This document shows positions 1 to 64,000 of a DNA stretch of 64,000 bases, piece by piece. The stretch is taken from IMG/VR virus record IMGVR_UViG_3300042449_002472, positions 1 to 64,000 of that record. One strand, given 5' to 3'. Numbering within the stretch: position 1 is the first letter of the stretch; the number at the start of each line of letters is the position of its first letter. This DNA comes from a virus. The notes beneath the pieces were generated by a model. That model made no database searches, was not told the DNA's origin, and was given only the letters and a program-made list of their open reading frames with translations. A program made the translations under genes and the position numbers.

Positions 1-262
1 AAGGTATTACTCAGACTTATAGGATTACTCAAGCTGAAGGTATTACTCAAGCTTAAGACCTTACTCAAGCTGAAGGTATTACTCAAAATAATAGGGTTAC
101 TCAAATTGAAGGTTTACTCAAAATAATAGGGTTACTCAAATTGAAGGTTTACTCAAAATAATAGGGTTACTCAAATTGAAGGTTTACTCAAAATTAATAC
201 CTTACTCAAGTTGAAGGTATTACTCAAAATTATAGGTTTACTCAAGCTGAAGGTATTACTGA
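1..262. repeat. Tandem 18-bp repeat, 15 units
   Basis: The core TTACTCA recurs at 7, 25, 43, 61, 79, 97, 114, 132, 149, 167, 184, 202, 220, 238 and 256 (the last as TTACTGA). The spacing is 18 bp except for three 17-bp steps. An 18-bp period equals six codons. The + frame from base 1 stays open as a K-V-L-L-K-L-type hexapeptide repeat until TAA at 124-126, just after the first 17-bp unit. It may therefore be the decayed 3' end of a repeat-protein gene entering from the left, or a non-coding satellite. Confidence 0.8.
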
Positions 263-272
263 AGATTTACAA

Positions 273-896
273 ATGAGTAAGAATTGGTATAGCAATTTAA
301 GATTATTTCATTTTATAATAAAAGGCATGAGTACATATGAAAAAGATGGAAAGTTGATGGCAAAGTTCAATTCTTCACGATCTGATGCTTTTGATAACAA
401 GGGCAAGCAGTTAGCGATGAAATTTTTTAAAATGCTTGGTGGTGAGTCTTACATTAACGATGTAGACGAAAATAATGAGCATGACTACACCAAGCCAGAC
501 ATTCGTGTTTTCTTTCCATTACAAAATAAAACGATCTATGTAGAAGCTGAAGTGAAGTCTGAGAAGAATTGGTCATTTATAGAAAGTGGGATTGATATAC
601 CTATTAGAAAACTTAAGTATGCAGAGAAGCATACAAAAGACGGATTTTTCTTTATGGTAAAAAATGATGAGTCTGAAGTTTTGCTTATACCGATGAAATA
701 TCTTCTGATGGCATCCAATGATTGTGGTAAAGAATTTTTGGGTATGGGTATTATTATGACATCAAGTGGTTTTGTGATGCCAGATCATGAATGCCATCGT
801 GTGAGAAAATTATGTAATACTGTAAACAGAAGAGGAGTTGAAGATTTTGTAAGGATTCCAGTAAGGCATGTCTACAGGTATTATAATCCATTCTAG
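273..896 (+). CDS. PD-(D/E)XK nuclease-like protein
   Basis: This 207-aa protein is not a family I can name. Around residues 74-95 it has a KPDIRVFF strand followed by IYVEAEVK. That gives D76 and E93-x-K95 in the spacing of a PD-(D/E)XK catalytic core. A nuclease fold is my inference and other parts do not prove it. The start at 273 directly follows the 18-bp repeat; an in-frame ATG at 327 with AAAGG next to it is an alternative. It is the only + strand gene at this end and is followed convergently by the orphan repeat ORF on the other strand. Confidence 0.55.
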   Translation: MSKNWYSNLRLFHFIIKGMSTYEKDGKLMAKFNSSRSDAFDNKGKQLAMKFFKMLGGESYINDVDENNEHDYTKPDIRVFFPLQNKTIYVEAEVKSEKNWSFIESGIDIPIRKLKYAEKHTKDGFFFMVKNDESEVLLIPMKYLLMASNDCGKEFLGMGIIMTSSGFVMPDHECHRVRKLCNTVNRRGVEDFVRIPVRHVYRYYNPF

Positions 897-903
897 GAAA
901 AGA

Positions 904-1059
904 TTACACTTTGAATTCTTTATATGCTTTTCTTTTAGCTTTTAAGAGTTTTGCGATATTGGTATTAATTGGGTTATAGTTTCCATGTGTTTTAAGGTTT
1001 AGAGCAATTTGGATGACTTTTTCTTTATTTTGTTGTTCTGTAATATTTGATTCATTCAT
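904..1059 (-). CDS. Orphan single helicase-associated-like repeat, 51 aa
   Basis: This short ORF starts MNESNITEQQ and ends KAYKEFKV, with TAA at 904-906. Its body KVIQIALNLKTHGNY, followed by IAKLLKAKRKAYK, matches one repeat of the neighbouring 1153-3537 nuclease (KVIEIAQYFKTHGTY, then LSNKKRMYKK). It lacks the closing GLPDDW part of the unit. No clear Shine-Dalgarno is visible, so it is either a small expressed protein or the relic of a longer repeat gene. The match in motif order is direct; expression is unknown. Confidence 0.55.
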   Translation of the reverse strand: MNESNITEQQNKEKVIQIALNLKTHGNYNPINTNIAKLLKAKRKAYKEFKV

Positions 1060-1152
1060 TGTGGGTTAGCTCATTATGTTAATGGTATTTTATAAAATAA
1101 CAATATAAGTATAACAATAATTGTTTATAGTTGTCAAGATTGTTTTTAGGTT

Positions 1153-3537
1153 TTATTGGTTTATTATTGTTGGTTGAGCGAATGTAGGATCGAATTGTGT
1201 AGTTTTTAGGAATTCAGATATAAGGTTTTCGAAATCTTTGATCCAATAAGGTATGACTAAAAGTGGGTAGTTATATTTTTTGCAGAAGTTTAATTTTATG
1301 AGGTCGTTTGTTTGAACATATTTTAAATGTTCTTCTTTTATAATTTGTGTTTTTCCGTAGATTGGTTGATAATGTTGTTCTCCGTTGTATTCTATGAAAT
1401 AGTGTAAGTTATCTTTATTGAAATAGAAATCAAAAGGTAGGCACAATTTATTGACACAAAGTTTATGTCTGTACTGTTGTATTGGTTTAATGTTAAATTT
1501 TTGGAGTACAAAATTTGTTTTTCTTTCTCCTAATGATGATTTTTGTTTTTTAATTAGCATCCAATCATCTGGTAGTCCATGAGCTTTAGCGACTTCTATA
1601 TCTGATGGATACCATTTGAACTTAGATTTAGTTCCATTGGTATAGTGTTTGAATGCTTGTCTTTTAGTGCTTAACAGTCTTCCATTTGAAAAATAATTGT
1701 CTGGGTAGTTTCCGATTTTTTTAAATTCTTGTGCGAGTGCAATTACTTTTTGATTACTTTCCTTTTCAAAATCAATAAGCAGCATCCAATCATCTGGTAA
1801 ACCATGAGCTTTAGCGACTTCTATATCTGATGGATACCATGTATATTTTAATTTTGATTTAGTTCCATTGGTATAGTGCTTAAATGATTGTCTTTTATTA
1901 TTTAAAAATCTCCCAATCCCAATTTTACCATTGGGATAAATTCCATGTGTTTTAAAGTATTGTGCTATTTTAGTTACTTTTTGGTTACTTTCTAATTCAA
2001 AATTATTATTGATAATCCAATCATCTGGCAGACCATGAGCTTTGGCAACTTCCATATCTGAGGGATACCATTTGTTTTTACTTTTCGTGCCATTATTGCG
2101 GTATTTAAATGAGTGTCTTTTATTGTTTAAAAATCTTCCAAGTATGGTGTTACCATTGGGATAAATTCCATGTGTTTTAAAGTATTGTGCTATTTCCTTT
2201 ATTGATTGATTGCTTTCTAATTCGAAACATTTACTTATAACCCAATCATCAGGAAGTCCATAAGCTTTAGCGACTTCTATATCTGATGGATACCATTTTA
2301 AATTAGTAAAAGTATCGTTATTGCGTTGTTTAAATGATTGTCTTTTATTATTTAGAAATATTCCAAGCATGGTGCTACTATTGGGGTAAATTCCATGTGT
2401 TTTAAAGTATTGTGCTATTTCAATTACTTTTTGGTTACTTTCTAATTCAAAATTATTATTGATAATCCAATCATCTGGTAGACCATGAGCTTTAGCGACT
2501 TCTATATCTGAAGGATACCATTTTAAATCATGCTTCATACCATTAGTGTGTTTTTTATACATTCTTTTTTTATTTGATAATGAAACTCCAATTTTACAAG
2601 TGTAATCAGGATAAGTTCCATGTGTTTTAAAGTATTGTGCTATTTCAATTACTTTTTGATTACTTTCCTTTTCAAAATCAATAAGCAGCATCCAATCATC
2701 TGGTAAACCATAAGCTTTAGCAACTTCTATATCTGAAGGATACCAAATAATATTTTTTATACCATTTGTATATTTTTTATATATGTGTCTTTTAAATGCT
2801 AATAGTTGTCCGAGTTTAGTATTGCGATTAGGATAATCTCCAAGTCTTACAAATTCTTGTGCAAGTTCTTTTATTCTTTCGTTACTTTCAAATTCACGAT
2901 CAATTAGTAACATCCAATCGTCTGGTAGACCATGAGCTTTAGCGACTTCTATATCTGAAGGATATATTTTACCTTGACTGGATCGTTTGCTAGATAAGTG
3001 TGTGCCTAATAATGTTTTTCTAGAAGGATAAGTTCCATGTTTTTTAAAATATTGTGCTATTTTAATTATTTTTTGGTTACTTTGAAACTCATTGGTAATG
3101 GACAGCCAATCGTCTGGTAGTCCATAAGCTTTAGCGACTTCTATATCTGAAGGATATATTTTAGATTTACTTTTAATGGATTTACTTTTAAAGACTCTTC
3201 TTTTATTATGTAAAAAATAATATAAATTTGAATTTTTTTTGTAGCATGGGTAATCATTATTTTTTCTATAAAATAAAGCAAGTTTCTTTACCAAGTTATT
3301 ACTTTTCAATTCCTGTTCATTGGTAATGGACAGCCAATCGTCTGGTAGACCATGAGCTTTAGCGACTTCTATATCTGAAGGATATATTTTAGTAATGGAG
3401 TTTCTTTTCTTATGTAAAAAATTATATAAATTTAAATTGTCGTTACAGGATGGGTAGTTATTGTTTTTTCTATAAAAAAAAGCAAGTTTCTTTGCCAAGT
3501 TATTACTTTTCAATTCATGATTAGATATTTTGTTCAT
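1153..3537 (-). CDS. Nine-repeat modular nuclease (EDxHD/Vsr-like C-terminus)
   Basis: About 794 aa. Nine units of roughly 63-76 aa run through the first ~660 residues. Each has a helix pair, then HGxYP, then a KR-rich helix, then WYPSDIEVAKAHGLPDDW-like text. The pattern resembles helicase-associated (HA) domains. The last ~130 residues carry SLGE, LPFDFYF, IEYNGEQHY and NDLIKLNFC, matching the order E, D, x, H, D of EDxHD/Vsr-like homing nucleases. I infer site-specific DNA cutting with the repeats as DNA-contact modules. The start at 3537 is preferred because GGA lies 7 nt upstream; ATG at 3549 has no Shine-Dalgarno. Repeat units are also near-identical at DNA level, so copy number may change by recombination. 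Confidence 0.75.
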   Translation of the reverse strand: MNKISNHELKSNNLAKKLAFFYRKNNNYPSCNDNLNLYNFLHKKRNSITKIYPSDIEVAKAHGLPDDWLSITNEQELKSNNLVKKLALFYRKNNDYPCYKKNSNLYYFLHNKRRVFKSKSIKSKSKIYPSDIEVAKAYGLPDDWLSITNEFQSNQKIIKIAQYFKKHGTYPSRKTLLGTHLSSKRSSQGKIYPSDIEVAKAHGLPDDWMLLIDREFESNERIKELAQEFVRLGDYPNRNTKLGQLLAFKRHIYKKYTNGIKNIIWYPSDIEVAKAYGLPDDWMLLIDFEKESNQKVIEIAQYFKTHGTYPDYTCKIGVSLSNKKRMYKKHTNGMKHDLKWYPSDIEVAKAHGLPDDWIINNNFELESNQKVIEIAQYFKTHGIYPNSSTMLGIFLNNKRQSFKQRNNDTFTNLKWYPSDIEVAKAYGLPDDWVISKCFELESNQSIKEIAQYFKTHGIYPNGNTILGRFLNNKRHSFKYRNNGTKSKNKWYPSDMEVAKAHGLPDDWIINNNFELESNQKVTKIAQYFKTHGIYPNGKIGIGRFLNNKRQSFKHYTNGTKSKLKYTWYPSDIEVAKAHGLPDDWMLLIDFEKESNQKVIALAQEFKKIGNYPDNYFSNGRLLSTKRQAFKHYTNGTKSKFKWYPSDIEVAKAHGLPDDWMLIKKQKSSLGERKTNFVLQKFNIKPIQQYRHKLCVNKLCLPFDFYFNKDNLHYFIEYNGEQHYQPIYGKTQIIKEEHLKYVQTNDLIKLNFCKKYNYPLLVIPYWIKDFENLISEFLKTTQFDPTFAQPTIINQ

Positions 3538-3597
3538 CGTAATCCACATGGTTAGGTTTACGATTATTATAAGTTTGGATAAGATCTTCGGGCAAGT

Positions 3598-4566
3598 TTA
3601 ATTAAAAATCAAATTATTCAAAAATTTATCAGTAGCGATATCCCAACTATATTGTTCAGCATGTTTTCTGCATTCTTGAACATTTAAATTAGAAAATGCA
3701 TTCAAGATAGCTGTATCTAATATTTCATCACAGAATACTGTTTTTTCATCTTGTAGGTCTAAAGCCCCATTAATTGGGTAAGCAGCTACAGGTAGTCCGC
3801 AAGATAGGGCTTCAAGCATAACAAGACCATAGGTATCTGTTTTAGAGGGGAACACAAATACATCTGCATTATGATATGCTTGGATTAGTTCATCTCCAAT
3901 TTTTTTGCCTAAGAAATAAACATCTTTATATTTTTGTTTGTAATAAGGAAGAAGAGGCCCATCACCTACCACGATTTTTTGTATAGGAAGAGTAGATTGA
4001 CAGAATGCATCTAGGTTTTTTTCTTTTGATACTCTGCCGACATATAGTGCAGTATTGTTATTGGTTGGATTGCTTTTACATTTAAAGAAATCAAGGTTTA
4101 CTCCTTTTGGAGATACTTTCATATTGTTATGATTTAGCCAAGATGTTTTATTTATCAAGTTATTAGTGCAGCAAAGTACTTTGGATGATTTGCTATGAAA
4201 CCATTTAAAATAAGTTCTTGTGATGAATAGTGGTATACTGGTGTAGGACTTTATATATTCTGGGAACATAGTAAGGTAAGATGTGGTGAATTTGATATCA
4301 TTTTTCAAGCAGAAATTTCTTGTAGCTAGTCCTAGAGTGCCTTCTGTAAAGATATGTACAGCGAAGTTACCAGTGAATAGGTCTTTATCAAATTTAACAT
4401 TATAAGCGAGTTTAACATCATTGGAGAAAGGGCAGTTAAATGATTTGAATTCATGGCTTGACAAGAGGCATGATTCTTTGATGTTAGCTTGATAGTTGCT
4501 TATGGTGGTAGCAACTCCATTGACATCTGGGTAGGAGGTATCAGATACTAGTATAATTTTCTTCAT
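3598..4566 (-). CDS. GT4-type glycosyltransferase
   Basis: About 322 aa with GT-B organisation. The N-terminal strand MKKIILVSDTSYPDVNGV is the usual acceptor-side start. The C-terminal half has VGRVSKEKNLDAF and the nucleotide-sugar site PSKTDTYGLVMLEALSCG with E-x7-E-type geometry. It probably transfers a hexose from a nucleotide sugar to a lipid or glycan in the cytoplasm. The start at 4566 is chosen for GGAA 5 nt upstream; it overlaps the 3' end of the upstream phosphoesterase by about 26 bp, so the two are likely translated from one message. Donor and acceptor cannot be told. Confidence 0.85.
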   Translation of the reverse strand: MKKIILVSDTSYPDVNGVATTISNYQANIKESCLLSSHEFKSFNCPFSNDVKLAYNVKFDKDLFTGNFAVHIFTEGTLGLATRNFCLKNDIKFTTSYLTMFPEYIKSYTSIPLFITRTYFKWFHSKSSKVLCCTNNLINKTSWLNHNNMKVSPKGVNLDFFKCKSNPTNNNTALYVGRVSKEKNLDAFCQSTLPIQKIVVGDGPLLPYYKQKYKDVYFLGKKIGDELIQAYHNADVFVFPSKTDTYGLVMLEALSCGLPVAAYPINGALDLQDEKTVFCDEILDTAILNAFSNLNVQECRKHAEQYSWDIATDKFLNNLIFN

Positions 4567-5218
4567 ATTTTTCCAATGTAATAGTGCCATTATTGACTAA
4601 CAAGAATGTTGGTGTTTTTTCAGTCCAGCATCCTGAGTTGAAGTAAGTTCCGTTATTTGCTTCTGGGCAATGTGTATGTCCAACGCAGATCAAGTCACAT
4701 TTCATTTTATCTTTATATTTAATTGCTTTGGCTTTAACTTTTTCGATACATTTCAAAAAAGTTTTGCTACTCATTTTAGCTAATTTGGCCCAATAGAAAT
4801 CGTTATCAAGTTTTTGGAGGAAGTGGTATAGGTAATCTGCTATTGCTACTGTTATTGGGTAGTCGGTTATAAAGTCATCAAATTTATCGCCATGGGTACA
4901 TATGATTTTTTTGTCACCTGATACAAAAATATATTCTTCATGTACATTAGATCCTAGTAGGTGAGATACTATTTCGCTAGGGCCATCATGATTACCATGA
5001 ATCCAGATTACATCAATTAGAGTGGATAGGTGTCTTAGTTTTGCTAGTATTTTGAAGTGGCTACTTTTGAGTCTTCTGAAATCCCAAGAGTCGAATACAT
5101 CACCATTGAGTATAAGTTTTTTGGTAGTTGGTAGATTATCAAGAAAGTGGTTTAGATCTTTAGCTTGGCAATTATCGCTACCTAGGTGAATATCAGATAT
5201 AATGATTGCATCTGTCAT
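4541..5218 (-). CDS. Calcineurin-like metallophosphoesterase (LpxH-like)
   Basis: 225 aa with all five metallophosphoesterase motifs in order: SDIHLGS near residue 8, NGDVFD near 39, GNHDG near 75, THGDKFD near 109 and GHTHCPE near 180. The arrangement and length resemble UDP-2,3-diacylglucosamine hydrolase and related phosphoesterases. It probably hydrolyses a phosphodiester or pyrophosphate using two metal ions. It is followed, with overlap, by a GT4 glycosyltransferase, which suggests both act on one glycan or glycolipid. No clear Shine-Dalgarno is seen upstream of the ATG. Confidence 0.85.
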   Translation of the reverse strand: MTDAIIISDIHLGSDNCQAKDLNHFLDNLPTTKKLILNGDVFDSWDFRRLKSSHFKILAKLRHLSTLIDVIWIHGNHDGPSEIVSHLLGSNVHEEYIFVSGDKKIICTHGDKFDDFITDYPITVAIADYLYHFLQKLDNDFYWAKLAKMSSKTFLKCIEKVKAKAIKYKDKMKCDLICVGHTHCPEANNGTYFNSGCWTEKTPTFLLVNNGTITLEKYEENYTSI

Positions 5219-5298
5219 ACAATATTTACATTAGTTAAATTAGAATATGTTATGTTGTTGAGTATTATTCAAAGTATCTTCACAATTGTTGGTAGTTA

Positions 5299-5709
5299 TT
5301 ATTTGGTGATTTCCGATACTGTTCCTGTTAGTTTGATATTTTGGATTGGATGCCAATCAGTAATATCATTGCTCATAGCTGGTTTACCTCCAGCGAGTGT
5401 ATTAACTGCTATAGTTACATGAGGTATTTTGTTATTGCTTTTGAATCCATTTACTTTAACGGCAATAGCCATATTACTTATTCCTATTTCCGATGCTATT
5501 AGATTAACTTCTTGGTTGATAAGAGAATCTTCTGGTGGGTTAAGTTTTCCCAAATTGATAGTCATATGGTGAGCAAAAGTCTTCCAATTTTCTGGTATAT
5601 ATTCTTTAAGTTCATCCAATAATTTTTCATGGCTTTGTTGGTTTAAGACAATGGCAGAGTAGGATACTTTTTTATCTTCTCTGTTTTCAATCCAGTTTTT
5701 GAAGTTCAT
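5299..5709 (-). CDS. Leader-bearing 2H phosphoesterase
   Basis: 136 aa. It begins MNFKNWIENRED, a member of the cargo leader family. After it come the two H-x-T motifs of the 2H phosphoesterase/RNA-ligase-end-processing superfamily: H48-M-T50 and H97-V-T99, each in a beta strand. Known family members hydrolyse 2',3'-cyclic nucleotides, ADP-ribose cyclic phosphate or RNA ends. I infer a virion-packaged RNA- or nucleotide-processing enzyme. The ATG lies just after the TAA of a relic cargo C-terminus (5714-5797), the same stop-ATG junction as the main array. Confidence 0.75.
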   Translation of the reverse strand: MNFKNWIENREDKKVSYSAIVLNQQSHEKLLDELKEYIPENWKTFAHHMTINLGKLNPPEDSLINQEVNLIASEIGISNMAIAVKVNGFKSNNKIPHVTIAVNTLAGGKPAMSNDITDWHPIQNIKLTGTVSEITK

Positions 5710-5713
5710 TGGG

Positions 5714-5797
5714 TTACTTTGCAGCTATTGTTTGAGTTAAGTATTTATCGATTAGTTCTTGTATTTCTGGTGTTTTCTTTGTGTAATATTTTACCAG
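5714..5797 (-). pseudogene. Relic C-terminus of a solenoid cargo gene
   Basis: Reading - strand from 5797 gives KLVKYYTKKTPEIQELIDKY and then LTQTIAAK, ending at TAA 5714-5716. This is the signature C-terminal tail of the cargo proteins at 7848-9323 and 13105-14670. There is no body or start. It lies in the same frame directly after the stop codon of the 5807-6403 gene. It is the 3' scar of a cargo gene whose core was replaced. Confidence 0.8.
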
Positions 5798-5806
5798 TTT
5801 AAATAT

Positions 5807-6403
5807 TTAAACAGTAACTGAGTACCCTATCGATAGACAAAAATCATTAAATTTTGAATAATTTTTGTATTTTATGAAATCTTTATGTTCAAATTTTGTT
5901 CTTCCACGAACATGTTTTTTGCTATTGATATCAACTGGTTTTTTATATTGAATGCCAAGATAATCACATAAAATTTCGAGTTGATCTTCTATTCTTATTT
6001 TAAGTTCAACTCTTGTATGGTTTTGAATTTTCTGATATCTTTGAATCAAATTTTCCATAGCAGAATTAACATCAAAAACTTCTCCATGATTAATTTGAAT
6101 GCACAAATGACTATTTAAAACAGAAATTGGATTCCTATAAATTAGAACTATGGGCAATTTTGAAATAGGTTCATAGTTACAATATTCCATAGCAGTGTAA
6201 TTACTTTCTCCTTTTGCTATTTTGTATAATGGAATTCCATCATATTCAATCATTCCATTTGGTCCGTAATTCCAAATTGAAGTAACTGGATTATAATGTA
6301 GCATTTCATGGCAACAAGGAAAGCCGCAATATGTCAAATAATTAGCGGTAAATGAAGTTCCTCCACCGTAATTTCCACAAAAAATATGTGTTAAATTATT
6401 CAT
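5807..6403 (-). CDS. Sulfotransferase-like protein
   Basis: 198 aa. The N-terminal strand-loop CGNYGGGTSFTANYL resembles the PAPS 5'-phosphosulfate loop, and LPIVLIYRNPISVLNSHL resembles the 3'-phosphate motif. I infer transfer of sulfate, or a related P-loop transferase role, on a glycan or small molecule. It has no cargo leader and its own Shine-Dalgarno (AGGA, 7 nt from ATG). It sits exactly between a leader scar (6411-6443) and a C-terminal scar (5714-5797), so it appears to have replaced a cargo gene. A second sulfotransferase-like gene lies at 38654-39379. Confidence 0.65.
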   Translation of the reverse strand: MNNLTHIFCGNYGGGTSFTANYLTYCGFPCCHEMLHYNPVTSIWNYGPNGMIEYDGIPLYKIAKGESNYTAMEYCNYEPISKLPIVLIYRNPISVLNSHLCIQINHGEVFDVNSAMENLIQRYQKIQNHTRVELKIRIEDQLEILCDYLGIQYKKPVDINSKKHVRGRTKFEHKDFIKYKNYSKFNDFCLSIGYSVTV

Positions 6404-6410
6404 AATATTC

Positions 6411-6443
6411 CTATAAAATTTTTATAATTTGTTTAAAGTTCAT
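6411..6443 (-). pseudogene. Relic leader MNFKQIIKIL
   Basis: ATG at 6443, three bases after the TAA of the 6447-7844 gene, reads MNFKQ, the cargo leader start, then runs to TAG at 6411-6413. The same TAA-xxx-ATG-AAC-TTT-AAA junction opens the intact cargo genes. The TAG overlaps the AGGA used as Shine-Dalgarno by the 5807-6403 gene. It could be a translated leader peptide for coupling, but it looks like the 5' scar of the lost gene. Confidence 0.7.
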
Positions 6444-6446
6444 GAT

Positions 6447-7844
6447 TTACTTTGCAGCTTGTGTTTGAGGTAAGTATTTATTGATTAGCTCTTGTATTTC
6501 TGGTGTATTTCCGTGGTATGTTGTTATTAGGTTTGCCATTTCTTTTTTATCGGTTGTATAGTGAAATAGATAATAAGCAATGAGAGGAGATATTTTTAAT
6601 TTAGATACAATCCATTCTATCATTGCTTTGTCATATCTTTCAAACACATAACGAATTAAGTCGATAATGTTGCTTTCGTAGAATTTTGATTCTTTAGCAA
6701 TAATTAATTCTATTGTTTTTTTTGCATAAATTGGTTTAATATCATGAATAAGATCTTTAATATTTTTATAAGATATTTTGGGTTTTTTATTTATTATAAG
6801 TTTTTTAATTGGTTCTGGATAGGTTGAATATAAAGTCAAATGTCTGACATCATTATCAGAAAGTTCTGGTTTATAATTTACAATTAATTGTGCTATATGA
6901 TCATTATGACTACCTGCATATCCAAGAAGTTTCAATACATTATCATCAGAAAGGTTTGTTTTTTTCTTTAGGATTAGTTCTGCAATTTTAACTTTACCTT
7001 CGTTTGTTGTATAAAAGGCCAAATTTTTAATATCATTATCAGAAAGATTTGTTTTTTTATTGATGATTAGTTCTGCCATTTTGTCTTTATCTGTTGTATT
7101 TTTTAGAACTCCTTCAATATTTCTATGAGATTGAAGAATTGCATCCAGTTGTTGGTCAGAAATTTTATTTGGGTTGTATTTTTCTCTTTTGACAATTTGT
7201 CCTTTTTTATTTTTATCGATGATATTATTGTCGATAGAGTATAAGACTTTTAAGGCATCTTTTGCGAATACCACACCTTGAGTTGATTCTTGAGGGTGGA
7301 TTGTGCCAGTTCCATGATCTACGAATCCATCGACACCACATTTTCTAAGATTAGAGTTCCATTCTGATGGTTTGTCATTTGCGATTGCTTTTGTTACAAG
7401 CCATAGCATAGAATAATTGCTACGAAGATTATATTCATCTTTTTTTATTTTATCTTCAGCCTCGTAAACTTTTTTGAGCGAGAAAACATTACCACTATAA
7501 AGTATATCCATACCTTTTTGTTCTTCATCACTAGGATTCATATGTAATATTTTTTGTGGTCTTGTGAATTCGCAGACATTGAGATAAGGTTGATCTCCTG
7601 CGAATGGAACATCCATTTCATTTTCAATGACATAATTTAATGGATAAAAATAAATTCCGATTGGTGTTTTATATTCGCTTTTTGGATTGATCCCAACTTT
7701 ATCGATTGCGGTATAAGTTACGACAAGGTTTTCTGGATTGGGATGAGTTTTTTGAATATGTTGTAGTGCGAGAAGGGGATCACGAAATTCTTGATCCTTT
7801 ATCATTATCTTTTCAGTTAGTATTAGCCATTGTTTAAATTTCAT
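6447..7844 (-). CDS. Cargo protein, TPxGIYxYP-type head with solenoid tail
   Basis: 465 aa starting MKFKQWLILTEKIMIKDQEF. The head (to about residue 210) has VTYTAIDKVGINP, then TPIGIYFYPL, VPFAGDQPYLNV and, near its end, GTGTIHPQESTQGVVF. These pieces are reminiscent of ADP-ribosyltransferase-like folds (aromatic-GIY turn, late E/Q-V-V-F strand), but I cannot prove it. The tail has about six ~33-aa units of the type DKDKMAELIINKKTNLSDNDI, a two-helix alpha-solenoid, and ends QTQAAK. Paralogue of 11204-12655. The stop is 3 nt from the next leader ATG. Confidence 0.75.
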   Translation of the reverse strand: MKFKQWLILTEKIMIKDQEFRDPLLALQHIQKTHPNPENLVVTYTAIDKVGINPKSEYKTPIGIYFYPLNYVIENEMDVPFAGDQPYLNVCEFTRPQKILHMNPSDEEQKGMDILYSGNVFSLKKVYEAEDKIKKDEYNLRSNYSMLWLVTKAIANDKPSEWNSNLRKCGVDGFVDHGTGTIHPQESTQGVVFAKDALKVLYSIDNNIIDKNKKGQIVKREKYNPNKISDQQLDAILQSHRNIEGVLKNTTDKDKMAELIINKKTNLSDNDIKNLAFYTTNEGKVKIAELILKKKTNLSDDNVLKLLGYAGSHNDHIAQLIVNYKPELSDNDVRHLTLYSTYPEPIKKLIINKKPKISYKNIKDLIHDIKPIYAKKTIELIIAKESKFYESNIIDLIRYVFERYDKAMIEWIVSKLKISPLIAYYLFHYTTDKKEMANLITTYHGNTPEIQELINKYLPQTQAAK

Positions 7845-7847
7845 AGT

Positions 7848-9323
7848 TTACTTTGCAGCTATTGTTTGAGTTAGGTATTGATTGATTACTTGTTGAATTT
7901 TTGGTGTTTTATTTGTGTGGTATTTATTTAGTATTTGTGCCATTTTTGGTTGGTCTTTTTCATAATCAAGTAAATTTATAATGTTCTGATCAGAAAGTTT
8001 GTTTATATTATCTGTTCCTAATAGTTTTGCTATTTGTTCTTTATCTATTGTATGTCGAAGTAAAGTAATAACATCGGCATCAGAAATTTCTGTTTTGTGT
8101 TTTATAATTAGTTCTGCTATTTTATCTTTGTTTATTGAATTTATAAGCAGATCATAAACACTTTGATAAGAAAGTTCTAATTTTTTATTTATAATTGCTT
8201 CTGCTATTTTATCTTTATCGGATGCACTATAAAGTAAAAGTTGGATTATAGTGCTAGAAAAGTTTGTTTTTTTGTTTATAATTAGTTTTGCTATTTTATC
8301 TTTGTCTGTTGTAGTTTGTAACAAATCAACAACATTTGTATCAGAAAGTTTTGTTTTGTATTTTACAATTAGTTCTGCTATTTCGTTTTGTTTAGTTGAA
8401 TTTTTAAGAAAAACTTTAACATTAGTATCAGAAAGTTTTGTTTTGTACTTTATGATTACTTCTGCCATTTTGTCTTTATCTGTTGACTTTTTAATCAAAA
8501 GACTGACATCAAAATCAGAAAGTTCGTTTAGATTTGATCCTAAATATTTTGCTACTGCTTCTAAATTTTTAGAATTTAACAATTTATTAAAAATGCTTTT
8601 ACCGATTTCGTAATTGTAACCAAATGAAAATTTTTCTCTGTTTGGTGATTTATAAATACTTTTCATACTTGCCTTATCGGTGGAGGTAATCCAGCCAATA
8701 TTACTCTTTAGATCTTTCATTTTTTGTTCATCGTTTGCATCTGCTTCTGCAACCGCATAACCCAACATTGTTATTGTTTCATCTTTAACTGGTTGATATT
8801 TAACTAAGCAGTAGCCATCATTTGCTCCATAATAGATAATTCCTTTAATTGATTTTTCTATCCAATCATTTTGGTCGTAGAATTTTTTTGCTAAAATTGC
8901 CGAATAGGTTTCTTTTTCTTGTAGTTCATCGTAGTGTTTTAAGTTGTCGCCTTTTTGACCACCAAATTCCCCTTTAGTTACTTTGTTTAGTAGTCCAAAT
9001 TTCTTTAATTGACTGCTTATTTTGTAATCATTGCCATGGATTTTTTTTGCTTCAGATAATTCAAATATGAGGTACTTGTCAAGGTCTGTTACTTTAAATT
9101 TGACTAATGTTTCGCCATACATTTTCATATAATCGGTAAATTGACTTTCTATTTTATAAGTAGTATAAAGACCACAACCATACCAACAACCTTTACCTGC
9201 TCCTGATTTGAAATCAGATGTGAGTATATTTGATACAGAGTCAACATTTGTCCTATGATAGACAGTTGCAGTCTTATTTTGAGCATAAATTTCTTCAGAT
9301 ATTAGCCATTCTTTAAAGTTCAT
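7848..9323 (-). CDS. Cargo ART-like protein with solenoid tail (copy 1)
   Basis: 491 aa starting MNFKEWLISEEIYAQNKT. Residues ~18-215 form the head: ATVYHRT, then SNILTSDFKSGAGKG, CGLYTTYKIESQF, and later GIIYYGANDGYCLVKY. H-x-T, the G-L-Y-T-T turn and the late strand follow the order of PARP/ART-type motifs, so a NAD-dependent ADP-ribosyltransferase is suspected. The catalytic Glu is not obvious. The rest is about seven solenoid repeats (DKDKIAELI then LSDxNV), ending TQTIAAK. No gene precedes it on this strand; a CATAAATA box lies close to the ATG, so it likely opens an operon. Confidence 0.75.
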   Translation of the reverse strand: MNFKEWLISEEIYAQNKTATVYHRTNVDSVSNILTSDFKSGAGKGCWYGCGLYTTYKIESQFTDYMKMYGETLVKFKVTDLDKYLIFELSEAKKIHGNDYKISSQLKKFGLLNKVTKGEFGGQKGDNLKHYDELQEKETYSAILAKKFYDQNDWIEKSIKGIIYYGANDGYCLVKYQPVKDETITMLGYAVAEADANDEQKMKDLKSNIGWITSTDKASMKSIYKSPNREKFSFGYNYEIGKSIFNKLLNSKNLEAVAKYLGSNLNELSDFDVSLLIKKSTDKDKMAEVIIKYKTKLSDTNVKVFLKNSTKQNEIAELIVKYKTKLSDTNVVDLLQTTTDKDKIAKLIINKKTNFSSTIIQLLLYSASDKDKIAEAIINKKLELSYQSVYDLLINSINKDKIAELIIKHKTEISDADVITLLRHTIDKEQIAKLLGTDNINKLSDQNIINLLDYEKDQPKMAQILNKYHTNKTPKIQQVINQYLTQTIAAK

Positions 9324-9327
9324 AAGG

Positions 9328-9335
9328 TATTTATG
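9328..9335 (-). promoter_or_regulatory. Candidate late-type promoter box
   Basis: On the - strand the bases read CATAAATA, 4 nt before the ATG of the 7848-9323 cargo gene. T4-type late promoters use TATAAATA near -10. If used, the message would have almost no 5' leader. It is only a pattern match in AT-rich DNA. Confidence 0.25.
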
Positions 9336-9427
9336 TGAGTTTAATCGGGAAATAAGTCTTGTGTGTAATAAAAATTTTGTTATATTTTAAATTAAATTAA
9401 TTGTGTTATTCCTAACAGGAAATGAAC

Positions 9428-10360
9428 ATGGAACCAAGAATTATCGGTTATTGCAGGGTAAGTGGCGATGGGCAACATGGAAATGATCAAGATGGCGTAC
9501 CCCGACAACATCGAGTCATAGAGTCTTGGGCAAAAAAGAACAAACAACGAATTAGCGAATGGATTGAAGATCTTGGTGTAAGTGGAACTTTAGCGTTTGC
9601 TGATCGACCAGAATTATCGAAATTACTTGCAAACATTTATCCTGCTGGAATTTTCGTTGTGGAAAAAGCTGATCGTCTTGCAAGGGATCTCATTGAAGGC
9701 GAATTAATCATTCGGCATTTTAGTAGAGCAGGTTGGAAAGTCATTTCTGCTGAAACTGGTGAAGACTTAGCAAATTCAGAATCACCAACTGCAATTCTAA
9801 TGCGACAGCTTACAGGGGCAATAGCGGAATTTGACAGAAGGAACACTGTTGCAAGATTGCGAGTTTCGAGGGAAAGAAAACGAAAAGAAACGGGCAAATG
9901 CGAAGGACGAAAAGCCTTTAACAATCAAAGTGTTCTTATGCGAATCAGAAAACTTATGCGAAAGAAAAATGGCACTAAGCCCAGTTTGCAATGGGTTGCT
10001 AATCAATTAAATGCAGAAGGAATGATAACAGCTAGTGGGAAAATGTGGACTACTGGAATGGTTTACCACTTCGTTCATGGTGCTGGCTCTAAAGTTAAAA
10101 GAGAATCTGGAATATTGTCGCCATCTACACAAAACAAGGAAATTAAAATGGCAAAGAAACTTGTGGTTAAAAAAATACAAGTAAATAACAAATATACTTA
10201 CATATGTGATAAACCAGTAAGGATAGGAAGTGAGGTTAAATTACCAACTCCTCATTGGATGCGTGAATTTCAAGATGACACATGGATTGGTAAGGTAACT
10301 GATTTAAAGAGTGATTACGATGGTGTGTGTGAAAGTGTAATTGAAGTATTAAAAAAATAG
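9428..10360 (+). CDS. Serine recombinase (resolvase/invertase) with C-terminal extension
   Basis: About 310 aa. The catalytic domain has GYCRVSGDGQ with the nucleophile Ser, GVPRQHRVI, VVEKADRLARD and IAEFDRR, the hallmarks of the resolvase N-terminal domain. A recombinase-type DNA-binding region with QWVANQLNAEGMITASG follows. The last ~70 residues form a separate module that also has its own internal start (10148). ATG 9428 is preferred over 9422 because AGGA is 7 nt upstream. The gene is visibly richer in G and C than its neighbours, which suggests recent arrival. It splits the cargo array, but no inverted repeats or attachment sites were recognised. Confidence 0.88.
   Translation: MEPRIIGYCRVSGDGQHGNDQDGVPRQHRVIESWAKKNKQRISEWIEDLGVSGTLAFADRPELSKLLANIYPAGIFVVEKADRLARDLIEGELIIRHFSRAGWKVISAETGEDLANSESPTAILMRQLTGAIAEFDRRNTVARLRVSRERKRKETGKCEGRKAFNNQSVLMRIRKLMRKKNGTKPSLQWVANQLNAEGMITASGKMWTTGMVYHFVHGAGSKVKRESGILSPSTQNKEIKMAKKLVVKKIQVNNKYTYICDKPVRIGSEVKLPTPHWMREFQDDTWIGKVTDLKSDYDGVCESVIEVLKK
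10148..10360 (+). CDS. Possible internal 70-aa product of the recombinase gene
   Basis: An in-frame ATG at 10148 is preceded by AAGGA at 10136-10140, a spacing of 7 nt. The product would start MAKKLVVKKIQ and contain YICDKPVRIGSEVKLPTP and WIGKVTDL, which look like a small beta-barrel. It could be a formerly separate gene fused in frame to the recombinase that kept its ribosome site. Separate translation is inferred from the site alone. Confidence 0.45.
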   Translation: MAKKLVVKKIQVNNKYTYICDKPVRIGSEVKLPTPHWMREFQDDTWIGKVTDLKSDYDGVCESVIEVLKK

Positions 10361-10402
10361 GATTCATTTAATAGATATAATAACTTTCAATGGAGATTTA
10401 AA

Positions 10403-10693
10403 ATGAAGTCTTTAATTTTGTTTTTGGTTATGTTTTTGGGTATTAGTAGTGTTGCTGAAGCACAGTTCATTGTTGTTTATCCACAAGTTAGATATTACAA
10501 CAATTATGGTTACAATTACAACAACTACAATTACAATAACTATGGTTATAGAAACTATGGTTACAACAACTACAACAACTACAATTATGGTTACAACAAT
10601 AACTGGAATAGGTATGTGACACCAAGTGGATACATGCCATTTAACAATCCATATTTTCAGATGGCTACACAGGGAATTGGTAGAGGTTGGTAG
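10403..10693 (+). CDS. Secreted Tyr/Asn-rich low-complexity protein
   Basis: 96 aa. Residues 1-20 are a clear signal peptide (MKSLILFLVMFLG, then SVAEAQ cleavage region). The middle is almost entirely N, Y and G in NYGYNNYN-like order. The end has NPYFQMATQGIGRGW. The same NPFYQMAxQGI motif occurs near the end of the Gly-rich secreted protein at 27041-27871, so the two are related by a C-terminal motif despite different repeats. GGAG lies about 9 nt before the ATG. Function unknown; an extracellular or surface role is inferred from the signal peptide. Confidence 0.75.
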   Translation: MKSLILFLVMFLGISSVAEAQFIVVYPQVRYYNNYGYNYNNYNYNNYGYRNYGYNNYNNYNYGYNNNWNRYVTPSGYMPFNNPYFQMATQGIGRGW

Positions 10694-10734
10694 TTATTGT
10701 TTAAAATATATTTTTCAAAAAATTAAGGTACAAA

Positions 10735-11268
10735 ATGAAATCTTTTTATGAATATGTAAAAGTGCGTGATATTAATGAAGATTACTATGATTCTAGAAAA
10801 CCCGTTGAAGGTTATGTTGATGCTAATGATTTAGTAGGACAAAGACTCTGGTTTCACACTAATAGAACTCATAAAATTCAGGGTTTAAATGGCATGATTG
10901 GTATTTATCAAACTACACCAAGCGGTAGAAAAAAAGGATTGGCTGGCAAATATACAAATGAAGTAAGATTGTCGGAACCTATTTTTTTTCAAACATCGGA
11001 ATCTGGTGCCAAACAAATTATGGAAAAAGATAAAAGAACTTTAATTGCTGGTGTTTCTGGAAAAGTTGTTCCTACTAATAATGATACAAGCGGTATGGTA
11101 AAGATTACTTATAATCCATTCAATGAAGATGCACCATGGTTTCATGCCATTGATGATTCAGAAAATAAAGAAATTGTGTCTGCTTCTGAAGTTTATTTCA
11201 ATGCTACTGAAAATGGTCAGTGGGATATATGGGCAAAGAATCCTGTTCATGCTTTAAAAACTCTTTAA
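10735..11268 (+). CDS. Leader-bearing cargo protein, unknown fold
   Basis: 177 aa starting MKSFYEYVKVRDINEDYYD, the second leader subtype (MK-S/T-F-x-x-Y-V/I-x-x-R-D). The body has RLWFHTNRTHKIQGLNGM and many short strands and looks globular and soluble, but I do not recognise it. AAGGT lies 5 nt before the ATG. Its last 65 bp overlap, tail to tail, the 3' end of the 11204-12655 gene on the other strand, so the C-terminus of each constrains the other. Confidence 0.65.
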   Translation: MKSFYEYVKVRDINEDYYDSRKPVEGYVDANDLVGQRLWFHTNRTHKIQGLNGMIGIYQTTPSGRKKGLAGKYTNEVRLSEPIFFQTSESGAKQIMEKDKRTLIAGVSGKVVPTNNDTSGMVKITYNPFNEDAPWFHAIDDSENKEIVSASEVYFNATENGQWDIWAKNPVHALKTL

Positions 11269-12655
11269 TTTTTTCATTTTTATTTTTATGATATTTTTCT
11301 ATAATTTGTATTATTTTTGGTTTATCTTTTTCTGGAACTTTTTCATGTAAAAGTGTGATAGAAAACCAATTAAGTCTACTTATATTATCTTCTCCTAATT
11401 TTTTTGCTATTTTGTCTTTATCAATTGCATAAGTTAGAATATTGATCATATTTTTATAAGTCATTTCTGGTAATCTTTCTATAAGAAGATTTGCCATCTT
11501 GTCTTTATCAGTTGCATATTGAAGAAAATTTTCGACATTATTATCAGTAAGTTTTGTTTTATAATCAATAATCAATTCTATGATTTTATCTTTATCGTTT
11601 ACGAGTGAGATCATATATGAAACATTACTATCTGTAAATTCTGGGGTTTTTTGAATAATCATTTTTGCCATTTTGTCTTTATCTTTTGCATGATAAATCA
11701 AATCTTCAACATCGACATGAGAAATATATGTTTTATATTTTATGATTAGATCTGCCATTTTTTCTTTTTCTGTTGTATTTTTAAACAAGTTTGTAAGATC
11801 TAAAGATCTACGAGATTGCAATAAGCCTATAATTTGTTCATCTGACATCTTATTGCTATTATATTTATCTGTTTTTTTGAAGTATGTTGAGTTGTCAATT
11901 GAGTGAAGTAGTTTCAAGGCACTGGTAGCAAAAACAACGCATTGGGTTGGTTCGCTTGGATGAATTGTTCCAGTTCCATGATCTACAAATCCATCTATTC
12001 CACATTTTCTAAGATTGGCGTTCCATTGTGTGATTTTTCTATTTGCAAGTATTCTTGTTACGATCCACAATTTGGAGTAATTGCTACGAAGTTGGTATGC
12101 TGCTCCTTGCAATTCATCTTTTACATAATCATAATAAGTTTTGGCATCAATATACTTTTTATAAAGATCATCTTCTTTTTCTTGATCATATTGAAGATTA
12201 TTCAGTTTGGTTTTTTTGTGATCTGATAATTTTTGAGCTTTATTGAACATGTCTACTGATGGATTAATTTCTTTAATAGCTTGATCTACTTGTTCTTTTG
12301 GAAAAACATTGAGTAGTTCCATTCCATCTTGTTTAGACACATCGGGATTCATATGTAATATTTTTTGTGGTCTTGTGAATTCGCAGACATTAATATAAGG
12401 TTGATTTGCAGCGAATGGAACATTCATTTTCTTTTCAATTACATAATCTATAGGATAGAGATAAATGCCAAGTGGTGTTTCATATTTGCTTTCTGGATTA
12501 AGACCAACTTTATCGATTTTGGTAAAAGTTACGGCTAGTGTGTTGGGGAAAGGGTGATTTTTTCGAATATATTGTAGTGCAATAAGAGGCTCACGGAATT
12601 CTTGATCCTTTATCATTATCTTTTCTGTCAGTAGTAGCCATTCTTTAAAGTTCAT
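11204..12655 (-). CDS. Cargo protein, TPxGIYxYP-type head with solenoid tail (copy 2)
   Basis: 483 aa starting MNFKEWLLLTEKIMIKDQEF. It is a clear paralogue of 6447-7844: VTFTKIDKVGLNP, TPLGIYLYPIDYVI, VPFAANQPYINV, ILHMNPD and GTGTIHPSEPTQCVVF. Compared with that copy it has an extra ~40-aa lysine-rich segment around residues 130-175. The tail has about six solenoid units (TDKDKMANLLI and similar) and a charged end without IAAK. The start ATG overlaps the TGA of the upstream Nudix gene (ATGA), so translation is probably coupled. Confidence 0.75.
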   Translation of the reverse strand: MNFKEWLLLTEKIMIKDQEFREPLIALQYIRKNHPFPNTLAVTFTKIDKVGLNPESKYETPLGIYLYPIDYVIEKKMNVPFAANQPYINVCEFTRPQKILHMNPDVSKQDGMELLNVFPKEQVDQAIKEINPSVDMFNKAQKLSDHKKTKLNNLQYDQEKEDDLYKKYIDAKTYYDYVKDELQGAAYQLRSNYSKLWIVTRILANRKITQWNANLRKCGIDGFVDHGTGTIHPSEPTQCVVFATSALKLLHSIDNSTYFKKTDKYNSNKMSDEQIIGLLQSRRSLDLTNLFKNTTEKEKMADLIIKYKTYISHVDVEDLIYHAKDKDKMAKMIIQKTPEFTDSNVSYMISLVNDKDKIIELIIDYKTKLTDNNVENFLQYATDKDKMANLLIERLPEMTYKNMINILTYAIDKDKIAKKLGEDNISRLNWFSITLLHEKVPEKDKPKIIQIIEKYHKNKNEKIKEFLKHEQDSLPIYPTDHFQ

Positions 12656-13101
12656 TGGGTTATCTTTTTTGAAAAAACACTTAATATAAATTCTTTTATG
12701 TATGGAACAAAATCATAATTATTTATTTCATCTTTTGTAATAAATTTATAATTTGAATTTTCATAATCTAATTTTATATTTTGACTTTCTAATTCTCCAT
12801 AAAAATAATAAATCTCTCCAGCATCAACAGTCATTATTTTATGATCAAAAGAAACATTATTTGGTTTTAATCCTATTTCTTCAAGGCACTCTCTTATTAT
12901 GGCTTCTTTTGGGTTTTCTCCTTCTTCAATTCCGCCACCTACTAAGCTCCATTTGTTTGGCATCCAAGGAGCAGTAGATCCTCTTTTTAGTATTAAGACT
13001 TTATTATCATTTAAAAGTCCTATTACAGATGTTTTAAATTTAGAATGATCTGTATCAGTTGATGTCTCTTCTTTCAGTATTAGCCATTCTTTAAAGTTCA
13101 T
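12652..13101 (-). CDS. Leader-bearing Nudix hydrolase
   Basis: 149 aa starting MNFKEWLILKEE. The Nudix box is complete: G56-x5-E62-x7-R70-E71-x-x-E74-E75-x-G77-L78. The family cleaves nucleoside diphosphates linked to another moiety, such as ADP-ribose, NAD or capped RNA ends. Being packed between ART-like cargo genes, an ADP-ribose or NAD-related substrate is plausible but not shown. It follows the TAA of 13105-14670 by 3 nt and overlaps the next gene by 4 bp, so it is fully embedded in the cargo operon. The leader distinguishes it from the Nudix gene at 18413. Confidence 0.85.
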   Translation of the reverse strand: MNFKEWLILKEETSTDTDHSKFKTSVIGLLNDNKVLILKRGSTAPWMPNKWSLVGGGIEEGENPKEAIIRECLEEIGLKPNNVSFDHKIMTVDAGEIYYFYGELESQNIKLDYENSNYKFITKDEINNYDFVPYIKEFILSVFSKKITQ

Positions 13102-13104
13102 GGT

Positions 13105-14670
13105 TTACTTTGCAGCTATTGCTTGAGGTTCAAGGTATTTATCGATTAGCTCTTGAATTTCTGATGTTTTATTTGTGTGATATTTGTTTATGATTTGTGC
13201 GATTTTTGGTTTGTCGGTTACAGCAACAAGCAAACGATAAACACCATCATCAGAAAGTTCTGGTTCCTTTTTCATAATATATTCTGCTATTTTTTCTTGG
13301 TCTTTTGCATATCGAATCAAATCACGAACACCATTTTCAATATCTATTTTTGATAGTTTGTTTATGATTAATTCTATTATTTTGTCTTTGTCGTTTGCTT
13401 TAAAAATAAAATAATAAACATTATCCTCAGAAAGCTCTGGTTTGTATTTTATGATTATTTTTAACATCTCGTCTTTGTCATTTACTCTTGCAATCAAATC
13501 ACGAATAAGAAGATTAGAAAGTTTGCTTATATTGTCTTTTTCTTTTTGCAATATTTCTGCTATTTTTTCTTTATTGTTTGCCTTAAGAAGCAAATAATAA
13601 ATATTATCATCAGAAAGTTCTGGTTTCTTTTCAATAATTAGTTCTGCTATTTTGTCTATGTTATCTGCATAAGAAAGCAAATGAAAAACATTATGATCAG
13701 AAAGTTCTGGTTTCTTTTCAATAATTAATTTTGCTATTATATCTTTTTCCTTTGCATTCATAATTGAAGTGCTGACATCTTTGTCAGAAAGTTTTGTTTT
13801 ATACTTTATAATTACTTCTATCATTTTTTCTTTATCGGTTGCCTTATAAAGTAAAACGCCAACATTATCTTGAGAAAGTTGGTTTAGATTTGATCCTAAT
13901 TTTTTTGCTGTGTATTCTACATTTTTAGATTTTAACAATTGATTCATAATATGGACATTGTCATCTTCGCCAAATGAAAATTTTTCTCTATTAGATATTG
14001 GTGATTTATAAATACTTTTAATACTTGCCTTATCGGTGGAAATAATCCAATTTTTTGATTTTGGATTTTTAAGTTCTTCCATCTTTTTCATATCATCATA
14101 TTTTGCAACTGCATAGGCCAACATGGTTATTGTTCCATCTTGGACTGGTTCATATTTAACTAAACAATAACCATCATTTGCTCCATAATAAATAATTCCT
14201 TTTACCGAATTTTCTATCCATTTGTTTTTTTCGTAGAATTTTACCGCCAAAACCGATGAAAAGCTTTCTTTTTCTTGTTGTTCATCGTATTCTTTCAACT
14301 TACTTTCATCTACTTTGTTTAATACTCCTAATTTCTTTAATTGATCGCTTATTTTGTAATCCTTGCCATGTATTTGTTTTGCCACAGATAATTGAAATAT
14401 AAGATATTTATCGAGATCTGTTACTTTAAATTTGACTACTGCTTTACCATAAGTTTCCATGTAATTAGTAAATTGGCTTTCTATTGCAAAAGTAGTGTAA
14501 AAACCACAACCATACATACAACCTGAACCAACTTTAAAATCTTTTGTGAGTATGCTTGATACAGCTTGAACGCTTTTTTCTTCATCGCAACCAGGACAAG
14601 TTCTATGATAGACAGTTGCAGTCTTATTGGGGAAGATTTCTTCAGATATTAGCCATTCTTTAAAGTTCAT
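13105..14670 (-). CDS. Cargo ART-like protein with solenoid tail (copy 2)
   Basis: 521 aa starting MNFKEWLISEEIFPNKT. The head shows TVYHRT, a Cys pair CPGC just after it, SSILTKDFKVGSG, CGFYTTFAIESQF and GIIYYGANDGYCLVKY. It is closest to the copy at 18891-21062, which also has the Cys-containing insert after YHRT. The tail has about eight to nine repeats such as DKEKMIEVIIKYKTKLSDKDV, and ends PQAIAAK. The head is inferred to be an ADP-ribosyltransferase-like fold; the solenoid would bind a partner. A 3-nt gap separates it from the next leader ATG. Confidence 0.75.
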   Translation of the reverse strand: MNFKEWLISEEIFPNKTATVYHRTCPGCDEEKSVQAVSSILTKDFKVGSGCMYGCGFYTTFAIESQFTNYMETYGKAVVKFKVTDLDKYLIFQLSVAKQIHGKDYKISDQLKKLGVLNKVDESKLKEYDEQQEKESFSSVLAVKFYEKNKWIENSVKGIIYYGANDGYCLVKYEPVQDGTITMLAYAVAKYDDMKKMEELKNPKSKNWIISTDKASIKSIYKSPISNREKFSFGEDDNVHIMNQLLKSKNVEYTAKKLGSNLNQLSQDNVGVLLYKATDKEKMIEVIIKYKTKLSDKDVSTSIMNAKEKDIIAKLIIEKKPELSDHNVFHLLSYADNIDKIAELIIEKKPELSDDNIYYLLLKANNKEKIAEILQKEKDNISKLSNLLIRDLIARVNDKDEMLKIIIKYKPELSEDNVYYFIFKANDKDKIIELIINKLSKIDIENGVRDLIRYAKDQEKIAEYIMKKEPELSDDGVYRLLVAVTDKPKIAQIINKYHTNKTSEIQELIDKYLEPQAIAAK

Positions 14671-14687
14671 AGTTTACAACCTAGTAA

Positions 14688-16193
14688 TTATGTAAATGAT
14701 CCAGTTGATAGAACTTTTTTACCTAAATTTAATTTATATCCGCTGCTGTATTTATCAATGAATTCTTGAATTTTTGGAGTTTTCTTTGTGTGGTATTTGT
14801 TTATTATTTGTGCTATTTTGTCTTTATCGTTTGCATCATCATGAAATAAATCAATAACACTTTGATCATCAAGCTTGCTTATGTTGTCTTCTTTTTCTTG
14901 TAATCGTTCTGCTATTTTTTCTTTATCGTTTGCAAAATTAAGCAAATATTGAACATCGAAATAAGAAAGTTCTGGTTTATTTCCAATAATTAGTTCTGCT
15001 ATTTTGTCTTTATCTGTTGCTTTACGAAGCAACAATTCAACATGTTTACCAGAAAGTTTTGATTTCTTTTCAATAATTAGTTCTGCTATTTTATCTTGTT
15101 TGTCGGTTGCAAACTGAATCAAGCTATAAATATTCATATTAGAAAGTTCTGGTTTATTTTTAACAATTAATTCTGCTATTTTGTCTTTGTTGGTTGCAGT
15201 ACGAAGCAAATTTTCAACATTCTCATCAGTAAGTTCTGTTTTATATTTTATAATTAGTTCTGCTATTTTGTCTTTGTCGGTTGCATAATGAAGCAAATGA
15301 AAAACATTCCAATCGGTAAGTTCTGTTTTATATTTTGCAATCACTTCTGCCATTTTGTCTTTATCTTCTGCATGATGAAGCAAACCAGAAATATTCTCAT
15401 CAGAAAATTTGTCTAGATATAATCCTAATTTTTTTGCTGTTTTTTCTAAGTTTTTAGATGTTAAAAAAATATTTTTGACATTTTCGATTTCGCTATAATC
15501 TCCAAATGCAAACTTTTCTTTATTTTCGATTGGAGATTTATAAACATTTTTAATGGGTGTACCTAATATACCAACTGATTTAATCCAACCAATATTACTT
15601 TTCAGTTCTTCCATCTTTTTCATATCATCATATTTTGCGACTGCATAGCCCAACATGGTTATTGTTTTATCTTGAACTGTTGGATATTTAACTAAACAAT
15701 AACCATCTCTTGATCCATAATAGATAATTCCTTTTACCGACTTTTCTATCCAATTATTTTGTTCATAGAATTCATATGCCAAAACTGATGAAAATTTTTC
15801 TTTTTCTTGTCGTTTATCGTAATATTCTAATTTACTTTCATTTACATTTGGTTTGTTTAGTAGTCCTAATTTTTTAAATTGACTGCTAATTTTATAATCA
15901 TTGCCATGTATTTGTTTTGCCTCAGACAATTGAAATATGAGGTATTTATCGAGGTCTGTTACTTTAAATTTGACTAATGCTTCGCCATACATTTCCATAT
16001 AATCGACAAATTGGCTTTCTATTTTATAAGTAGTATAAAGACCACAACCATAAGAGCAACCTGCACCTGCACCTGCTTTAAAATCAGATGTGAGTATGCC
16101 TGATACATCTTTGAGACTTCTTGTTCTATGATAGACTGTTGCGGTCTTATTGGGGAATATTTCTTCAGATATTAACCAATGTTTAAAGTTCAT
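14688..16193 (-). CDS. Cargo ART-like protein with solenoid tail (copy 3)
   Basis: 501 aa starting MNFKHWLISEEIFPNKT. The head has TVYHRTRSLKDVSGILT, AGAGAGCSYGCGLYTTY and GIIYYGSRDGYCLVKY. About eight solenoid repeats follow (TDKDKIAELIIKYKTELTDEN-type). Unlike its relatives it does not end in IAAK: the last ~20 residues (KLNLGKKVLSTGSFT) are different, and the spacing to the next gene is longer. That suggests the shared tail was overwritten by a recombination event. Same inferred role as the other three ART-like copies. Confidence 0.75.
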   Translation of the reverse strand: MNFKHWLISEEIFPNKTATVYHRTRSLKDVSGILTSDFKAGAGAGCSYGCGLYTTYKIESQFVDYMEMYGEALVKFKVTDLDKYLIFQLSEAKQIHGNDYKISSQFKKLGLLNKPNVNESKLEYYDKRQEKEKFSSVLAYEFYEQNNWIEKSVKGIIYYGSRDGYCLVKYPTVQDKTITMLGYAVAKYDDMKKMEELKSNIGWIKSVGILGTPIKNVYKSPIENKEKFAFGDYSEIENVKNIFLTSKNLEKTAKKLGLYLDKFSDENISGLLHHAEDKDKMAEVIAKYKTELTDWNVFHLLHYATDKDKIAELIIKYKTELTDENVENLLRTATNKDKIAELIVKNKPELSNMNIYSLIQFATDKQDKIAELIIEKKSKLSGKHVELLLRKATDKDKIAELIIGNKPELSYFDVQYLLNFANDKEKIAERLQEKEDNISKLDDQSVIDLFHDDANDKDKIAQIINKYHTKKTPKIQEFIDKYSSGYKLNLGKKVLSTGSFT

Positions 16194-16196
16194 AGT

Positions 16197-16769
16197 TTAT
16201 TTTGCAGCCATTGGAATTTGTGGGTATTGTTTTTTAAACCAATCCATATATTTTTGATTAACAATAACTTTTTTATTTACATCTCCAACTCCAATAACAT
16301 GAGCTTGTACATCACCAGAATCATTTACACTTAGGTTTGGTATAAACATTGCCATCATTTTCATAGTTTCTGGTGGTGGCACTATAAATCCTCTTTTTTC
16401 TGCCATGCTTGCTATACTATCACTTACAGCACCCCAAACAGGTTTGTTGAGATTATCAACAAGACTTAATCCTTTTAGAATAGCTCTAGTACTTCCTGCA
16501 ACTCCTGTTAATTTTACTAAACCTGAATTTTGAAATCTAACACAAACAAATCCTGCTGCTGGATCATGTTCAGATTCTGGTGGTATTCCAAAAAAAGTCC
16601 ATGATCTTGATCTTCCAAGGAATGTGTTCATATCCCATGCTTTTCCTGTTGATTTAAGATAAGACTCAACAAAAATATTGTAAACCCATTCTGGCACAAT
16701 GTTCTTATCACTTAATGTAAAACTTTGTGGTTCTGTATTTTCTAATAACCATTCAATAAATGTAATCAT
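16197..16769 (-). CDS. Leader-bearing GNAT-like protein
   Basis: 190 aa starting MITFIEWLLENTEPQ. The middle has FVCVRFQNSGLVKLTGVAGS, then LKGL and PVWGAVSDSIASMAEKRGF, an order that recalls phage GNAT-type folds (central strand, turn, then a helix and a K-R-G-F end). Acetyl-CoA binding residues are not certain. It ends PMAAK, echoing the AAK end of the solenoid cargo although the body is unrelated. That is consistent with exchange of gene bodies between conserved junctions. The next leader ATG is 3 nt after its stop. Confidence 0.5.
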   Translation of the reverse strand: MITFIEWLLENTEPQSFTLSDKNIVPEWVYNIFVESYLKSTGKAWDMNTFLGRSRSWTFFGIPPESEHDPAAGFVCVRFQNSGLVKLTGVAGSTRAILKGLSLVDNLNKPVWGAVSDSIASMAEKRGFIVPPPETMKMMAMFIPNLSVNDSGDVQAHVIGVGDVNKKVIVNQKYMDWFKKQYPQIPMAAK

Positions 16770-16785
16770 ATATAATTTTTCCTAT

Positions 16786-18354
16786 TTATTTTTTAGGGGT
16801 CGGCAAACTATCAATAAAGTCTGAAACTTCTTGGCCTTTATAATTAAAGATATCTCGTGGATCATCTGTGACTACCTTCGCTGCCGCCTTAACTGCTGGT
16901 GCCACTACATCTAATGCACTTTTTGCAACACTACCACCAGAATTTTTAATTTCATCAGAACTAAATATAAATGATCGAAGGGTATAACCAGCACTAACAG
17001 CCTCCCTTCTTGCATCTTCAGCATCTTTTGGATTTAGTCCAGAATCTCCAGCAGCAGAAGATAAAGCTTTTAATTTCACGAAAATACCATTTACAAAAGA
17101 ATTGTGCTTCAATTGATATTCATTAAAACGATTCATTAATTCAGAACTATTGTAGGTTGATATAACATCTTTTAAATCTGCTATTCGGTCTTGATCATTT
17201 CCCATTTTAAACAATAAATGCCACAAAACATCTTTCGCCTTGTCAGATTTTTCAGTTATTGCTTGTTTTAATATTTGTGCATGAAGCGTATTATCATAAA
17301 AATCTGTTTTCTTCATTGCATCTATCAAATCTGGATTTCTAATCAAATTTGATATCTTTGATGGATCAAGAGAATTTGCAGCATTCTGAAGTTTGTCTCC
17401 CAATATATCATCAGTTTCTTTTTGTGGAACCCCAACTTTTTCAGCAACTTTTCTAATATCATCACTTTCGGCTGCTGACAATTTTCCTTGAATCATATCT
17501 GTGACTTTTTCTGTTGCTTTAGCTCCAAGTTTACCGACATAATAACCTATGATTACACCGAACAAGACTTTGCCAGTAGCTACCGGATTGTTTGCTATCA
17601 TTTTCATAACACTAGAAAATAATTTGGCGATACTAGAAATTGAATTTGATATAATGCTAACTCCAGCACCAGCACCATAACCAAGACCTTTACCTAAAAA
17701 TTCTCCAACTCCTCTTGCATCTTCTTGGTACTCATTTTCCAAATAAATTTTTTGGTATAAGTTTATATCTTTATTTCTTAAGAATGAATTGAATGAGTCA
17801 AATGAATCTGCAACTACTTTAGGAGTTGCGGCTGTTGGGTTTTTACTTTTCCAATCTACCCACATTTTATCTAATTCTTCGACTGTTTTGCCAGTTAGTT
17901 TTTCCCATGCTGTATCATACATTTTGTTGGCTAAATTTGTCGCAACTCTTCTTAGTGATAAAGCGAGAATATATGCAGGAAGAGCAGCGGGTGCAGTTGC
18001 TGCAATACCAACAATCATAGCTGCTGTAACTGGTGATATCCCAACTTTGTCTGCAAATTTTTGTGACACATTTGCGACTATTTCAATAGTTTTTAAAATC
18101 CCTGGGGTAAGAAACTTTCCAAGTTCCTCAACATCTTTGGCACCTTTGTCATATCCTTGCTTTAGACCTGTAGAAAGTCCACCTGCAAAGTTCTTAGCAC
18201 CTTGAAGAATTGGTGATTTAGATGGATCGAGAAAATCCATTTCATTTAGATCAACGCAATAAGATTCTGAATAAGTAGTTTGTCCTATTTGACTTCTTAA
18301 GCTATTCCACCATTCTTGTTCTGTAATAATTCTTTGATTTGTGTAGTGTGACAT
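16786..18354 (-). CDS. Large hydrophobic-segment cargo protein, WW-type leader
   Basis: 522 aa starting MSHYTNQRIITEQEWWNSLR, a third leader style shared with 31460-31864 (MSxYxNQ..I.E..WW). Two hydrophobic stretches are conserved with 42197-43777: SPVTAAMIVGIAATAPAALP near residue 115, and NPVATGKVLFGVIIGYYVG near 255. The rest is helical and charged. I infer a membrane-active or virion-internal protein. GAGGA sits 5 nt before the ATG, a strong ribosome site, unlike the coupled genes downstream of it. Confidence 0.65.
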   Translation of the reverse strand: MSHYTNQRIITEQEWWNSLRSQIGQTTYSESYCVDLNEMDFLDPSKSPILQGAKNFAGGLSTGLKQGYDKGAKDVEELGKFLTPGILKTIEIVANVSQKFADKVGISPVTAAMIVGIAATAPAALPAYILALSLRRVATNLANKMYDTAWEKLTGKTVEELDKMWVDWKSKNPTAATPKVVADSFDSFNSFLRNKDINLYQKIYLENEYQEDARGVGEFLGKGLGYGAGAGVSIISNSISSIAKLFSSVMKMIANNPVATGKVLFGVIIGYYVGKLGAKATEKVTDMIQGKLSAAESDDIRKVAEKVGVPQKETDDILGDKLQNAANSLDPSKISNLIRNPDLIDAMKKTDFYDNTLHAQILKQAITEKSDKAKDVLWHLLFKMGNDQDRIADLKDVISTYNSSELMNRFNEYQLKHNSFVNGIFVKLKALSSAAGDSGLNPKDAEDARREAVSAGYTLRSFIFSSDEIKNSGGSVAKSALDVVAPAVKAAAKVVTDDPRDIFNYKGQEVSDFIDSLPTPKK

Positions 18355-18412
18355 AGATCCTCATATTTGTTGATAATATGGTATCTATGTGGTTCGATGA
18401 AGGAAATTAATG

Positions 18413-18823
18413 TTACATATGCACTAATTTTTCTATAATTTTGCTATCTTTTTCTAATAGCCATTGTAGTCCAAAATGAATGGGTGATGGCCAATTTCCA
18501 AATTCGACCCATTTATAATCTTGAGTTTCCCAATTTAAACATGGAGTGAATTCTTCATCTATTATTCCCAAGAAATTGTGATATTTAAATACAAACCAAT
18601 TCATGGTTGATAATTTGATTAGTTCGATATTTCCATTATATCCAGATTCTTCTCTTAGTTCTCTTTTTGCTGTTTCTTGTGGAATTTCATCAGGGGAAGA
18701 AAAACCTCCCCAAGTTCCCCAAGTATTTGGTTGACCAACTTGCTTAGACCTATGAGGAAGCAGTATTTTTTTTGTGTTTTTGGCCAAAATGATACATCCA
18801 GAACCTTGTTTTACAAATTGCAT
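18413..18823 (-). CDS. Nudix hydrolase (no leader)
   Basis: 136 aa. A full Nudix box is present: G40-x5-E46-x7-R54-E55-x-x-E58-E59-x-G61-Y62, within WGTWGGFSSPDEIPQE. HRSKQVGQPNTWG upstream is typical of 8-oxo-dGTP or general NTP hydrolases. The N-terminus MQFVKQGSG does not match the cargo leader, so this one is probably a cytoplasmic enzyme acting during infection. GGGAAA precedes the ATG. Substrate unknown. Confidence 0.85.
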   Translation of the reverse strand: MQFVKQGSGCIILAKNTKKILLPHRSKQVGQPNTWGTWGGFSSPDEIPQETAKRELREESGYNGNIELIKLSTMNWFVFKYHNFLGIIDEEFTPCLNWETQDYKWVEFGNWPSPIHFGLQWLLEKDSKIIEKLVHM

Positions 18824-18890
18824 GTTTTTCCCAATACTGTTAAAAATAAATTACCTAAGTAACTATAGCAATTAATTTTTGATAGTAAAG

Positions 18891-21062
18891 TTAGTCGAAG
18901 TCACTACTGAAGCGAATTCTTTTTCTTCTTTTTAGTTCTTGGTTTATCATATCTTGTACTTCTGGCGATTTCTTATATCTAAAGGCATCCAAACTAGTGA
19001 GTGATTTCAAAAATGAATATGGCTTATCAATCAATTTTACCATTTCATTTATATCTTTTGCATTTCTGATCAAAATAGAAGCTTCTTCAAGACTGAGTTG
19101 TTTTTTAATTTTAATCAAGGTCATTGCCATTTTTAATTTGTCTGTTGCGTATTGAACAAAATATTGAAATGCCACTATAGAAATTTCTTGATTTTTTTCT
19201 TTTAGAATTTGGATAATATCATTTATAGTTTTATCTTTATCTTTTGATCTGTCGAAAATCCATCCTATGACTTTGTCATGAACTGGATATTTACTTTGTC
19301 TTAAATTATTTAAAATAAGTTCTAAAATTTCAGTATTATCTTTTAGATTAGAAGTCAAATAAGAAACATCATCACCAGAAAGATTTTCTTTATATTTTAT
19401 AATTATTTTTGCCATTTGTTCTCTTCTATCAATTGCATTATCAAGCAAAGAAGAAATATTTTTATCAGAAAGTTTGCTTATATTATCTGATCCTAACCGT
19501 TCTGCTATTTTGTCTTTATCTTTTGAATAAAAAAGCAAATGAAAAACATTACTATTAGAAAGATTTGTTTTTTTGTATCTTATAATTAGATCTGACATTT
19601 TGTCTTTATCAGTTGCAGTACCAAGTAAACTATAAACATTGCTATTAGAAAGTTCTGGTTTTTTTCTTATAATTAATTCTGCCATTTTTTCTTTGTCATT
19701 TGCCTTAAGAAGCAAATTTTCAACAGTATCATCAGAAAGTTTTGGATTTTTGTTTAGAATTATTTCTGCTATTTTTTCTTTATCATTTGCAAATTGAATC
19801 AAATTAAAAACATTATTATCAGAAAGTTCTGGTTTCTTTTCAATAATCAATTCTGCTATTTTTTCTTTGTTGATTGCAGCATAAATCAAATCACCAACAT
19901 TTTTGTCAGAAAGGTTTGATTTCTTTTGGATAATTAGTTGTGCTATTTTGTCTCTGTCTTTTGTATTTACAGCCAAACTATAAACATCACTATCAGAAAT
20001 TTCTTGATGCTTTTCAATAATAAGTTGTGCTATTTTGTCTTTGTCAGTTGAATAAGAAATCAAATGATAAACATTATTACGAGAAAATTTTGGGTTGTAG
20101 TTTATAATTAGTTCTGAAACTTTGTCTTTGTCTTTTGCATTTCTAAACAATGAAACAAGAATTTCGCCATAAAGTTCTGGTATGTATTTTATAATTACTT
20201 CTGCCATTTGGTCTTTGTCACTTGCTCTATCAAGTAAATCAGAAATATCTTTATCAGAAAGTTTTTTTAAATTTGATTCTAATTTTTTTGCTGTTCGTTC
20301 TAAGTTTTTAGAATTCAAAAAAATACTTTTGACATTTTCAATTTCAGTATTGCTGCCAAACGCAAGTTTTTCTTTCATTTTTTCTGGAGCCTTGTAGGTA
20401 GTTTTAAAAGCTGTGCCTAATGTTCCAACCGATTTTATCCAACCAATATTACTTTTTAGTTCTTCCATCTTTTTCATATTATTAGGTTCTGCGACTGCAT
20501 AACCCAACATAGTTATTGTTCCATCTTTAACTGTTGGATATTTCACTAAACAATAACCATCATTTGCCCCATAATAGATAATTCCTTTTACCGAATTTAC
20601 TATCCAACCATTTTGTTCATAGAATTGTTTTGCTAAAGCTGATGAGTATTTTTCTTTTTCTTGTTGTTCATCGTAATATTTTAATTTAATTTCATTTACA
20701 TTTGGTTTGTTTAGTAGTCCTAATTTCTTTAATTGATCGCTTATTTTATAATCCTTGCCATGTATTTGTTTTGCCACAGATAATTGAAATATGAGATATT
20801 TGTCTAGTTCTTCCACTTTAAATTTGACTACTGCTTGACCATATGTTTGCATATAATTGGTAAATTGGCTTTCTATTGCAAAAGTAGTATAAAGACCACA
20901 ACCGTACATACAACCTGAGCCAACTTTGTAATCTTTTGTGAGTATACTTGATACGGCTTTGACGCTATCATCTTTATTGCAATCTTGACATGTTCTATGA
21001 TAGACAGTTGCGGTCTTATTGGGGAATATTTCTTCAGATAGTAGCCAATGTTTAAAGTTCAT
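18891..21062 (-). CDS. Cargo ART-like protein with long solenoid tail (copy 4)
   Basis: About 723 aa, the longest of the family, starting MNFKHWLLSEEIFPNKT. The head carries TVYHRTCQDCNKDD, SSILTKDYKVGSG, CGLYTTFAIESQF and GIIYYGANDGYCLVKY. The tail has roughly thirteen to fifteen ~33-aa two-helix units (DKDKIAQLI then LSDKNV), becoming irregular towards a basic end KRRKRIRFSSDFD with no IAAK. The start at 21062 is chosen because it gives the leader; an upstream in-frame ATG at 21110 would add 16 hydrophobic residues. It is the promoter-proximal member of this array block. Confidence 0.75.
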   Translation of the reverse strand: MNFKHWLLSEEIFPNKTATVYHRTCQDCNKDDSVKAVSSILTKDYKVGSGCMYGCGLYTTFAIESQFTNYMQTYGQAVVKFKVEELDKYLIFQLSVAKQIHGKDYKISDQLKKLGLLNKPNVNEIKLKYYDEQQEKEKYSSALAKQFYEQNGWIVNSVKGIIYYGANDGYCLVKYPTVKDGTITMLGYAVAEPNNMKKMEELKSNIGWIKSVGTLGTAFKTTYKAPEKMKEKLAFGSNTEIENVKSIFLNSKNLERTAKKLESNLKKLSDKDISDLLDRASDKDQMAEVIIKYIPELYGEILVSLFRNAKDKDKVSELIINYNPKFSRNNVYHLISYSTDKDKIAQLIIEKHQEISDSDVYSLAVNTKDRDKIAQLIIQKKSNLSDKNVGDLIYAAINKEKIAELIIEKKPELSDNNVFNLIQFANDKEKIAEIILNKNPKLSDDTVENLLLKANDKEKMAELIIRKKPELSNSNVYSLLGTATDKDKMSDLIIRYKKTNLSNSNVFHLLFYSKDKDKIAERLGSDNISKLSDKNISSLLDNAIDRREQMAKIIIKYKENLSGDDVSYLTSNLKDNTEILELILNNLRQSKYPVHDKVIGWIFDRSKDKDKTINDIIQILKEKNQEISIVAFQYFVQYATDKLKMAMTLIKIKKQLSLEEASILIRNAKDINEMVKLIDKPYSFLKSLTSLDAFRYKKSPEVQDMINQELKRRKRIRFSSDFD

Positions 21063-21134
21063 AGATTTATTTACACAACAAATAAGATAAAATCCACTAA
21101 ATAATGTCATTACAAGTTAAGAGTGGGGATAATT

Positions 21135-22355
21135 ATGAAATTCAAAATTTGGTTAGAAAATGACGAAAATAATGATGCCATTAAGAAAATGGAAAAATAT
21201 GCAATTGAAGGTAAATTTGAAAAGTTAAAGCAATTATATGAAGAAGCATTAAGTGCAAATCATCTTACAAAAGATCAGTATAGAAAGTTGAAAGATACAT
21301 TTGAAGATTCAACTAGTGATCCATATCTTGAAGAGTTTGCAAAATTTTCCAAAGAATATGATAAAAGAGAATATGAAAAAAATAAATTAGATCCCACTAA
21401 TTATGCTCCACATTTCATATTAAAATCTAATCTGGAACATGTTTTTATAAGCGACTTAAGGTGGGCAAGCGGTTCTAAGAGATATAGTTTGCTAACTAAA
21501 AAATCAAATCAGAAATATATTGATTCATTCCCAGAAGAAGTGCAACAAGCCTGTAAGGGTATGTTGGCATATTCTATGGATTATATAGAAGCCAAGAAAA
21601 AGATAGATGATCTTAAAGAAAAAGTAAAGACTCCAGCAGATTTTAAAGCGATGAAAAAAAGTGAAGATGAGGAACGCAAGAAAAAAGAATTGTTCATGAG
21701 ACCTCTAGCATCAAAAATGGCAATGGGCAAATTATCGACTCAAGTCGAACAAGTGCTAGAAAGCAAACAACAAGAATTTATCGAAAGTTATAAAAACGAT
21801 CTATTAAATAAATTTCAAATTAATTCTGAAAAAGTAAAAAATTACAAAATTTCAAATAAAGATGATATGGTAAAGATAATGCGTCAATTTATGTATTTTA
21901 ATATTTTAGAGCTTTTCAAATTTGACTATAAAAATTTGACTATAGAAAAAGTAGAAAATACAAATGAAATTGTAAATAAGCTATCAAAAAATAGATGGGA
22001 TTCAATGTCGGGATTTTTCAAATCGAGAATGATCAATAAAATAGGCCCAATTGTTGATAAGAAGGCCAAAGACAATAGTGATTTTACAATGAAAACAATA
22101 GAAATTTCTATTGATGGTGGAAAACTTGTAGGTAGATTTAATTTCAATTTTACAGACCAGTCTTCATTCAATGTAAAACATCAAGTTGTAGGTTATATTA
22201 ACAAAAACAATTTAGGATTTTATAGATTCCCAACACACTTTCAAAATATAAAAACTGCTGATGGAACTGCATATAACTTTTTGTCAGAAGAAGAAATGTA
22301 CAAAAAGTTTGCAGACATTGAAAAACCAAAAGAAATGCCAGAGGAAAAAATCTAA
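21135..22355 (+). CDS. Leader-bearing helical cargo protein
   Basis: About 406 aa starting MKFKIWLENDENNDAIKK. It is rich in Lys and Glu and mostly helical, with a beta-like portion near the end (TIEISIDGGKLVGRFNFNFT). No recognised motif. A long lysine-rich helix around residues 140-180 could be coiled coil. GGGG lies 6 nt before the ATG. It is divergent from the ART-like gene at 18891-21062, with only ~70 bp between them, so the two likely share a control region. Confidence 0.65.
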   Translation: MKFKIWLENDENNDAIKKMEKYAIEGKFEKLKQLYEEALSANHLTKDQYRKLKDTFEDSTSDPYLEEFAKFSKEYDKREYEKNKLDPTNYAPHFILKSNLEHVFISDLRWASGSKRYSLLTKKSNQKYIDSFPEEVQQACKGMLAYSMDYIEAKKKIDDLKEKVKTPADFKAMKKSEDEERKKKELFMRPLASKMAMGKLSTQVEQVLESKQQEFIESYKNDLLNKFQINSEKVKNYKISNKDDMVKIMRQFMYFNILELFKFDYKNLTIEKVENTNEIVNKLSKNRWDSMSGFFKSRMINKIGPIVDKKAKDNSDFTMKTIEISIDGGKLVGRFNFNFTDQSSFNVKHQVVGYINKNNLGFYRFPTHFQNIKTADGTAYNFLSEEEMYKKFADIEKPKEMPEEKI

Positions 22356-22391
22356 CAAAAAATAGATTCTACTTTAATATTTCCATTACAA

Positions 22392-22736
22392 TTACATGGA
22401 AAAAGAACTGCCACATCCACAAGTAGACTTAGCTTGTGGATTGTCTATTTTAAATCCACGAGAATTCATATCATCAATAAAATCTATAGTTGCATCTCCG
22501 ATATACATAGCACTTCTTTTATCGACTATTACTGATATGCCTTTGATTTCATATAATTCGTCTAATTTTTGATTTACCTCTTTTTCTATTGTTAGTTTCG
22601 ATTGGAAGCCAGAGCATCCACCACCAACAACTTTTACTCTTACATGAAGCTTTTCTTCTGTAGCTCCTTGGTTTCTTTCTTCTTCAATTGCAAGATTTAT
22701 TTCTTTTACTGCTTTTTCTGTTATTTTAATTGCCAT
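22392..22736 (-). CDS. A-type iron-sulfur carrier (HesB/IscA/ErpA family)
   Basis: 114 aa, full family length. The three ligand cysteines are present: C41 in GGGCSGF and C106/C108 in STCGCGSSF. Such proteins hold and hand over Fe-S clusters to apo-enzymes in the cytoplasm; phage-borne copies are known. There is no cargo leader, so it should act inside the infected cell. AAAGGAAATAAA before the ATG is a good ribosome site. It stands alone between unrelated genes, with no suf or isc partner. Confidence 0.92.
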   Translation of the reverse strand: MAIKITEKAVKEINLAIEEERNQGATEEKLHVRVKVVGGGCSGFQSKLTIEKEVNQKLDELYEIKGISVIVDKRSAMYIGDATIDFIDDMNSRGFKIDNPQAKSTCGCGSSFSM

Positions 22737-22877
22737 TTTATTTCCTTTACAATAATTCTTTTAACTTTTGTCTATTATTCATTTCAATAACTTAATCAAA
22801 ACCTTCTTCTGGTGCGATTTGTTAAAAATAACTCATCATCCTATCTAAGACTTATGATAGAATATTTTTTATCAATT

Positions 22878-23654
22878 TCATAGCAATTTATTTTTCAATA
22901 AAACAAAAGGATCGTTAATATAAATGTCATCAGTAAGCTTAATTCCATTTGTTCTATTTAATTCGCCAAATGAATCGCCAAATGGAAAATCATCACTTTC
23001 TGCATACTTAGTCTTGAAGTAATTAGAATAAATCATTTTCATTTGAACTATTTTATCATGAACAGTATCTGCGTAAGTTGTATGATGCATTATTGCTTCT
23101 TGTGTTATTCCGCCATGAGGTCCATTTATAAAAAATTCTCTTGGCATCAAAGCGTGATTTACATTTGCATCGTGAATAATCTCATTTAAGATATCTTGGT
23201 CGGCATATTTAGGTTTTTTTAATTTTAATTCTTCTTTTATAGAACATATAAGTTTAATTATATTTTTAGTGTTTCTTAAAATGTAATAACCACCGTTGTA
23301 TTTATCGGAGTCAAATTCCTTTGTTCCACAGAAATCTAATTTTTTACATTCCATAAAATCTAAAACTCTAAAAGTATTCATTGGGTTTAAATATTGAATA
23401 TCCAAATCATTAAAGACCAATAATTCTCCCTCTCTTAATTCGTTTAAATTTTTTATTATAAAGTCTAATTTTTGCACCGCAGCTTCATACCAAGAAGGAG
23501 TTCCAAATCCAAATACATTAAATTCTTTTAAATCAATTTTACACAAACAAACTTCAAAATAATCTAAATATTTTTCTATTGATTTATTGTAAATGTCATA
23601 AATATTTTTAAAATTATCAGACCAAACACCCACAAGTTTTATTTTTTTGTTCAT
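22878..23654 (-). CDS. Nucleotide-diphospho-sugar glycosyltransferase-like
   Basis: About 258 aa with GT-A features: VFNDLDIQYLNP with D83-x-D85 for metal and nucleotide sugar, KYNGGYYILRNT, and ADQDILNEII. This order resembles the nucleotide-diphospho-sugar transferase domain of GT77-like enzymes. Start at 23654 because AGGTG lies just upstream; the GTG at 23660 is too close. It probably glycosylates a surface or virion acceptor. It is single, not in an operon with other glycan genes. Confidence 0.7.
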   Translation of the reverse strand: MNKKIKLVGVWSDNFKNIYDIYNKSIEKYLDYFEVCLCKIDLKEFNVFGFGTPSWYEAAVQKLDFIIKNLNELREGELLVFNDLDIQYLNPMNTFRVLDFMECKKLDFCGTKEFDSDKYNGGYYILRNTKNIIKLICSIKEELKLKKPKYADQDILNEIIHDANVNHALMPREFFINGPHGGITQEAIMHHTTYADTVHDKIVQMKMIYSNYFKTKYAESDDFPFGDSFGELNRTNGIKLTDDIYINDPFVLLKNKLL

Positions 23655-23738
23655 AATCACCTAAAAACATGAAATTAAGTTTTTGTAGATGTATTATAGT
23701 TAGGTATTTTTTATTGTACATGTTAATTTCCTTTTGTT

Positions 23739-24455
23739 TTAAAACAAAGAATCTATAATTGGTGGTGGCTCATCCCATGCTGAAGTCTTAGATGTAGTTA
23801 TTGGTTTTGGTTTAGAATAAACTTCTGGTTGTTTATCTTTTAATTGTTTTTTATTTGATTTTGGCTTTGGAAATTTTGCAAAGAATGCATCCAATTGATT
23901 GTTGTTTTCCCCGCCATCGATAAACTCATATTTTCCTCCCTGACCCAATTCTTGTTGCAATATTTGAGTAGCAGTCTTTCCTTCGATTGGCTTAATATCT
24001 GCAATTTTTCCATCAACAATTATATATCTTATTCCGTCTTTAAGTTCTTTACCAAATGGAGCCACTACAATGAACGCCCCATCTCTGTAAGCTGTTGAAG
24101 CTCCAAGTCCCGATCCTACTCCATTTATATTATTTGTTAGTGGTGCTGTATGATTTGGTGCCTTGTTTCTTTTAAGCATTTCTATTAGTGACTTTATTTG
24201 AAAACCAAGACTAATTTTAGCTAATCCATGTGCATCCAACTGTACATTCAAATCATCATATTTTGGCAATAAGTAAAAAAGAGTATCTTTATCGCTGTAT
24301 CGATTGTAGTTACCGACAGATCTCATCAATGGCTTTAAATTATCTGGTAATTCTTGGTTCCATATTTCAGAAACATCAATCGATTCATAATATTGATTCT
24401 CTGTAATAATACCAGCTAGGTACAATTTGTAATTAGGATAGTTTTTATTGTACAT
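23739..24455 (-). CDS. Unknown protein next to CCA enzyme
   Basis: About 238 aa. No family recognised. The first 25 residues include YKLYLAGIITENQYYES, which may be a diverged leader. The middle has GAFIVVAPFGKELKDGIRYI. The last ~50 residues are Lys/Pro/Gln rich and probably disordered. ATG 24455 overlaps the last codons of the CCA-like gene by about 11 bp, with AGGAC about 12 nt upstream, so translation is likely coupled to it. Confidence 0.55.
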   Translation of the reverse strand: MYNKNYPNYKLYLAGIITENQYYESIDVSEIWNQELPDNLKPLMRSVGNYNRYSDKDTLFYLLPKYDDLNVQLDAHGLAKISLGFQIKSLIEMLKRNKAPNHTAPLTNNINGVGSGLGASTAYRDGAFIVVAPFGKELKDGIRYIIVDGKIADIKPIEGKTATQILQQELGQGGKYEFIDGGENNNQLDAFFAKFPKPKSNKKQLKDKQPEVYSKPKPITTSKTSAWDEPPPIIDSLF

Positions 24456-25692
24456 TGAAGAAGTTGTCCTTTTCCATTTGATCAAGTTTATCGCTTATAT
24501 CTTTTCCTTTTAATCCAAGGTGTGCCACATCTGCACCAGTGTATTTAGGCTTGTGTTCAAATAATCTCTTAGATTCATTCTCAAATCCGAAATGACTCAT
24601 GAATGATTCTATGGACTTATAAGTAACTCTCTTCATTTCTCTGGATATATCATGAATTTTGTATTCGTGGCTCATTGGATTCTTGAACATGTTATATGCT
24701 TTTAAAATTATGATCGCAGGAGTAAGAACATCGTGTTCGAATTTGTATTGTATCAGCATATCAGACAGCTTCCTATTAGGAACTTCTTCACTAAGGATGT
24801 AAGCAATCATAGCAGAAAGATTATTGTTCATTTGATCAAGAGGTTCCAATTTTGGAATTTTTATTCTTTCTGGCATGATATTATGAATGAGATCCAAATC
24901 TTTTAAAGACTTGATGAAATTAGCTGGAGATTGACTTTGCTTTAAACCAGAAAGAAATTCTTTGTTGATTCTTTCCTTGCTGACATTTTCTAAGTTTTTG
25001 AATTCAGCTATTGCCATTTTGGTTTTATCGTCAAGATGACTCATTATATTGTCACGATTGTATCTGTTAAAGAATCTAACTACACGCAGAACTCTAAGTT
25101 TGTCTTCATAGAATCTTTGGAATGGATCTCCGACCACACTTGTGTGTTTGTTCTTTATGTCTTTAATGCCTTTTCCGTCATTATAATCTTTTACTTTTTT
25201 GTTTATTGTATCATAGAACAAAGCGTTATAGTTCAAGTCTCTTCTTTTAGTATCTTCTTCTGGTGTCGCTCCAAATTCTGTTTTTTCTGGTGTTCTTGAA
25301 TTGCCAGAATAGACTTCCTTTCTGAAAGTTGCTATTTCAAATTCATCTTTCTTTTTTCCATCCATGTCTTTAACAATGATGGAAAGGACTCCTTGGTCTA
25401 TTCCCTTCTCGAATATTTCTAATTTAAATCTTCCATTGGCTATGGTTGTATTATGAATTATTTTTCTTGTTTCTTCTGGAAGTGCGTCTGTTGCTAGATC
25501 ATAGTCGTTTATGTCTTTTTTCATGTCGTGAAAATGATTAAAGAGATGATCCCTTACAGCACCACCGACTACATAGCATGTTTTGCCATGTGCATTCATG
25601 ATGTGTGCTATTTCTTCTAATTCCTCTGGGATCGACATTTGAGTGTCTATAGTTTCTAATTCTTCAGAAAATAACCATTGTTTAAATTTCAT
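24445..25692 (-). CDS. Leader-bearing CCA-adding enzyme / poly(A) polymerase family
   Basis: 415 aa starting MKFKQWLFSEELETID, a cargo leader. Then come the class II nucleotidyltransferase signatures: YVVGGAVRDHL (43-48 GGAVRD), the D63-x-D65 metal site in NDYDLATDALPEE, RRDLNYNALFYD near 150, and GDPFQRFYEDKLRVLRVVRF. The family adds CCA to tRNA 3' ends or adds A tails to RNA. A capsid-targeting leader on it is unusual and suggests delivery with the DNA to repair or tail host or phage tRNA early. The length is normal for the family. Confidence 0.85.
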   Translation of the reverse strand: MKFKQWLFSEELETIDTQMSIPEELEEIAHIMNAHGKTCYVVGGAVRDHLFNHFHDMKKDINDYDLATDALPEETRKIIHNTTIANGRFKLEIFEKGIDQGVLSIIVKDMDGKKKDEFEIATFRKEVYSGNSRTPEKTEFGATPEEDTKRRDLNYNALFYDTINKKVKDYNDGKGIKDIKNKHTSVVGDPFQRFYEDKLRVLRVVRFFNRYNRDNIMSHLDDKTKMAIAEFKNLENVSKERINKEFLSGLKQSQSPANFIKSLKDLDLIHNIMPERIKIPKLEPLDQMNNNLSAMIAYILSEEVPNRKLSDMLIQYKFEHDVLTPAIIILKAYNMFKNPMSHEYKIHDISREMKRVTYKSIESFMSHFGFENESKRLFEHKPKYTGADVAHLGLKGKDISDKLDQMEKDNFFNVQ

Positions 25693-25693
25693 G

Positions 25694-26539
25694 TTAAATT
25701 TCTTGACTCACATTTTTAAGTGCTGACAAATTTGGTAACTTGCTAGGCAAATGAGGAGCAGCATGCAAACCAATATCGACTCCTTTAGAAACCTCGTTAC
25801 CAACATTTTTCATGATTGAAAGTAATTCACTTTGATCAACACCTCCAACACCAGCAAGAGAAGATGCGACAGAATCTAAACTATCTTTGGCATAAAAATT
25901 AGTTGCATTTCCAATACCCGATCCAATCACATGTCCAACAGCAAACAAAAATAATGCTTTTGCCAAATATCTTTTGTTATTTCCTAAAAACAACATAATA
26001 TCACCAATAGATTTTTCTGCCATTGTTCTTAATTTTGAATAGTATTTACTTGTTTTTCCAGCAATGAATCCAGCACCGCCACCAATTGTTTCGCCAGCTT
26101 TATCCATAGCACCAGAAATCATTTTTCCAGTTCTATCAATAAAAGATGATTCTGCCATTGCTGGAACTTTTCCAACTGTCATATCAGTAACTTTATCGAA
26201 TCCTTTTGCAGCGTAATGAATTATTTCATCACTTACAACTTTTGATAATAAAGCAATTGGAATTGCAGCAGCACCACCAGTCATACCAGCAGCTATTAAA
26301 GTGGCAGCAAAAGGCAAAGACAAACCAAGCTTATTTAATTTATCGGACATTGACTTTCCAACATTTATTGCTTTATGTGCAATTTCTTTTGCTTTTTTAT
26401 ATTGCTCATCTGTTTGGCTTGCGTTTTCTTTTTCATCACCTTTTGCACTTTGATAAGATGCTTGAAATCCTTGTTTCATTTTATCAAAAAAAGCTTCGTT
26501 AACATTACGATGTTCAATATATTGTGAAAATGTTTTCAT
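25694..26539 (-). CDS. Leader-bearing hydrophobic cargo protein
   Basis: 281 aa starting MKTFSQYIEHRNVNEAFFDK. It has two hydrophobic regions equivalent to those of 16786-18354 and 42197-43777: LSLPFAATLIAAGMTGGAAA near residue 74, and RYLAKALFLFAVGHVIGSG near 189. The linking parts are helical and Ala/Gly rich. I infer a membrane-inserting or channel-like internal virion protein; an Ala/Gly-rich scaffold is the alternative. AGGA is 6 nt before the ATG. The stop is 1 nt from the next gene's ATG. Confidence 0.65.
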   Translation of the reverse strand: MKTFSQYIEHRNVNEAFFDKMKQGFQASYQSAKGDEKENASQTDEQYKKAKEIAHKAINVGKSMSDKLNKLGLSLPFAATLIAAGMTGGAAAIPIALLSKVVSDEIIHYAAKGFDKVTDMTVGKVPAMAESSFIDRTGKMISGAMDKAGETIGGGAGFIAGKTSKYYSKLRTMAEKSIGDIMLFLGNNKRYLAKALFLFAVGHVIGSGIGNATNFYAKDSLDSVASSLAGVGGVDQSELLSIMKNVGNEVSKGVDIGLHAAPHLPSKLPNLSALKNVSQEI

Positions 26540-26553
26540 ATTTATCCTAAAAA

Positions 26554-27009
26554 TTAATTGGCTAATTTATATACAAATTTATCTAATTCTTTTTTTGTTT
26601 CTGGGTTTTTTTGAACAAATTGATTTAACATGTTCTTGGCCTTTGGATCTTTTGATATTTCTTCTAATTGTTTGATTCTTATTTCATCAAACTTAGACAT
26701 AGTTTTTCCAATACCAGTTTTCAAACCAGAATAAAATGGTTCTACTATTTTTTTCAAAACATTCATGGTTCTGTCGAAGCTTGTGTCTGTAGGTATTTCA
26801 CGATTATAATTTCTTTCGAATTCATAACCAAAAGCATAATCAGCAGCTTTCAAAGAATTGGTTGAAAGTTTTTTAACGAAATCCCAAAGTCCAGAACCGA
26901 CACCAGAAATTCCAGATTCTATTCCAGCAGTTGCTATATCCATAAGTGATTCGTCATAAAACTTAGGATCTCTTTGTTCTAAGAACTTTTTAAATGTATA
27001 TTCTTTCAT
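26554..27009 (-). CDS. Leader-bearing small cargo protein (RDP-type leader)
   Basis: About 151 aa starting MKEYTFKKFLEQRDPKFYDE. The TF..F...RDP..Y pattern also occurs inside the 42197-43777 protein (TFEQYIMSRDPEMY). The body is helical and Gly/Ser-containing near residues 25-35, without known motifs. The ATG at 27009 gives the leader. Only a TATATA box, and no Shine-Dalgarno, precedes it, so the message could be leaderless. An in-frame ATG at 27048 would overlap the divergent gene. Confidence 0.6.
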   Translation of the reverse strand: MKEYTFKKFLEQRDPKFYDESLMDIATAGIESGISGVGSGLWDFVKKLSTNSLKAADYAFGYEFERNYNREIPTDTSFDRTMNVLKKIVEPFYSGLKTGIGKTMSKFDEIRIKQLEEISKDPKAKNMLNQFVQKNPETKKELDKFVYKLAN

Positions 27010-27012
27010 AAA

Positions 27013-27027
27013 TTTATATATAAAATA
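27013..27027. promoter_or_regulatory. Divergent TATATATA promoter candidate
   Basis: TTTATATATAAAATA lies in the 31-bp gap between the starts of the - strand gene (27009) and the + strand gene (27041). The box is nearly symmetric, so it could serve both directions. T4-type late promoters use TATAAATA. For the - gene it leaves only about 3-10 nt before the ATG. Confidence 0.35.
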
Positions 27028-27040
27028 AAAGGAAATAAAC

Positions 27041-27871
27041 ATGAACAAATTATTGACAATTGGCTTTTTAACTTTTGTTTCAAATTTTGCTATATCTCAA
27101 GAACCAAGATATAGATTTATATTACCTCCTGCTCCGCCAGCACCACCAGCATTAAACAATACAGTTAAAGCACAGATTTCTAATCAAAACATTAATTTCA
27201 ATACTGGAAGTAGTAGTGGATTTGGTGGCGGTTTTGGAGGTGGTGGCTTTCAACAAAATACAGGTGGGATTCAAGGCACTGCCCAATACACACAAAATAA
27301 TACCCTAGGCATGCAAATCTCGCAACTTTATCAAATTCCACTTTCTACAGGTGGTAGTAACATGGGTGGCGGTTTTGGTCAATTTGGTGGTGGTCAATTT
27401 GGTGGTGGTCAATTTGGTGGTGGTCAATTTGGTGGTGGTCAATTTGGTGGTGGTCAATTTGGCGGTGGTCAATTTGGCGGTGGTCAATTTGGCGGTGGTC
27501 AATTTGGCGGTGGTCAATTTGGCGGTGGTCAATTTGGCGGTGGTCAATTTGGCGGTGGTGGTGTCAATACAACTATGGGTGGTGGATTCGGTCAAGGTGG
27601 TGGATTCGGTCAATTTGGAGGCACTGGCGGCCAAGCTGTAGGTATGAACAATCCTTTTTATCAAATGGCAATGCAGGGTATTATGTCTGGTGTAGGTGGT
27701 TTAGCATTTCAGAGTGGTAGCGGTGGGAATATGGGCGGACAAAATATGCAAGGTCAATTTGGTGGTGGGAATATGGGTGGTGGATTTGGTCAATTTGGCG
27801 GTGGAAATATGGGCGGTAATGGATTTGGTCAATTTGGTGGTGGTTTCAACAATGGTGGAAATGGTTTATAA
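27041..27871 (+). CDS. Secreted Gly-rich QFGGG-repeat protein
   Basis: 276 aa. A signal peptide is clear at residues 1-20 (MNKLLTIGFLTFVSNFAISQ). A Pro/Ala patch follows, then glycine-rich sequence with twelve perfect QFGGG units at about residues 114-173, then MNNPFYQMAMQGIMSG, which matches the end of the Tyr/Asn-rich protein at 10403-10693. It ends with more GGFGQFGG blocks. AAGGAA is 7 nt from the ATG. It is likely exported and disordered or fibre-like; function unknown. The stop abuts the stop of the convergent gene at 27872. Confidence 0.8.
   Translation: MNKLLTIGFLTFVSNFAISQEPRYRFILPPAPPAPPALNNTVKAQISNQNINFNTGSSSGFGGGFGGGGFQQNTGGIQGTAQYTQNNTLGMQISQLYQIPLSTGGSNMGGGFGQFGGGQFGGGQFGGGQFGGGQFGGGQFGGGQFGGGQFGGGQFGGGQFGGGQFGGGQFGGGGVNTTMGGGFGQGGGFGQFGGTGGQAVGMNNPFYQMAMQGIMSGVGGLAFQSGSGGNMGGQNMQGQFGGGNMGGGFGQFGGGNMGGNGFGQFGGGFNNGGNGL
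27379..27558 (+). repeat. Twelve 15-bp units coding QFGGG
   Basis: CAATTT recurs every 15 bp twelve times without a frame break. The first five units end in GGTGGT and the last seven in GGCGGT. That split suggests two successive expansion events by slippage or unequal exchange. Unit number is expected to vary between relatives. Confidence 0.9.
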
Positions 27872-28414
27872 TTATTTTTCGATTTCTTTATTCAACTTTT
27901 GTTTGATAGATTCTTTTTCTTCTGGATTTATATTTGCCAATTGATTGTTTCCGAAGTTAGCAATATTTTGTTTATAGTAAGCATCAAATTCCTTGATTGA
28001 AGAAATCCCTTGTTGTTCTCCCTGTGCTGTTTTTATTTTATAAATTACTTCATCATTATCTACAATCCACTTCGCAAATGGCGAATTAAAAATTTCTGGG
28101 AATGGCAAATTGTTTTTTGATATCTCATCTTTTTCATCTGCCATGTTTTTTGTATATTTTTCTTTAAATTGTTTTGCCATTTCTGGTGTTATATGTTGAG
28201 AAAAGAATTTTTGATATATTGGCAAGAAGTTATTTACATGAGCGATTCCATTTTGATTTCCGCCTTCTCCTGCAACTTGATAATGTATTTCTCCATCACC
28301 TGCTATAAAGTATTTGCCAAAACTTCCATATGCTAATGGCGGAAATTGAAAGGCATCAATATTTATCTTTTCTATTAAAATTTGTTTTTTTAAAAAAGAC
28401 TGAAATGTAATCAT
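27872..28414 (-). CDS. Leader-like cargo protein, unknown
   Basis: 180 aa starting MITFQSFLKKQILIEKIN, a loose leader (M-x-T-F-x-x-F-L). It contains two similar sub-domains: GEIHYQVAGEGGNQNGIAHV near residue 41, and DEVIYKIKTAQGEQQGISSI near residue 119. Each is followed by a F..YY/IYQK..-type helix, so it looks like an internal duplication. GAGGCGAT directly precedes the ATG, nearly the same ribosome site as the next gene upstream (29218). Function unknown. Confidence 0.6.
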   Translation of the reverse strand: MITFQSFLKKQILIEKINIDAFQFPPLAYGSFGKYFIAGDGEIHYQVAGEGGNQNGIAHVNNFLPIYQKFFSQHITPEMAKQFKEKYTKNMADEKDEISKNNLPFPEIFNSPFAKWIVDNDEVIYKIKTAQGEQQGISSIKEFDAYYKQNIANFGNNQLANINPEEKESIKQKLNKEIEK

Positions 28415-28423
28415 ATCGCCTCA

Positions 28424-29218
28424 TTAATTACTTTTAAAATTTAAAATATTTGGATCTAATTTTTTTTTGTCTGAGCCAAAAGTATCTTTTAATCCATCCC
28501 AGTCTATTGGTTTTGGGCTTTCTTTTGGTGTTAAAACAGTACGCTGATTGCCTTGCCAATCTTTTTCTTGTGGGTTTTCCCAAGGATTACCACCATCGGG
28601 ATTCCCAAATGTTCCACCAGTTTTCTTAAATAAATCCTTCATATATTGACCTACTTTTTCCATTTGATCTTCCGCAAGCTCTCCAGTTTTTGAAACAATA
28701 GCACCAATATAATCACCAATAGCACCAGCAAAATCTTTTATTGCATTCCAAGCTTCCATTAATATTTTCCAAATGGTGTTTCCTCCAAGACCCAAAATAT
28801 ACATCAATGCTTTGTAAGCCATTTGCCCCGTCCAACTGAGTAAATCTGTGATAACTCCATGTTGCAATCCAAGATATAACAATGCTCCAACAACTACAAC
28901 TATACCTAATTTTTTTACTGCACTTTTCAAAAATTCTTTGATAACAATTTTTTTATCTTTGTCTTTAATTTCTTCTTCTATTTTTTGGGGTTTTATTCCA
29001 ATTATTTTTTTTAAAACTGACATTCCGAATTTCGTTACATTATATGCTGCTGACAAACCAGCCTTTGCCGTTTTGTACGCACCAATTGCAGCTAACGATA
29101 GAATTTCATTTACTTGATCTGATTCATTCAAACAATAGATATCTTTCATTTTTAAAGAGTTTAATTTAACGAATTGTTTCTCAACCAAGTACAAATTAAA
29201 ACTTTTCATATTAATCAT
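28424..29218 (-). CDS. Leader-bearing membrane-segment cargo protein
   Basis: 264 aa starting MINMKSFNLYLVEKQF. A Lys-rich stretch is followed by a strong hydrophobic segment LGIVVVVGALLYLGLQHGVI near residue 105 and a softer helical one near residue 135 (YKALMYILGLGGNTIW). The last 60 residues are Pro/Gly/Asp rich and look disordered. I infer a membrane-associated internal virion protein. GAGGCAAT precedes the ATG. The start region and ribosome site resemble those of 27872-28414, which points to a local duplication of flanks. Confidence 0.6.
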   Translation of the reverse strand: MINMKSFNLYLVEKQFVKLNSLKMKDIYCLNESDQVNEILSLAAIGAYKTAKAGLSAAYNVTKFGMSVLKKIIGIKPQKIEEEIKDKDKKIVIKEFLKSAVKKLGIVVVVGALLYLGLQHGVITDLLSWTGQMAYKALMYILGLGGNTIWKILMEAWNAIKDFAGAIGDYIGAIVSKTGELAEDQMEKVGQYMKDLFKKTGGTFGNPDGGNPWENPQEKDWQGNQRTVLTPKESPKPIDWDGLKDTFGSDKKKLDPNILNFKSN

Positions 29219-29256
29219 ATTGCCTCATCAATTATTTTTTAGATATGTTATCTAGC

Positions 29257-29281
29257 CAACAATGGTGGAAATGGTTTATAA
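29257..29281 (+). repeat. 25-bp duplicate of the Gly-rich gene 3' end
   Basis: These 25 bases are identical to 27847-27871, the last eight codons of the QFGGG gene including its TAA. Here they have no reading context. The two copies flank the genes at 27872-29218 as direct repeats. Either those genes were inserted with duplication, or a second Gly-rich gene was lost. Confidence 0.85.
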
Positions 29282-29286
29282 AATAT

Positions 29287-29721
29287 TTAAAAATCTTCCA
29301 TGTAAGTATCAAATGATTCTGGATCACTATCTATTCTGCTAACAACAATGTCATCATTGTCGAATTTAACATTAGGTATTTTTTTCCAAGTATAAGCTGC
29401 ACCAGTCTCATATGTGCTTGGATAAATATCAATTTCATAAACACCCTCTTGAAATTTTCCAATTGTGTAAACATGTTGTGTTCCAACTGTAGCAGAAACT
29501 GTAGCTGCATCAATTCCATTATCATTTAAAACACTTGCGATTTCATCTGCGATATTATGACAAATGCCACCACCACCATATTCTTCATCATGTCCTTGAT
29601 CATCTTGTTTCCAATTATCATAAATATGTTGAGCTTTTGATATTATCATTGGCTTTAAAGATTCTATTTCTTTTATAGATTTTAAAGGTTGTTCGCTTTC
29701 AATCCAATTTTTAAAATTCAT
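29287..29721 (-). CDS. Leader-bearing papain/transglutaminase-like protein
   Basis: 144 aa starting MNFKNWIESEQ. A conserved block has GGGICHNIADEIASVLN, then VGTQHVYTI, then YEIDIYPSTYETG, giving a Cys-His-Asp order expected for a papain-fold or transglutaminase-like enzyme (Cys near 54, His near 85, Asp near 97). I recognise the pattern from other phage proteins but cannot name a family. As cargo it could cleave or crosslink host proteins. GAGGAAAAATC precedes the ATG and the start overlaps the stop of the upstream gene. Confidence 0.6.
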   Translation of the reverse strand: MNFKNWIESEQPLKSIKEIESLKPMIISKAQHIYDNWKQDDQGHDEEYGGGGICHNIADEIASVLNDNGIDAATVSATVGTQHVYTIGKFQEGVYEIDIYPSTYETGAAYTWKKIPNVKFDNDDIVVSRIDSDPESFDTYMEDF

Positions 29722-30218
29722 GATTTTTCCTCAAAGTTTCTTTTAGTAATGTCTCCTGTAAGAACCAATGGATCTCCATTACTATTATTAGCAAGTGTCA
29801 TGTAAAAATATTTTCTTTCTTTGTTAGGAACTTCTAACTTTCTCCATATCTTTGAAACATAATTGTGAAAATCTTCTTGATTAGATATATCTGCAATAAC
29901 AAATTGATTTCCATTATGGCGAGTAATTACAACTTGTCTTCCAAAGACTGGCTTTGGCAAGTCTTGCAATTCTGGATAATCTTTTTCTAATAGTTCTTTA
30001 ATTTTCTTTTTAAATTCTTGCATTTCGCTAGGATCTATTAATGTTATGTGAGGGTTGCTTATTTCTGTTGCACCTTCTGGTAATGATTCTATTGGTGGAT
30101 TTTTAGTCTTGTAAACTAATCCATTAGAGCTATCCAATACACTTACAGCCCTTTTACGATTAGGATGCATAAAGACATTATCGAAATTTTCATTAAACCA
30201 ATTTTTAAAGCTTTTCAT
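29718..30218 (-). CDS. Leader-bearing 2H-like protein with altered second motif
   Basis: About 166 aa starting MKSFKNWFNENFDN. One 2H motif is clear, NPHITLID. The second strand reads KYFYMTLAN, where a Tyr stands in place of the expected His before M-T. It is therefore either a degenerate 2H phosphoesterase or a binding protein. VFGRQVVITRHNGNQFV between them fits the fold. Compare 5299-5709, where both motifs are intact. The ATG at 30218 gives the leader; only an ATATATAAAATT box precedes it. Confidence 0.55.
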   Translation of the reverse strand: MKSFKNWFNENFDNVFMHPNRKRAVSVLDSSNGLVYKTKNPPIESLPEGATEISNPHITLIDPSEMQEFKKKIKELLEKDYPELQDLPKPVFGRQVVITRHNGNQFVIADISNQEDFHNYVSKIWRKLEVPNKERKYFYMTLANNSNGDPLVLTGDITKRNFEEKS

Positions 30219-30220
30219 AA

Positions 30221-30250
30221 TTTTATATATTGTTTTGATCATATATAAAA
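30221..30250. promoter_or_regulatory. Inverted pair of TATATAAAA boxes between divergent genes
   Basis: TTTTATATAT at 30221-30230 and ATATATAAAA at 30241-30250 are perfect inverted copies with 10 bp between. Each box points at one of the divergent starts (30218 on -, 30275 on +). They are candidate promoters for both cargo genes. The symmetry could also be an operator. The local AT richness weakens the case. Confidence 0.35.
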
Positions 30251-30274
30251 TCAAATATTAAGAAGGGAAAAATT

Positions 30275-31447
30275 ATGAATTTTAAACAATGGTTTTTTAA
30301 CGAAATGGAGATAGCCACATTAGATAAAGAGAAAATTTATCCTTATGGGTCTTCCGATGAAATAAAATTGGGTCAGCCAAAAAGCAGTAAAGTAAGTGGT
30401 TTTTGTCTACACAATCCAGAAATAAATGCATTTGCTCAAAAAAATTCAACAAATATGTTTATAGTTTTTGCATTTGTTTTTTACACAATTCAAAAAGAGT
30501 GGCAGATAGTTCATCAAACATTTCCAGATTTTTTAAAATGGGTTTTTGAAGATGCGATACATAAAACAAAAAAAAATAAGATAAATGCTTGGGATTATGC
30601 TGGCCAATCGTTTGCAAAACAGGCAAATCTACTTGGTTCCAAAAAAGGAGAAAGTAAGGCGAGATATCTCGAAGAATTATGGGAAAAAAAAGATACTATT
30701 TATAATGGTATAACATCGCTCATGAATAAAGGTGAATCTACTTCCTTATCAGATTCTTCTGATTTTAAAATTTTCGAGTATATTGTAGACAACATAAAAG
30801 GACTTGCTGCTGTAAAAGCTGCTTTTGCAACTCAATTAATCATAGGAAAATATGGATGTGTAGATTCTGTTAATATGAGAGCGTATGACAAAATGATTCG
30901 TGCCGATATAGAAAAAGACCCAAAAAAATCTGGCTTTAGTTTAACCACTAAAAAAAGTAAGACCAAAAAAGACGCTCTTGGTAATTTTGTAAATATAACC
31001 GACAAAAAAGGTAATACCGTCACTGATACAAATGTAAAAACAAGTGGTATTGGTTTGAAAGGATATGTTAGTTTTCTTGATGCCTTGCAAGACTTATATG
31101 GCGATAGCATTTCTAAAATCATGTGGGATGATTGGTGCAAAATAGTAAATGACAAAATTATAAAATCTAATGACATTGGCGATTCAAATAAAATAAAATT
31201 AAATGTTAATGATCAAGAATTTAAAATAAACCCATACAAAGTAAAAAGCAATACAAGAGACATGATTGACAAAGAAAAGGGATTTTTGCAAAAAGTAGAT
31301 CCAGAAGGTACAGGTTCTGGAATTAGTTTGGCCCATTTGCAATCAATCAAAGCTGGAGAAAAGTATGGAGAAAAATTCGATATTGCAAAAGTATTGGAAA
31401 AAATTAAGATTTTAAAAGAATATATATTATCACAAAACATTCTATAA
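30275..31447 (+). CDS. Leader-bearing helix-hairpin-helix-like protein
   Basis: 390 aa starting MNFKQWFFNEMEIATLDK. The middle has GLAAVKAAFATQLIIGKYGC followed by VDSVNMRAYD, which resembles the HhH-type segment seen in DNA glycosylase-like phage proteins. SGIGLKGYVSFLDALQ follows after a Lys/Thr-rich loop. DNA binding is my inference; there is no clear catalytic residue. AAGGGA precedes the ATG. If packaged, it could enter the cell bound to the genome. The next gene starts 12 bp after the stop. Confidence 0.6.
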   Translation: MNFKQWFFNEMEIATLDKEKIYPYGSSDEIKLGQPKSSKVSGFCLHNPEINAFAQKNSTNMFIVFAFVFYTIQKEWQIVHQTFPDFLKWVFEDAIHKTKKNKINAWDYAGQSFAKQANLLGSKKGESKARYLEELWEKKDTIYNGITSLMNKGESTSLSDSSDFKIFEYIVDNIKGLAAVKAAFATQLIIGKYGCVDSVNMRAYDKMIRADIEKDPKKSGFSLTTKKSKTKKDALGNFVNITDKKGNTVTDTNVKTSGIGLKGYVSFLDALQDLYGDSISKIMWDDWCKIVNDKIIKSNDIGDSNKIKLNVNDQEFKINPYKVKSNTRDMIDKEKGFLQKVDPEGTGSGISLAHLQSIKAGEKYGEKFDIAKVLEKIKILKEYILSQNIL

Positions 31448-31459
31448 AAAGGAAAAGTC

Positions 31460-31864
31460 ATGAGTCAATATTTTAATCAAAAACCTATCAGTGAAGCGAC
31501 ATGGTGGGCAAGTGTGATGGATCAACTTGGAAATGTAAGCAAAAATCCTAATTTGTACGAAGATATGGACGCACCAGCACCATCACCATCACAATCACCA
31601 GAAGATGAAATGAAAATAGGTCATGGTTTAGACAGAAAGTTAAAAATATTTTTAGATGGATTAGATAAAACTGATTTAACTAGAGCAAATTTAAAAAACT
31701 TGGCAAAAACCTTGATAAACTCATTACACAAAGCAATGGTAGATGATGAAGGAATTCAAGATTCAAGTGCAAGAACTATGCTTATGAAAGAAATTAAAGC
31801 AGCTTTTCAAGAAGTTCCAGAAGAAGAATCAGCAGAAGAAGGTCAAGAATTTAAAGGACAATAA
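31460..31864 (+). CDS. WW-leader acidic cargo protein
   Basis: 134 aa starting MSQYFNQKPISEATWWASVM, the same leader style as the 522-aa protein at 16786-18354. A Pro/Ser-rich link (APAPSPSQSPEDE) is followed by helical sequence and a very acidic end (EVPEEESAEEGQE). No motif is recognised. AAAGGAAAA lies about 3 nt from the ATG. The shared leader on two unrelated bodies is the evidence that this third leader type is also a sorting signal. Confidence 0.6.
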   Translation: MSQYFNQKPISEATWWASVMDQLGNVSKNPNLYEDMDAPAPSPSQSPEDEMKIGHGLDRKLKIFLDGLDKTDLTRANLKNLAKTLINSLHKAMVDDEGIQDSSARTMLMKEIKAAFQEVPEEESAEEGQEFKGQ

Positions 31865-31872
31865 CCTCAACG

Positions 31873-32235
31873 ATGATATCATTTATCAAAAATCTATTCG
31901 GACTTAGGTCTAGTATCAGAAATCTATTCGATCTTAGATCCGGTAGGTGGAATGGTCGTAGAAAAAAATGGCTGACAGAAAATGATAGTTGTATAGCTTG
32001 TGGAAAAAAAAGTTCACTTCATGTACACCATAAGATTCCGGTTCATATTGATGAAAGTAAAGAGCTTATTGAAGATAATCTATGTACTTTGTGTGCAACA
32101 TGTCATTTTGTTTTTGGCCATTCGCACAACTGGTCACTTTATAACCCTTTTGTAATAGAAGATTGTGAAAATCATTTAAAAAGGGTAAAAGAAAATCAAA
32201 AAATTAATCAATCCTTGCAAAAAAAACAATATTAA
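31873..32235 (+). CDS. HNH endonuclease
   Basis: 120 aa. CIACGKKSSLHVHHKIPVHI is followed by LCTLCATCHFVFGH: two Cys pairs for zinc and the HH of the HNH active site, so it should nick or cut DNA. The N-terminus holds a short tandem duplication, KNLFGLRSSI then RNLFDLRSGR, also seen at DNA level (31890-31945). No Shine-Dalgarno is visible; translation may be coupled to the upstream gene, 8 bp away. Likely a free-standing homing-type nuclease. Confidence 0.85.
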   Translation: MISFIKNLFGLRSSIRNLFDLRSGRWNGRRKKWLTENDSCIACGKKSSLHVHHKIPVHIDESKELIEDNLCTLCATCHFVFGHSHNWSLYNPFVIEDCENHLKRVKENQKINQSLQKKQY

Positions 32236-32249
32236 AATCAGTGAACTAA

Positions 32250-33350
32250 ATGCGTCATAAAAATTTAAAAAATCAAGTAAAAATACAAGAGGCATTAGCG
32301 AAAAAAGCTAATAATCCATATCTTCGTATAATCCCAGAAAATGCAAAGATATTTCAGAAAAATAAAAAAATAGAAATTCATAATAATGTAAGAAATAAAA
32401 AATCTATTTTTACAAATTTAGAATCACAAAATCAGAATTTCAAAAGAGAAAAAGAAATTCAATTCTTAACAACCATACCATCTAAAATGGTAAGGCTTGA
32501 TTTGCCAGAAGCTGGTAGCTTTAATGCGGGAATATTAGATTTAGGCAATAAAATATTATGCGTTTATAGATCAAATGAATATGAATTCGTAGCTTGTTTT
32601 TTAAATTATGAATATAAAGTTATAAACAATTTTTATTATAAATTTAAAATGTATGGTGTTACCGATCCAAGAATAATTAGAACTCCTGATAATAAAGTTC
32701 TAATGTCTTATTCAATGAAATTTGACAATTGTAATGCTGAAAGTATTGCAGGAACAATTATAATGGATCTAAGTAAATCAGATACTGAAATTTTTGAAGC
32801 TGAAACAATTAGGATAAGCCCAAAAGAAATTGTAAGAAGGCAAAAAAATTGGATGCCTTTTGTTCATGAAAAAAAATTATACTTTATTGCAAACATACAT
32901 CCACATGAGATTTATGAAGTCCACACAGGAAGCATCATAAAATCAGAAAAAAAATATGTAACATCATTTAAAAATAAATGGTTTATGCAGACTGAATTGA
33001 GAGGTAATACAAATGCAGTTATCTTGCCAGATGGCAATTATTTGACAACATTTCACACAGTTGCAAGAAACAAAAATTTACATTATTATGATAATGGTTT
33101 TTATATTTTTGAAGGCAAGCCACCATTTGTAGTGACGCATATGTCTGAAAAAACATATTTAAAAGCAGAAGATGCTACAGAACCTCATTATAGAAAATCT
33201 GGTCTTATACTGTGTACATTTCCAATTGGAATGATCCTTAAAGATAACAAAGTCATTATAAGTTATGGCGACAATGATTCTTGTGTAAAAATACTTGAAT
33301 CATCCTTAGATGATGTCATGAGCATGATGGTTAAGGTAAACGACAAATAA
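32250..33350 (+). CDS. GH130/GH43-like beta-propeller protein
   Basis: 366 aa. After a basic ~70-aa N-terminus, the text has repeated beta-blade patterns: FNAGILDLGNKILCVYRS, YGVTDPRIIRTPDNKVLMSY, WMPFVHEKKLYFIANIHPHE and VISYGDNDSCVKI. The GVTDPRI step is typical of GH130-type five-bladed propellers, which cleave or phosphorolyse mannosides. A role in trimming or building a glycan is inferred. Catalytic acids were not assigned. It neighbours glycosyltransferase and methyltransferase genes. Confidence 0.65.
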   Translation: MRHKNLKNQVKIQEALAKKANNPYLRIIPENAKIFQKNKKIEIHNNVRNKKSIFTNLESQNQNFKREKEIQFLTTIPSKMVRLDLPEAGSFNAGILDLGNKILCVYRSNEYEFVACFLNYEYKVINNFYYKFKMYGVTDPRIIRTPDNKVLMSYSMKFDNCNAESIAGTIIMDLSKSDTEIFEAETIRISPKEIVRRQKNWMPFVHEKKLYFIANIHPHEIYEVHTGSIIKSEKKYVTSFKNKWFMQTELRGNTNAVILPDGNYLTTFHTVARNKNLHYYDNGFYIFEGKPPFVVTHMSEKTYLKAEDATEPHYRKSGLILCTFPIGMILKDNKVIISYGDNDSCVKILESSLDDVMSMMVKVNDK

Positions 33351-33361
33351 ATCAAAAATTT

Positions 33362-33961
33362 TTAGTCTGGTTTTTCAAAGTAAAAGCTATAACCTTCCCA
33401 TCCAGAACCATAAACGGCTCTTTTTGGTGAGTTATCATCCGAAGTATGAAATAATTTTATTCCCTTTGATGCAGTAAATTCATCTACGGATCTTTTTACA
33501 TTATAGCTTTCATCAGGTCCAGAGGCATAGTCATGACCAGCAAAAATTCCACCCTTCTTAATCTTAGGATACCAAATGTTTAAATCGTTGAGACAACCTT
33601 GATAACTGTGATTTGCATCTAAATAAATAAAATCAATATGGTTGTCATAAAACTGATTTACAGCAACATTTGACCACATTTTTAAAAATGAAACATGTTT
33701 GTGATTCTTAAAATCTTTTAAAACTTGGTGATATCTTGTAATTTGAACTTCGTTCGATAAATTACATGGGTCATTGTATCCTTCACTTTGATTTTCCCAA
33801 AAATCAATTGCAAATAACTTTTGACATGTTTTCCAAGAATCAACAATTTGCTTTGTAAAGTGACCTGCTGCAACGCCAATTTCTACTCCAATCCCATTTG
33901 GAAATTTTTTATCGATATACTCAAGTAGTTCTACTCTATTTTTAAAATTTTCACTTAACAT
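33362..33961 (-). CDS. Class I methyltransferase (Methyltransf_24 type)
   Basis: 199 aa. NGIGVEIGVAAGHFTKQIV is the SAM-binding motif I. IDFIYLDANHSYQGCLNDL and KKGGIFAGHDYA are the later strands typical of Methyltransf_24 enzymes that act on sugars or small molecules. Its start overlaps the 3' end of the upstream glycosyltransferase by 11 bp, suggesting a coupled pair that methylates what the transferase adds. Substrate unknown. Confidence 0.85.
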   Translation of the reverse strand: MLSENFKNRVELLEYIDKKFPNGIGVEIGVAAGHFTKQIVDSWKTCQKLFAIDFWENQSEGYNDPCNLSNEVQITRYHQVLKDFKNHKHVSFLKMWSNVAVNQFYDNHIDFIYLDANHSYQGCLNDLNIWYPKIKKGGIFAGHDYASGPDESYNVKRSVDEFTASKGIKLFHTSDDNSPKRAVYGSGWEGYSFYFEKPD

Positions 33962-35057
33962 AATATCTCCCGTTTGTCCAAGAATCGTTATAAATATCTA
34001 CTTTTTCTTGAATTGTTTTGCCTTTCATATCTTCTGCTAATATTTGTAAATTCCTGCCTATTTTATATTTAGGTATAATAGTTGATTTATAAGAACTTTT
34101 ATTTCGAATAAAATCATATGATTCAGAAAAATCATTGTGCCAAATGAAAGAAGACAAATGACATTTTTTGCAGATCCAGATTTGATCTTCCTCAAAAATT
34201 TCTATTTCTCCTTTTTCTATTCTATTTTTTATATCAAATCTATTTGGCTCATAAGTATATTGTGCTTTATCGCAAGCCTCACATGGCTTTTTAAATACAT
34301 GATCAGGAACAATATTAGATCTACCAGAATGTGATCCGTAATAATGATGCAATCTAAACATTTTTTTAGAAAATCTTGCACAAGTAGACCCAAATTTTCT
34401 TGCCCTTAAGCAAAAATCCTGATCTTCCCAATGCTCATTATTTGTAAATACTTCATCACAACCATTAATTTCCAACCATTCATTTCTAAAAATCATATAA
34501 TTGCCATAACAATTAAGTGGCATTAATTTCGCTGATTCATTAATTTCGCTATGTTCTGTCCAAGAGCATCCAGATTCATTTATCTTTGGAATAGAATTCC
34601 AATTAACATTATCGCTATTCATATCCCAAATGGAAATAGAATGACCCGTTTGTGGGTGAGCATCCAATACGCTCTTAGGTTCGCAATTGTGAAAATAAAA
34701 ATCGCAATTAGTGGTTGATTCGGCACAAATTTTTGTGAAGTCTGGTGTTACAAATCTCCAGCAAGACAATCTTACTATTCTATTTGATTCCGAATACACA
34801 TATGGAGCATTAAATATTGCACAGTCTAATCTTTTAGCTATATTCAAATTAGGTTTGTAAGGAACATGAATGATGTTTAATTTATAATGATTTGCATATT
34901 GCGGAATAAGATCTTTTCTTTTAGAGTAGTGAGGGTCTATAGCATAAACATCAAAATCTTTATAATTTTGTTCAGACAAGCATTTCAATTGTGCTTTAAA
35001 AAGATAATCTCCTTCAAAGAAGAAAGATGGTGTCATTCCTACTGTAAGATTTGTCAT
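33951..35057 (-). CDS. GT2-like glycosyltransferase with zinc-ribbon-like tail
   Basis: 368 aa. The N-terminal GT-A domain starts TVGMTPSFFFEGDYL and contains QNYKDFDVYAID. GCDEVFTNNEHWEDQDFCLR gives the ED-x-x-x-R acceptor-side motif. After it come two Cys pairs, PCEACDK and WICKKCHL, ~45 residues apart, which could form a zinc ribbon; that is unusual on a glycosyltransferase. It overlaps the methyltransferase 33362-33961. I infer a glycan-building role, and the Zn part may recognise the acceptor. Confidence 0.75.
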   Translation of the reverse strand: MTNLTVGMTPSFFFEGDYLFKAQLKCLSEQNYKDFDVYAIDPHYSKRKDLIPQYANHYKLNIIHVPYKPNLNIAKRLDCAIFNAPYVYSESNRIVRLSCWRFVTPDFTKICAESTTNCDFYFHNCEPKSVLDAHPQTGHSISIWDMNSDNVNWNSIPKINESGCSWTEHSEINESAKLMPLNCYGNYMIFRNEWLEINGCDEVFTNNEHWEDQDFCLRARKFGSTCARFSKKMFRLHHYYGSHSGRSNIVPDHVFKKPCEACDKAQYTYEPNRFDIKNRIEKGEIEIFEEDQIWICKKCHLSSFIWHNDFSESYDFIRNKSSYKSTIIPKYKIGRNLQILAEDMKGKTIQEKVDIYNDSWTNGRYYVK

Positions 35058-35157
35058 AATAACTTATTTATGTAGGCTAATCAAAAAAATATAATTTTTA
35101 AAAAACAAAAAAATATGATACAATAATGATAACTAATTCTTAATTGGGCAATAAAGG

Positions 35158-35829
35158 ATGTCCTTCCAAATTTATAAAAATTTGGTAAATCAAGCAACAA
35201 TGACATTTTCTGAATTTATTAAAAATGAACACAAAAAAATTCTTGGTTGGTGCGATGAAGATAAGGCACAAAAATTTTACGATATCATTACAGAATCTAA
35301 GGCAAAATTATGTGTAGAAATTGGAGTTTTTGGAGGTTCGTCTTTAATTCCACAAGCTCTTGCGATGAAAGATAATAATGATGGAATCGTAGTTGGTATC
35401 GATCCTTGGACACATGATGCTGCATTAGAAGACATGGAAAAAGATGAGAATAAAGAATGGTGGTCAAAAATAAATCTAGATGAAATTTATAAAAATTTTA
35501 CTAGCCAATTAAAATTTTATAAAGTGGATTCATTTTGTAAAATCTATAGAGATAAATCAGAAAATGTAATAAATGAATTTAAAGATGAATCTATTGATAT
35601 TTTACACATTGATGGAAATCACTGCGAAAAACTTGCCTATCAAGACTCTGTAAGTTATTTTCCAAAGGTTAAAAAAGGTGGATACATATTCTTTGATGAT
35701 ACATCTTGGAGTGAAAACGGAAAAAATATATCAACAGAAAAAGGTTTAAATTATTTATTGCAATATTGTGAAAAGGAATGTATTGTTGGAAAAGATTGTG
35801 TAATCTTAAAAAAAAATAATTACAGATAA
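35158..35829 (+). CDS. Class I methyltransferase (Methyltransf_24 type)
   Basis: 223 aa. LCVEIGVFGGSSLIPQAL is the SAM motif, GIVVGIDPWTHDA the second acidic strand, and SIDILHIDGNHCEKLAY plus KKGGYIFFDDTS the later signature. ATG 35158 has AAAGG directly adjacent. A second ATG at 35200 would start MTFSEFIKNEHKK, which looks leader-like, so either is possible. It is one of four methyltransferase-type genes between 33.3 and 38.6 kb. Substrate unknown. Confidence 0.85.
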   Translation: MSFQIYKNLVNQATMTFSEFIKNEHKKILGWCDEDKAQKFYDIITESKAKLCVEIGVFGGSSLIPQALAMKDNNDGIVVGIDPWTHDAALEDMEKDENKEWWSKINLDEIYKNFTSQLKFYKVDSFCKIYRDKSENVINEFKDESIDILHIDGNHCEKLAYQDSVSYFPKVKKGGYIFFDDTSWSENGKNISTEKGLNYLLQYCEKECIVGKDCVILKKNNYR

Positions 35830-35849
35830 GATTTTTTTGCGTTGAACAT

Positions 35850-36107
35850 TCATTCGGAAATATAAAGAACAGAATAGAAAATTTTCATTTTTTCTTCATA
35901 TCCATGACCAAGAGGATGCCACTCTTCAGAAGCTTGCATTTGAACAACTTTTTTGCACATAGCAGCATCTGGAATCCTGTTAAATTTACTTTTGCAAAAT
36001 TTTATGAAATGAGTTACTAAAACTTCCAAGGAATAAAAACAACCAAGAACAGATACTTCGTTATTCTTTTGGATGGCCAACACATATACACTTTTCTTGT
36101 TACTCAT
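35850..36107 (-). CDS. Small unknown protein
   Basis: 85 aa beginning MSNKKSVYVLAIQKNNE. It appears globular with mixed strands and helices, and contains one HPLGHGYEEK stretch. No family recognised and no leader. It stands alone between divergent neighbours. The start has no strong ribosome site. Confidence 0.55.
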   Translation of the reverse strand: MSNKKSVYVLAIQKNNEVSVLGCFYSLEVLVTHFIKFCKSKFNRIPDAAMCKKVVQMQASEEWHPLGHGYEEKMKIFYSVLYISE

Positions 36108-36185
36108 GAAACCTTATGCTTTTCATAAATTGATTGATTTTCAAAAAATAATTGTAATTTTATTGTAACATTATGTCAATGTTAA

Positions 36186-36491
36186 TTATTTGCTATTCCA
36201 AGCAGCATGACTTTCTTCTCTTCTTTTTTTCAATTCAATATCAATATAACTATTTATTTGTCGATATAAAGGCAAAGATTTGCAAGCAAGCATTAATGGA
36301 ATTGTTAATTTTTCTATTTTGACTTTATCGTTTTTCAATTTAGCTTGGACATAATCCTGCAAAATAGTTACTGGCACATTTTTAAATTGTGCTATAGTTT
36401 TGTTGATAAATTCATCATCCATAGCCCTAATTGGGTTCACATGTGGTGCAAAGTCAAACAATCCTTCAAGATACTGATAAAAAGTTTTCAT
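36186..36491 (-). CDS. Short leader-bearing cargo protein
   Basis: 101 aa starting MKTFYQYLEGLFDFAPHVNP. The first ten residues are among the closest in the window to the T4 capsid-targeting peptide (MKTYxEFIAE), with Glu at residue 9. The remainder is helical and ends with a basic KKRREESHAAWNSK. No known domain. GAGGA is 7 nt before the ATG, and a TATATATA stretch lies about 25 nt further upstream. It resembles T4 internal proteins in size. Confidence 0.65.
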   Translation of the reverse strand: MKTFYQYLEGLFDFAPHVNPIRAMDDEFINKTIAQFKNVPVTILQDYVQAKLKNDKVKIEKLTIPLMLACKSLPLYRQINSYIDIELKKRREESHAAWNSK

Positions 36492-36565
36492 TATGTTATC
36501 CTCGTTTAAATATATATAATATTTTTAACAAAAGATTTAAATCGTTTGACGCTAAATTATTGAAT

Positions 36566-37033
36566 ATGAATAAAAATTATTGGTCAATTGAATTGTTGCA
36601 TCCATACTCGCCATCTTACGAGGATGTAAATACATATAAAGACAATAGAAAAAAAGGAACTACACTTTTACTTGGATGCACTCATAAATTGTTACCATTG
36701 AGCGACTTTCAGATGGACATAGATCCTTGGTATGAAGCACCTACTGTAATTGTCAAAGATTGGGTCGATAATGATAATTTCTACAACAATATGATTGGCG
36801 ATGGAGTTTTGAACTTTACTAAAGATTTGACAGAAAAAATCATTAAAATGTCTCAAAGATATACTGAGGCTTTAATTGTTAGATCTTTCAATAAGAAATT
36901 GCCAAATATGAAAATCGCAAATTATTTCCCAACAGAAAACGACTTCGCATTGAAACCAAGTAAAATCTTAAAACATCAAGATTACAACTTTTTTATATGG
37001 AATTTTAAAAATGAATCAAATGGAAGAATCTGA
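36566..37033 (+). CDS. Methyltransferase-fold protein
   Basis: About 155 aa starting MNKNYWSIELLHPYSPSYED. GTTLLLGCTHKLLPL is a variant SAM motif I, with DIDPW as motif II, then VIVKDWVD and MIGDGVLNF. The order fits a class I methyltransferase fold, although the length is short. It opens a four-gene + strand cassette: it overlaps the CoA-ligase-like gene by 23 bp. Substrate unknown. No Shine-Dalgarno was seen before the ATG. Confidence 0.6.
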   Translation: MNKNYWSIELLHPYSPSYEDVNTYKDNRKKGTTLLLGCTHKLLPLSDFQMDIDPWYEAPTVIVKDWVDNDNFYNNMIGDGVLNFTKDLTEKIIKMSQRYTEALIVRSFNKKLPNMKIANYFPTENDFALKPSKILKHQDYNFFIWNFKNESNGRI

Positions 37034-38045
37034 TCTTAAAGTAACCTTAGAAAAATTCGAAATAGGTCAATGGTCATATAAGCCAAACTTCAACATCATT
37101 TCTAAATTTCCAATCATGAGTAAAGAATGTCTTCGAAAAGTAGAAATGAAAAAACATCTATTTACATGCAGCACATCTGGATCTACAGGAGAACCAGTAT
37201 CGGTAGAAAAAACATATGAAGATTACATCTGGTATATGGCAACTACAGTAAGAGAATTTCTTTGGCGTAAGTGGGATTTCACAAAAAATGTCGCAATAAT
37301 TAGAGGCGACAATAAAGTGGAAGATTTAGAAACTTGGGGATTACCAAAATTCATAGCACCGATACAAGGCATGACATACAAAATGAATTTCGCACCTATA
37401 AGTGTAATTCAATCTTGGTTGGAAGAAAAAAATCCACATTACATTCACTGTTATCCATCTATTTTAAAACAAATCGATTTATCAAAAGTAACAAATCTAA
37501 TTGATGTAAAAGGCACAGGAGAATTAGGCGGAACTATGTTTTCATCCGAAGAGTGTGGAACTATAGCGATACAATGTCCTGATAACAAAAACAATTATCA
37601 TGTCATGGAAAATCAAATGGTTGAAGTCGATACTGATGGTAGCATGATTATAAGTACCATGACAAACCCTTACATTAGAAGATATAAAAATGGCGATCAT
37701 ATAGAGCTTGGAGAATGCACTTGTGGAAGAACATTACAAACCATTACAAAAATAAATGGAAGGGTAAGAAATATGTTTGTGCTTCCAAATGGAGATAAAA
37801 AATGGCCATTAATTGGAAGTAGAGACTACCATAGTAGATTTGGTATAAAAAAATACAAAGCAATTCAAACATCGATTGATCAATTGGAATTGCAAATCAT
37901 ATGTGAGCCACTTGAAGAAAAAGAAAAAGAATTAAAGGATTTAATTTTAGAATGGTTACAATCGCCAATAAATATAACTATTAAATATGTTTATTCTTTT
38001 CCAAACTATAAACATGAGGAGTTTATTTCTTTGGCGGACAAATGA
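37011..38045 (+). CDS. Phenylacetate-CoA-ligase-like AMP-forming enzyme
   Basis: 344 aa. FTCSTSGSTGEPVSVEKT (53-62) is the phosphate-binding loop of adenylate-forming enzymes. DVKGTGELGGTMFSSEECG follows, then MIISTMTNPYIRRYKNGDHI, CTCGRTLQTITKINGRVRNM and a small C-terminal domain, as in PaaK/CapK. It is shorter than PaaK (~430 aa). It would activate a carboxylate with ATP and perhaps attach it to CoA or a glycan. It overlaps both neighbours (ATGA with the next), so it is one operon with methyltransferases and a sulfotransferase. Confidence 0.82.
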   Translation: MNQMEESDLKVTLEKFEIGQWSYKPNFNIISKFPIMSKECLRKVEMKKHLFTCSTSGSTGEPVSVEKTYEDYIWYMATTVREFLWRKWDFTKNVAIIRGDNKVEDLETWGLPKFIAPIQGMTYKMNFAPISVIQSWLEEKNPHYIHCYPSILKQIDLSKVTNLIDVKGTGELGGTMFSSEECGTIAIQCPDNKNNYHVMENQMVEVDTDGSMIISTMTNPYIRRYKNGDHIELGECTCGRTLQTITKINGRVRNMFVLPNGDKKWPLIGSRDYHSRFGIKKYKAIQTSIDQLELQIICEPLEEKEKELKDLILEWLQSPINITIKYVYSFPNYKHEEFISLADK

Positions 38046-38623
38046 AAAATTTTGAAGAATTATGGGATTACATTAAAGAAGACAATTTGATGGGCTATGA
38101 GAAAAGTAAAAATCTTTACGATGAATTGAAAACTACTAAAAATTTAAATGGAAACACAGCAGAAGTAGGAGTATACAAGGGAAAAACTTCAAAATTAATA
38201 CATTTATTCCATGAAGATAAAAATCATTATTGTTACGATACCTTTGAAGGTGTAGCTCTTTCAGACTCTAATATAGATTTTCATAAAAATGGAGATTTTA
38301 ATTGTTCGATAGAAAAAACGAAAGATTTCCTCGGAACCGATAATGTCATATATAAAAAAGGAATTTTCCCTTTTACTTTCAAAGAAGAAAAAGAAAAATT
38401 TATTTTTGTCCACAGTGATACTGATACTTATGCTGGGGCAAAAGCAACATTAGATTGCTTTTCTAAAATCATTGTTCATAATGGTATAATTTTATTTGAT
38501 GATTATCATTTTAAAGGCATTGAAAAAGCAATTTATGAATTTTTTCTAAAGAACAAAAATTTTTCATTTAAACAATCTCAATATCAATGCGTTCTTACCA
38601 ATAAAAATATAAAATTGATTTAA
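38042..38623 (+). CDS. TylF/MycF-type O-methyltransferase
   Basis: 193 aa. NTAEVGVYKGKTSKLI is the SAM site, YCYDTFEGVALSDS is characteristic of TylF-like macrocin O-methyltransferases, and FVHSDTDTYAGAKATLDCF plus GIILFDDYHFKGI supply the metal and catalytic region. It probably methylates a sugar hydroxyl. It overlaps the CoA-ligase-like gene by 4 bp and is followed by a sulfotransferase-like gene 30 bp away, giving a modification cassette. Confidence 0.85.
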   Translation: MKNFEELWDYIKEDNLMGYEKSKNLYDELKTTKNLNGNTAEVGVYKGKTSKLIHLFHEDKNHYCYDTFEGVALSDSNIDFHKNGDFNCSIEKTKDFLGTDNVIYKKGIFPFTFKEEKEKFIFVHSDTDTYAGAKATLDCFSKIIVHNGIILFDDYHFKGIEKAIYEFFLKNKNFSFKQSQYQCVLTNKNIKLI

Positions 38624-38653
38624 CAAATCGATGAAAATTGATATAATAATATC

Positions 38654-39379
38654 ATGAAAATAAATTTAAAATACATCATAAGTGGAACTGGTCGTTGTGG
38701 AACAGTTTATATGGCTAGATTTTTCACAGAAATTGGGATTAATTGCGGTCATGAAGCCATTTTTGATAACCATGGCCTAGACATAGCACTTAAAAGAATT
38801 AATGGTAATGCTTCAATTGAGACGAGTCATTGTTCTAGATTTGACCTACTGAGATCTAAGCCCATAGAAAATTGGTTTTCTGCAAATAACATAATGGCGG
38901 AATCAAGTTACTTGGCTGCTCCTTTTCTGAATCATTCATGTTTTTCTGATGCTAGATTAATTCATGTTGTTCGCAATCCTTTAAAAGTTTTAAGTTCTTT
39001 TTTTCTAGATGCTAAATTTTTTGATCCTAAATCTGAAGGTCAGAAGCCTTGGAATTCTTTCGTTTACAGGCATATGCCACATATTGAAATGGAAAAAACC
39101 ATAATTGAAAAAACTTGTAGGTATATCATAGATTGGAACAGGATGATCGAAAAAAGTAAAATTGAAAAAATAAAAATAAGAATTGAAGATTATCCATATG
39201 ATTCACTTGCTAACTTCCTTAGATCTAATGCAAAAATAATAAAAAACAATAAAATAAATTCTTGGAAAAATCGTGAAAAAGAGTTAACTATTTTTGATAT
39301 ACCAAAAGGAAAAACAAGAGATGAATTTGTATTCTTTATGAAAGAAAACAAATACACTGTCGATATGGTTACAATTTAA
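38654..39379 (+). CDS. Sulfotransferase-like protein
   Basis: 241 aa. ISGTGRCGTVYMARFF (10-17) is the PAPS 5'-phosphosulfate loop, and DARLIHVVRNPLKVLSSF is the 3'-phosphate-binding motif with the usual Arg-Asn-Pro. It is expected to transfer sulfate to a glycan or small-molecule hydroxyl. It closes the 36.5-39.4 kb cassette. A TATAATAATA stretch lies just before the ATG, so it could also have its own promoter. It is not closely similar to the sulfotransferase-like gene at 5807-6403. Confidence 0.8.
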   Translation: MKINLKYIISGTGRCGTVYMARFFTEIGINCGHEAIFDNHGLDIALKRINGNASIETSHCSRFDLLRSKPIENWFSANNIMAESSYLAAPFLNHSCFSDARLIHVVRNPLKVLSSFFLDAKFFDPKSEGQKPWNSFVYRHMPHIEMEKTIIEKTCRYIIDWNRMIEKSKIEKIKIRIEDYPYDSLANFLRSNAKIIKNNKINSWKNREKELTIFDIPKGKTRDEFVFFMKENKYTVDMVTI

Positions 39380-39381
39380 AA

Positions 39382-39684
39382 TTATTTCGTAATAATGATT
39401 CTATTTATTTCACTAATTTTAGACCTTAAAGATTCAACTTCGGAAATAAGATCTATATTTTCGGATTTCAAATCCATAGATTGATTTTCAATTTCAACTT
39501 GTAAATTTAATTTATCTTTTTTAAGAATTTCTATTTTTTCATATAAATCATTTATTTGAAGATTCAATCTTTCGATTTCATCGTGTAAAGACAAACTATC
39601 ACTTTTCAACTGTTCGTTTTCATTTTTTAAAGAATTAGATTTGTTGATTTTACTTTGAAAAAAGTTTTTTACTGTTGAAATCAT
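39382..39684 (-). CDS. Small coiled-coil protein
   Basis: About 100 aa starting MISTVKNFFQSKINKS. Residues ~20-95 are a heptad-rich coiled coil (LKNENEQLKSDSLSLHDEIE and on to the end). No other domain. AAAGGTGATTATT before the ATG is a good ribosome site. The stop is 3 bp from the convergent sulfotransferase stop. It could be an oligomerising structural or adaptor protein. Confidence 0.65.
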   Translation of the reverse strand: MISTVKNFFQSKINKSNSLKNENEQLKSDSLSLHDEIERLNLQINDLYEKIEILKKDKLNLQVEIENQSMDLKSENIDLISEVESLRSKISEINRIIITK

Positions 39685-39798
39685 AATAATCACCTTTTTT
39701 ATTGAAAAAATAAGATAATTTAAAGTAGTATCAAATATTTTTAATTTTTGTTAAAAAAGACATAAAGTGTAATAACTACTATTAGGTATTTTTAATAC

Positions 39799-39818
39799 AG
39801 GAGAAATATTAGTCTCCT
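39799..39818 (+). other. Short hairpin upstream of the 39867 gene
   Basis: AGGAGA at 39799-39804 pairs with TCTCCT at 39813-39818 across an 8-nt loop, followed by T-rich sequence. It may be a weak terminator or an attenuator. The AGGAGA inside the stem is not used by an obvious ORF. Confidence 0.3.
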
Positions 39819-39866
39819 TTATTTATTGTAAATTTAAATTAACATAAGTGAAATTTGAGGTATAAA

Positions 39867-40481
39867 ATGAGAATGAAGTCTTTCCATGAATATGTCGAAA
39901 TGCGTGATGATTATAATGTAGATGAAAGTATGTTTGGTGGCCTTGTTGGTGCTGCTGGTGCTGCTGCCCAAGGATTAGGCTCTGGTCTTTTGGGTGCTGG
40001 AAAAGCAGCACTAAAAGGTGCTGGGGATGTAGGAAGAGCAGCACTAAATCTTGGTGATAAGGCCATTTCTGCAACTGGACAAACTGTCATTCAAGGTGCT
40101 AAAGACTTTGCTAAAGGTACAGCAGATGCTTATAGCAAAATTGATCTAAACAGAGTAAATGATATCATCAATAAATCTACAGACCCAGCATTCAAGTTGT
40201 TTATGGGTTCAATTGTTAAAAATTACGATAAGCATTATAAGGCAGCTAAAGATCATTTAGACAAACAACAACAGACTGCACAAGCTAAGTCTGCTGGTGC
40301 AAGTAAGCCTGGACAAAATAAAGCGATTCAAAAGAGTGCAGATGATTACTTCACCAATGCAGCAAAAGGAAGACCACCTGCTGCTCGTGCCTCTGCACCT
40401 GCTCCATCCAACATTTCATTCTCTAGAGGAGTGTCAACAGGAGCAGAACAAATGCCACAACAAGGTAGAGTTGCAAGGTAA
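39867..40481 (+). CDS. Leader-bearing Ala/Gly-rich cargo protein
   Basis: 204 aa starting MRMKSFHEYVEMRDDYNVDE; the leader core is MKSFHEYVEMRD. Residues 25-70 are Ala/Gly-rich (GGLVGAAGAAAQGLGSGLLG and similar), typical of pore- or membrane-associated, or flexible, internal proteins. The C-terminus is basic and low complexity. GAGG is 6 nt from ATG 39867; the ATG at 39873 is the alternative. A strong terminator follows at 40511-40553, so it is probably a single-gene unit. Confidence 0.65.
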   Translation: MRMKSFHEYVEMRDDYNVDESMFGGLVGAAGAAAQGLGSGLLGAGKAALKGAGDVGRAALNLGDKAISATGQTVIQGAKDFAKGTADAYSKIDLNRVNDIINKSTDPAFKLFMGSIVKNYDKHYKAAKDHLDKQQQTAQAKSAGASKPGQNKAIQKSADDYFTNAAKGRPPAARASAPAPSNISFSRGVSTGAEQMPQQGRVAR

Positions 40482-40510
40482 TATTGGTAAAGAATTTAAA
40501 AACCGTTCAC

Positions 40511-40553
40511 AAAAATACACCTAAATCTACTTGTGAGATTTAGGTGTATTTTT
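40511..40553. terminator. Bidirectional intrinsic terminator
   Basis: An 18-bp perfect stem (40511-40528 with 40536-40553) has a 7-nt loop. The stem base is A-rich on one side and T-rich on the other, so it can end transcription in both directions. It lies between the convergent genes ending at 40481 (+) and 40633 (-). Confidence 0.9.
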
Positions 40554-40632
40554 TAGTTTTAAAAAAAAGCTAATTTATACCTTTTTACAAAAAAATTTCA
40601 TTGTTATCAACACAAACTTTTTTCGCTGTTAA

Positions 40633-41145
40633 TCAATGTTCAAAAACTATTCCAAATTGGTGTATTTTTTTATCATTCAATTTATCTACCCAAATACTAA
40701 AAAATTCACTTTTTTGCATCTTTCTATTGTCTTTGCTTTTATAATAAGGATCTTTAAAATAAACAAATTTTTCATCTACTTTGGTAACAATAACATAATG
40801 GCCACTATTAAATAATTTTTTATTTTTATCATTGCCCCAAGATTGAATTGGTACTAATACTGGCTTTTTTTGATTTGTAAAATCTTGCAACTTATTCAAA
40901 CTCATCTTATTATATTTATTTACCTTTAGGCCGAAATTTTTAGCTACTGCTATAATATTATCAGGGCTAGTTCCTTTGTTTTTATTTGTTTTGCACAATG
41001 AAACTAACTTTTTATATTCGATTTTTTTAATATTAAAATAAGATAAAATAGAAAAAAGAGCAGCAGGACCGCAATCATGATCATGTGATTGTTTTTTAAT
41101 TCTAATACTAATTTCTTCTTGAAGTAACCAATTTTTAAATTGCAT
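40633..41145 (-). CDS. Leader-bearing C39-type cysteine peptidase
   Basis: 170 aa starting MQFKNWLLQEEISIRIKKQS. It is followed at once by the C39 signature: Q19 oxyanion-hole Gln, HDHDCGPAAL with catalytic C25, GHYVIVTKVDEKFVYFKDPY with H116 and D132. Known C39 domains trim bacteriocin leaders after double Gly inside ABC exporters; here it is free-standing with no ABC part. As injected cargo it may cleave host peptides or other cargo. A TAAATAAG box is close to the ATG. The terminator at 40511 lies downstream. Confidence 0.82.
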   Translation of the reverse strand: MQFKNWLLQEEISIRIKKQSHDHDCGPAALFSILSYFNIKKIEYKKLVSLCKTNKNKGTSPDNIIAVAKNFGLKVNKYNKMSLNKLQDFTNQKKPVLVPIQSWGNDKNKKLFNSGHYVIVTKVDEKFVYFKDPYYKSKDNRKMQKSEFFSIWVDKLNDKKIHQFGIVFEH

Positions 41146-41206
41146 AACTTATTTAGATTTAACAAACAATTTATTCATGTTGTTAAAATAAAAAATTAAT
41201 TTACAT

Positions 41207-42130
41207 TTAAGACAATTCTTTTATTACATTTGTAAAATCGGCCAAAGGTATTTGATCTGGTGTTGTTACTGTTGATGAAATCCTATGTTTGTCCAACAGT
41301 GACAATTTTAAAAATGAAGACTTCCTTTTTTCTATAGTATTCTTAAATGCAGAAAAGAAATTAGGCACAACAAAATAAGCCTTTGCAAAATCTAATCTTT
41401 TATTTTTTGAGATGAAATAAAACTTGACGACCACAAATTCATCTTCCATTTTTACACCAGTTGGAACTATAACAAATGGTTTTTTGGGAAAATCTTTGTC
41501 TATCATTCCAGTATGTGCAATTTTAGATGGATCTAAAGTTATGTATTTTTTTACAAAATTGTTTTGTAACAAAGGTAGACTTTTCAAAAATCTTTGAATA
41601 ACCCTTTTGGTTTCCTTTGCTTCTCCAGCTATTGTATCCCAATCTTTTAAAGCTTTTTCTGATTTTTCTTTATTTTTCATTCTGTCAAAAAGATCTTTTC
41701 TAAGAAATAAGCCATATTGAACTATCGGATACATGTCTTTCATATATCTATCGTAAAATCTTTTATACATAACTTCCATATTTGGATCAGAAGACAAGAA
41801 AGAAATAAGTTCTGGTTTAAATTGATTTACAAAAGCCAATACTATCTTAACCAAGCTTGAATAAACGGCAGATGGGTTTCTACTTTTATTAGTAAGATTA
41901 TAACCGCCATAAGGATCTGTAAGATTGACATCATAACACTTCATATTTGGAAAGCCAGTTCTACTCTTTTCAGTAAAAAAGATAGTATGTTTGCCATCAT
42001 CAGAAACAAAATCTGATTTATAGCCACTTTCTCCACTTCTAGACATATAAGTATCAAATTTAACGGAAGATGTATCAGCTTTAAATGGGTCTTCTAATTC
42101 ATTTATAATTATCCAATTTTTAAATCTCAT
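41207..42130 (-). CDS. Leader-bearing cargo protein, FYxRY family
   Basis: 307 aa starting MRFKNWIIINELEDPFKAD. A central region has VKIVLAFVNQFKPELISFLS followed by MYKRFYDRYMKDMYP, then a strand-helix region. The same order, P-E-x-x-x-F-S then Y-x-R-F-Y-x-R, occurs in 51153-51770 and 52204-52962, so the three are paralogues. The fold looks GNAT-like (helix after Y-D-R) but no acetyl-CoA motif is clear. Divergent from 42197-43777 across a TATATATA-rich gap. Confidence 0.6.
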   Translation of the reverse strand: MRFKNWIIINELEDPFKADTSSVKFDTYMSRSGESGYKSDFVSDDGKHTIFFTEKSRTGFPNMKCYDVNLTDPYGGYNLTNKSRNPSAVYSSLVKIVLAFVNQFKPELISFLSSDPNMEVMYKRFYDRYMKDMYPIVQYGLFLRKDLFDRMKNKEKSEKALKDWDTIAGEAKETKRVIQRFLKSLPLLQNNFVKKYITLDPSKIAHTGMIDKDFPKKPFVIVPTGVKMEDEFVVVKFYFISKNKRLDFAKAYFVVPNFFSAFKNTIEKRKSSFLKLSLLDKHRISSTVTTPDQIPLADFTNVIKELS

Positions 42131-42196
42131 TTTTATCTTTCAATATTGTAATTCAATAATATATATATTTAGTAACTTTTATATATTGGACTAAAA

Positions 42197-43777
42197 ATGA
42201 ATACATTTTCTGAATTTTTTATAGCACAACAAAAAAATGATGTGACATTTTTTCTAGAAAGTAATCATCAACAATTTGAAGATTCCAAAGAACTTTTCTA
42301 TAACATGATTTGTAAATTTGGAAATGATCCAATCATATTAGAAGCATGGGGCGATTGGTGGAATAAAGCCAAGGAATATGCTGGAAAGGCATGGAATTGG
42401 GCCAATAATAAAGATATGAGTTTACAGGATATTGCCACAGGAACTGGGAATTTGGCAAAAGGTGTGGTTACTGGATACAAACAAGGTTATAAAGCCACAG
42501 AAGGCGAAGCTGGAATAAAGAAAATAGAAAGTATTGCAAAAGAAGTATCAGAATTAGCAAAATCTTTTTCACAAAAATATAAAGTCGATCCAGTAACAGC
42601 AGCGGTTCTTATTTCTGCTGGTGCTACTGGTGGTCTTGGTGCAATTCCAATGATGGCAATAGCAATAGGATTAAGAAGAAGTGGATCATGGTTAGCCGAT
42701 AAAGGATTTGAGAAAGTTTGGGAAAAATTAACTGGTACGACTGTAGATCAAGCTGATGCTGCATGGCAAGGAAGCTCTGCCTCTGCTCCAAAGATGGCAA
42801 GCCCTGCTTCTTCTCCAAAGATGGCAGATCCTGCTGGAACATTTAATGTAATGAACCCCTCAGCAAATTCCGCATCAATTAAAGATCATTTTCAAAATTC
42901 TGGAAATCTTACATTTGAACAATACATCATGTCTAGAGATCCAGAAATGTACATGGAATTAACAAGTTGGTTAAAACAACTTGTTGGTAAAGGTGCAAAG
43001 AAAGCTGGTGAATTTGCTGGTAATGTTGCACAAGGAGCAAAGGATTATGCAAAAGATGTCGGAGAAAGAGGATTTGGAACTGCAACTGGAGAAAGGGCTG
43101 GAAGAGTTTTGGGAAAAGGTGCTGGAACTTTTGTAAACATTTGGAGCGTACTTAAAAAGAGTATTGCAAATGTTGGTAAGTTTATGGCCAACAATCCAGT
43201 TAAAACATCTAAATTGGTATTGGCTATTGCTGCTGGAAGTATGATTGGTCATTATGGAACACAAGCAATCAATAATTTCATTCATAAGCCTTCATCTGAC
43301 CAAATAGGAGAAATTACAAAAGCCGCTAAAGACTCTGGTGTTTCTGATACTGACATAAATGATATTCATAAAGATACTGGATATTCTGGTAAAGGTGGAG
43401 ATTTCAGTAATGCTATTGGTGCAAAAATTAGTTATGGCAATGCAGTCGCACAAGCCAAAGCAGATATCGTTCAAAGCATTAGAGATGGAAATATTACAGA
43501 TTATGAAACTTTACAAAAAGCAATTAAAGATGCACATAATAAATTTTTCCCACTATTAGATCCTATTGGAAAAAGAGTTTTTGACAGTAAATTAGATATG
43601 CATATCACAAGCTTGGCTGGCAATGGTGCTACAGGAAATGCTGCCGAATTAACAATGAAAATCATTAAAAATGCTGGTGGAACTCCAAATATCGAAGCCC
43701 TTTCAAATATGGGGCAAGCAATAAACAAAATTAAATCGTCATTAAATACTGATCAGATTGGTATTGACAACTATTAA
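42197..43777 (+). CDS. Large hydrophobic-segment cargo protein with internal second leader
   Basis: 526 aa starting MNTFSEFFIAQQKNDVTFFL. The two hydrophobic stretches shared with 16786-18354 are present: DPVTAAVLISAGATGGLGAI near residue 135, and NPVKTSKLVLAIAAGSMIGH near residue 334. Between them, after a Pro/Ser/Ala-rich link, comes TFEQYIMSRDPEMYMELTSW near residue 236. This resembles the leader and start of 26554-27009. It therefore looks like two cargo proteins fused, with a potential internal processing site. GGACTAAAA precedes the ATG. Confidence 0.65.
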   Translation: MNTFSEFFIAQQKNDVTFFLESNHQQFEDSKELFYNMICKFGNDPIILEAWGDWWNKAKEYAGKAWNWANNKDMSLQDIATGTGNLAKGVVTGYKQGYKATEGEAGIKKIESIAKEVSELAKSFSQKYKVDPVTAAVLISAGATGGLGAIPMMAIAIGLRRSGSWLADKGFEKVWEKLTGTTVDQADAAWQGSSASAPKMASPASSPKMADPAGTFNVMNPSANSASIKDHFQNSGNLTFEQYIMSRDPEMYMELTSWLKQLVGKGAKKAGEFAGNVAQGAKDYAKDVGERGFGTATGERAGRVLGKGAGTFVNIWSVLKKSIANVGKFMANNPVKTSKLVLAIAAGSMIGHYGTQAINNFIHKPSSDQIGEITKAAKDSGVSDTDINDIHKDTGYSGKGGDFSNAIGAKISYGNAVAQAKADIVQSIRDGNITDYETLQKAIKDAHNKFFPLLDPIGKRVFDSKLDMHITSLAGNGATGNAAELTMKIIKNAGGTPNIEALSNMGQAINKIKSSLNTDQIGIDNY

Positions 43778-43862
43778 TCTAAGCTACTTTGACTAATAAA
43801 ATATGCAATTCAAATTATTCAATGATTTGTCTTCTAATAGTTTACTTTCGGTTGTATTACTT

Positions 43863-44075
43863 CTATTTATCAATTCCATGTGTGATGATATCGATTTCTT
43901 GTTCAAGCATTTTCTTTTCTTGATTTAAGAAATCTATTTCAGATTTAAGGTCTGACATTTTTCTTTCTTGAGTCAAAATGCAAGAAATGGAAAATAATGA
44001 GATTAAAAAGCAAGTAAGACAAACTCTTGCTTGAATTGTACATGCCATAACAAAAATTTTATCAAACATATTCAT
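43863..44075 (-). CDS. Small membrane-anchored coiled-coil protein
   Basis: 70 aa. Residues ~8-34 are hydrophobic (VMACTIQARVCLTCFLISLF) and form a membrane anchor or signal segment. Residues 38-64 are a coiled coil (SDLKSEIDFLNQEKKMLEQE). The layout resembles phage spanin-type or small inner-membrane proteins, without proof. It overlaps the 3' end of the upstream gene by 14 bp. GGA sits just before the ATG. Confidence 0.5.
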   Translation of the reverse strand: MNMFDKIFVMACTIQARVCLTCFLISLFSISCILTQERKMSDLKSEIDFLNQEKKMLEQEIDIITHGIDK

Positions 44076-44334
44076 TCCAATCTATATCATCTTGCATAAT
44101 TATTGGAGTACCATCACCAAGATATGCTCCCCTTATGTTGAATTCGAAGAATTCTTCGGCTTCCTCATGGTTCATATCTTTTTCCAAATTAGCTATTATT
44201 TTAGAATAGCTATAAACGATCTTTATGCTGTTAAAGCATGTTGAGATACCCATAATGGCATTGTCGTGTCCATCGAGCAATAAAGCCCCTTCAATGCCAT
44301 TTTCTTCACAGTAGTTGTCAATCATTTTTCTCAT
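44062..44334 (-). CDS. Small conserved-looking phage protein
   Basis: About 90 aa starting MRKMIDNYCEENGIEGALLL. DGHDNAIMGISTCF, then MNHEEAEEFFEFNIRGAYLG and DGTPIIMQDD follow. I recognise this pattern from other phage genomes (Y-C-E-E-x-G-I-E-G-A-L-L then D-A-I-I-G), but its function is unknown. The ATG at 44334 is chosen for this match; an upstream start at 44406 would add a basic hydrophobic stretch overlapping the helicase gene. The next gene overlaps its stop. Confidence 0.65.
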   Translation of the reverse strand: MRKMIDNYCEENGIEGALLLDGHDNAIMGISTCFNSIKIVYSYSKIIANLEKDMNHEEAEEFFEFNIRGAYLGDGTPIIMQDDIDWNEYV

Positions 44335-44378
44335 GATGTTACATTTAATCTTTTTCAAAATTAAATGCAATATCAGAT

Positions 44379-47156
44379 TTAATCTTTTCTGATAACCAAA
44401 TTCCAAATCCCCGCTTTCTTAAACATTTTTATTGTGGACTCGTATGGCGACCTACCCTCTTTGATTTTGTGTCTTAGTCCGCTAACACACACTCCCAATG
44501 GAGAACTGGTTGATGGTATGTGTCCATGTTTTTTATGATACACGCAAATTTTTTCAGCCGCTTTGTTCTCTCTGATTTCGTAAGTGTTGATACAACTTAT
44601 TTCCTCCCATATCCCCGCTTTCTTTAGAATTTTAACTGTGGATTTTTCTGGTGATCCACCCTTTTTAATTTTAGATCTTAATGATCCGATCCATTTTCCC
44701 AATTTTAATTTAGTTGATGGCATGTGTCCATGTTTTTTATAATAAACACAAATCTCTTCAGCTATTTGATTCTCTTTAATTTCATGAATGTTAAGACAAA
44801 TAACCTCTTCCAAAATACCAGCCTTCTTTAGAATTTTTACTGTGGATTCGTATGGCGACCTGCCATCTCTGATTTTTTTTCTTAAGCCACTAATCCATCC
44901 TCCCAACTTAGAACTGGTTAATGGGATGTGTCCATGTTTTTTATGATAAGCACAAATCTTTTCGGCCATTTCATTCTCCCTAATTTCATGCATATTAATG
45001 CAAGTGACTTCTTCCAAAATCCCATCATTCTTTAGAATTTCAACTGTGGATTCATATGGTGATCCACCTTTTTTTATTTTAAATCTTAATCCACCGATCC
45101 ATTTTCCCAATTTTAATTTAAATAATGGGAGGTGTCCATGTTTTCTATAATATAAACAAACTTGTTGAGCCATTTCATTCTCCCTAATTTCATGAATGTT
45201 CAAAGAACTGACCTCTTTCCAAATTCCAGCTTTATTAAACATTTTTACTGTAGATTCGTATGGTGATACGCCTTCTCTAATTTTTTTTCTTATGTATGAA
45301 ATACACCTGCCAATTTTAGAACCAACAGATGGAATGATTCCATGTTTTTTATAATAATCGCAAATTTCTTCGGCCATTTTATTTTCTTCTGTCTCCCCGC
45401 TATTCATTCTTTCTCGTAGCAATTTTAAAGAATCTTTGTCCACTAAAGAGCTAATGTAGTGCTGTACAAAACCAGATGGGTTTTTACATTTTTCAATCAT
45501 ATCCCAATCAATATTTGAAACATTTTCATTCTTCATCTTCAACGACCTCCTTGAGAGAATCGAAAATATCTCACACGAAATTTCTTCGATTTCACCTTTT
45601 GTAATTTTGTTTGCACCAAAAAATTCAACAACACACTTTTTAATTTTTCCAATGACATTTACAGAATCGTCTTTAGCATCATATTTTGAAAAAATGTATT
45701 TAAAAACATTGTTCAAAAGAGATATTTTTCTATTTTCATCTAACTTGCTTAAGGCAGATTCAACTTTGTCATTTCTTTCTTTTCGATCAACACTTAATGG
45801 TGAATCTTTAATTTCCGAAACTGGATTCATCGCATTTTCCATTAACATGTTGACTGCAATTAACTTAAAATAAGTATTAAGTTTATTTTCCATTTCGTCA
45901 TCTAACATAAGAGGCATGATGTGCATAATCTTTGCAGTCGGCTTGCCTTGCTTGTCTCTGATTACACGACCAACCATTTGAATCAAATCAGTAACAGATT
46001 CTTTAATGCCTGTTATTATCATGCCATTTGCAAATTCCCAATCACAACCTTCCTTGAACATGTTCAATGAAATGATGCAATCAAGAGCATTTTTATCGTT
46101 GTTTATATTAACACCACCAATGACACCAGAAAAATAATCTTTTCTTAAGTGTCTATTTTCTTCGCTTACAAGATCTAGTATTTTGTATTTTTCTCCTTTT
46201 TCATTTATCAATTCTATGATCCCATAATCATTAGTTTTTATTTTTTTTGCACCAAATTTCTTAGCAAGCATTTTCACAATACTTCGTACTTCGTTTTTCT
46301 TGCAATCAGTTTTCATTTTGTTCATTCTGTTGGGAATGTAAATTATGATTTTTTTATGATCAGAAGAAAAAAGAGAGTCAATGCAATTTCTTACTGAAGA
46401 CAGATAGCTTGTTGTTTTGGCTGTATTAGATCCAAAAACAAAATCATAAGAAAAGTTTTTAAAATGTTTCATTTGATTTATCCACACATCGAGCGGGAGA
46501 CTATATTTTGAAAATTTAGATGCTAGTTCAGCAGATATAATCTGTTGCTTGTCGCCACGGAAAAAAGTTGCGGTAACTAAAACAATGTCATTTTTATGAC
46601 TGAGTTTTTCGACAACTTCTCCAATTCTATTCGAACTATGCTGCACATGGTGTGCTTCATCTACCACAAGAACTAAATTATTCCAAATCTTTTCATTTCT
46701 GAATTTTTCCCAACATAAAACCAATGTCTGACGGCAACAGATGATTACTCTTTCGTTAATGCCATTGATTTCTTTGGAACTCAAAAACGACAGAAGCTCT
46801 CCAATAGTTCTGATGCCTTTTTTGTTACATAGATTAGTTTTTGGATTCCAATCTATTTTAGTTCCATCAGTCAATTGGACTTTAATATTTTTGCCAAAGC
46901 TCGATGCGATAAGAGTTTCTGGAACACAAATAATCACTTTCTTGTTACTGTTTGCAGCCTTTTTCCAAGCGAGGCTGGCGATGACAATACTCTTACCAGA
47001 CCCAGTGGGAGCATTTATAACAGCCAATTGTTCGTTTTGAAGCTGTTTTCGGCAATCTACCTGCCAATTTCTTTCTTTGACATATTCATCGTTATTTTCG
47101 ATGATTGTAGAGTGATTCAAAGACTTCCAATTAAATCCATCAATCTTATTAGACAT
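44379..47156 (-). CDS. DEAH-box SF2 helicase with five helicase-associated repeats
   Basis: 925 aa. Walker A NAPTGSGKS (49-56), VLVVDEAHH, LVTATFF and QMVGRVIRD give a complete SF2 DEAH motor. From ~590 on there are five ~67-aa repeats, such as ENEMAEKICAYHKKHGHIPL followed by LGGWISGLRKKIRDG and SPYESTVKILKKAGI. These are helicase-associated (HA) domains, known from phage and plastid helicases, and are likely to contact nucleic acid. They share the layout of the 1153-3537 nuclease repeats. AAAGGGC precedes the ATG. It likely unwinds or translocates DNA during infection. Confidence 0.9.
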   Translation of the reverse strand: MSNKIDGFNWKSLNHSTIIENNDEYVKERNWQVDCRKQLQNEQLAVINAPTGSGKSIVIASLAWKKAANSNKKVIICVPETLIASSFGKNIKVQLTDGTKIDWNPKTNLCNKKGIRTIGELLSFLSSKEINGINERVIICCRQTLVLCWEKFRNEKIWNNLVLVVDEAHHVQHSSNRIGEVVEKLSHKNDIVLVTATFFRGDKQQIISAELASKFSKYSLPLDVWINQMKHFKNFSYDFVFGSNTAKTTSYLSSVRNCIDSLFSSDHKKIIIYIPNRMNKMKTDCKKNEVRSIVKMLAKKFGAKKIKTNDYGIIELINEKGEKYKILDLVSEENRHLRKDYFSGVIGGVNINNDKNALDCIISLNMFKEGCDWEFANGMIITGIKESVTDLIQMVGRVIRDKQGKPTAKIMHIMPLMLDDEMENKLNTYFKLIAVNMLMENAMNPVSEIKDSPLSVDRKERNDKVESALSKLDENRKISLLNNVFKYIFSKYDAKDDSVNVIGKIKKCVVEFFGANKITKGEIEEISCEIFSILSRRSLKMKNENVSNIDWDMIEKCKNPSGFVQHYISSLVDKDSLKLLRERMNSGETEENKMAEEICDYYKKHGIIPSVGSKIGRCISYIRKKIREGVSPYESTVKMFNKAGIWKEVSSLNIHEIRENEMAQQVCLYYRKHGHLPLFKLKLGKWIGGLRFKIKKGGSPYESTVEILKNDGILEEVTCINMHEIRENEMAEKICAYHKKHGHIPLTSSKLGGWISGLRKKIRDGRSPYESTVKILKKAGILEEVICLNIHEIKENQIAEEICVYYKKHGHMPSTKLKLGKWIGSLRSKIKKGGSPEKSTVKILKKAGIWEEISCINTYEIRENKAAEKICVYHKKHGHIPSTSSPLGVCVSGLRHKIKEGRSPYESTIKMFKKAGIWNLVIRKD

Positions 47157-47262
47157 TCTTTGCCCTTTCGAAAAACATTATGATTGTAAACCTATATGTC
47201 TTTCGTCACATCCATATTAATATTTCACAAAATTATCCAAAAAAACAAAAATAAAACAAAAA

Positions 47263-47286
47263 ACCACGATTTTTAAAAATCGTGGT
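47263..47286 (-). terminator. Intrinsic terminator of the 47321-47815 gene
   Basis: A perfect inverted repeat with 12-bp arms (ACCACGATTTTT and its complement) is followed on the - strand by a T-rich run. It lies 35 bp after the stop of the - strand gene at 47321 and before the helicase gene, so the two are separate transcripts. Confidence 0.85.
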
Positions 47287-47320
47287 AGTGAAATATACTT
47301 AAAAAAAAGGCAAAGTAAAG

Positions 47321-47815
47321 TTAGTTGTAAGAATAAGTTCCAGTAAAAAAGCTTCTATGGAATTTATTTAGATGGTAGTCAATATCTTTTAGCAACAATG
47401 TAATTTTTTTCCTGACTTCGACCACATCTTCTTCTTTATCGACATTAATTTGTGAAATATCATAAATTTTATTGAATAAATCTTTAAAAATGAATTCTTC
47501 TTGCATGTTTTTTCTTTTTTTCTTCAATAATTTAAAAACATTCATTGCAATTTTATACAACTTGTCCATAAATTTATTTTTATCTGTATTGGATGAACTA
47601 CTCATATCATCGAATGAATCTACCGCATCCTGTACTTTGCGACTTAAATCAGATAGTTCTTTTTTGGTATCTTCGCTTGATACCAAATCGCTCTGATCAA
47701 TAATACCATCTTCATTTTCATCTGACACTTGTTTTAGGTCTGGATGGTACATCAAACCAGACGATTCCAAATAAACATATTCTTTATAAAGCTTATAAAA
47801 CCTATAATCAATCAT
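47321..47815 (-). CDS. EF-hand-loop-bearing helical protein
   Basis: 164 aa starting MIDYRFYKLYKEYVYLESSG. Residues 32-43 read DENEDGIIDQSD, a full EF-hand calcium loop with acidic or Asn ligands at positions 1, 3, 5, 9 and 12 and Gly at 6. The rest is helical: a Ser-rich link and a Lys-rich region (FKLLKKKRKNMQEE). The start could be a diverged cargo leader (YKEYVYLES), but this is weak. AGGAATAAT before the ATG is a good ribosome site. Terminator downstream. Function unknown; Ca binding is inferred. Confidence 0.65.
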   Translation of the reverse strand: MIDYRFYKLYKEYVYLESSGLMYHPDLKQVSDENEDGIIDQSDLVSSEDTKKELSDLSRKVQDAVDSFDDMSSSSNTDKNKFMDKLYKIAMNVFKLLKKKRKNMQEEFIFKDLFNKIYDISQINVDKEEDVVEVRKKITLLLKDIDYHLNKFHRSFFTGTYSYN

Positions 47816-47836
47816 ATTATTCCTTAATCTACATCA

Positions 47837-47867
47837 AAAAAACATATGCTTTATATATGTTTTTTTA
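47837..47867. other. A/T-rich hairpin between divergent genes
   Basis: AAAAAAACATAT at 47837-47848 pairs with ATATGTTTTTTT at 47856-47867 around a 7-nt loop. It lies upstream of both divergent genes (47815 on -, 47880 on +), so it is not a simple terminator for either. It overlaps a TATATA stretch and may be a promoter or operator. Confidence 0.4.
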
Positions 47868-47879
47868 TAACTAATAAGT

Positions 47880-48194
47880 ATGACAAAAAGAAAAAACATT
47901 GCATTTTGGTTTTTATTTACAATGATATTATCAATAAGTGCATTAGATCTGTATCTTATAATAAGATTTCAAAATGTGCTTATACATGAAGAAAAGAACA
48001 TAGTAGGCATTTGGCTAATAAGGCTAGATTCTGGGTCGGTTGCTTTATTTTCAGCGGTAAAAATGTTTGGAACATGTTTAAGTTTAATGATTTGGAAAAA
48101 AATATTGATAAGCAATCAAAAATATGGATTTACGATTGGAATTAGTATTTTGGCATTTCAGATATTTTTATTTTGTTGGCTACTATTCTTTTAA
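47880..48194 (+). CDS. Small integral membrane protein
   Basis: 104 aa with three hydrophobic segments: FWFLFTMILSISALDLYLII at ~10-29, a central one around LFSAVKMFGTCLSLMIW, and FTIGISILAFQIFLFCWLLF at the C-terminus. No family recognised. No clear Shine-Dalgarno. It overlaps the stop of the convergent membrane protein at 48191-48517 by 4 bp. Pairing of two small membrane proteins suggests a shared membrane role. Confidence 0.6.
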   Translation: MTKRKNIAFWFLFTMILSISALDLYLIIRFQNVLIHEEKNIVGIWLIRLDSGSVALFSAVKMFGTCLSLMIWKKILISNQKYGFTIGISILAFQIFLFCWLLFF

Positions 48195-48517
48195 TGGCTG
48201 TGAAAACCTTTTAACAGAATAAATCCCAAGATGATAAAAATCAATCCAAACATTTGAAAATAGTTGAATGAGAATTTAAAAATCATTAAGGGAATGCAAT
48301 ATCCAATTACCAAAATCATAAAATCCCAATATATGCTATTAATGAGAATTTTTTCTTTATCATCTAAAGATTTAACAAGCGTAAACCAAATTACACTTCC
48401 ACAAGTGTTTAAAAGAATTGAAACAATGAAAAACCAATGGCTTTTTCTGGTTGAATCAAAAAAAGTCAAAAACATTACCAGCGTGTAAAAAATACCAGCA
48501 AAAATGTAATGCCACAT
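48191..48517 (-). CDS. Small integral membrane protein
   Basis: 108 aa with about four hydrophobic segments starting MWHYIFAGIFYTLVMFLTFF and ending FGLIFIILGFILLKGFHSH. No family recognised. A TTATATATG stretch sits 4 nt upstream of the ATG without a Shine-Dalgarno, so the transcript may be leaderless. It lies between the AAA ATPase gene and its convergent membrane neighbour. Confidence 0.6.
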   Translation of the reverse strand: MWHYIFAGIFYTLVMFLTFFDSTRKSHWFFIVSILLNTCGSVIWFTLVKSLDDKEKILINSIYWDFMILVIGYCIPLMIFKFSFNYFQMFGLIFIILGFILLKGFHSH

Positions 48518-48536
48518 GACTTATATATGGTTCAAA

Positions 48537-49607
48537 TCATGTGTTAATATCCATTTTATTTTTAGATTCTTCTAAGCTAAATCCAAGTTGTTTGAATTCT
48601 TTCAATCTAAGAATTTGATCCAAATTTAAGTTACCAGCGGATTCAGCCCAGTCTTCAATTAATTTAGTTTTTAATTCCAAATCTGGGTTTGAGAAACATT
48701 TAACATATTTAAATCTGCTAGGCCTACTTCTTAAAGCCTCGTCTATTTTTTCAATGTTATTTGCAGTCAATATAAAAACAACTTTTTCATAAGAGTTATA
48801 AACACCATCTAAACAATTAAGTATTACATCAAATGTAAACTTGATTCCCATATTGTTACTTCCGTTATTGCCTTCTCCTATGATGCACTTTCTGCCATCA
48901 AAGTAATTATCAAAATCTTCCAAAAGAACAATCGTACCTGATGATATCTGAGAAAACATGAACATGATGTCTATATTCGTAAATTCGGGAACGAATGTGA
49001 TAATTGTTATTGGCAAATTATGTTTAACCGCAAGGTATTTTACATAAGAAGTTTTTCCATTACCTGGTTCACCATACAAAATAGCTCCTGTTTTAGAGTT
49101 GTTCAACAATATATTTCCTATCTCATCATCAAAGTCTTTCCATAAACTTTCTGGGAATATAGGATTATTGGCGTATTTAATAGCTCCAATTTTATCTGTG
49201 TTCCATGGAGTTGCTATTCTAACTGGTACACCAAACAAATTAATTTGCAATTCCTTGAGACTAACTTCTAAAAAAGTTTTTATATTTTTGTAATTCCAGC
49301 GAGTACACATTATAGAAGTAACTAAGTCCTTGCCTTGAAATCCAGCTTGAAGCAATCTCTCGTAATGACTAATGTAAAACCATGGGAAATTTTTATTGAA
49401 ACAAAAAGCCCTGTAAACTACCGGATGTCTTATCTCGGTAAAAAACTCTTCATCAATTATAAATTTTTTTTCATCTTTGCAAATGTCATAAAGAGTTCTG
49501 AATGTGTTATTGTCGATTCTTATTTCTACTAAAATCAAATATCTAATTACTGCCCATATACCAACAGCAATTCCACTCAATGCCAATATCGGTGTCATCC
49601 AGTTCAT
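48537..49607 (-). CDS. BCS1-like AAA ATPase with N-terminal membrane anchor
   Basis: 356 aa. Residues 5-27 form one membrane span (WMTPILALSGIAVGIWAVIR). A ~130-residue middle domain follows, then an AAA module: Walker A GEPGNGKT at 179-186, Walker B IVLLEDFDNYF, sensor-1 VFILTANNIEKID and RSRPSRFK as arginine finger. The layout resembles Bcs1-type ATPases, which move folded proteins across membranes; in phages their role is not known. GAGGAAAT before the ATG. The GNAT gene lies 3 bp away upstream, probably one operon. Confidence 0.85.
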   Translation of the reverse strand: MNWMTPILALSGIAVGIWAVIRYLILVEIRIDNNTFRTLYDICKDEKKFIIDEEFFTEIRHPVVYRAFCFNKNFPWFYISHYERLLQAGFQGKDLVTSIMCTRWNYKNIKTFLEVSLKELQINLFGVPVRIATPWNTDKIGAIKYANNPIFPESLWKDFDDEIGNILLNNSKTGAILYGEPGNGKTSYVKYLAVKHNLPITIITFVPEFTNIDIMFMFSQISSGTIVLLEDFDNYFDGRKCIIGEGNNGSNNMGIKFTFDVILNCLDGVYNSYEKVVFILTANNIEKIDEALRSRPSRFKYVKCFSNPDLELKTKLIEDWAESAGNLNLDQILRLKEFKQLGFSLEESKNKMDINT

Positions 49608-49609
49608 AT

Positions 49610-50032
49610 TTATTTCCTCAAATCTAATCGAAAATTTAACTCATGTTGGAAAAAACCTAGATTTTTATAAAATCCAATATTTTTTTGATCGGTAGAAAGA
49701 ACTAATTTATAGCAAGTCTCTCGTTTGGCTTGAAGAATAACATAATCTAATAAAATTTTTCCAATTCCTTTTCTTTGAAAGTCTTCGGCCACGCAAACAT
49801 CTTCAATGTGACCACACTTTTCTTTATAACGAAATTTAGATTCTAACAACAAACTGGCTGTAGCTACAATCCTATTATCGCATTCAACAACAAAAGTTTT
49901 AATTCCACATTTGCTTCTATGTTTTAAAATTTGAGAAATATCACTAGATTCAGAATATATTTCTCCCAAAACCTTAAGGCAATCCATGAATCCTTTGTTT
50001 AAATCTGATTTTCTAAATAATCTAATTTCCAA
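49610..50032 (-). CDS. GNAT-family N-acetyltransferase (TTG start)
   Basis: 141 aa. EIRLFRKSDLNKGFMDCLKV is the usual first strand and helix. HIEDVCVAEDFQRKGIGKIL carries the acetyl-CoA pyrophosphate site Q86-R-K-G-I-G91. YKLVLSTDQKNIGFYKNLGF is the C-terminal signature. It transfers an acetyl group to an amine of unknown identity. There is no ATG in the conserved N-terminal region; a TTG at 50032 with GAGGAG about 9 nt upstream is the likely start. It lies next to the AAA ATPase gene. Confidence 0.85.
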   Translation of the reverse strand: MEIRLFRKSDLNKGFMDCLKVLGEIYSESSDISQILKHRSKCGIKTFVVECDNRIVATASLLLESKFRYKEKCGHIEDVCVAEDFQRKGIGKILLDYVILQAKRETCYKLVLSTDQKNIGFYKNLGFFQHELNFRLDLRK

Positions 50033-50120
50033 TTTAAAAATCTCCTCTTGATCAAATCAAAATAATCATGCATATTGTACAGAAATAAATGAGTCACTGT
50101 CAAACTGATAATGGACTGCG

Positions 50121-51158
50121 ATGAAATACATAACACACATAGGTCGCAAATTTTTAAGGAATGGTGGTGCTGAAATCCTTTTAAGAAGCATTTCATCACA
50201 TGAGATGTTTCAAGGCGATTTGCAATTCAGACAAAGTTTATGCATCGATAGAAATTTTTATGATAAAGAATTTTGCGAAACATTTCCTCATCCTGTATAT
50301 CTTGGTGGAAAAAACGAAATAACTAAAGCAATTGAAAATGAAGATATAATTTTATTTTGGGGAGACATCCAATTAAATAATCTAGATATTCCAAAACCAA
50401 AAGTTTGCATATTGTTCGTGTGCAGCGAAGAGCCTAATATAGTTTCCAATAATTCAAGCTATATTACACATTGCATTGCGACATCAAAGAGAACGGCACT
50501 TAATTCGTGTGGCAATATACCATATACAGTAATTTACCCTGGATTTGATGAAATAAGACTAACGCCAACAGAAACTAGAGATTCGCAAAGAAAAAAAATG
50601 GGTCTTGGCGATGATGATTTTTTAGTTGGTATGATTTCAAGAATTGGAGAAAACAAAAGACAATTTTGGCTTATGGAGGCAATTCAAAAAATAAATTCAG
50701 AAAAAATAAAAGCAGTTTTTGTTGGTGGAGGAAAAGATTTAAAAAAACTTAAAAATATGAATGTAAGAAATTGTTTGTTTGTCGGTCATCAAGATGATGT
50801 TGCAAATTGGTATCTGGCCATGGATGCTTTTTGTATATTGTCAAGAAGTGAAGGAGGGCCAACAACCTTATTCGAATCATCTTATATGAAAGTTCCGTTG
50901 ATATATACAGATTGCGGATTTACAAAAGAATTGTGCAATAGTTACAATTCTTTCTTTGTAAGAGATGTTAAAGATTTAATAGAAGTTATAAAAATCATGC
51001 ATTCATTAGGAAAAGAAAATTTAAAAAGATATACAAATAATAATTATAGCATATATGAAGAGTTTGGATCTATAGAAAAATCGGCCAAAAATTGGTACAA
51101 AACAATTAAAGATGTAGTGGCAAAAAAAGAAAGGGAAAATTGCAGATTACTTTCATAA
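50121..51158 (+). CDS. GT4-type glycosyltransferase
   Basis: 345 aa. N-terminal THIGRKFLRNGGAEILLRSI is typical of GT4 enzymes acting on lipid-linked or surface glycans. DDDFLVGMISRIGENKRQFW, AVFVGGGKDLKKL and LSRSEGGPTTLFESSYMKVP (E-x7-E-type site) form the donor domain. Substrates unknown. GGA is ~6 nt from the ATG. It stands alone on + and overlaps the 3' end of the cargo gene at 51153 by 6 bp. Confidence 0.85.
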   Translation: MKYITHIGRKFLRNGGAEILLRSISSHEMFQGDLQFRQSLCIDRNFYDKEFCETFPHPVYLGGKNEITKAIENEDIILFWGDIQLNNLDIPKPKVCILFVCSEEPNIVSNNSSYITHCIATSKRTALNSCGNIPYTVIYPGFDEIRLTPTETRDSQRKKMGLGDDDFLVGMISRIGENKRQFWLMEAIQKINSEKIKAVFVGGGKDLKKLKNMNVRNCLFVGHQDDVANWYLAMDAFCILSRSEGGPTTLFESSYMKVPLIYTDCGFTKELCNSYNSFFVRDVKDLIEVIKIMHSLGKENLKRYTNNNYSIYEEFGSIEKSAKNWYKTIKDVVAKKERENCRLLS

Positions 51159-51770
51159 TCCAATTCTTTTTATTCTTTTTAAATTTTTAATGTTAGAAGA
51201 ACTTTTTTCATAATCTTGTTTGATCAGATCCATAAATTTTTCTTTTAAATTTTCTGGTATAGACATTAAAATCTTATCAATTAATTTATAATCGATGTAA
51301 AAAGTTCCTAACTTTACAAGTCCAAACTCACTAGAAAACCTTTTGTAAAAATCATGATACATAATTTTCAAAGATGCAAATTCAGTGCTAAATTCTAAAG
51401 CAACAGGATTTTCCTTGTCTATTACAGTCTTTATTGACTTCAAGGCTTCTGAATATACTTTATATGGATTCATGCTTTTTCCACTAGGAGAAAGTTCATC
51501 TTTAGCACCTTCTAATGTCATAAAAACAACATAGGTTGGTCTTGTTAATTCGTCTTTAAATTTGTTTTCATATTTGAATAAGTCTGGCATTTTTTGGAAT
51601 AGAAAGTCTTTGACTCCTCTTGGATGCCTTATAAAATTCATTTTATATTTTTCATTTTCAGAAGCATAGAAATGGTAGTCGTATTGCCATTTACTTCCTT
51701 GCAATGCCACTGGCTTGAAATCTGATAAAACAGACCGCAATTCATTTATATATTGATAAAACGATTTCAT
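51153..51770 (-). CDS. Leader-bearing cargo protein, FYxRF family
   Basis: About 205 aa starting MKSFYQYINELRSVLSDF. TYVVFMTLEGAKDE, IDKENPVALEFSTEFASLKI and MYHDFYKRFSSEFG match the P-x-x-x-x-F-S / F-Y-K-R-F pattern of 41207-42130 and 52204-52962. ATG 51770 gives the leader and has TATATATA close upstream without a Shine-Dalgarno. An in-frame ATG at 51803 lacks leader character. Fold may be GNAT-like; function unknown. Confidence 0.6.
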   Translation of the reverse strand: MKSFYQYINELRSVLSDFKPVALQGSKWQYDYHFYASENEKYKMNFIRHPRGVKDFLFQKMPDLFKYENKFKDELTRPTYVVFMTLEGAKDELSPSGKSMNPYKVYSEALKSIKTVIDKENPVALEFSTEFASLKIMYHDFYKRFSSEFGLVKLGTFYIDYKLIDKILMSIPENLKEKFMDLIKQDYEKSSSNIKNLKRIKRIGL

Positions 51771-51812
51771 GAATGTATATATATTTAACCAAGGCATTCT
51801 CAAGAGGTTATA

Positions 51813-52202
51813 ATGAAAAGTATTAATGAATTTAAGGCAAGCGGAAAAATTAAAGACTTAGTTTATAAATTATTTGAAGCAAGACAAGTCTCTCATACTG
51901 CTCATTTACAAACAAAAAGTTATGCCGAACATAAAGCTTTAAATTCTTTTTACAACGACCTACTTGATTTAGCAGATACATTCATTGAAACATACCAAGG
52001 CCAATATGGAATTATTAGTGGGTATGAAAGCATGAGTATTGAAAAAGAATCAGATATTGTCAAATACCTTGAAGATTTTGCCAATGTAATCAAATCGAAT
52101 AGAAAAAACTTAAATGAAGATGACACTCATTTGCATAATATACTTGATGAGATTATGGGTTTGACTTTTCAAACTATTTACAAATTAAAATTTCTAAAAT
52201 AA
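51813..52202 (+). CDS. Dps/ferritin-like helical protein (phage type)
   Basis: 129 aa, all helical. KLFEARQVSHTAHLQTKSYA followed by EHKALNSFYNDLLDLADTFI and ETYQGQYG recall the first two helices of Dps-like four-helix proteins in phages (DUF5856-like). His and Glu residues in those helices could bind iron. It begins MKSINEFKASGK, possibly a weak leader. GAGG is 6 nt from the ATG. It sits between convergent cargo genes. Confidence 0.6.
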   Translation: MKSINEFKASGKIKDLVYKLFEARQVSHTAHLQTKSYAEHKALNSFYNDLLDLADTFIETYQGQYGIISGYESMSIEKESDIVKYLEDFANVIKSNRKNLNEDDTHLHNILDEIMGLTFQTIYKLKFLK

Positions 52203-52203
52203 A

Positions 52204-52962
52204 TTATGATATTGAAGATGCTTTATTTTTATGAGACATTTTAAATTTTCTTATTTTAGAAACATAAGATTTCTTTTCTAAATCTACATCTTGTATTATT
52301 TTAATGAGTTTATCTGGTAAAGATTGATCTATTTTTCTTGAATCTCTTATTATGCTATCAATTTTTTCTTTCTTTATATAAAAGTCAGATCCAACAAAAG
52401 CGTATTGGGTGTGAAGATAATGTTTGTAAAATCTATCATATATTGATATTAAGCTTGGGTCTTGATCACTGGGAGATATCCAAAACGCATCAGGATTCTT
52501 TTCCTCGATAACCTTTCTGGTTGCAACAATCACATTGGCATATACAAATAATGGATCGCTTTCTTCAAATTTACCAAATTTTGGAGTAAAATTACTTTTT
52601 TCGCTATATAAATCTAATTTGAAAATTGATTTTAGATTATTTAAAAATATATCAATAATTTTTTTACCTAAATCAGAATTCTTATCGATTGAAAGTTTTG
52701 CGAGAAATATCTTAGCAATTTCAGCCGATAATCTTCTGCCGAAATTTTCAAATTGAACTTCATAATTGTCAGAATGCTCAATATCATATTCTTTTGATTT
52801 AAATTGATATCCAAAACCAGTACCAAAATTAGACAACTTGACAGAATTAAGTGGTGCTTGCATCGCTGGATATGTTTTCCCAGTTATGGGATCAGTCCAA
52901 TTAAACGAAACTTCTTGCAACAAATCTTCAATAAGGTAATTTTTAAAATTCAATTTGAACAT
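52204..52962 (-). CDS. Leader-bearing cargo protein, FYxHY family
   Basis: 252 aa starting MFKLNFKNYLIEDLLQEV, where LNFKNYLIED is the leader core. NVIVATRKVIEEKNPDAFWI then SIYDRFYKHYLHTQY follows the same pattern as 41207-42130 and 51153-51770. The C-terminus is basic (KIRKFKMSHKNKASS). It starts 4 nt after the stop of 52966-53433, the array-type junction. Function unknown. Confidence 0.6.
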   Translation of the reverse strand: MFKLNFKNYLIEDLLQEVSFNWTDPITGKTYPAMQAPLNSVKLSNFGTGFGYQFKSKEYDIEHSDNYEVQFENFGRRLSAEIAKIFLAKLSIDKNSDLGKKIIDIFLNNLKSIFKLDLYSEKSNFTPKFGKFEESDPLFVYANVIVATRKVIEEKNPDAFWISPSDQDPSLISIYDRFYKHYLHTQYAFVGSDFYIKKEKIDSIIRDSRKIDQSLPDKLIKIIQDVDLEKKSYVSKIRKFKMSHKNKASSIS

Positions 52963-52965
52963 ACA

Positions 52966-53433
52966 TTATTTATCTAATATTTTGTATTTTTCTTGCAAAT
53001 AAGCAAGCAATTCTTTTTGTTCTTCATCCAAAGTCTTATTTTTGTCGAAAAGTATTTCATATCTTTTCTGCATTTCTTGGAATGTTTCTCTTTTTTTCTT
53101 AATTGGAAATTCAGTTTTATAGTATTGGATATCATCTGCTATATCAATGGAATCTAAAAAGGCACTATAATCTACGGCAAAACCTATTCTTTTTTCAGAA
53201 TATTTAAGAACTTTCATATCAACATTTTTAGTTGGTATCTTTCTAATTTCTGCAATAGTGTATTTAATTTCATTAGTTGCAATTGATGGTTTTGAATTTG
53301 TCTTTTTATTGAATTCATGGATCAAATCATTGAATTTAATCCAATAATTTTTAGTTGAAACCTCAACAGCAATAGGGTTTTCAATTTTATCTTGCGACAA
53401 CAATAGAAATATAACTGAAAATAAAGAACACAT
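52966..53433 (-). CDS. Exported or membrane-anchored small protein
   Basis: About 155 aa from ATG 53433, starting MCSLFSVIFLLLSQDK. The first 13 residues form a short hydrophobic segment, either a signal peptide or an anchor. The rest is soluble and ends in a charged helix with KKKRETFQEMQKRYEILF. AAGGAG lies 7-8 nt before this ATG. The upstream ATGs at 53490 and 53460 lack such a site. No family recognised. It is followed by a leader-bearing gene 4 bp downstream. Confidence 0.6.
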   Translation of the reverse strand: MCSLFSVIFLLLSQDKIENPIAVEVSTKNYWIKFNDLIHEFNKKTNSKPSIATNEIKYTIAEIRKIPTKNVDMKVLKYSEKRIGFAVDYSAFLDSIDIADDIQYYKTEFPIKKKRETFQEMQKRYEILFDKNKTLDEEQKELLAYLQEKYKILDK

Positions 53434-53548
53434 AATAATTCTCCTTGAGTTTGTTTTCATAAGAATAATTTGATTTGTTTCATTTGTCAATCGATCTTGC
53501 TTTAATATTAGAAATGATTTAAAATCTCTTCATTCAAAGGAGAAAATT

Positions 53549-54067
53549 ATGAATGAACTTGAAAATCCAGTGGCATTAGGAGTCACAATAACTCTTGATC
53601 CAACCGAACAGTTAATCTGCAAGGCTATCGCCAAAAAAAGATATCAAAATTCAAGAAGTATGAATGTCAAAAACTCTAAAATTGGCGATCAATCTAATGA
53701 GCAGACTGATCTTGAAGGAGTTTCATCTGAATTGGCGTTTTGTAAGATGTTCAATGTATATCCCGATCTAACTGCACAAGTAAAATCTTCAATAGATGGT
53801 ACAGATCAAGGCGATGCTGTGCTGCGTGATGGAAGAACTGTCGATGTAAAAAGCACAAGATATTTAACAGGAAGACTACTTGCTGTGAGATGGAAGAAAC
53901 AAAATGTCGATTTGTTCGCTTTGATGATAGGAACTTTCCCAACATATACATTTAAAGGATTTATGAAAAGTGAAGAGCTTTTAAAAGAAGAAAGAATGGG
54001 TAATTTAGGTCACGGAAATAGCTACATAGCACAACAGCATGAACTTAAAGATCTTGAAAATATTTAA
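53549..54067 (+). CDS. PD-(D/E)XK nuclease-like protein
   Basis: 172 aa. LEGVSSELAFCKMFNVYPDL, then DGTDQGDAVLRDGRTVDVKS give the E, D and x-V-K arrangement of PD-(D/E)XK enzymes; the last two follow the D-(x)n-D-V-K form. I infer a DNA endonuclease or a binding relic. AAAGGAG is ~6 nt before the ATG. Its stop (TAA 54065-54067) is followed within 15 nt by the CAP lipoprotein in the same frame. Confidence 0.65.
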   Translation: MNELENPVALGVTITLDPTEQLICKAIAKKRYQNSRSMNVKNSKIGDQSNEQTDLEGVSSELAFCKMFNVYPDLTAQVKSSIDGTDQGDAVLRDGRTVDVKSTRYLTGRLLAVRWKKQNVDLFALMIGTFPTYTFKGFMKSEELLKEERMGNLGHGNSYIAQQHELKDLENI

Positions 54068-54082
54068 AATAGGAGTCGAATT

Positions 54083-54580
54083 ATCAATAGTTTATTTAAA
54101 ATTTCTTTTTTTTTTACATTATTTTTATGTGGTTGCCCAAAAACAACTAATGATAATTCAAATAAAATAAAGCAAAATCCTGTAGAAGAAAAACCTAGTC
54201 AAAATATAGATTATAAAAATGAATATTCCGAATCAAATCTAAAGCTCTTAAAGCTGCATAATAAACAAAGAGAGTACAAAGGCAGGGTTGGATTAGATTT
54301 AGATAAAACTCTTATAAATTACGCACAAAAGCATGCTGAATGGATGGCTAAAAAAAACAACCTTACTCATTCTGATATATCTGTTTTAATGGGTAAATAT
54401 CATACTGCTGGTGAAAACATAGCTTGGAATCAAGAAGACGAGGATGAAGTGACAAATTCATGGATGAATTCTTCTGGTCATCGTGCAAATATCCTGAATA
54501 GAAGTTTTTCCAAAGTTGGATTTGGTGTCGCATCAGCAAAAGATGGAAGTCTATATTGGTGTACTGTTTTTGGTGACTGA
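54083..54580 (+). CDS. CAP/SCP-domain lipoprotein with a non-AUG start
   Basis: About 165 aa. From 54083 the frame reads INSLFKISFFFTLFLCGCPK, a signal peptide ending in a lipobox-like LCGC. A linker follows, then the CAP motifs: INYAQKHAEWMAKKNNLTHS, GENIAW and WMNSSGHRANILNRSF, ending GVASAKDGSLYWCTVFGD. No ATG, GTG or TTG is in frame before the signal peptide. AGGAG at 54071-54075 is spaced for ATC 54083 or ATT 54080. The first in-frame ATG (54332) is inside the CAP domain. Either initiation at an AUU/AUC codon occurs or the start was lost. Confidence 0.75.
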   Translation: MNSLFKISFFFTLFLCGCPKTTNDNSNKIKQNPVEEKPSQNIDYKNEYSESNLKLLKLHNKQREYKGRVGLDLDKTLINYAQKHAEWMAKKNNLTHSDISVLMGKYHTAGENIAWNQEDEDEVTNSWMNSSGHRANILNRSFSKVGFGVASAKDGSLYWCTVFGD

Positions 54581-55009
54581 TTCCATTTTTAAATATAAAT
54601 TCTTAGGTGGTTCTTTGTAATAAAACTTTATATAAGGACAAATCCAAGCCCCTTGATCAGACATCATACCTTTGAGATTTTCCTCATGGACATCATAAAG
54701 CCAACCATCATACAATGGCTCTTTGTAAATCATTTTAACATCACATGATGGAAAATAATTATCTGATACCAAAAGAATAAAGCCATTTTTATAATCTGAT
54801 AATTTTTTAAGCTTGCATCCTATATTTATCAATCTGTCTGTTCCAACAACCACTGGAGATAATGCCATATCTGTAATTTGTGCTGGTGCAAAATCATAAA
54901 ATTCTCCATTTTTTTCAAACATCCATCTATTGTCTCTTTTCAAAACAAAGAATGTTCTTACTCCAATTTTTTCGTAATCACTATTATCAAATTCATTTAA
55001 AACACTCAT
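54551..55009 (-). CDS. Small unknown protein
   Basis: 152 aa beginning MSVLNEFDNSDYEKIGVRTF. The C-terminal region has GWLYDVHEENLKGMMSDQGA and WICPYIKFYYKEPPKNLYLK. I do not recognise it. Its last 30 bp overlap, tail to tail, the CAP lipoprotein. TAATG overlaps with the upstream gene's stop, so it belongs to the 55-58 kb operon. AAGGAC precedes the ATG. Confidence 0.6.
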   Translation of the reverse strand: MSVLNEFDNSDYEKIGVRTFFVLKRDNRWMFEKNGEFYDFAPAQITDMALSPVVVGTDRLINIGCKLKKLSDYKNGFILLVSDNYFPSCDVKMIYKEPLYDGWLYDVHEENLKGMMSDQGAWICPYIKFYYKEPPKNLYLKMESVTKNSTPI

Positions 55010-55443
55010 TAGCAGTCCTTAAATTTGTTTTGTGTTATCTTTATTTTTTCAATATCTTTAGCTGGTCTAGAAAAAACTTTCAGAACCACTTCTTCTTTTC
55101 TATAATTGAGTACAAATATAATCATATCGCACTCTAAAGATTTACTTTTAGATGCGTATAAAATATTATGAATTTCAATCTTTTTTGATATTAGATTCTC
55201 GATACAACCAGCAACATCGAAGGCAAAATTGTAATAGAATGTTTTGCCATCTCTTGCTCCTCCAACAATTTCATTTCTCGATGGACAAGCAAGCAATTCT
55301 ATCCTTTTCGTATCTTCGTCAAAGGTTACTTTGGTGTGAATATTAGTTTCCATATCAGATTCTTTTCTTTTTGCCTCTCCTATATAGCACCAATTGATGT
55401 ATACGCTTTCAAATATTTTTTTATATATTGGTTTAATTTTCAT
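55009..55443 (-). CDS. Small unknown protein
   Basis: 144 aa beginning MKIKPIYKKIFESVYINWCY. Beta-rich middle (KTFYYNFAFDVAGCIENLIS). The N-terminus could be a distant leader (YKKIFES), but this is weak. No family recognised. It overlaps the adjacent stops by one base or touches them at both ends, consistent with an operon. Confidence 0.55.
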   Translation of the reverse strand: MKIKPIYKKIFESVYINWCYIGEAKRKESDMETNIHTKVTFDEDTKRIELLACPSRNEIVGGARDGKTFYYNFAFDVAGCIENLISKKIEIHNILYASKSKSLECDMIIFVLNYRKEEVVLKVFSRPAKDIEKIKITQNKFKDC

Positions 55444-55637
55444 TAATTGTACCCTGCCTTTTTGTCTATTTCGATAATCATCTTCAATACTTTTTCTACC
55501 TCACTAAGCATCTCTGCTTTAGTTCCGTAGAATCTAAAATCTCCAAAATCATGGGCAACATCCCAAGGATAATTGGGTGACAACCTCTCTGCTTCGACAT
55601 GAACACCATCTGAGGTATCAAAAATTATTTTTTTCAT
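55443..55637 (-). CDS. Small unknown protein
   Basis: 64 aa from ATG 55637, starting MKKIIFDTSDGVHVEAERLS. The helical end is EVEKVLKMIIEIDKKAGYN. AGAGA is 7 nt upstream of this ATG; the ATG at 55643 has the same site too close. No family recognised. Part of the operon that runs 58255 to 54551. Confidence 0.5.
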   Translation of the reverse strand: MKKIIFDTSDGVHVEAERLSPNYPWDVAHDFGDFRFYGTKAEMLSEVEKVLKMIIEIDKKAGYN

Positions 55638-55647
55638 TTTCATTTCT

Positions 55648-55878
55648 CTAAAAGGGTAATTCGTCAATTGTAAAAAACTTTGGAGGAACAACTTTGTATT
55701 CTTCTCCTATAAAATCAAGTATTTGTTGCTTTCTTTCATCTGGTAAAAAATCAAAAGTTAATGCCAACAAATCAATAGCTACATTAACTTCATCTTCTTC
55801 ATTTGATGATGCTGATTTTATAATAGAATTTAAAAAATTCATAATCTTCTTTTTGATTTCAAGATTATTTTTTTTCAC
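55648..55878 (-). CDS. Small acidic protein, probable GTG start
   Basis: About 76 aa starting at a GTG (55878) with GGAG 8 nt upstream. An ATG at 55842 (MNFLNSIIKSASSNEEDE) with AGAAG is the alternative. The rest is acidic and helical: AIDLLALTFDFLPDERKQQI. No family recognised. TATAAT lies just upstream of the GGAG, so a promoter may start here. Confidence 0.45.
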   Translation of the reverse strand: MKKNNLEIKKKIMNFLNSIIKSASSNEEDEVNVAIDLLALTFDFLPDERKQQILDFIGEEYKVVPPKFFTIDELPF

Positions 55879-55938
55879 AGTATAAACTCCATAATTATAC
55901 CATACCAACATTTCACGAACAGTAAAGAAGACTAATAG

Positions 55939-56781
55939 TCACCAAGAATAAAAATCAGATTTATACAAATCAAAATTAAAATCAAATATTTTCCTTTGCA
56001 AGTTTTCGGCAAAGTGTTCTGGACTTATAATGACATTAATATCGCAATTTTTAATATTTTCTTTAACAATGCTAGTCACACCATCAATAAACTTTACAGT
56101 TCCAAGAAGTGGCATTGTTTCTAAAAGTTGCAAAAAGCATTCATCAGAAATTAATTTGTTAACTAAAAGATATTTGCATAATTTTTTCATTTTCGTTGAA
56201 GCGTCACACCAATCAGGGTGTTTTGCCGAAATCAAGTCAATGATAAACAAATCATATTTGGAAGACACGAAAGAATAAACACTTCTAATATTGTGCAAAT
56301 ACTGTCTATCTTCGCTGAATCCAATACGGTTCAAAAAAGCAGAGTCATCTTGGTCTTCTGGCTTTGATTTTATAATACTTTGTATTAACAACCATGAATT
56401 CTTATTTTCCAGATTGATTGGAGATTCATCATTCCAAGTTATTTTGTAATCACTATCGCATTTATAATCAAAGCATTTTCCATCAAATGAATTGTCGTTA
56501 TAAAACAAAATCGAAAATGACGAATCTTTTTTTTCTGTATTGATATTTCCATCAACACAAATGCACACTTGATCTATTGAGGCACCAACTTTGAACAGTT
56601 TGACAATTGATGCAATCTCATAATCATTTTTAGAAAAAACAATACAAGACGGAGAACCTTTCTTTCCAAATATTAAAAAAGAAGGTGTTGAAATTGATTT
56701 AGAGTGCGATGACCAATATTCTTTAAATTTCTGGGCAAAATTAAAAATATTTTTTTCTTCCGTGAAAATAAAATCAAACAT
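55939..56781 (-). CDS. Unknown protein
   Basis: About 280 aa starting MFDFIFTEEKNIFNFAQKFK. PSFLIFGKKGSPSCIVFSKN and several strand-rich parts suggest an alpha/beta fold. SAKHPDWCDASTKMKKLCKY lies in the C-terminal half. I do not recognise it. ATG 56781 lies just after the TGA of the upstream gene (56784). It is in the same operon as the sigma-like factor. Confidence 0.55.
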   Translation of the reverse strand: MFDFIFTEEKNIFNFAQKFKEYWSSHSKSISTPSFLIFGKKGSPSCIVFSKNDYEIASIVKLFKVGASIDQVCICVDGNINTEKKDSSFSILFYNDNSFDGKCFDYKCDSDYKITWNDESPINLENKNSWLLIQSIIKSKPEDQDDSAFLNRIGFSEDRQYLHNIRSVYSFVSSKYDLFIIDLISAKHPDWCDASTKMKKLCKYLLVNKLISDECFLQLLETMPLLGTVKFIDGVTSIVKENIKNCDINVIISPEHFAENLQRKIFDFNFDLYKSDFYSW

Positions 56782-56783
56782 AA

Positions 56784-57002
56784 TCAACTCGGTGGTACTA
56801 AGTTCTGTAACTGTAAGCCAAAAGCCATAATAGCTGGATTAGTAGATTTGCAAGCCACAATAAAATCCCCAATGTCTAAAGCCAGATTAAGATCTAAATC
56901 GACATCAACACGATGCTTAATGGAAAATGATGGATCTTTAGGCTTATTTCTATTGTCTTCAAAATCATTATTTTTTTTGGATCTAGGGTTAAATTCATTC
57001 AT
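56784..57002 (-). CDS. Small unknown protein
   Basis: 72 aa starting MNEFNPRSKKNNDFEDNRNK, a basic/acidic low-complexity beginning, then a compact helical part (LDIGDFIVACKSTNPAIMAF). AAGG is ~8 nt upstream of the ATG. It overlaps the stop of 56995-57318 by 8 bp. No family recognised. Confidence 0.5.
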   Translation of the reverse strand: MNEFNPRSKKNNDFEDNRNKPKDPSFSIKHRVDVDLDLNLALDIGDFIVACKSTNPAIMAFGLQLQNLVPPS

Positions 57003-57318
57003 AGTTCAGACCTTTCACTGTTACATATAAAAAATCAATATTAGGAAGTTTATCCTGCAACTCTACAGGAAGTTTTATAACATTAGATTCAGTAGCATAC
57101 AATATGAAATTATCATTTTTGGAAATAAGCTTAATGAACATATCGTAATTAGGAATTTTTCCCGATGATATCACTAATGAAATACCATCATTGCACACTT
57201 CCTTTGAATGTTCAATAAATATTTTAAAAATTTCAGAATCAAGTTGGATATTCCACTCAGGAAATATCCAACTATCATTCTTTCTGATGATTGGAACCAC
57301 AGCTAAACTATTACTCAT
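56995..57318 (-). CDS. Small unknown protein
   Basis: 107 aa starting MSNSLAVVPIIRKNDSWIFP. It has alternating strands and helices (EWNIQLDSEIFKIFIEHSKE) without a recognised family. Its ATG overlaps the 3' end of the sigma-like gene by 8 bp, so it is co-transcribed with it. Confidence 0.55.
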   Translation of the reverse strand: MSNSLAVVPIIRKNDSWIFPEWNIQLDSEIFKIFIEHSKEVCNDGISLVISSGKIPNYDMFIKLISKNDNFILYATESNVIKLPVELQDKLPNIDFLYVTVKGLNYE

Positions 57319-58255
57319 TTAAACTCCAATGTTTTTTTATTACACTTACAGCCGTTTTAAACGCATGTGTAATGGTCATTTTTGAGTAAGGTCTTTTGGT
57401 AGAAGGATTAACCAATGATCTTGCAAGTTCTGACTTCCATCCATGCTTACCATTAAGGGAAGCGATGATACATTTACGCTCTAAATCTGATAGTGGCAAA
57501 TTATCGATTTCAGAAACATTAAATGTAACTTCCGATTCATTTTGCCTTGCAACCGGATCAAACCTTAGACCATCAGAATCATACAAGCTCTCAACCACAC
57601 ACTTTGTGATATGACTATTTACATTTCTTCTTTGTTTGGAGTTAAGTTTTAAATCCTCAAAAACATCTTCTCTCGTTTTATTTGGATTTTGAAGCATATT
57701 TTGTTCAACTATATTCTTAAGCACATAATGCCTAGAAGGAGAAACTATAAGACGATTCTTATTGATATGGTGCGATCTATATCTTGAAGCAACCCTACGC
57801 AAAAATGAAGTTATTTCTTTAGTTTCATCCGTAAAGTAATAAAGAGCAAAGATGGACTTTAGAAACAATTCTTGCATGATATCTGCATCGCCATATGACC
57901 ATTTGTACAGCAAAGGAATATGTCCTTCAATAACTGCAACTTCGATAGTCTTATTTCCTAATTCTGAGAATATTACCTTTTTAGGAATTAAGATTGTTTT
58001 GCGATCATTTTCAAATTCTGCAATTAAATTTTCTGGAATTTTATCAGTGTTTGGCTTATCGCTTAGTACTGACCATCTGAAAGCTACTTTTTCCTTACGA
58101 GGATAAAAAGATGACCATTTTTTCATTAATTCTGAGCTTTTCTTTATCTTTTCTTTTATGAAAGACTTATTTTCCTCAGAAAGAATATTATATTTGTAAC
58201 TCATTGCTGCTTCAACCAACCTTTCTTGTTGTGATTGTTTACCGACTACAAACAT
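57311..58255 (-). CDS. Sigma-70-like transcription factor
   Basis: 314 aa. KWSYGDADIMQELFLKSIFA followed by LYYFTDETKEITSFLRRVAS resembles region 2, which contacts the polymerase and the -10 element. Near the C-terminus, LPLSDLERKCIIASLNGKHG then PYSKMTITHAFKTAVSVIKK looks like a region 4 helix-turn-helix. The middle is divergent. I infer a phage-specific sigma factor that redirects host RNA polymerase, possibly to TATAAATA-type late promoters. It heads the 54.5-58.3 kb operon. No clear Shine-Dalgarno. Confidence 0.65.
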   Translation of the reverse strand: MFVVGKQSQQERLVEAAMSYKYNILSEENKSFIKEKIKKSSELMKKWSSFYPRKEKVAFRWSVLSDKPNTDKIPENLIAEFENDRKTILIPKKVIFSELGNKTIEVAVIEGHIPLLYKWSYGDADIMQELFLKSIFALYYFTDETKEITSFLRRVASRYRSHHINKNRLIVSPSRHYVLKNIVEQNMLQNPNKTREDVFEDLKLNSKQRRNVNSHITKCVVESLYDSDGLRFDPVARQNESEVTFNVSEIDNLPLSDLERKCIIASLNGKHGWKSELARSLVNPSTKRPYSKMTITHAFKTAVSVIKKHWSLNE

Positions 58256-58387
58256 AAGGTAAAAAGATTTGTCCGAAACTCAACCTGATCTTTTACCCTT
58301 ACATATAGTTGTTCGTTGTTGCTGCCAATTTATTTCAAGAAATTTATCCTAATGATAAAAATTTTTGACAAATTGATTTTAAAAACT

Positions 58388-58395
58388 TATAAATA
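58388..58395 (+). promoter_or_regulatory. TATAAATA box (T4-late-like)
   Basis: A perfect TATAAATA, the consensus of T4-type late promoters, ends 5 nt before the ATG of the HAD gene (58401). If used, the transcript would be nearly leaderless. It lies between the sigma-like gene and the divergent HAD gene. Confidence 0.4.
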
Positions 58396-58400
58396 AAGCC

Positions 58401-58805
58401 ATGAACATTATTCATTTTTTTGAGTGGGAACAGCCAGATATAATAAGCTTTGACTTTGACGATACTTTATGCTTAAAATATGGCGTTCCAAATGAAGAAA
58501 TTGTTAAAATTCTCAAAAATTACCATCGTGAAGGCTGTACATGCATAATAGTAACCGCAAGGAATCATGAGCATGAATCAGAGGAATGGTGGCAAGAAAA
58601 TCAACCAAATCGTACTACTATAATTAAATTCTTAAAAAAACATCAAATACCAATTGAGAAAATATTTTTCACCAACCATGAGCCAAAAGGCCCAATTTTA
58701 AAAAAATTAAATGTAAAATTGCATTATGACGATAAAGATGAAGAATTAGAAAGTGCCAAAGATCACGGCATAAAAACTATAAAAGTGGAATATAAGGAAG
58801 TTTAA
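58401..58805 (+). CDS. HAD-superfamily phosphatase
   Basis: 134 aa. IISFDFDDTLCLKYGV holds D18-x-D20-D21-T22, the HAD motif I. CIIVTARNHEHESEEW is motif II. IFFTNHEPKGPILKKLN carries the Lys, and LHYDDKDEELESAK is the acidic motif. The size and layout resemble the phosphatase part of polynucleotide kinases or 5'-nucleotidases. The first residues MNIIHFFEWEQ may be a weak cargo leader. The stop overlaps the next gene's ATG (TAATG). Confidence 0.8.
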   Translation: MNIIHFFEWEQPDIISFDFDDTLCLKYGVPNEEIVKILKNYHREGCTCIIVTARNHEHESEEWWQENQPNRTTIIKFLKKHQIPIEKIFFTNHEPKGPILKKLNVKLHYDDKDEELESAKDHGIKTIKVEYKEV

Positions 58806-59494
58806 TGGAAAGAGTAAGTTTAATTGAAGGCCAAATACCAGTAGTTATTTTTGCTCCTCATGGATTTCAAGGCAATGATGAAAACACTGCAATTATCGCA
58901 GAAAACATTGCGAGGCAAATATCTGCATTTGCGGTCATAAACAAAGGATGGGAAAGAGCAGACACAGTTGACTGCATCAGAGATAAAGCTGATTGTAACA
59001 ATGTTGATCATTGCCACACAGAAGTTGTTGATGAAGAAATACTAGAACCTATGCTTAAATTTACAAAAAAAGCAAAAGCCCTTGGTGATACAGTTTTTCT
59101 TTATAACATTCATGGAATGAGCAATAAGCATAGAAGTAAAATAAATGATAAGATCGATATGGTCATTGGCTATGGAGAGGGCAATCCAGCAAGCTACAGT
59201 ATGGATATTTGGAGAAAAGATTTCTTTATGCATAGACTTTTAAGTTTTGGAATTAATGCATACGAAGGCAAATCTGGAGGTCCTTTTAGTGGATGGTCAA
59301 GGAACAATATGAATCAATTATTTCGCAAATGGAATTTTGACAATAGCGTACAGGCATTACAATTAGAAATAGCACATGAATTAAGATCAGATAAAGAAAT
59401 GTGCATGTTATTTAGTGATTACTTGGCTACTTGCATTAGTGATCTTATTGGTGTGACTGATTTCGTACCAGATAAAAAATATAAAAGCTATTGA
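58805..59494 (+). CDS. N-formylglutamate amidohydrolase-like protein
   Basis: 229 aa. VVIFAPHGFQGNDENTAIIA, then LYNIHGMSNKHRSKINDKID and VIGYGEGNP follow the PHG and HG motif order of N-formylglutamate amidohydrolases (zinc amidases). ALQLEIAHELRSD near the end fits too. It would hydrolyse an amide, perhaps of an amino acid or cell-wall-derived compound. It is translationally coupled to the HAD gene. Its end overlaps the convergent membrane gene. Confidence 0.7.
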   Translation: MERVSLIEGQIPVVIFAPHGFQGNDENTAIIAENIARQISAFAVINKGWERADTVDCIRDKADCNNVDHCHTEVVDEEILEPMLKFTKKAKALGDTVFLYNIHGMSNKHRSKINDKIDMVIGYGEGNPASYSMDIWRKDFFMHRLLSFGINAYEGKSGGPFSGWSRNNMNQLFRKWNFDNSVQALQLEIAHELRSDKEMCMLFSDYLATCISDLIGVTDFVPDKKYKSY

Positions 59495-59964
59495 TTTTTA
59501 ATATTTCGATCAATGAAAGACTGATCTTCTGGATTTACAGTTATATTTTCTGGCTTTCTATTCAAAGACCAATCGTGATTTAAGAAAATGAAGTTTTTTT
59601 CTTGGTTGTTTTTTTCTATTATGGAAAAATTTTCATTAAAGCCTATTCCCAAGTTGTTTATTCTTTGAGAATTTTTTTTCAATTCTGCTTCGATATTTAT
59701 AATTCTGCCAGTGATAGATTCATCTTTATTTACAATTGTACCAGTGACAGATTCATCTCCAATTGGTTTTTTGTTACTTTTAATTTTAAAATGTTCAACA
59801 ATAAAATATCTAAATTTTTCATTTTTTTTAAAGAGAAGTCCAATTGACATAAAAGAAAGTGCAATAATTACAAAGTATAAAAAAAAATTACTTTTTTTCT
59901 TTACGATAATTTTTTTTGATTTATTTAATATTTCATTTTCAAGTTCTTTTTCCCATGATTCCAT
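59488..59964 (-). CDS. Single-span membrane protein
   Basis: 158 aa. Residues 1-25 are charged (MESWEKELENEILNKSKKII), residues 27-47 form one span (FLYFVIIALSFMSIGLLF), and the rest is outside and partly coiled coil (INIEAELKKNSQRINNLGIG). GGGGGATAT before the ATG is a strong ribosome site. The topology suggests a type II membrane-anchored protein of unknown role. Confidence 0.65.
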   Translation of the reverse strand: MESWEKELENEILNKSKKIIVKKKSNFFLYFVIIALSFMSIGLLFKKNEKFRYFIVEHFKIKSNKKPIGDESVTGTIVNKDESITGRIINIEAELKKNSQRINNLGIGFNENFSIIEKNNQEKNFIFLNHDWSLNRKPENITVNPEDQSFIDRNIKNQ

Positions 59965-59976
59965 ATATCCCCCAAA

Positions 59977-60891
59977 TTATTTGTGCCTTAATAGGCTTTT
60001 ATGTATAGATATGACCATATTGTTATAAATTTGACATTCATATTTTTTCTTATAAGAGAAAAGAGGCTCTAAATAAATTCCTCTTCTTATATTTCCAATA
60101 TAATGTAGATTTTTTTTTGGACTATCATACATTGAAATTGCAATATATTTTTCTTTATCTTTATACACTGATAAATCACATCTTGTTTTGATGGCATCTT
60201 TGGATAAGCTTTTTATGTAATTTTGAGATTGATATTCTTGTGTGTTGATTTTGGTAGAAAGTTTCATTTTTTCTGCGTCTATGAGATTATGCAATACCTT
60301 TTTATCTCCGTATTTATTTTTTTCATAAATTTTTCTTATGTTGTGCAAATTTTCAATTGAAATATTTGAATGTCCTTTTAATCCATTGCATATTGAACAC
60401 ATAGTTTGATAATTTGAATGTCTATCTGTTCCTCCCACACACTTAGGTGTAATGTGATCTTTAGTCAAGAGGACAAGGCCATCTTGACTTTTAGCATAAA
60501 GATTAAAATGAGGAGTAACATCATTCAAGTTTTTTTCTAATATGACCTTTGTGCCTTCAATGCCACAACAAACACATTTATTGTTTTCTCTAAATAGAAA
60601 GTATCTCTGCGAGTTCATCTTTACAATGTACTCTTTACCTTGAAATGAAACTTTAAAATTATTGTTTGTTTTTTTTAATTTATCTAATATAAAAGACCAA
60701 GAATATTCCTTGATCCTTTGAATTTCTATATTATTTTTTAATTCTTCGACTTTTATTTCTAAATCAATATTTGGAAAATGCAAATCACGAATGGCATTGG
60801 TTAATTCATCAAATGCTTTTTGTTGAACAAATTCTTTAGATTCACCGCTTTTTATTGTCCATTTTATACTCGCCTTAATTTCATATTTCAT
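59977..60891 (-). CDS. HNH endonuclease, large
   Basis: 304 aa. The HNH core is KCVCCGIEG (first Cys pair), LTKDHITPKCVGGTDRHSNY with the His-Asn active site, and TMCSICNGLKGH (second Cys pair). About 100 residues before it are helical and probably bind DNA. Likely a homing-type or host-DNA nuclease. The ATG overlaps the stop of the upstream 85-aa gene (ATGA), so the two are coupled. Confidence 0.85.
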   Translation of the reverse strand: MKYEIKASIKWTIKSGESKEFVQQKAFDELTNAIRDLHFPNIDLEIKVEELKNNIEIQRIKEYSWSFILDKLKKTNNNFKVSFQGKEYIVKMNSQRYFLFRENNKCVCCGIEGTKVILEKNLNDVTPHFNLYAKSQDGLVLLTKDHITPKCVGGTDRHSNYQTMCSICNGLKGHSNISIENLHNIRKIYEKNKYGDKKVLHNLIDAEKMKLSTKINTQEYQSQNYIKSLSKDAIKTRCDLSVYKDKEKYIAISMYDSPKKNLHYIGNIRRGIYLEPLFSYKKKYECQIYNNMVISIHKSLLRHK

Positions 60892-61145
60892 TGAAACTCT
60901 TCATTCATATGATCTGCTTCGGCCTGACTGTATAAAAGCTCATAGACCATAAGACCACAATAGGCTGTAATCAATTTGTTTTTATTTATTTTAGAAAACG
61001 ACCTAATCCATGTGCTTATAATTGGATTTACTTCTTCTATTTCTTTAAGTTTATTTTCAATATACAAAACATCATCAGCGTTTTGCAAATTTCCAATTAA
61101 TGAAAATGTCGTTTCCTTTTTCACCACAGGCAAATACTTTTCCAT
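60888..61145 (-). CDS. Small unknown protein
   Basis: 85 aa beginning MEKYLPVVKKETTFSLIGNL. Helical throughout (DVLYIENKLKEIEEVNPIIS). No family recognised. It lies between the methyltransferase and the HNH gene, coupled to the latter. It may assist the nuclease, but there is no sequence evidence for that. Confidence 0.55.
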   Translation of the reverse strand: MEKYLPVVKKETTFSLIGNLQNADDVLYIENKLKEIEEVNPIISTWIRSFSKINKNKLITAYCGLMVYELLYSQAEADHMNEEFQ

Positions 61146-61153
61146 TATCTTCC

Positions 61154-62038
61154 TTAAGGCAATATCTGAAGTACATAATCATTAAACACTTGTGCCATCT
61201 GGTGTTCTGGGAATGCTTTGCTGTAGTCATCCCTAGTTATTCTTGATGACACCAATTTGTTGTCTTTGAAGAAATCTTCAACTAGAGTTTTAACACCATC
61301 TTGACTAACGACCTTAAACCTAGCACCATCAAACCATTTATTGTTTTCGTTAATTGGAAAATAAGTCTTCTGTTTTATATCACCAATAAGACCAAGCTCC
61401 GTCAACTCTTCATCTGTAAAAACTAATTGAACATAAGCTTTATTTAACTTTCTGTACAAATGAGTTCCATGCCTTGATGAAAAAGGATGGCAACGAACAA
61501 ATATTTTTGAATTATCATCAACGATTTGACGAATTTTATTTAAAACTTCAACTGGGTTTTCGGTATGATCTAAAACATCATAAAGCAAAACAAAATCGTA
61601 AGGAGCATTTTTTTTAATTTTTTCAAAGTCACTTGTCAATAAAAAGCTTTCTTTTTTTTCTTCCCAATTTAAATTGCCACTTTTCAAAATATCATAACCA
61701 TGAGACTTAGTCGCCCCAGATGTAGAGGCATTAAGTGCAACATGTCCTTCGCCACATCCAAAATCCAAAAAGCTTTTATCTCTTAAATCCTGACTTAAAT
61801 AAGAAATAATACCTTCGGCCCTATCAATTTTATCTTGTTCGTTCTCTTCACATATTAAAAAATCAGGGGCAGCTTGAGGCCATTCTTCTGACATAAGAAG
61901 TGATTTCAAAACATCAAAATCAGATTTTTTTTCTATTTCCGAGATATTTTCTATTTTTTGATCATTAGAAATTAAAGCAAGTTTTTTAAGTTGTGTCAGA
62001 ATATCTTCAAAATTCTGAATAATTTTATCTAAGCTCAT
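61154..62038 (-). CDS. Class I SAM methyltransferase
   Basis: About 294 aa. DKSFLDFGCGEGHVALNAST is motif I, SHGYDILKSGNLNWE motif II, DFVLLYDVLDHTENPVEVLN the usual post-II/IV region and IFVRCHPFSSRHGTHLYRKL later. An N-terminal ~80-residue helical part precedes it. Target unknown: glycan, protein or small molecule. ATG 62038 fits GGATGG 5 nt upstream; the ATG at 62047 has AAAGG directly adjacent. Likely co-transcribed with 62113-62859. Confidence 0.85.
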   Translation of the reverse strand: MSLDKIIQNFEDILTQLKKLALISNDQKIENISEIEKKSDFDVLKSLLMSEEWPQAAPDFLICEENEQDKIDRAEGIISYLSQDLRDKSFLDFGCGEGHVALNASTSGATKSHGYDILKSGNLNWEEKKESFLLTSDFEKIKKNAPYDFVLLYDVLDHTENPVEVLNKIRQIVDDNSKIFVRCHPFSSRHGTHLYRKLNKAYVQLVFTDEELTELGLIGDIKQKTYFPINENNKWFDGARFKVVSQDGVKTLVEDFFKDNKLVSSRITRDDYSKAFPEHQMAQVFNDYVLQILP

Positions 62039-62112
62039 GAAATCCATCCTTTATAAAAGCCTACCTATTCTATAATAGAAATTATAAAACAAAATTTAAA
62101 AAAATTTCAACC

Positions 62113-62859
62113 TTAAAGTGATTGTAATTTTTGTTCTAGGCTTTTTTTCGAATGCATTTTAAATGTTGGATACATGTAGCTAAAAGAATTTTTAACATTA
62201 TTGAAAAAATCATCATATTTAGCCTGAATTATAATATCGCCATCTACTTTAAGAGTTCCGGCCAAATGAGACATTCCACTATCTATTCCAAAAAAACCAG
62301 AAGATTCCATTAGTTTTTTTGATAGATTGATCAAATCAGAAAAAAAACACTCACGGTCTTTTATATAAGTTTTTGTTTCTGTTCCACCTATGCATATTGA
62401 TTTTTTCTTCTCAAATGCCCTAAAAGCATTTCTTACATCATTATTCGTAAAACTTTTTCTAGCTTCTACTGATCTACACAAAAAATGAAAACATAAAAAG
62501 TCTTTTTTTTCTTTAACGCCATGAAATGTGTCAGGTAAGATAAATTTTTTCAATTTAATTTTTTTAAGCGTACTAAGTCCAAAGCATATATTCAAATAAG
62601 AATAAGGAAGATAATTTTCAAAAGAAACAGTATTAAATTCAGGTTTCCAAGGATGGAAATAATTACTCAAATAAATGTGACCATTATAATTAAATATTTT
62701 AAAAAGCTGAGAATAAATTTCAGGACTTTCTCCCAAAATTCCTATCTTTATGCCTTCTTGTATAGCCAAATTATACAAAATATTAAAACTTGTAATTATA
62801 TCACCAAGATGCATAAACCGCAAATATACTTTACCATCATTTCGTTTCAATTTTATCAT
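62113..62859 (-). CDS. Heptosyltransferase-like (GT9) protein
   Basis: 248 aa. VYLRFMHLGDIITSFNILYN is the N-terminal GT9-like strand (LGD-I). SICIGGTETKTYIKDRECFF and SGFFGIDSGMSHLAGTLKVD give the donor-site G-x-D-S-G-x-x-H motif of heptosyltransferases. It is shorter than bacterial WaaC/WaaF (~330 aa). It probably adds a sugar to a surface glycan or the virion. It overlaps the upstream 62856-63293 gene (ATGA). Confidence 0.75.
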   Translation of the reverse strand: MIKLKRNDGKVYLRFMHLGDIITSFNILYNLAIQEGIKIGILGESPEIYSQLFKIFNYNGHIYLSNYFHPWKPEFNTVSFENYLPYSYLNICFGLSTLKKIKLKKFILPDTFHGVKEKKDFLCFHFLCRSVEARKSFTNNDVRNAFRAFEKKKSICIGGTETKTYIKDRECFFSDLINLSKKLMESSGFFGIDSGMSHLAGTLKVDGDIIIQAKYDDFFNNVKNSFSYMYPTFKMHSKKSLEQKLQSL

Positions 62860-63293
62860 GGCTGTGAATTAAAATTTATTTTTCTTAAAATATTTTTTTG
62901 CTTGTCTCTTTGTTTGAGATAGTAACTTATTCCCTTTTTTATTTGATTTTCCTTAGATTCTCTCACATCTCCAAAAATTGCATAATTCTCCATTTTTATA
63001 AGCTTGGCCATATTATCTTCCCCGCCAAACAAACTAAGCTCTCTAATTCTAATATCCACCTCTTCACTTGCTTTTTTTTGAATTTCTTCCTCAGTCATAA
63101 CAACAAGATCGACATCAATAGGCAAAGAAACCTTTCTGATATTTTCCCACATCCATACAGGAATAATGACCACATGATTAGTGTCATTTTTCAAAACCTC
63201 GACTTCTTCAAGTTGCAAATAGATATTATCAGCATCAAAGCACTGCTTGTATACTTTGTATCCTTCTCCAGAAGACAAATTTATCTTAGTCAT
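62856..63293 (-). CDS. Small unknown protein
   Basis: 145 aa beginning MTKINLSSGEGYKVYKQCFD. VVIIPVWMWENIRKVSLPID and a basic helical C-terminus ending in KQRDKQKNILRKINFNSQP. No family recognised. AGGAG lies 7-8 nt upstream of the ATG. It opens the 63.3-61.2 kb operon with the GT9-like and methyltransferase genes, so a glycan-related role is possible. Confidence 0.55.
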   Translation of the reverse strand: MTKINLSSGEGYKVYKQCFDADNIYLQLEEVEVLKNDTNHVVIIPVWMWENIRKVSLPIDVDLVVMTEEEIQKKASEEVDIRIRELSLFGGEDNMAKLIKMENYAIFGDVRESKENQIKKGISYYLKQRDKQKNILRKINFNSQP

Positions 63294-63402
63294 GAAAATT
63301 CTCCTACAGACAAATTATAAGAGAAAATAATAACAATAAAAATATTTGTTTTTATTTTTATGGAATCTTAAAATTAAACAAATAACTTTTTGGTGAAATA
63401 TA

Positions 63403-63993
63403 ATGCCATACAAAGATAAAGAAGATTATAAAAAGTATCAAAAAAAATATCATAAAGATTGGTATGATATGAACAAGGAAAATAGAAAAAAACAAATAAA
63501 AAAAAGAAAAGTTGAAATCTACAAAGAAGTGGCCAATTTTAAATCAACCAATAAATGCAAGATATGCAAAGAATCAAATCCAGTCGCACTAGATTTTCAT
63601 CACCTGTCTGATAAAAAATTTGGAATTCGTGCTGGTATCTCTTCTGGATATAACCTAAAAAAAATAGTGGATGAGATGTCCAAATGTATAGTTTTGTGTG
63701 CGAATTGTCACAGGAAAGAACATCACGACAAAAAGGAAAATAAAACCATAAACAATCGTGAAAAAATAAACAATTTCAAATCAATCAATAAATGCAAGAT
63801 ATGCAAAGAATCAAATCCAGTCGCACTAGATTTTCATCACCTGTCTGATAAAAAATTTGAAATAAGCAAAGTATCAAGCTCCAGATGTAGTCTTGAACAT
63901 ATAATGAATGAAATATCAAAATGTATATTGCTATGTGCGAATTGTCATAGAAAAGAACATTATGGCGAAAAATCAGAATCATCCCACTCGTAA
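63403..63993 (+). CDS. HNH nuclease with two tandem HNH units
   Basis: 196 aa. A basic lysine-rich N-terminus (MPYKDKEDYKKYQKKYHKDW) is followed by two copies of the same unit: KCKICKESNPVALDFHHLSD, then CIVLCANCHRKEHH (second copy CILLCANCHRKEHY). Each has two Cys pairs and the HH of an HNH site. The two units are 79 codons apart and share a 73-bp stretch identical in DNA, so the duplication is recent. One unit may serve binding only. Confidence 0.8.
   Translation: MPYKDKEDYKKYQKKYHKDWYDMNKENRKKQIKKRKVEIYKEVANFKSTNKCKICKESNPVALDFHHLSDKKFGIRAGISSGYNLKKIVDEMSKCIVLCANCHRKEHHDKKENKTINNREKINNFKSINKCKICKESNPVALDFHHLSDKKFEISKVSSSRCSLEHIMNEISKCILLCANCHRKEHYGEKSESSHS
63550..63622 (+). repeat. 73-bp direct repeat (copy 1; copy 2 at 63787-63859)
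   Basis: Identical 73-bp stretches at 63550-63622 and 63787-63859 cover the first zinc pair and the HH motif of each HNH unit. The offset is 237 bp, a whole number of codons, so the reading frame is kept. Confidence 0.9.
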
Positions 63994-64000
63994 GGAATAA

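Follow-up and report, generated by a model that had tools for sequence, protein, structure and literature searches.

The 64,000-nucleotide stretch of viral DNA analyzed here (the window; positions 1 to 64,000 of IMG/VR record IMGVR_UViG_3300042449_002472) carries about 24 genes, coding for 101 to 723 aa, whose products share a short N-terminal leader. This leader is probably a capsid-targeting sequence (CTS) of the T4 type, belonging to a much enlarged internal-protein system whose enzyme cargo would be delivered together with the DNA. Packaging of the leader proteins in the head is well supported; scaffold binding, cleavage, ejection, and cargo roles in the window's phage are inferred.

We searched for the leader using the regular expression ^M.{1,2}[FY]..[WYF][LIVMF], applied at possible start codons of ORFs of at least 60 aa. 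ORFs were called as the longest non-overlapping frames, without a gene finder. The expression matches 26 of 81 non-overlapping window ORFs compared to 2 of 361 internal Met sites (Fisher p about 5e-19), although it was composed once the window had been inspected and in knowledge of the T4 peptide, which makes the figures for the window and for T4 circular in part. Considering ATG starts only, 25 of the 81 ORFs match. The 26 ORFs are listed below by window coordinates, strand, leader, and product.

5299..5709, minus: MNFKNWIENRE; possible 2H-type phosphoesterase (Pfam tRNA_lig_CPD, E 3e-4, below cut-off)
6447..7844, minus: MKFKQWLILTE; repeat-family protein, N-terminal domain unlike that of 7848
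7848..9323, minus: MNFKEWLISEE; ART-like domain and helical repeats
10735..11268, plus: MKSFYEYVKVRDINE; Phage_L5_gp82-like (PF25735, E 9.3e-9)
11204..12655, minus: MNFKEWLLLTE; paralogue of 6447
12652..13101, minus: MNFKEWLILKEE; Nudix hydrolase (PF00293, E 5.6e-17)
13105..14670, minus: MNFKEWLISEE; ART-like domain and repeats
14688..16193, minus: MNFKHWLISEE; ART-like domain and repeats
16197..16769, minus: MITFIEWLLEN; no family match
18891..21062, minus: MNFKHWLLSEE at an internal ATG; ART-like domain and long repeat region
21135..22355, plus: MKFKIWLENDE; no family match
24445..25692, minus: MKFKQWLFSEE; CCA-adding/polyA-polymerase-type nucleotidyltransferase (PF01743, E 1.9e-24), with leader-bearing homologues
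25694..26539, minus: MKTFSQYIEHRNVNE; hydrophobic segment
27872..28414, minus: MITFQSFLKKQ; no Pfam match
28424..29209, minus: MKSFNLYLVEK; hydrophobic segment
29287..29721, minus: MNFKNWIESE; no family match
29718..30218, minus: MKSFKNWFNEN; no family match
30275..31447, plus: MNFKQWFFNEM; no family match
35200..35829, plus: doubtful, MTFSEFIKNEH at the second in-frame ATG only of ORF 35158; may be chance
36186..36491, minus: MKTFYQYLEG; no PHROGs match
39873..40481, plus: MKSFHEYVEMRDDYNVDE; Ala/Gly-rich protein (by eye)
40633..41145, minus: MQFKNWLLQEE; C39-type cysteine peptidase (PF03412, E 2.3e-18)
41207..42130, minus: MRFKNWIIINE; same family as 51153 and 52204
42197..43777, plus: MNTFSEFFIAQ; hydrophobic segment; homologous to 25694 and to 16786, which has no leader
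51153..51770, minus: MKSFYQYINELR; same family as 41207 and 52204
52204..52962, minus: doubtful; the ATG reads MFKLNFKNYLIED, and the expression matches only from a TTG three codons on

The original prediction was of about 26 unrelated proteins with a common leader in two related forms, a set far larger than that of T4. The number was borne out, as was the size of the set, with about 24 genes, recognized enzymes included, compared to the three small internal proteins (IPs) of T4. "Unrelated" holds for the roughly 18 sequence groups into which the ORFs fall but not for all 26, as several are paralogues: 6447, 7848, 11204, 13105, 14688, and 18891 form one family, and 25694/42197 and 41207/51153/52204 form two more. 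Both peptide forms exist but are one pattern with two spacings: of 203 leaders, 66 have their first aromatic at residue 3 and 137 at residue 4.

For comparison, we pooled 1121 ORFs from seven phages: T4, phiKZ (first 100 kb), parts of LR745206 and LR756502, Flavobacterium phage immuto (first 150 kb), P-SSM2 (150 kb), and S-SM1. Only 21 of these ORF starts match, some of which are true T4-type leaders. A stricter expression, adding a polar spacer residue and Glu, matches 20 of the 81 window ORFs versus 10 of the 1121. Some matches are probably due to chance, such as a PrkA-like kinase (G008 108306) and hydrophobic TTG or GTG starts in the loose lists. A second candidate leader, I-[ST]-E-x-x-W-W, found at 16786 and 31460, was rejected, with one further match in 4990 distinct ORF starts and 0.85 expected.

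A shared N-terminus might also have arisen incidentally, through recombination or from DNA at the translation start, as a copied gene-start cassette with no sorting role. The same gene end (Ala-Ala-Lys stop) directly precedes three window genes, stray copies of that gene end and of a leader start are found between genes, and one repeat family has expanded by paralogy. However, synonymous codon usage within the leader is mixed, with Lys biased to AAA. Because the codons are mixed, conservation appears to act at the level of the peptide, which looks like the conserved unit. The peptide pattern is also seen in distant phages, T4 and cyanophages among them, and we regard a cassette as very improbable. 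Upstream of the window leader genes, a TATATA-like, AT-rich, promoter-like motif is enriched, and in contig G010, a TATATA-type motif precedes 17 of 30 leader genes versus 34 of 413 (p 3e-10); several motifs and k-mers were tried, and these results are uncorrected. The T4 late promoter TATAAATA is not enriched in the window (8 sites versus 12.9 expected).

T4 CTS genetics, as described in PMC9026906, assign targeting to residues 4 and 7 and processing to residues 8 and 10. The window leader matches the T4 CTS at all four mapped positions. Like the leaders of T4 IPI, IPII, and IPIII, it is an N-terminal peptide of 10–19 residues, aromatic around positions 4 and 7, hydrophobic at 8, and Glu at 10, with an L/I-x-E-type site. 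The leaders we call type A have one residue fewer before the first aromatic than the T4 CTS, and many are spaced W-L-x-x-E rather than F-I-x-E. Among 255 T4 ORFs, the loose expression has five matches, two of which are IPII and IPIII (MKTYQEFIAEA), a check of fit only, as the T4 peptide was known beforehand. The N-terminus of IPI reads MKTFKEF...TITEA. A relaxed gp21 cleavage site, [LIVMF]xE, is present within residues 6–30 of 153 of the 203 leaders versus 444 of 1149 non-leader N-termini, and within residues 46–70 in 58 of 188 leader proteins. In 48 of the 153, the P1 Glu falls at residue 10, more often than at any other position and as in T4. Of the ATG-start window leaders, 21 of 25 have the site within residues 6–30 and four lack it.

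We then asked where the partners of a CTS are encoded. The search for a gp21-like protease suggested with the original prediction succeeded in relatives and gave nothing in the window's own record. There, in 70.9 kb, the S77 prohead protease family search found no match (its control also matched nowhere), while the same search did give matches in relatives' records. Sister contigs of 39.6, 84.9, 93, and 165 kb likewise had no S77 match, and Pfam found no gp23 in the 70.9-kb record or in the sister contigs of 39.6 and 84.9 kb. These contigs of the window's clade, lacking detectable head genes, are probably fragments. Of the 41 records surveyed for S77, 38 came from leader patterns and three from the CCA enzyme. 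A match at E<=0.001 is present in 18 records, and 16 exceed the cut-off (15 of the 38, plus LR756511). S77-bearing contigs include those of 459, 323, 320, and 251 kb. The 23 of 38 leader-found records with no S77 at E<=0.001 are 53–204 kb long and may be fragments. An alignment of 12 sequences shows that T4 and the relatives have the gp21 residues GEL[DN]HP and SSRG in common. Homologues of gp23 are present in the relatives G003, G008, and G010, and G008 and G010 carry 21 and 20 strict leaders, respectively. The 459-kb phage, with both a gp21-type S77 and gp23, shares 62 of the 209 ORFs of sister contig G016. In its relatives, the window's clade has the S77 protease and gp23, like T4.

Because loci found by the pattern were preselected for leaders, the association between leader and protease rests on a protease-selected set. 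This set is the best 80 of 357 relatives, selected without the leader expression and including some near-duplicate loci; its S77 profile was seeded from leader-bearing contigs, T4, and LR756511. In these best 80 of 357 loci, the loose leader is found at 146 of 1131 ORFs versus 27 of 5275 internal Mets, and the strict leader at 92 of 1131 versus 12 of 5275. Among the 47 loci that reach 10 kb, 41 have a strict leader; among the 33 shorter loci, 11 do. Flavobacterium phage immuto has the protease and leader matches in only 1 of 214 ORFs (first 150 kb), so having the protease need not mean having an arsenal of this kind. Conversely, in G001, a 381-kb leader contig, Pfam finds neither S77 nor gp23, which speaks against a strict link between leader and protease.

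In cyanophages, there are three strict ATG leaders in the 150 kb of P-SSM2 and one in the 204 ORFs of S-SM1. The latter, MKKFSAFLNEA, begins the T4-GC190 cytidyltransferase (SSM1_190), and we know of no report linking T4-GC190 to a CTS. T4-GC190 is one of 41 proteins that mass spectrometry identified in S-SM1 virions after purification (PMC3037559); an earlier study, as recounted in the same paper, did not detect it in virions of cyanophage S-PM2. The S-SM1 protein and the window enzymes have the same leader type, and the family of the former has been detected in a virion (PMC3037559).

These observations bear on whether the leader sorts proteins to some place other than the head, for example to the tail, the cell membrane, or a compartment that the phage builds. 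In favor of this, the pattern is that of a short peptide whose aromatics are spaced, hydrophobic segments occur in four proteins of the examined set, head genes were not found near the window's cluster, and G001 has no S77 or gp23 match. However, the original capsid-sorting reading draws support from the fit to the T4 CTS and internal proteins, the enrichment of the L/I-x-E-like site, and S77 and gp23 in relatives. Furthermore, leader genes surround independently chosen gp21-type proteases, and a leader-bearing enzyme was reported in S-SM1 virions (PMC3037559). Sorting elsewhere is, in our judgment, improbable.

The cargo had been assigned by eye from the sequence, and Pfam confirmed three of those calls over its cut-offs: Nudix (12652), CCA-adding (24445), and C39 (40633). 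The 2H call for 5299 found a Pfam match below the cut-off, and the GNAT-like (16197) and papain-like (29287) calls found no match in Pfam or PHROGs. Support for the ART call is indirect, from a relative and from structure comparison. Scanned singly, neither 7848 nor 13105 matched an ART family over the curated cut-off. A leader-bearing relative, L043, matches ART-PolyVal at E 9.6e-19 and an iterated profile of the window ART-like proteins at E 1.3e-20, though L043 is itself in that profile. A predicted structure of the ART-like domain (mean pLDDT 69) gave a best Foldseek E of 0.058; by VIA-align, the top match is MbcT at a Z score of 7.3, followed by ART toxins and PARPs at Z of about 4–5. For the helical repeats, Foldseek returned nothing at E<=0.001, and PUF-like matches were not significant. 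Against a phage collection, tblastn found no match for ART-repeat protein 7848 or sigma-like 57311, and neither did a nucleotide search with 24 kb of the window. We also considered whether leaders on the CCA enzyme are confined to records with a strong S77 match. This idea was weakened by the LR745206 and LR756502 copies, which start leader-like (MILKKYKMFLESRE and MIITKYAKFLES, respectively) with S77 below cut-off.

Could the leader proteins be packaged as structural or assembly parts inside the head rather than as delivered effectors? IPIII of T4 is reported to affect head assembly (PMC9026906), and in many protease loci, a small leader protein is found about 2–3 kb from gp21. However, the enzyme families recognized among the cargo (CCA-adding, Nudix, ART-PolyVal, Arr-ms, and C39) fit a structural role poorly, and we consider such a role unlikely as the general explanation. 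It may be that both roles hold, for different members. On what the leader itself does, a structural role and a delivered T4-type cargo agree.

Several known systems resemble this one. T4 Alt is described as a head-delivered ART (PMC5512222) with a short propeptide that is removed (PMC9026906). Alt does not have this leader (MELITE...), whereas the window ART-like proteins carry it along with C-terminal helical repeats. Polyvalent proteins, which occur in phages and in conjugative elements, are predicted injected effectors that carry ART, GNAT, and peptidase domains (PMC5512222, PMC7824862). These have many domains per chain, whereas the window encodes separate proteins with a common tag; no scanned window cargo had two unrelated domain families over the Pfam cut-off in one chain, and most matched no family. 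In the large phage phiKZ, a prohead protease processes many of the proteins inside the head (PMC13282480), as is also the case in SPN3US according to published abstracts. Among 115 ORFs in the first 100 kb of phiKZ, there are two loose and no strict leader matches. Our literature search of open-licence PMC papers, including PMC7824862, PMC13282480, and PMC12619734, found no earlier report of the leader in huge phages, and it turned up no proteomics of this clade.

Under a T4-type model, the peptide M-x(1,2)-F-x-x-[WYF]-[LIV]-x(1-3)-E would bind the prohead scaffold core during head assembly, so that any protein bearing it would be loaded into the prohead. The gp21-type serine protease (S77) would then cut after Glu at the L/I-x-E-like site, usually near residue 10, releasing the cargo within the head. 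When the next infection begins, these ART-like, Nudix, CCA-adding, C39, possibly membrane-active, and other proteins would exit alongside the DNA and could act ahead of phage gene expression.

On balance, we favor the broader view that in huge T4-type phages, a portable tag of 10 residues, recognized by the scaffold and the protease, loads tens of unrelated proteins, including enzymes, into each virion. The delivered effector set would be readable from the genome and would span tRNA repair, NAD/ADP-ribose chemistry, and proteolysis in the first moments of infection. If true, an effector repertoire could be predicted from the genome, as secretion signals predict a secretome. Proteins delivered with the DNA can act before host defenses respond and are hard to find because they have no common fold. 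A tag visible in the sequence would make them predictable and would give many large-phage proteins of no assigned role a place in the virion. The tag would also be a testable source of anti-defense and host-takeover enzymes, as well as a natural means of loading proteins into T4-type heads.

The original prediction gave about 26 window proteins a common N-terminal leader, and controls bore this out. The loose pattern M-x(1,2)-[FY]-x-x-[WYF]-[LIVMF] matches 26 of the window's 81 ORF starts versus 2 of 361 internal methionines. In other phages it matches 5/255 ORF starts (T4), 2/115 (phiKZ, 100 kb), 2/68 and 2/71 (parts of LR745206 and LR756502), 1/214 (immuto), 5/195 (P-SSM2), and 4/203 (S-SM1). 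At the pooled rate of these seven phages (21/1121), one or two of the window's 26 leaders are expected by chance, and ORFs 35158 and 52204 are the likeliest candidates. The proteins had also been called unrelated, which holds for about 18 separate sequence groups rather than 26, as paralogues are among them: a six-member repeat-protein family, the pair 25694/42197, the trio 41207/51153/52204, and 15 singletons. The leader looks like a peptide signal: its codons are mixed (lysine leaning to AAA). Residues 1–11 have pLDDT under 50 in a predicted model of an ADP-ribosyltransferase (ART)-like cargo domain.

The leader fits the positions of the T4 capsid-targeting sequence. According to the review PMC9026906, the IPIII leader is targeted through residues 4 and 7 and processed through residues 8 and 10, the prohead protease gp21 cuts at L/I-x-E, and internal-protein propeptides are 10–19 residues long. 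Our pattern matches T4 IPII and IPIII, a check of fit only, as it was written with the T4 peptide already known. T4 IPI begins MKTFKEF with a TITE-A stretch further along, a layout resembling window ORFs 25694 (MKTFSQYIEHRNVNE-A) and 10735. Among 203 distinct leaders from the window, four leader-bearing contigs (G006, G007, G008, and G010), and protease loci, 153 have [LIVMF]xE within residues 6–30, versus 58/188 in residues 46–70 of the same proteins and 444/1149 other N-termini; P1 is most often residue 10 (48 leaders). The head protein gp23 of relatives G003, G008, and G010 carries RL[MI]NE and then A or V near its N-terminus, resembling leader sites such as WLNE, and we infer that the protease cuts there. 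Some starts fall outside the pattern. At 26554–27048, MKEYTFKKFLEQRDPKFYDE from an internal ATG is leader-like with shifted spacing, and 16786–18354 and 31460–31864 share an N-terminal motif, Y-x-NQ-x(2)-I-[ST]-E-x-x-W-W, possibly a variant leader; 16786 has leader-bearing homologues, 42197 and 25694.

A gp21-like protease was found in relatives, with no match in the window's own record, which spans 70,861 bases (the window being bases 1–64000). PF03420 gave nothing in seven of the eight records first tested, including that record and the 381-kb leader-bearing G001. G003, found by leader alone, has both a PF03420 protease and gp23. Among 41 further records (38 found via leader patterns, 3 via the CCA enzyme), PF03420 was present at E ≤ 0.001 in 18 and over cut-off in 16. 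The relatives' protease shares GEL[DN]HP and SSRG motifs with T4 gp21. The window's GC content is 30%, and a search of named phages with 24 kb of the window yielded no close match. Near-identical sister contigs measure 39.6, 84.9, 93.0, and 165.2 kb; these and the window record are probably genome fragments. Of 209 ORFs in the 165-kb sister (G016), 62 have homologues (E ≤ 1e-6) in the 459-kb G008, 26 in G010, and 77 in G003, G008, or G010. Across its 60–117 kb, 35 pairs retain a gene order that is largely reversed (Spearman −0.66). In the window itself, 17/81 ORFs match G003, G008, or G010 (E ≤ 1e-5).

We also assembled loci from viral contigs by gp21 profile rather than by leader, taking the best 80 of 357, some of them near-duplicates. 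Their 1131 ORFs contain 146 loose and 92 strict leaders (the strict form also requires a polar spacer residue and Glu), versus 27 and 12 in 5275 internal methionines. Strict leaders occur in 41/47 of these loci of at least 10 kb and 11/33 shorter ones.

Virion evidence comes from cyanophage S-SM1. Across its whole genome, the loose pattern fits two ATG starts, those of gp53 (MSYFKYFPN) and SSM1_190; the latter, a cytidyltransferase of group T4-GC190 beginning MKKFSAFLNEAERS, is the only strict ATG-start match. Sullivan et al. 2010 report, in a passage of PMC3037559, multiple peptides of 41 proteins from purified S-SM1 virions, including T4-GC190; the same passage has it undetected earlier in S-PM2 virions. 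Orthologues begin MKSFSQFLTE in P-SSM2 and MKSFFQFLSEA in S-SM2. Two further strict leaders lie among virion genes of the cultured P-SSM2, PSSM2_114 and PSSM2_115 (pieces L383 49763–50000 and L384 269–529), which are candidate internal proteins.

Pfam was run on 117 proteins with leaders, drawn from the window, G006, G007, G008, and G010, and found 36 families, some of them on chance leader matches. Among the 25 families listed, polyA-polymerase/CCA occurs in four proteins and Nudix in two; single proteins have C39, Arr-ms, GNAT, HD, AAA_33, or FMN reductase. Several contigs, some found via the leader, have it on CCA-type enzymes of 30–93% identity; the CCA-type enzymes of four named phages, RcXuper, Atu_ph07, MD18, and MaryV, are without it. 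In the huge phages LR745206 and LR756502 these enzymes (L214, L215) have a longer-spaced, leader-like start, Y-x-x-F-L-E-S, and matches to the protease family S77 are weak there. The ART-like domain of window proteins gave nothing over cut-off in Pfam, and a leader-bearing relative is ART-PolyVal (E 9.6e-19). ART toxins, RES toxins, and PARPs share the ART fold; among matches listed, they are most of the structural neighbours of the predicted model, at modest Z.

Several upstream motifs were tried. In G010, [AT]TATATA occurs in the 70 bases upstream of 17/30 leader genes versus 34/413 others (p 3e-10), TATATA[AT]A upstream of 8/30 versus 6/141 in the window plus part of G016, and T4-type TATAAATA upstream of 4/33 versus 5/640 in G008. 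The G010 motif also precedes some very large ORFs (1395–1843 aa), perhaps tail genes, guessing from size. These motif placements are compatible with, and no proof of, late expression of leader genes. In G010 (L260–L275), leader genes and some large ORFs often have TATATA beginning only 11–14 bases ahead of their start codon, so nearly leaderless mRNAs would result. One gene end (Ala-Ala-Lys stop) directly precedes three leader genes, those that start at 7844, 13101, and 16193. It also occurs as a stray copy ahead of the start of 5299, while ATG AAC TTT AAA CAA, a stray leader start, lies ahead of that of 5807. The repeated gene ends and stray start suggest cassette duplication.

Gene-end/leader-start copies in the window
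5714–5725, gene-end/leader-start copy
6426–6443, gene-end/leader-start copy
6447–6458, gene-end/leader-start copy
7848–7859, gene-end/leader-start copy
13105–13116, gene-end/leader-start copy
16197–16208, gene-end/leader-start copy

By eye, other window genes include a serine-recombinase-like protein within the leader-gene cluster (9422–10360), large proteins of many short tandem modules (1153–3549 and 44379–47156; YPSDIEVAKA.GLPDDW and ICxYYKKHGHxPS), and proteins whose signal-peptide-like N-termini lead into Gly- or Asn/Tyr-rich repeats (27041–27871 and 10403–10693; FGGGQ and NYNNYGY).

The proposed sorting into the capsid is upheld by the capsid-targeting fit, the [LIVMF]xE enrichment, protease and gp23 in relatives, leaders at protease loci, and the S-SM1 virion enzyme. 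The leader set behaves as, and very probably is, an enlarged T4-type internal-protein system with enzyme cargo. A passage of PMC9026906 states that the capsid-targeting sequence may let T4-like phages take up various proteins, so the principle is already known. As far as literature searches show, what is new is the scale of the system and its cargo of enzymes, its occurrence across large phages, and its connection to a cyanophage enzyme detected in virions.
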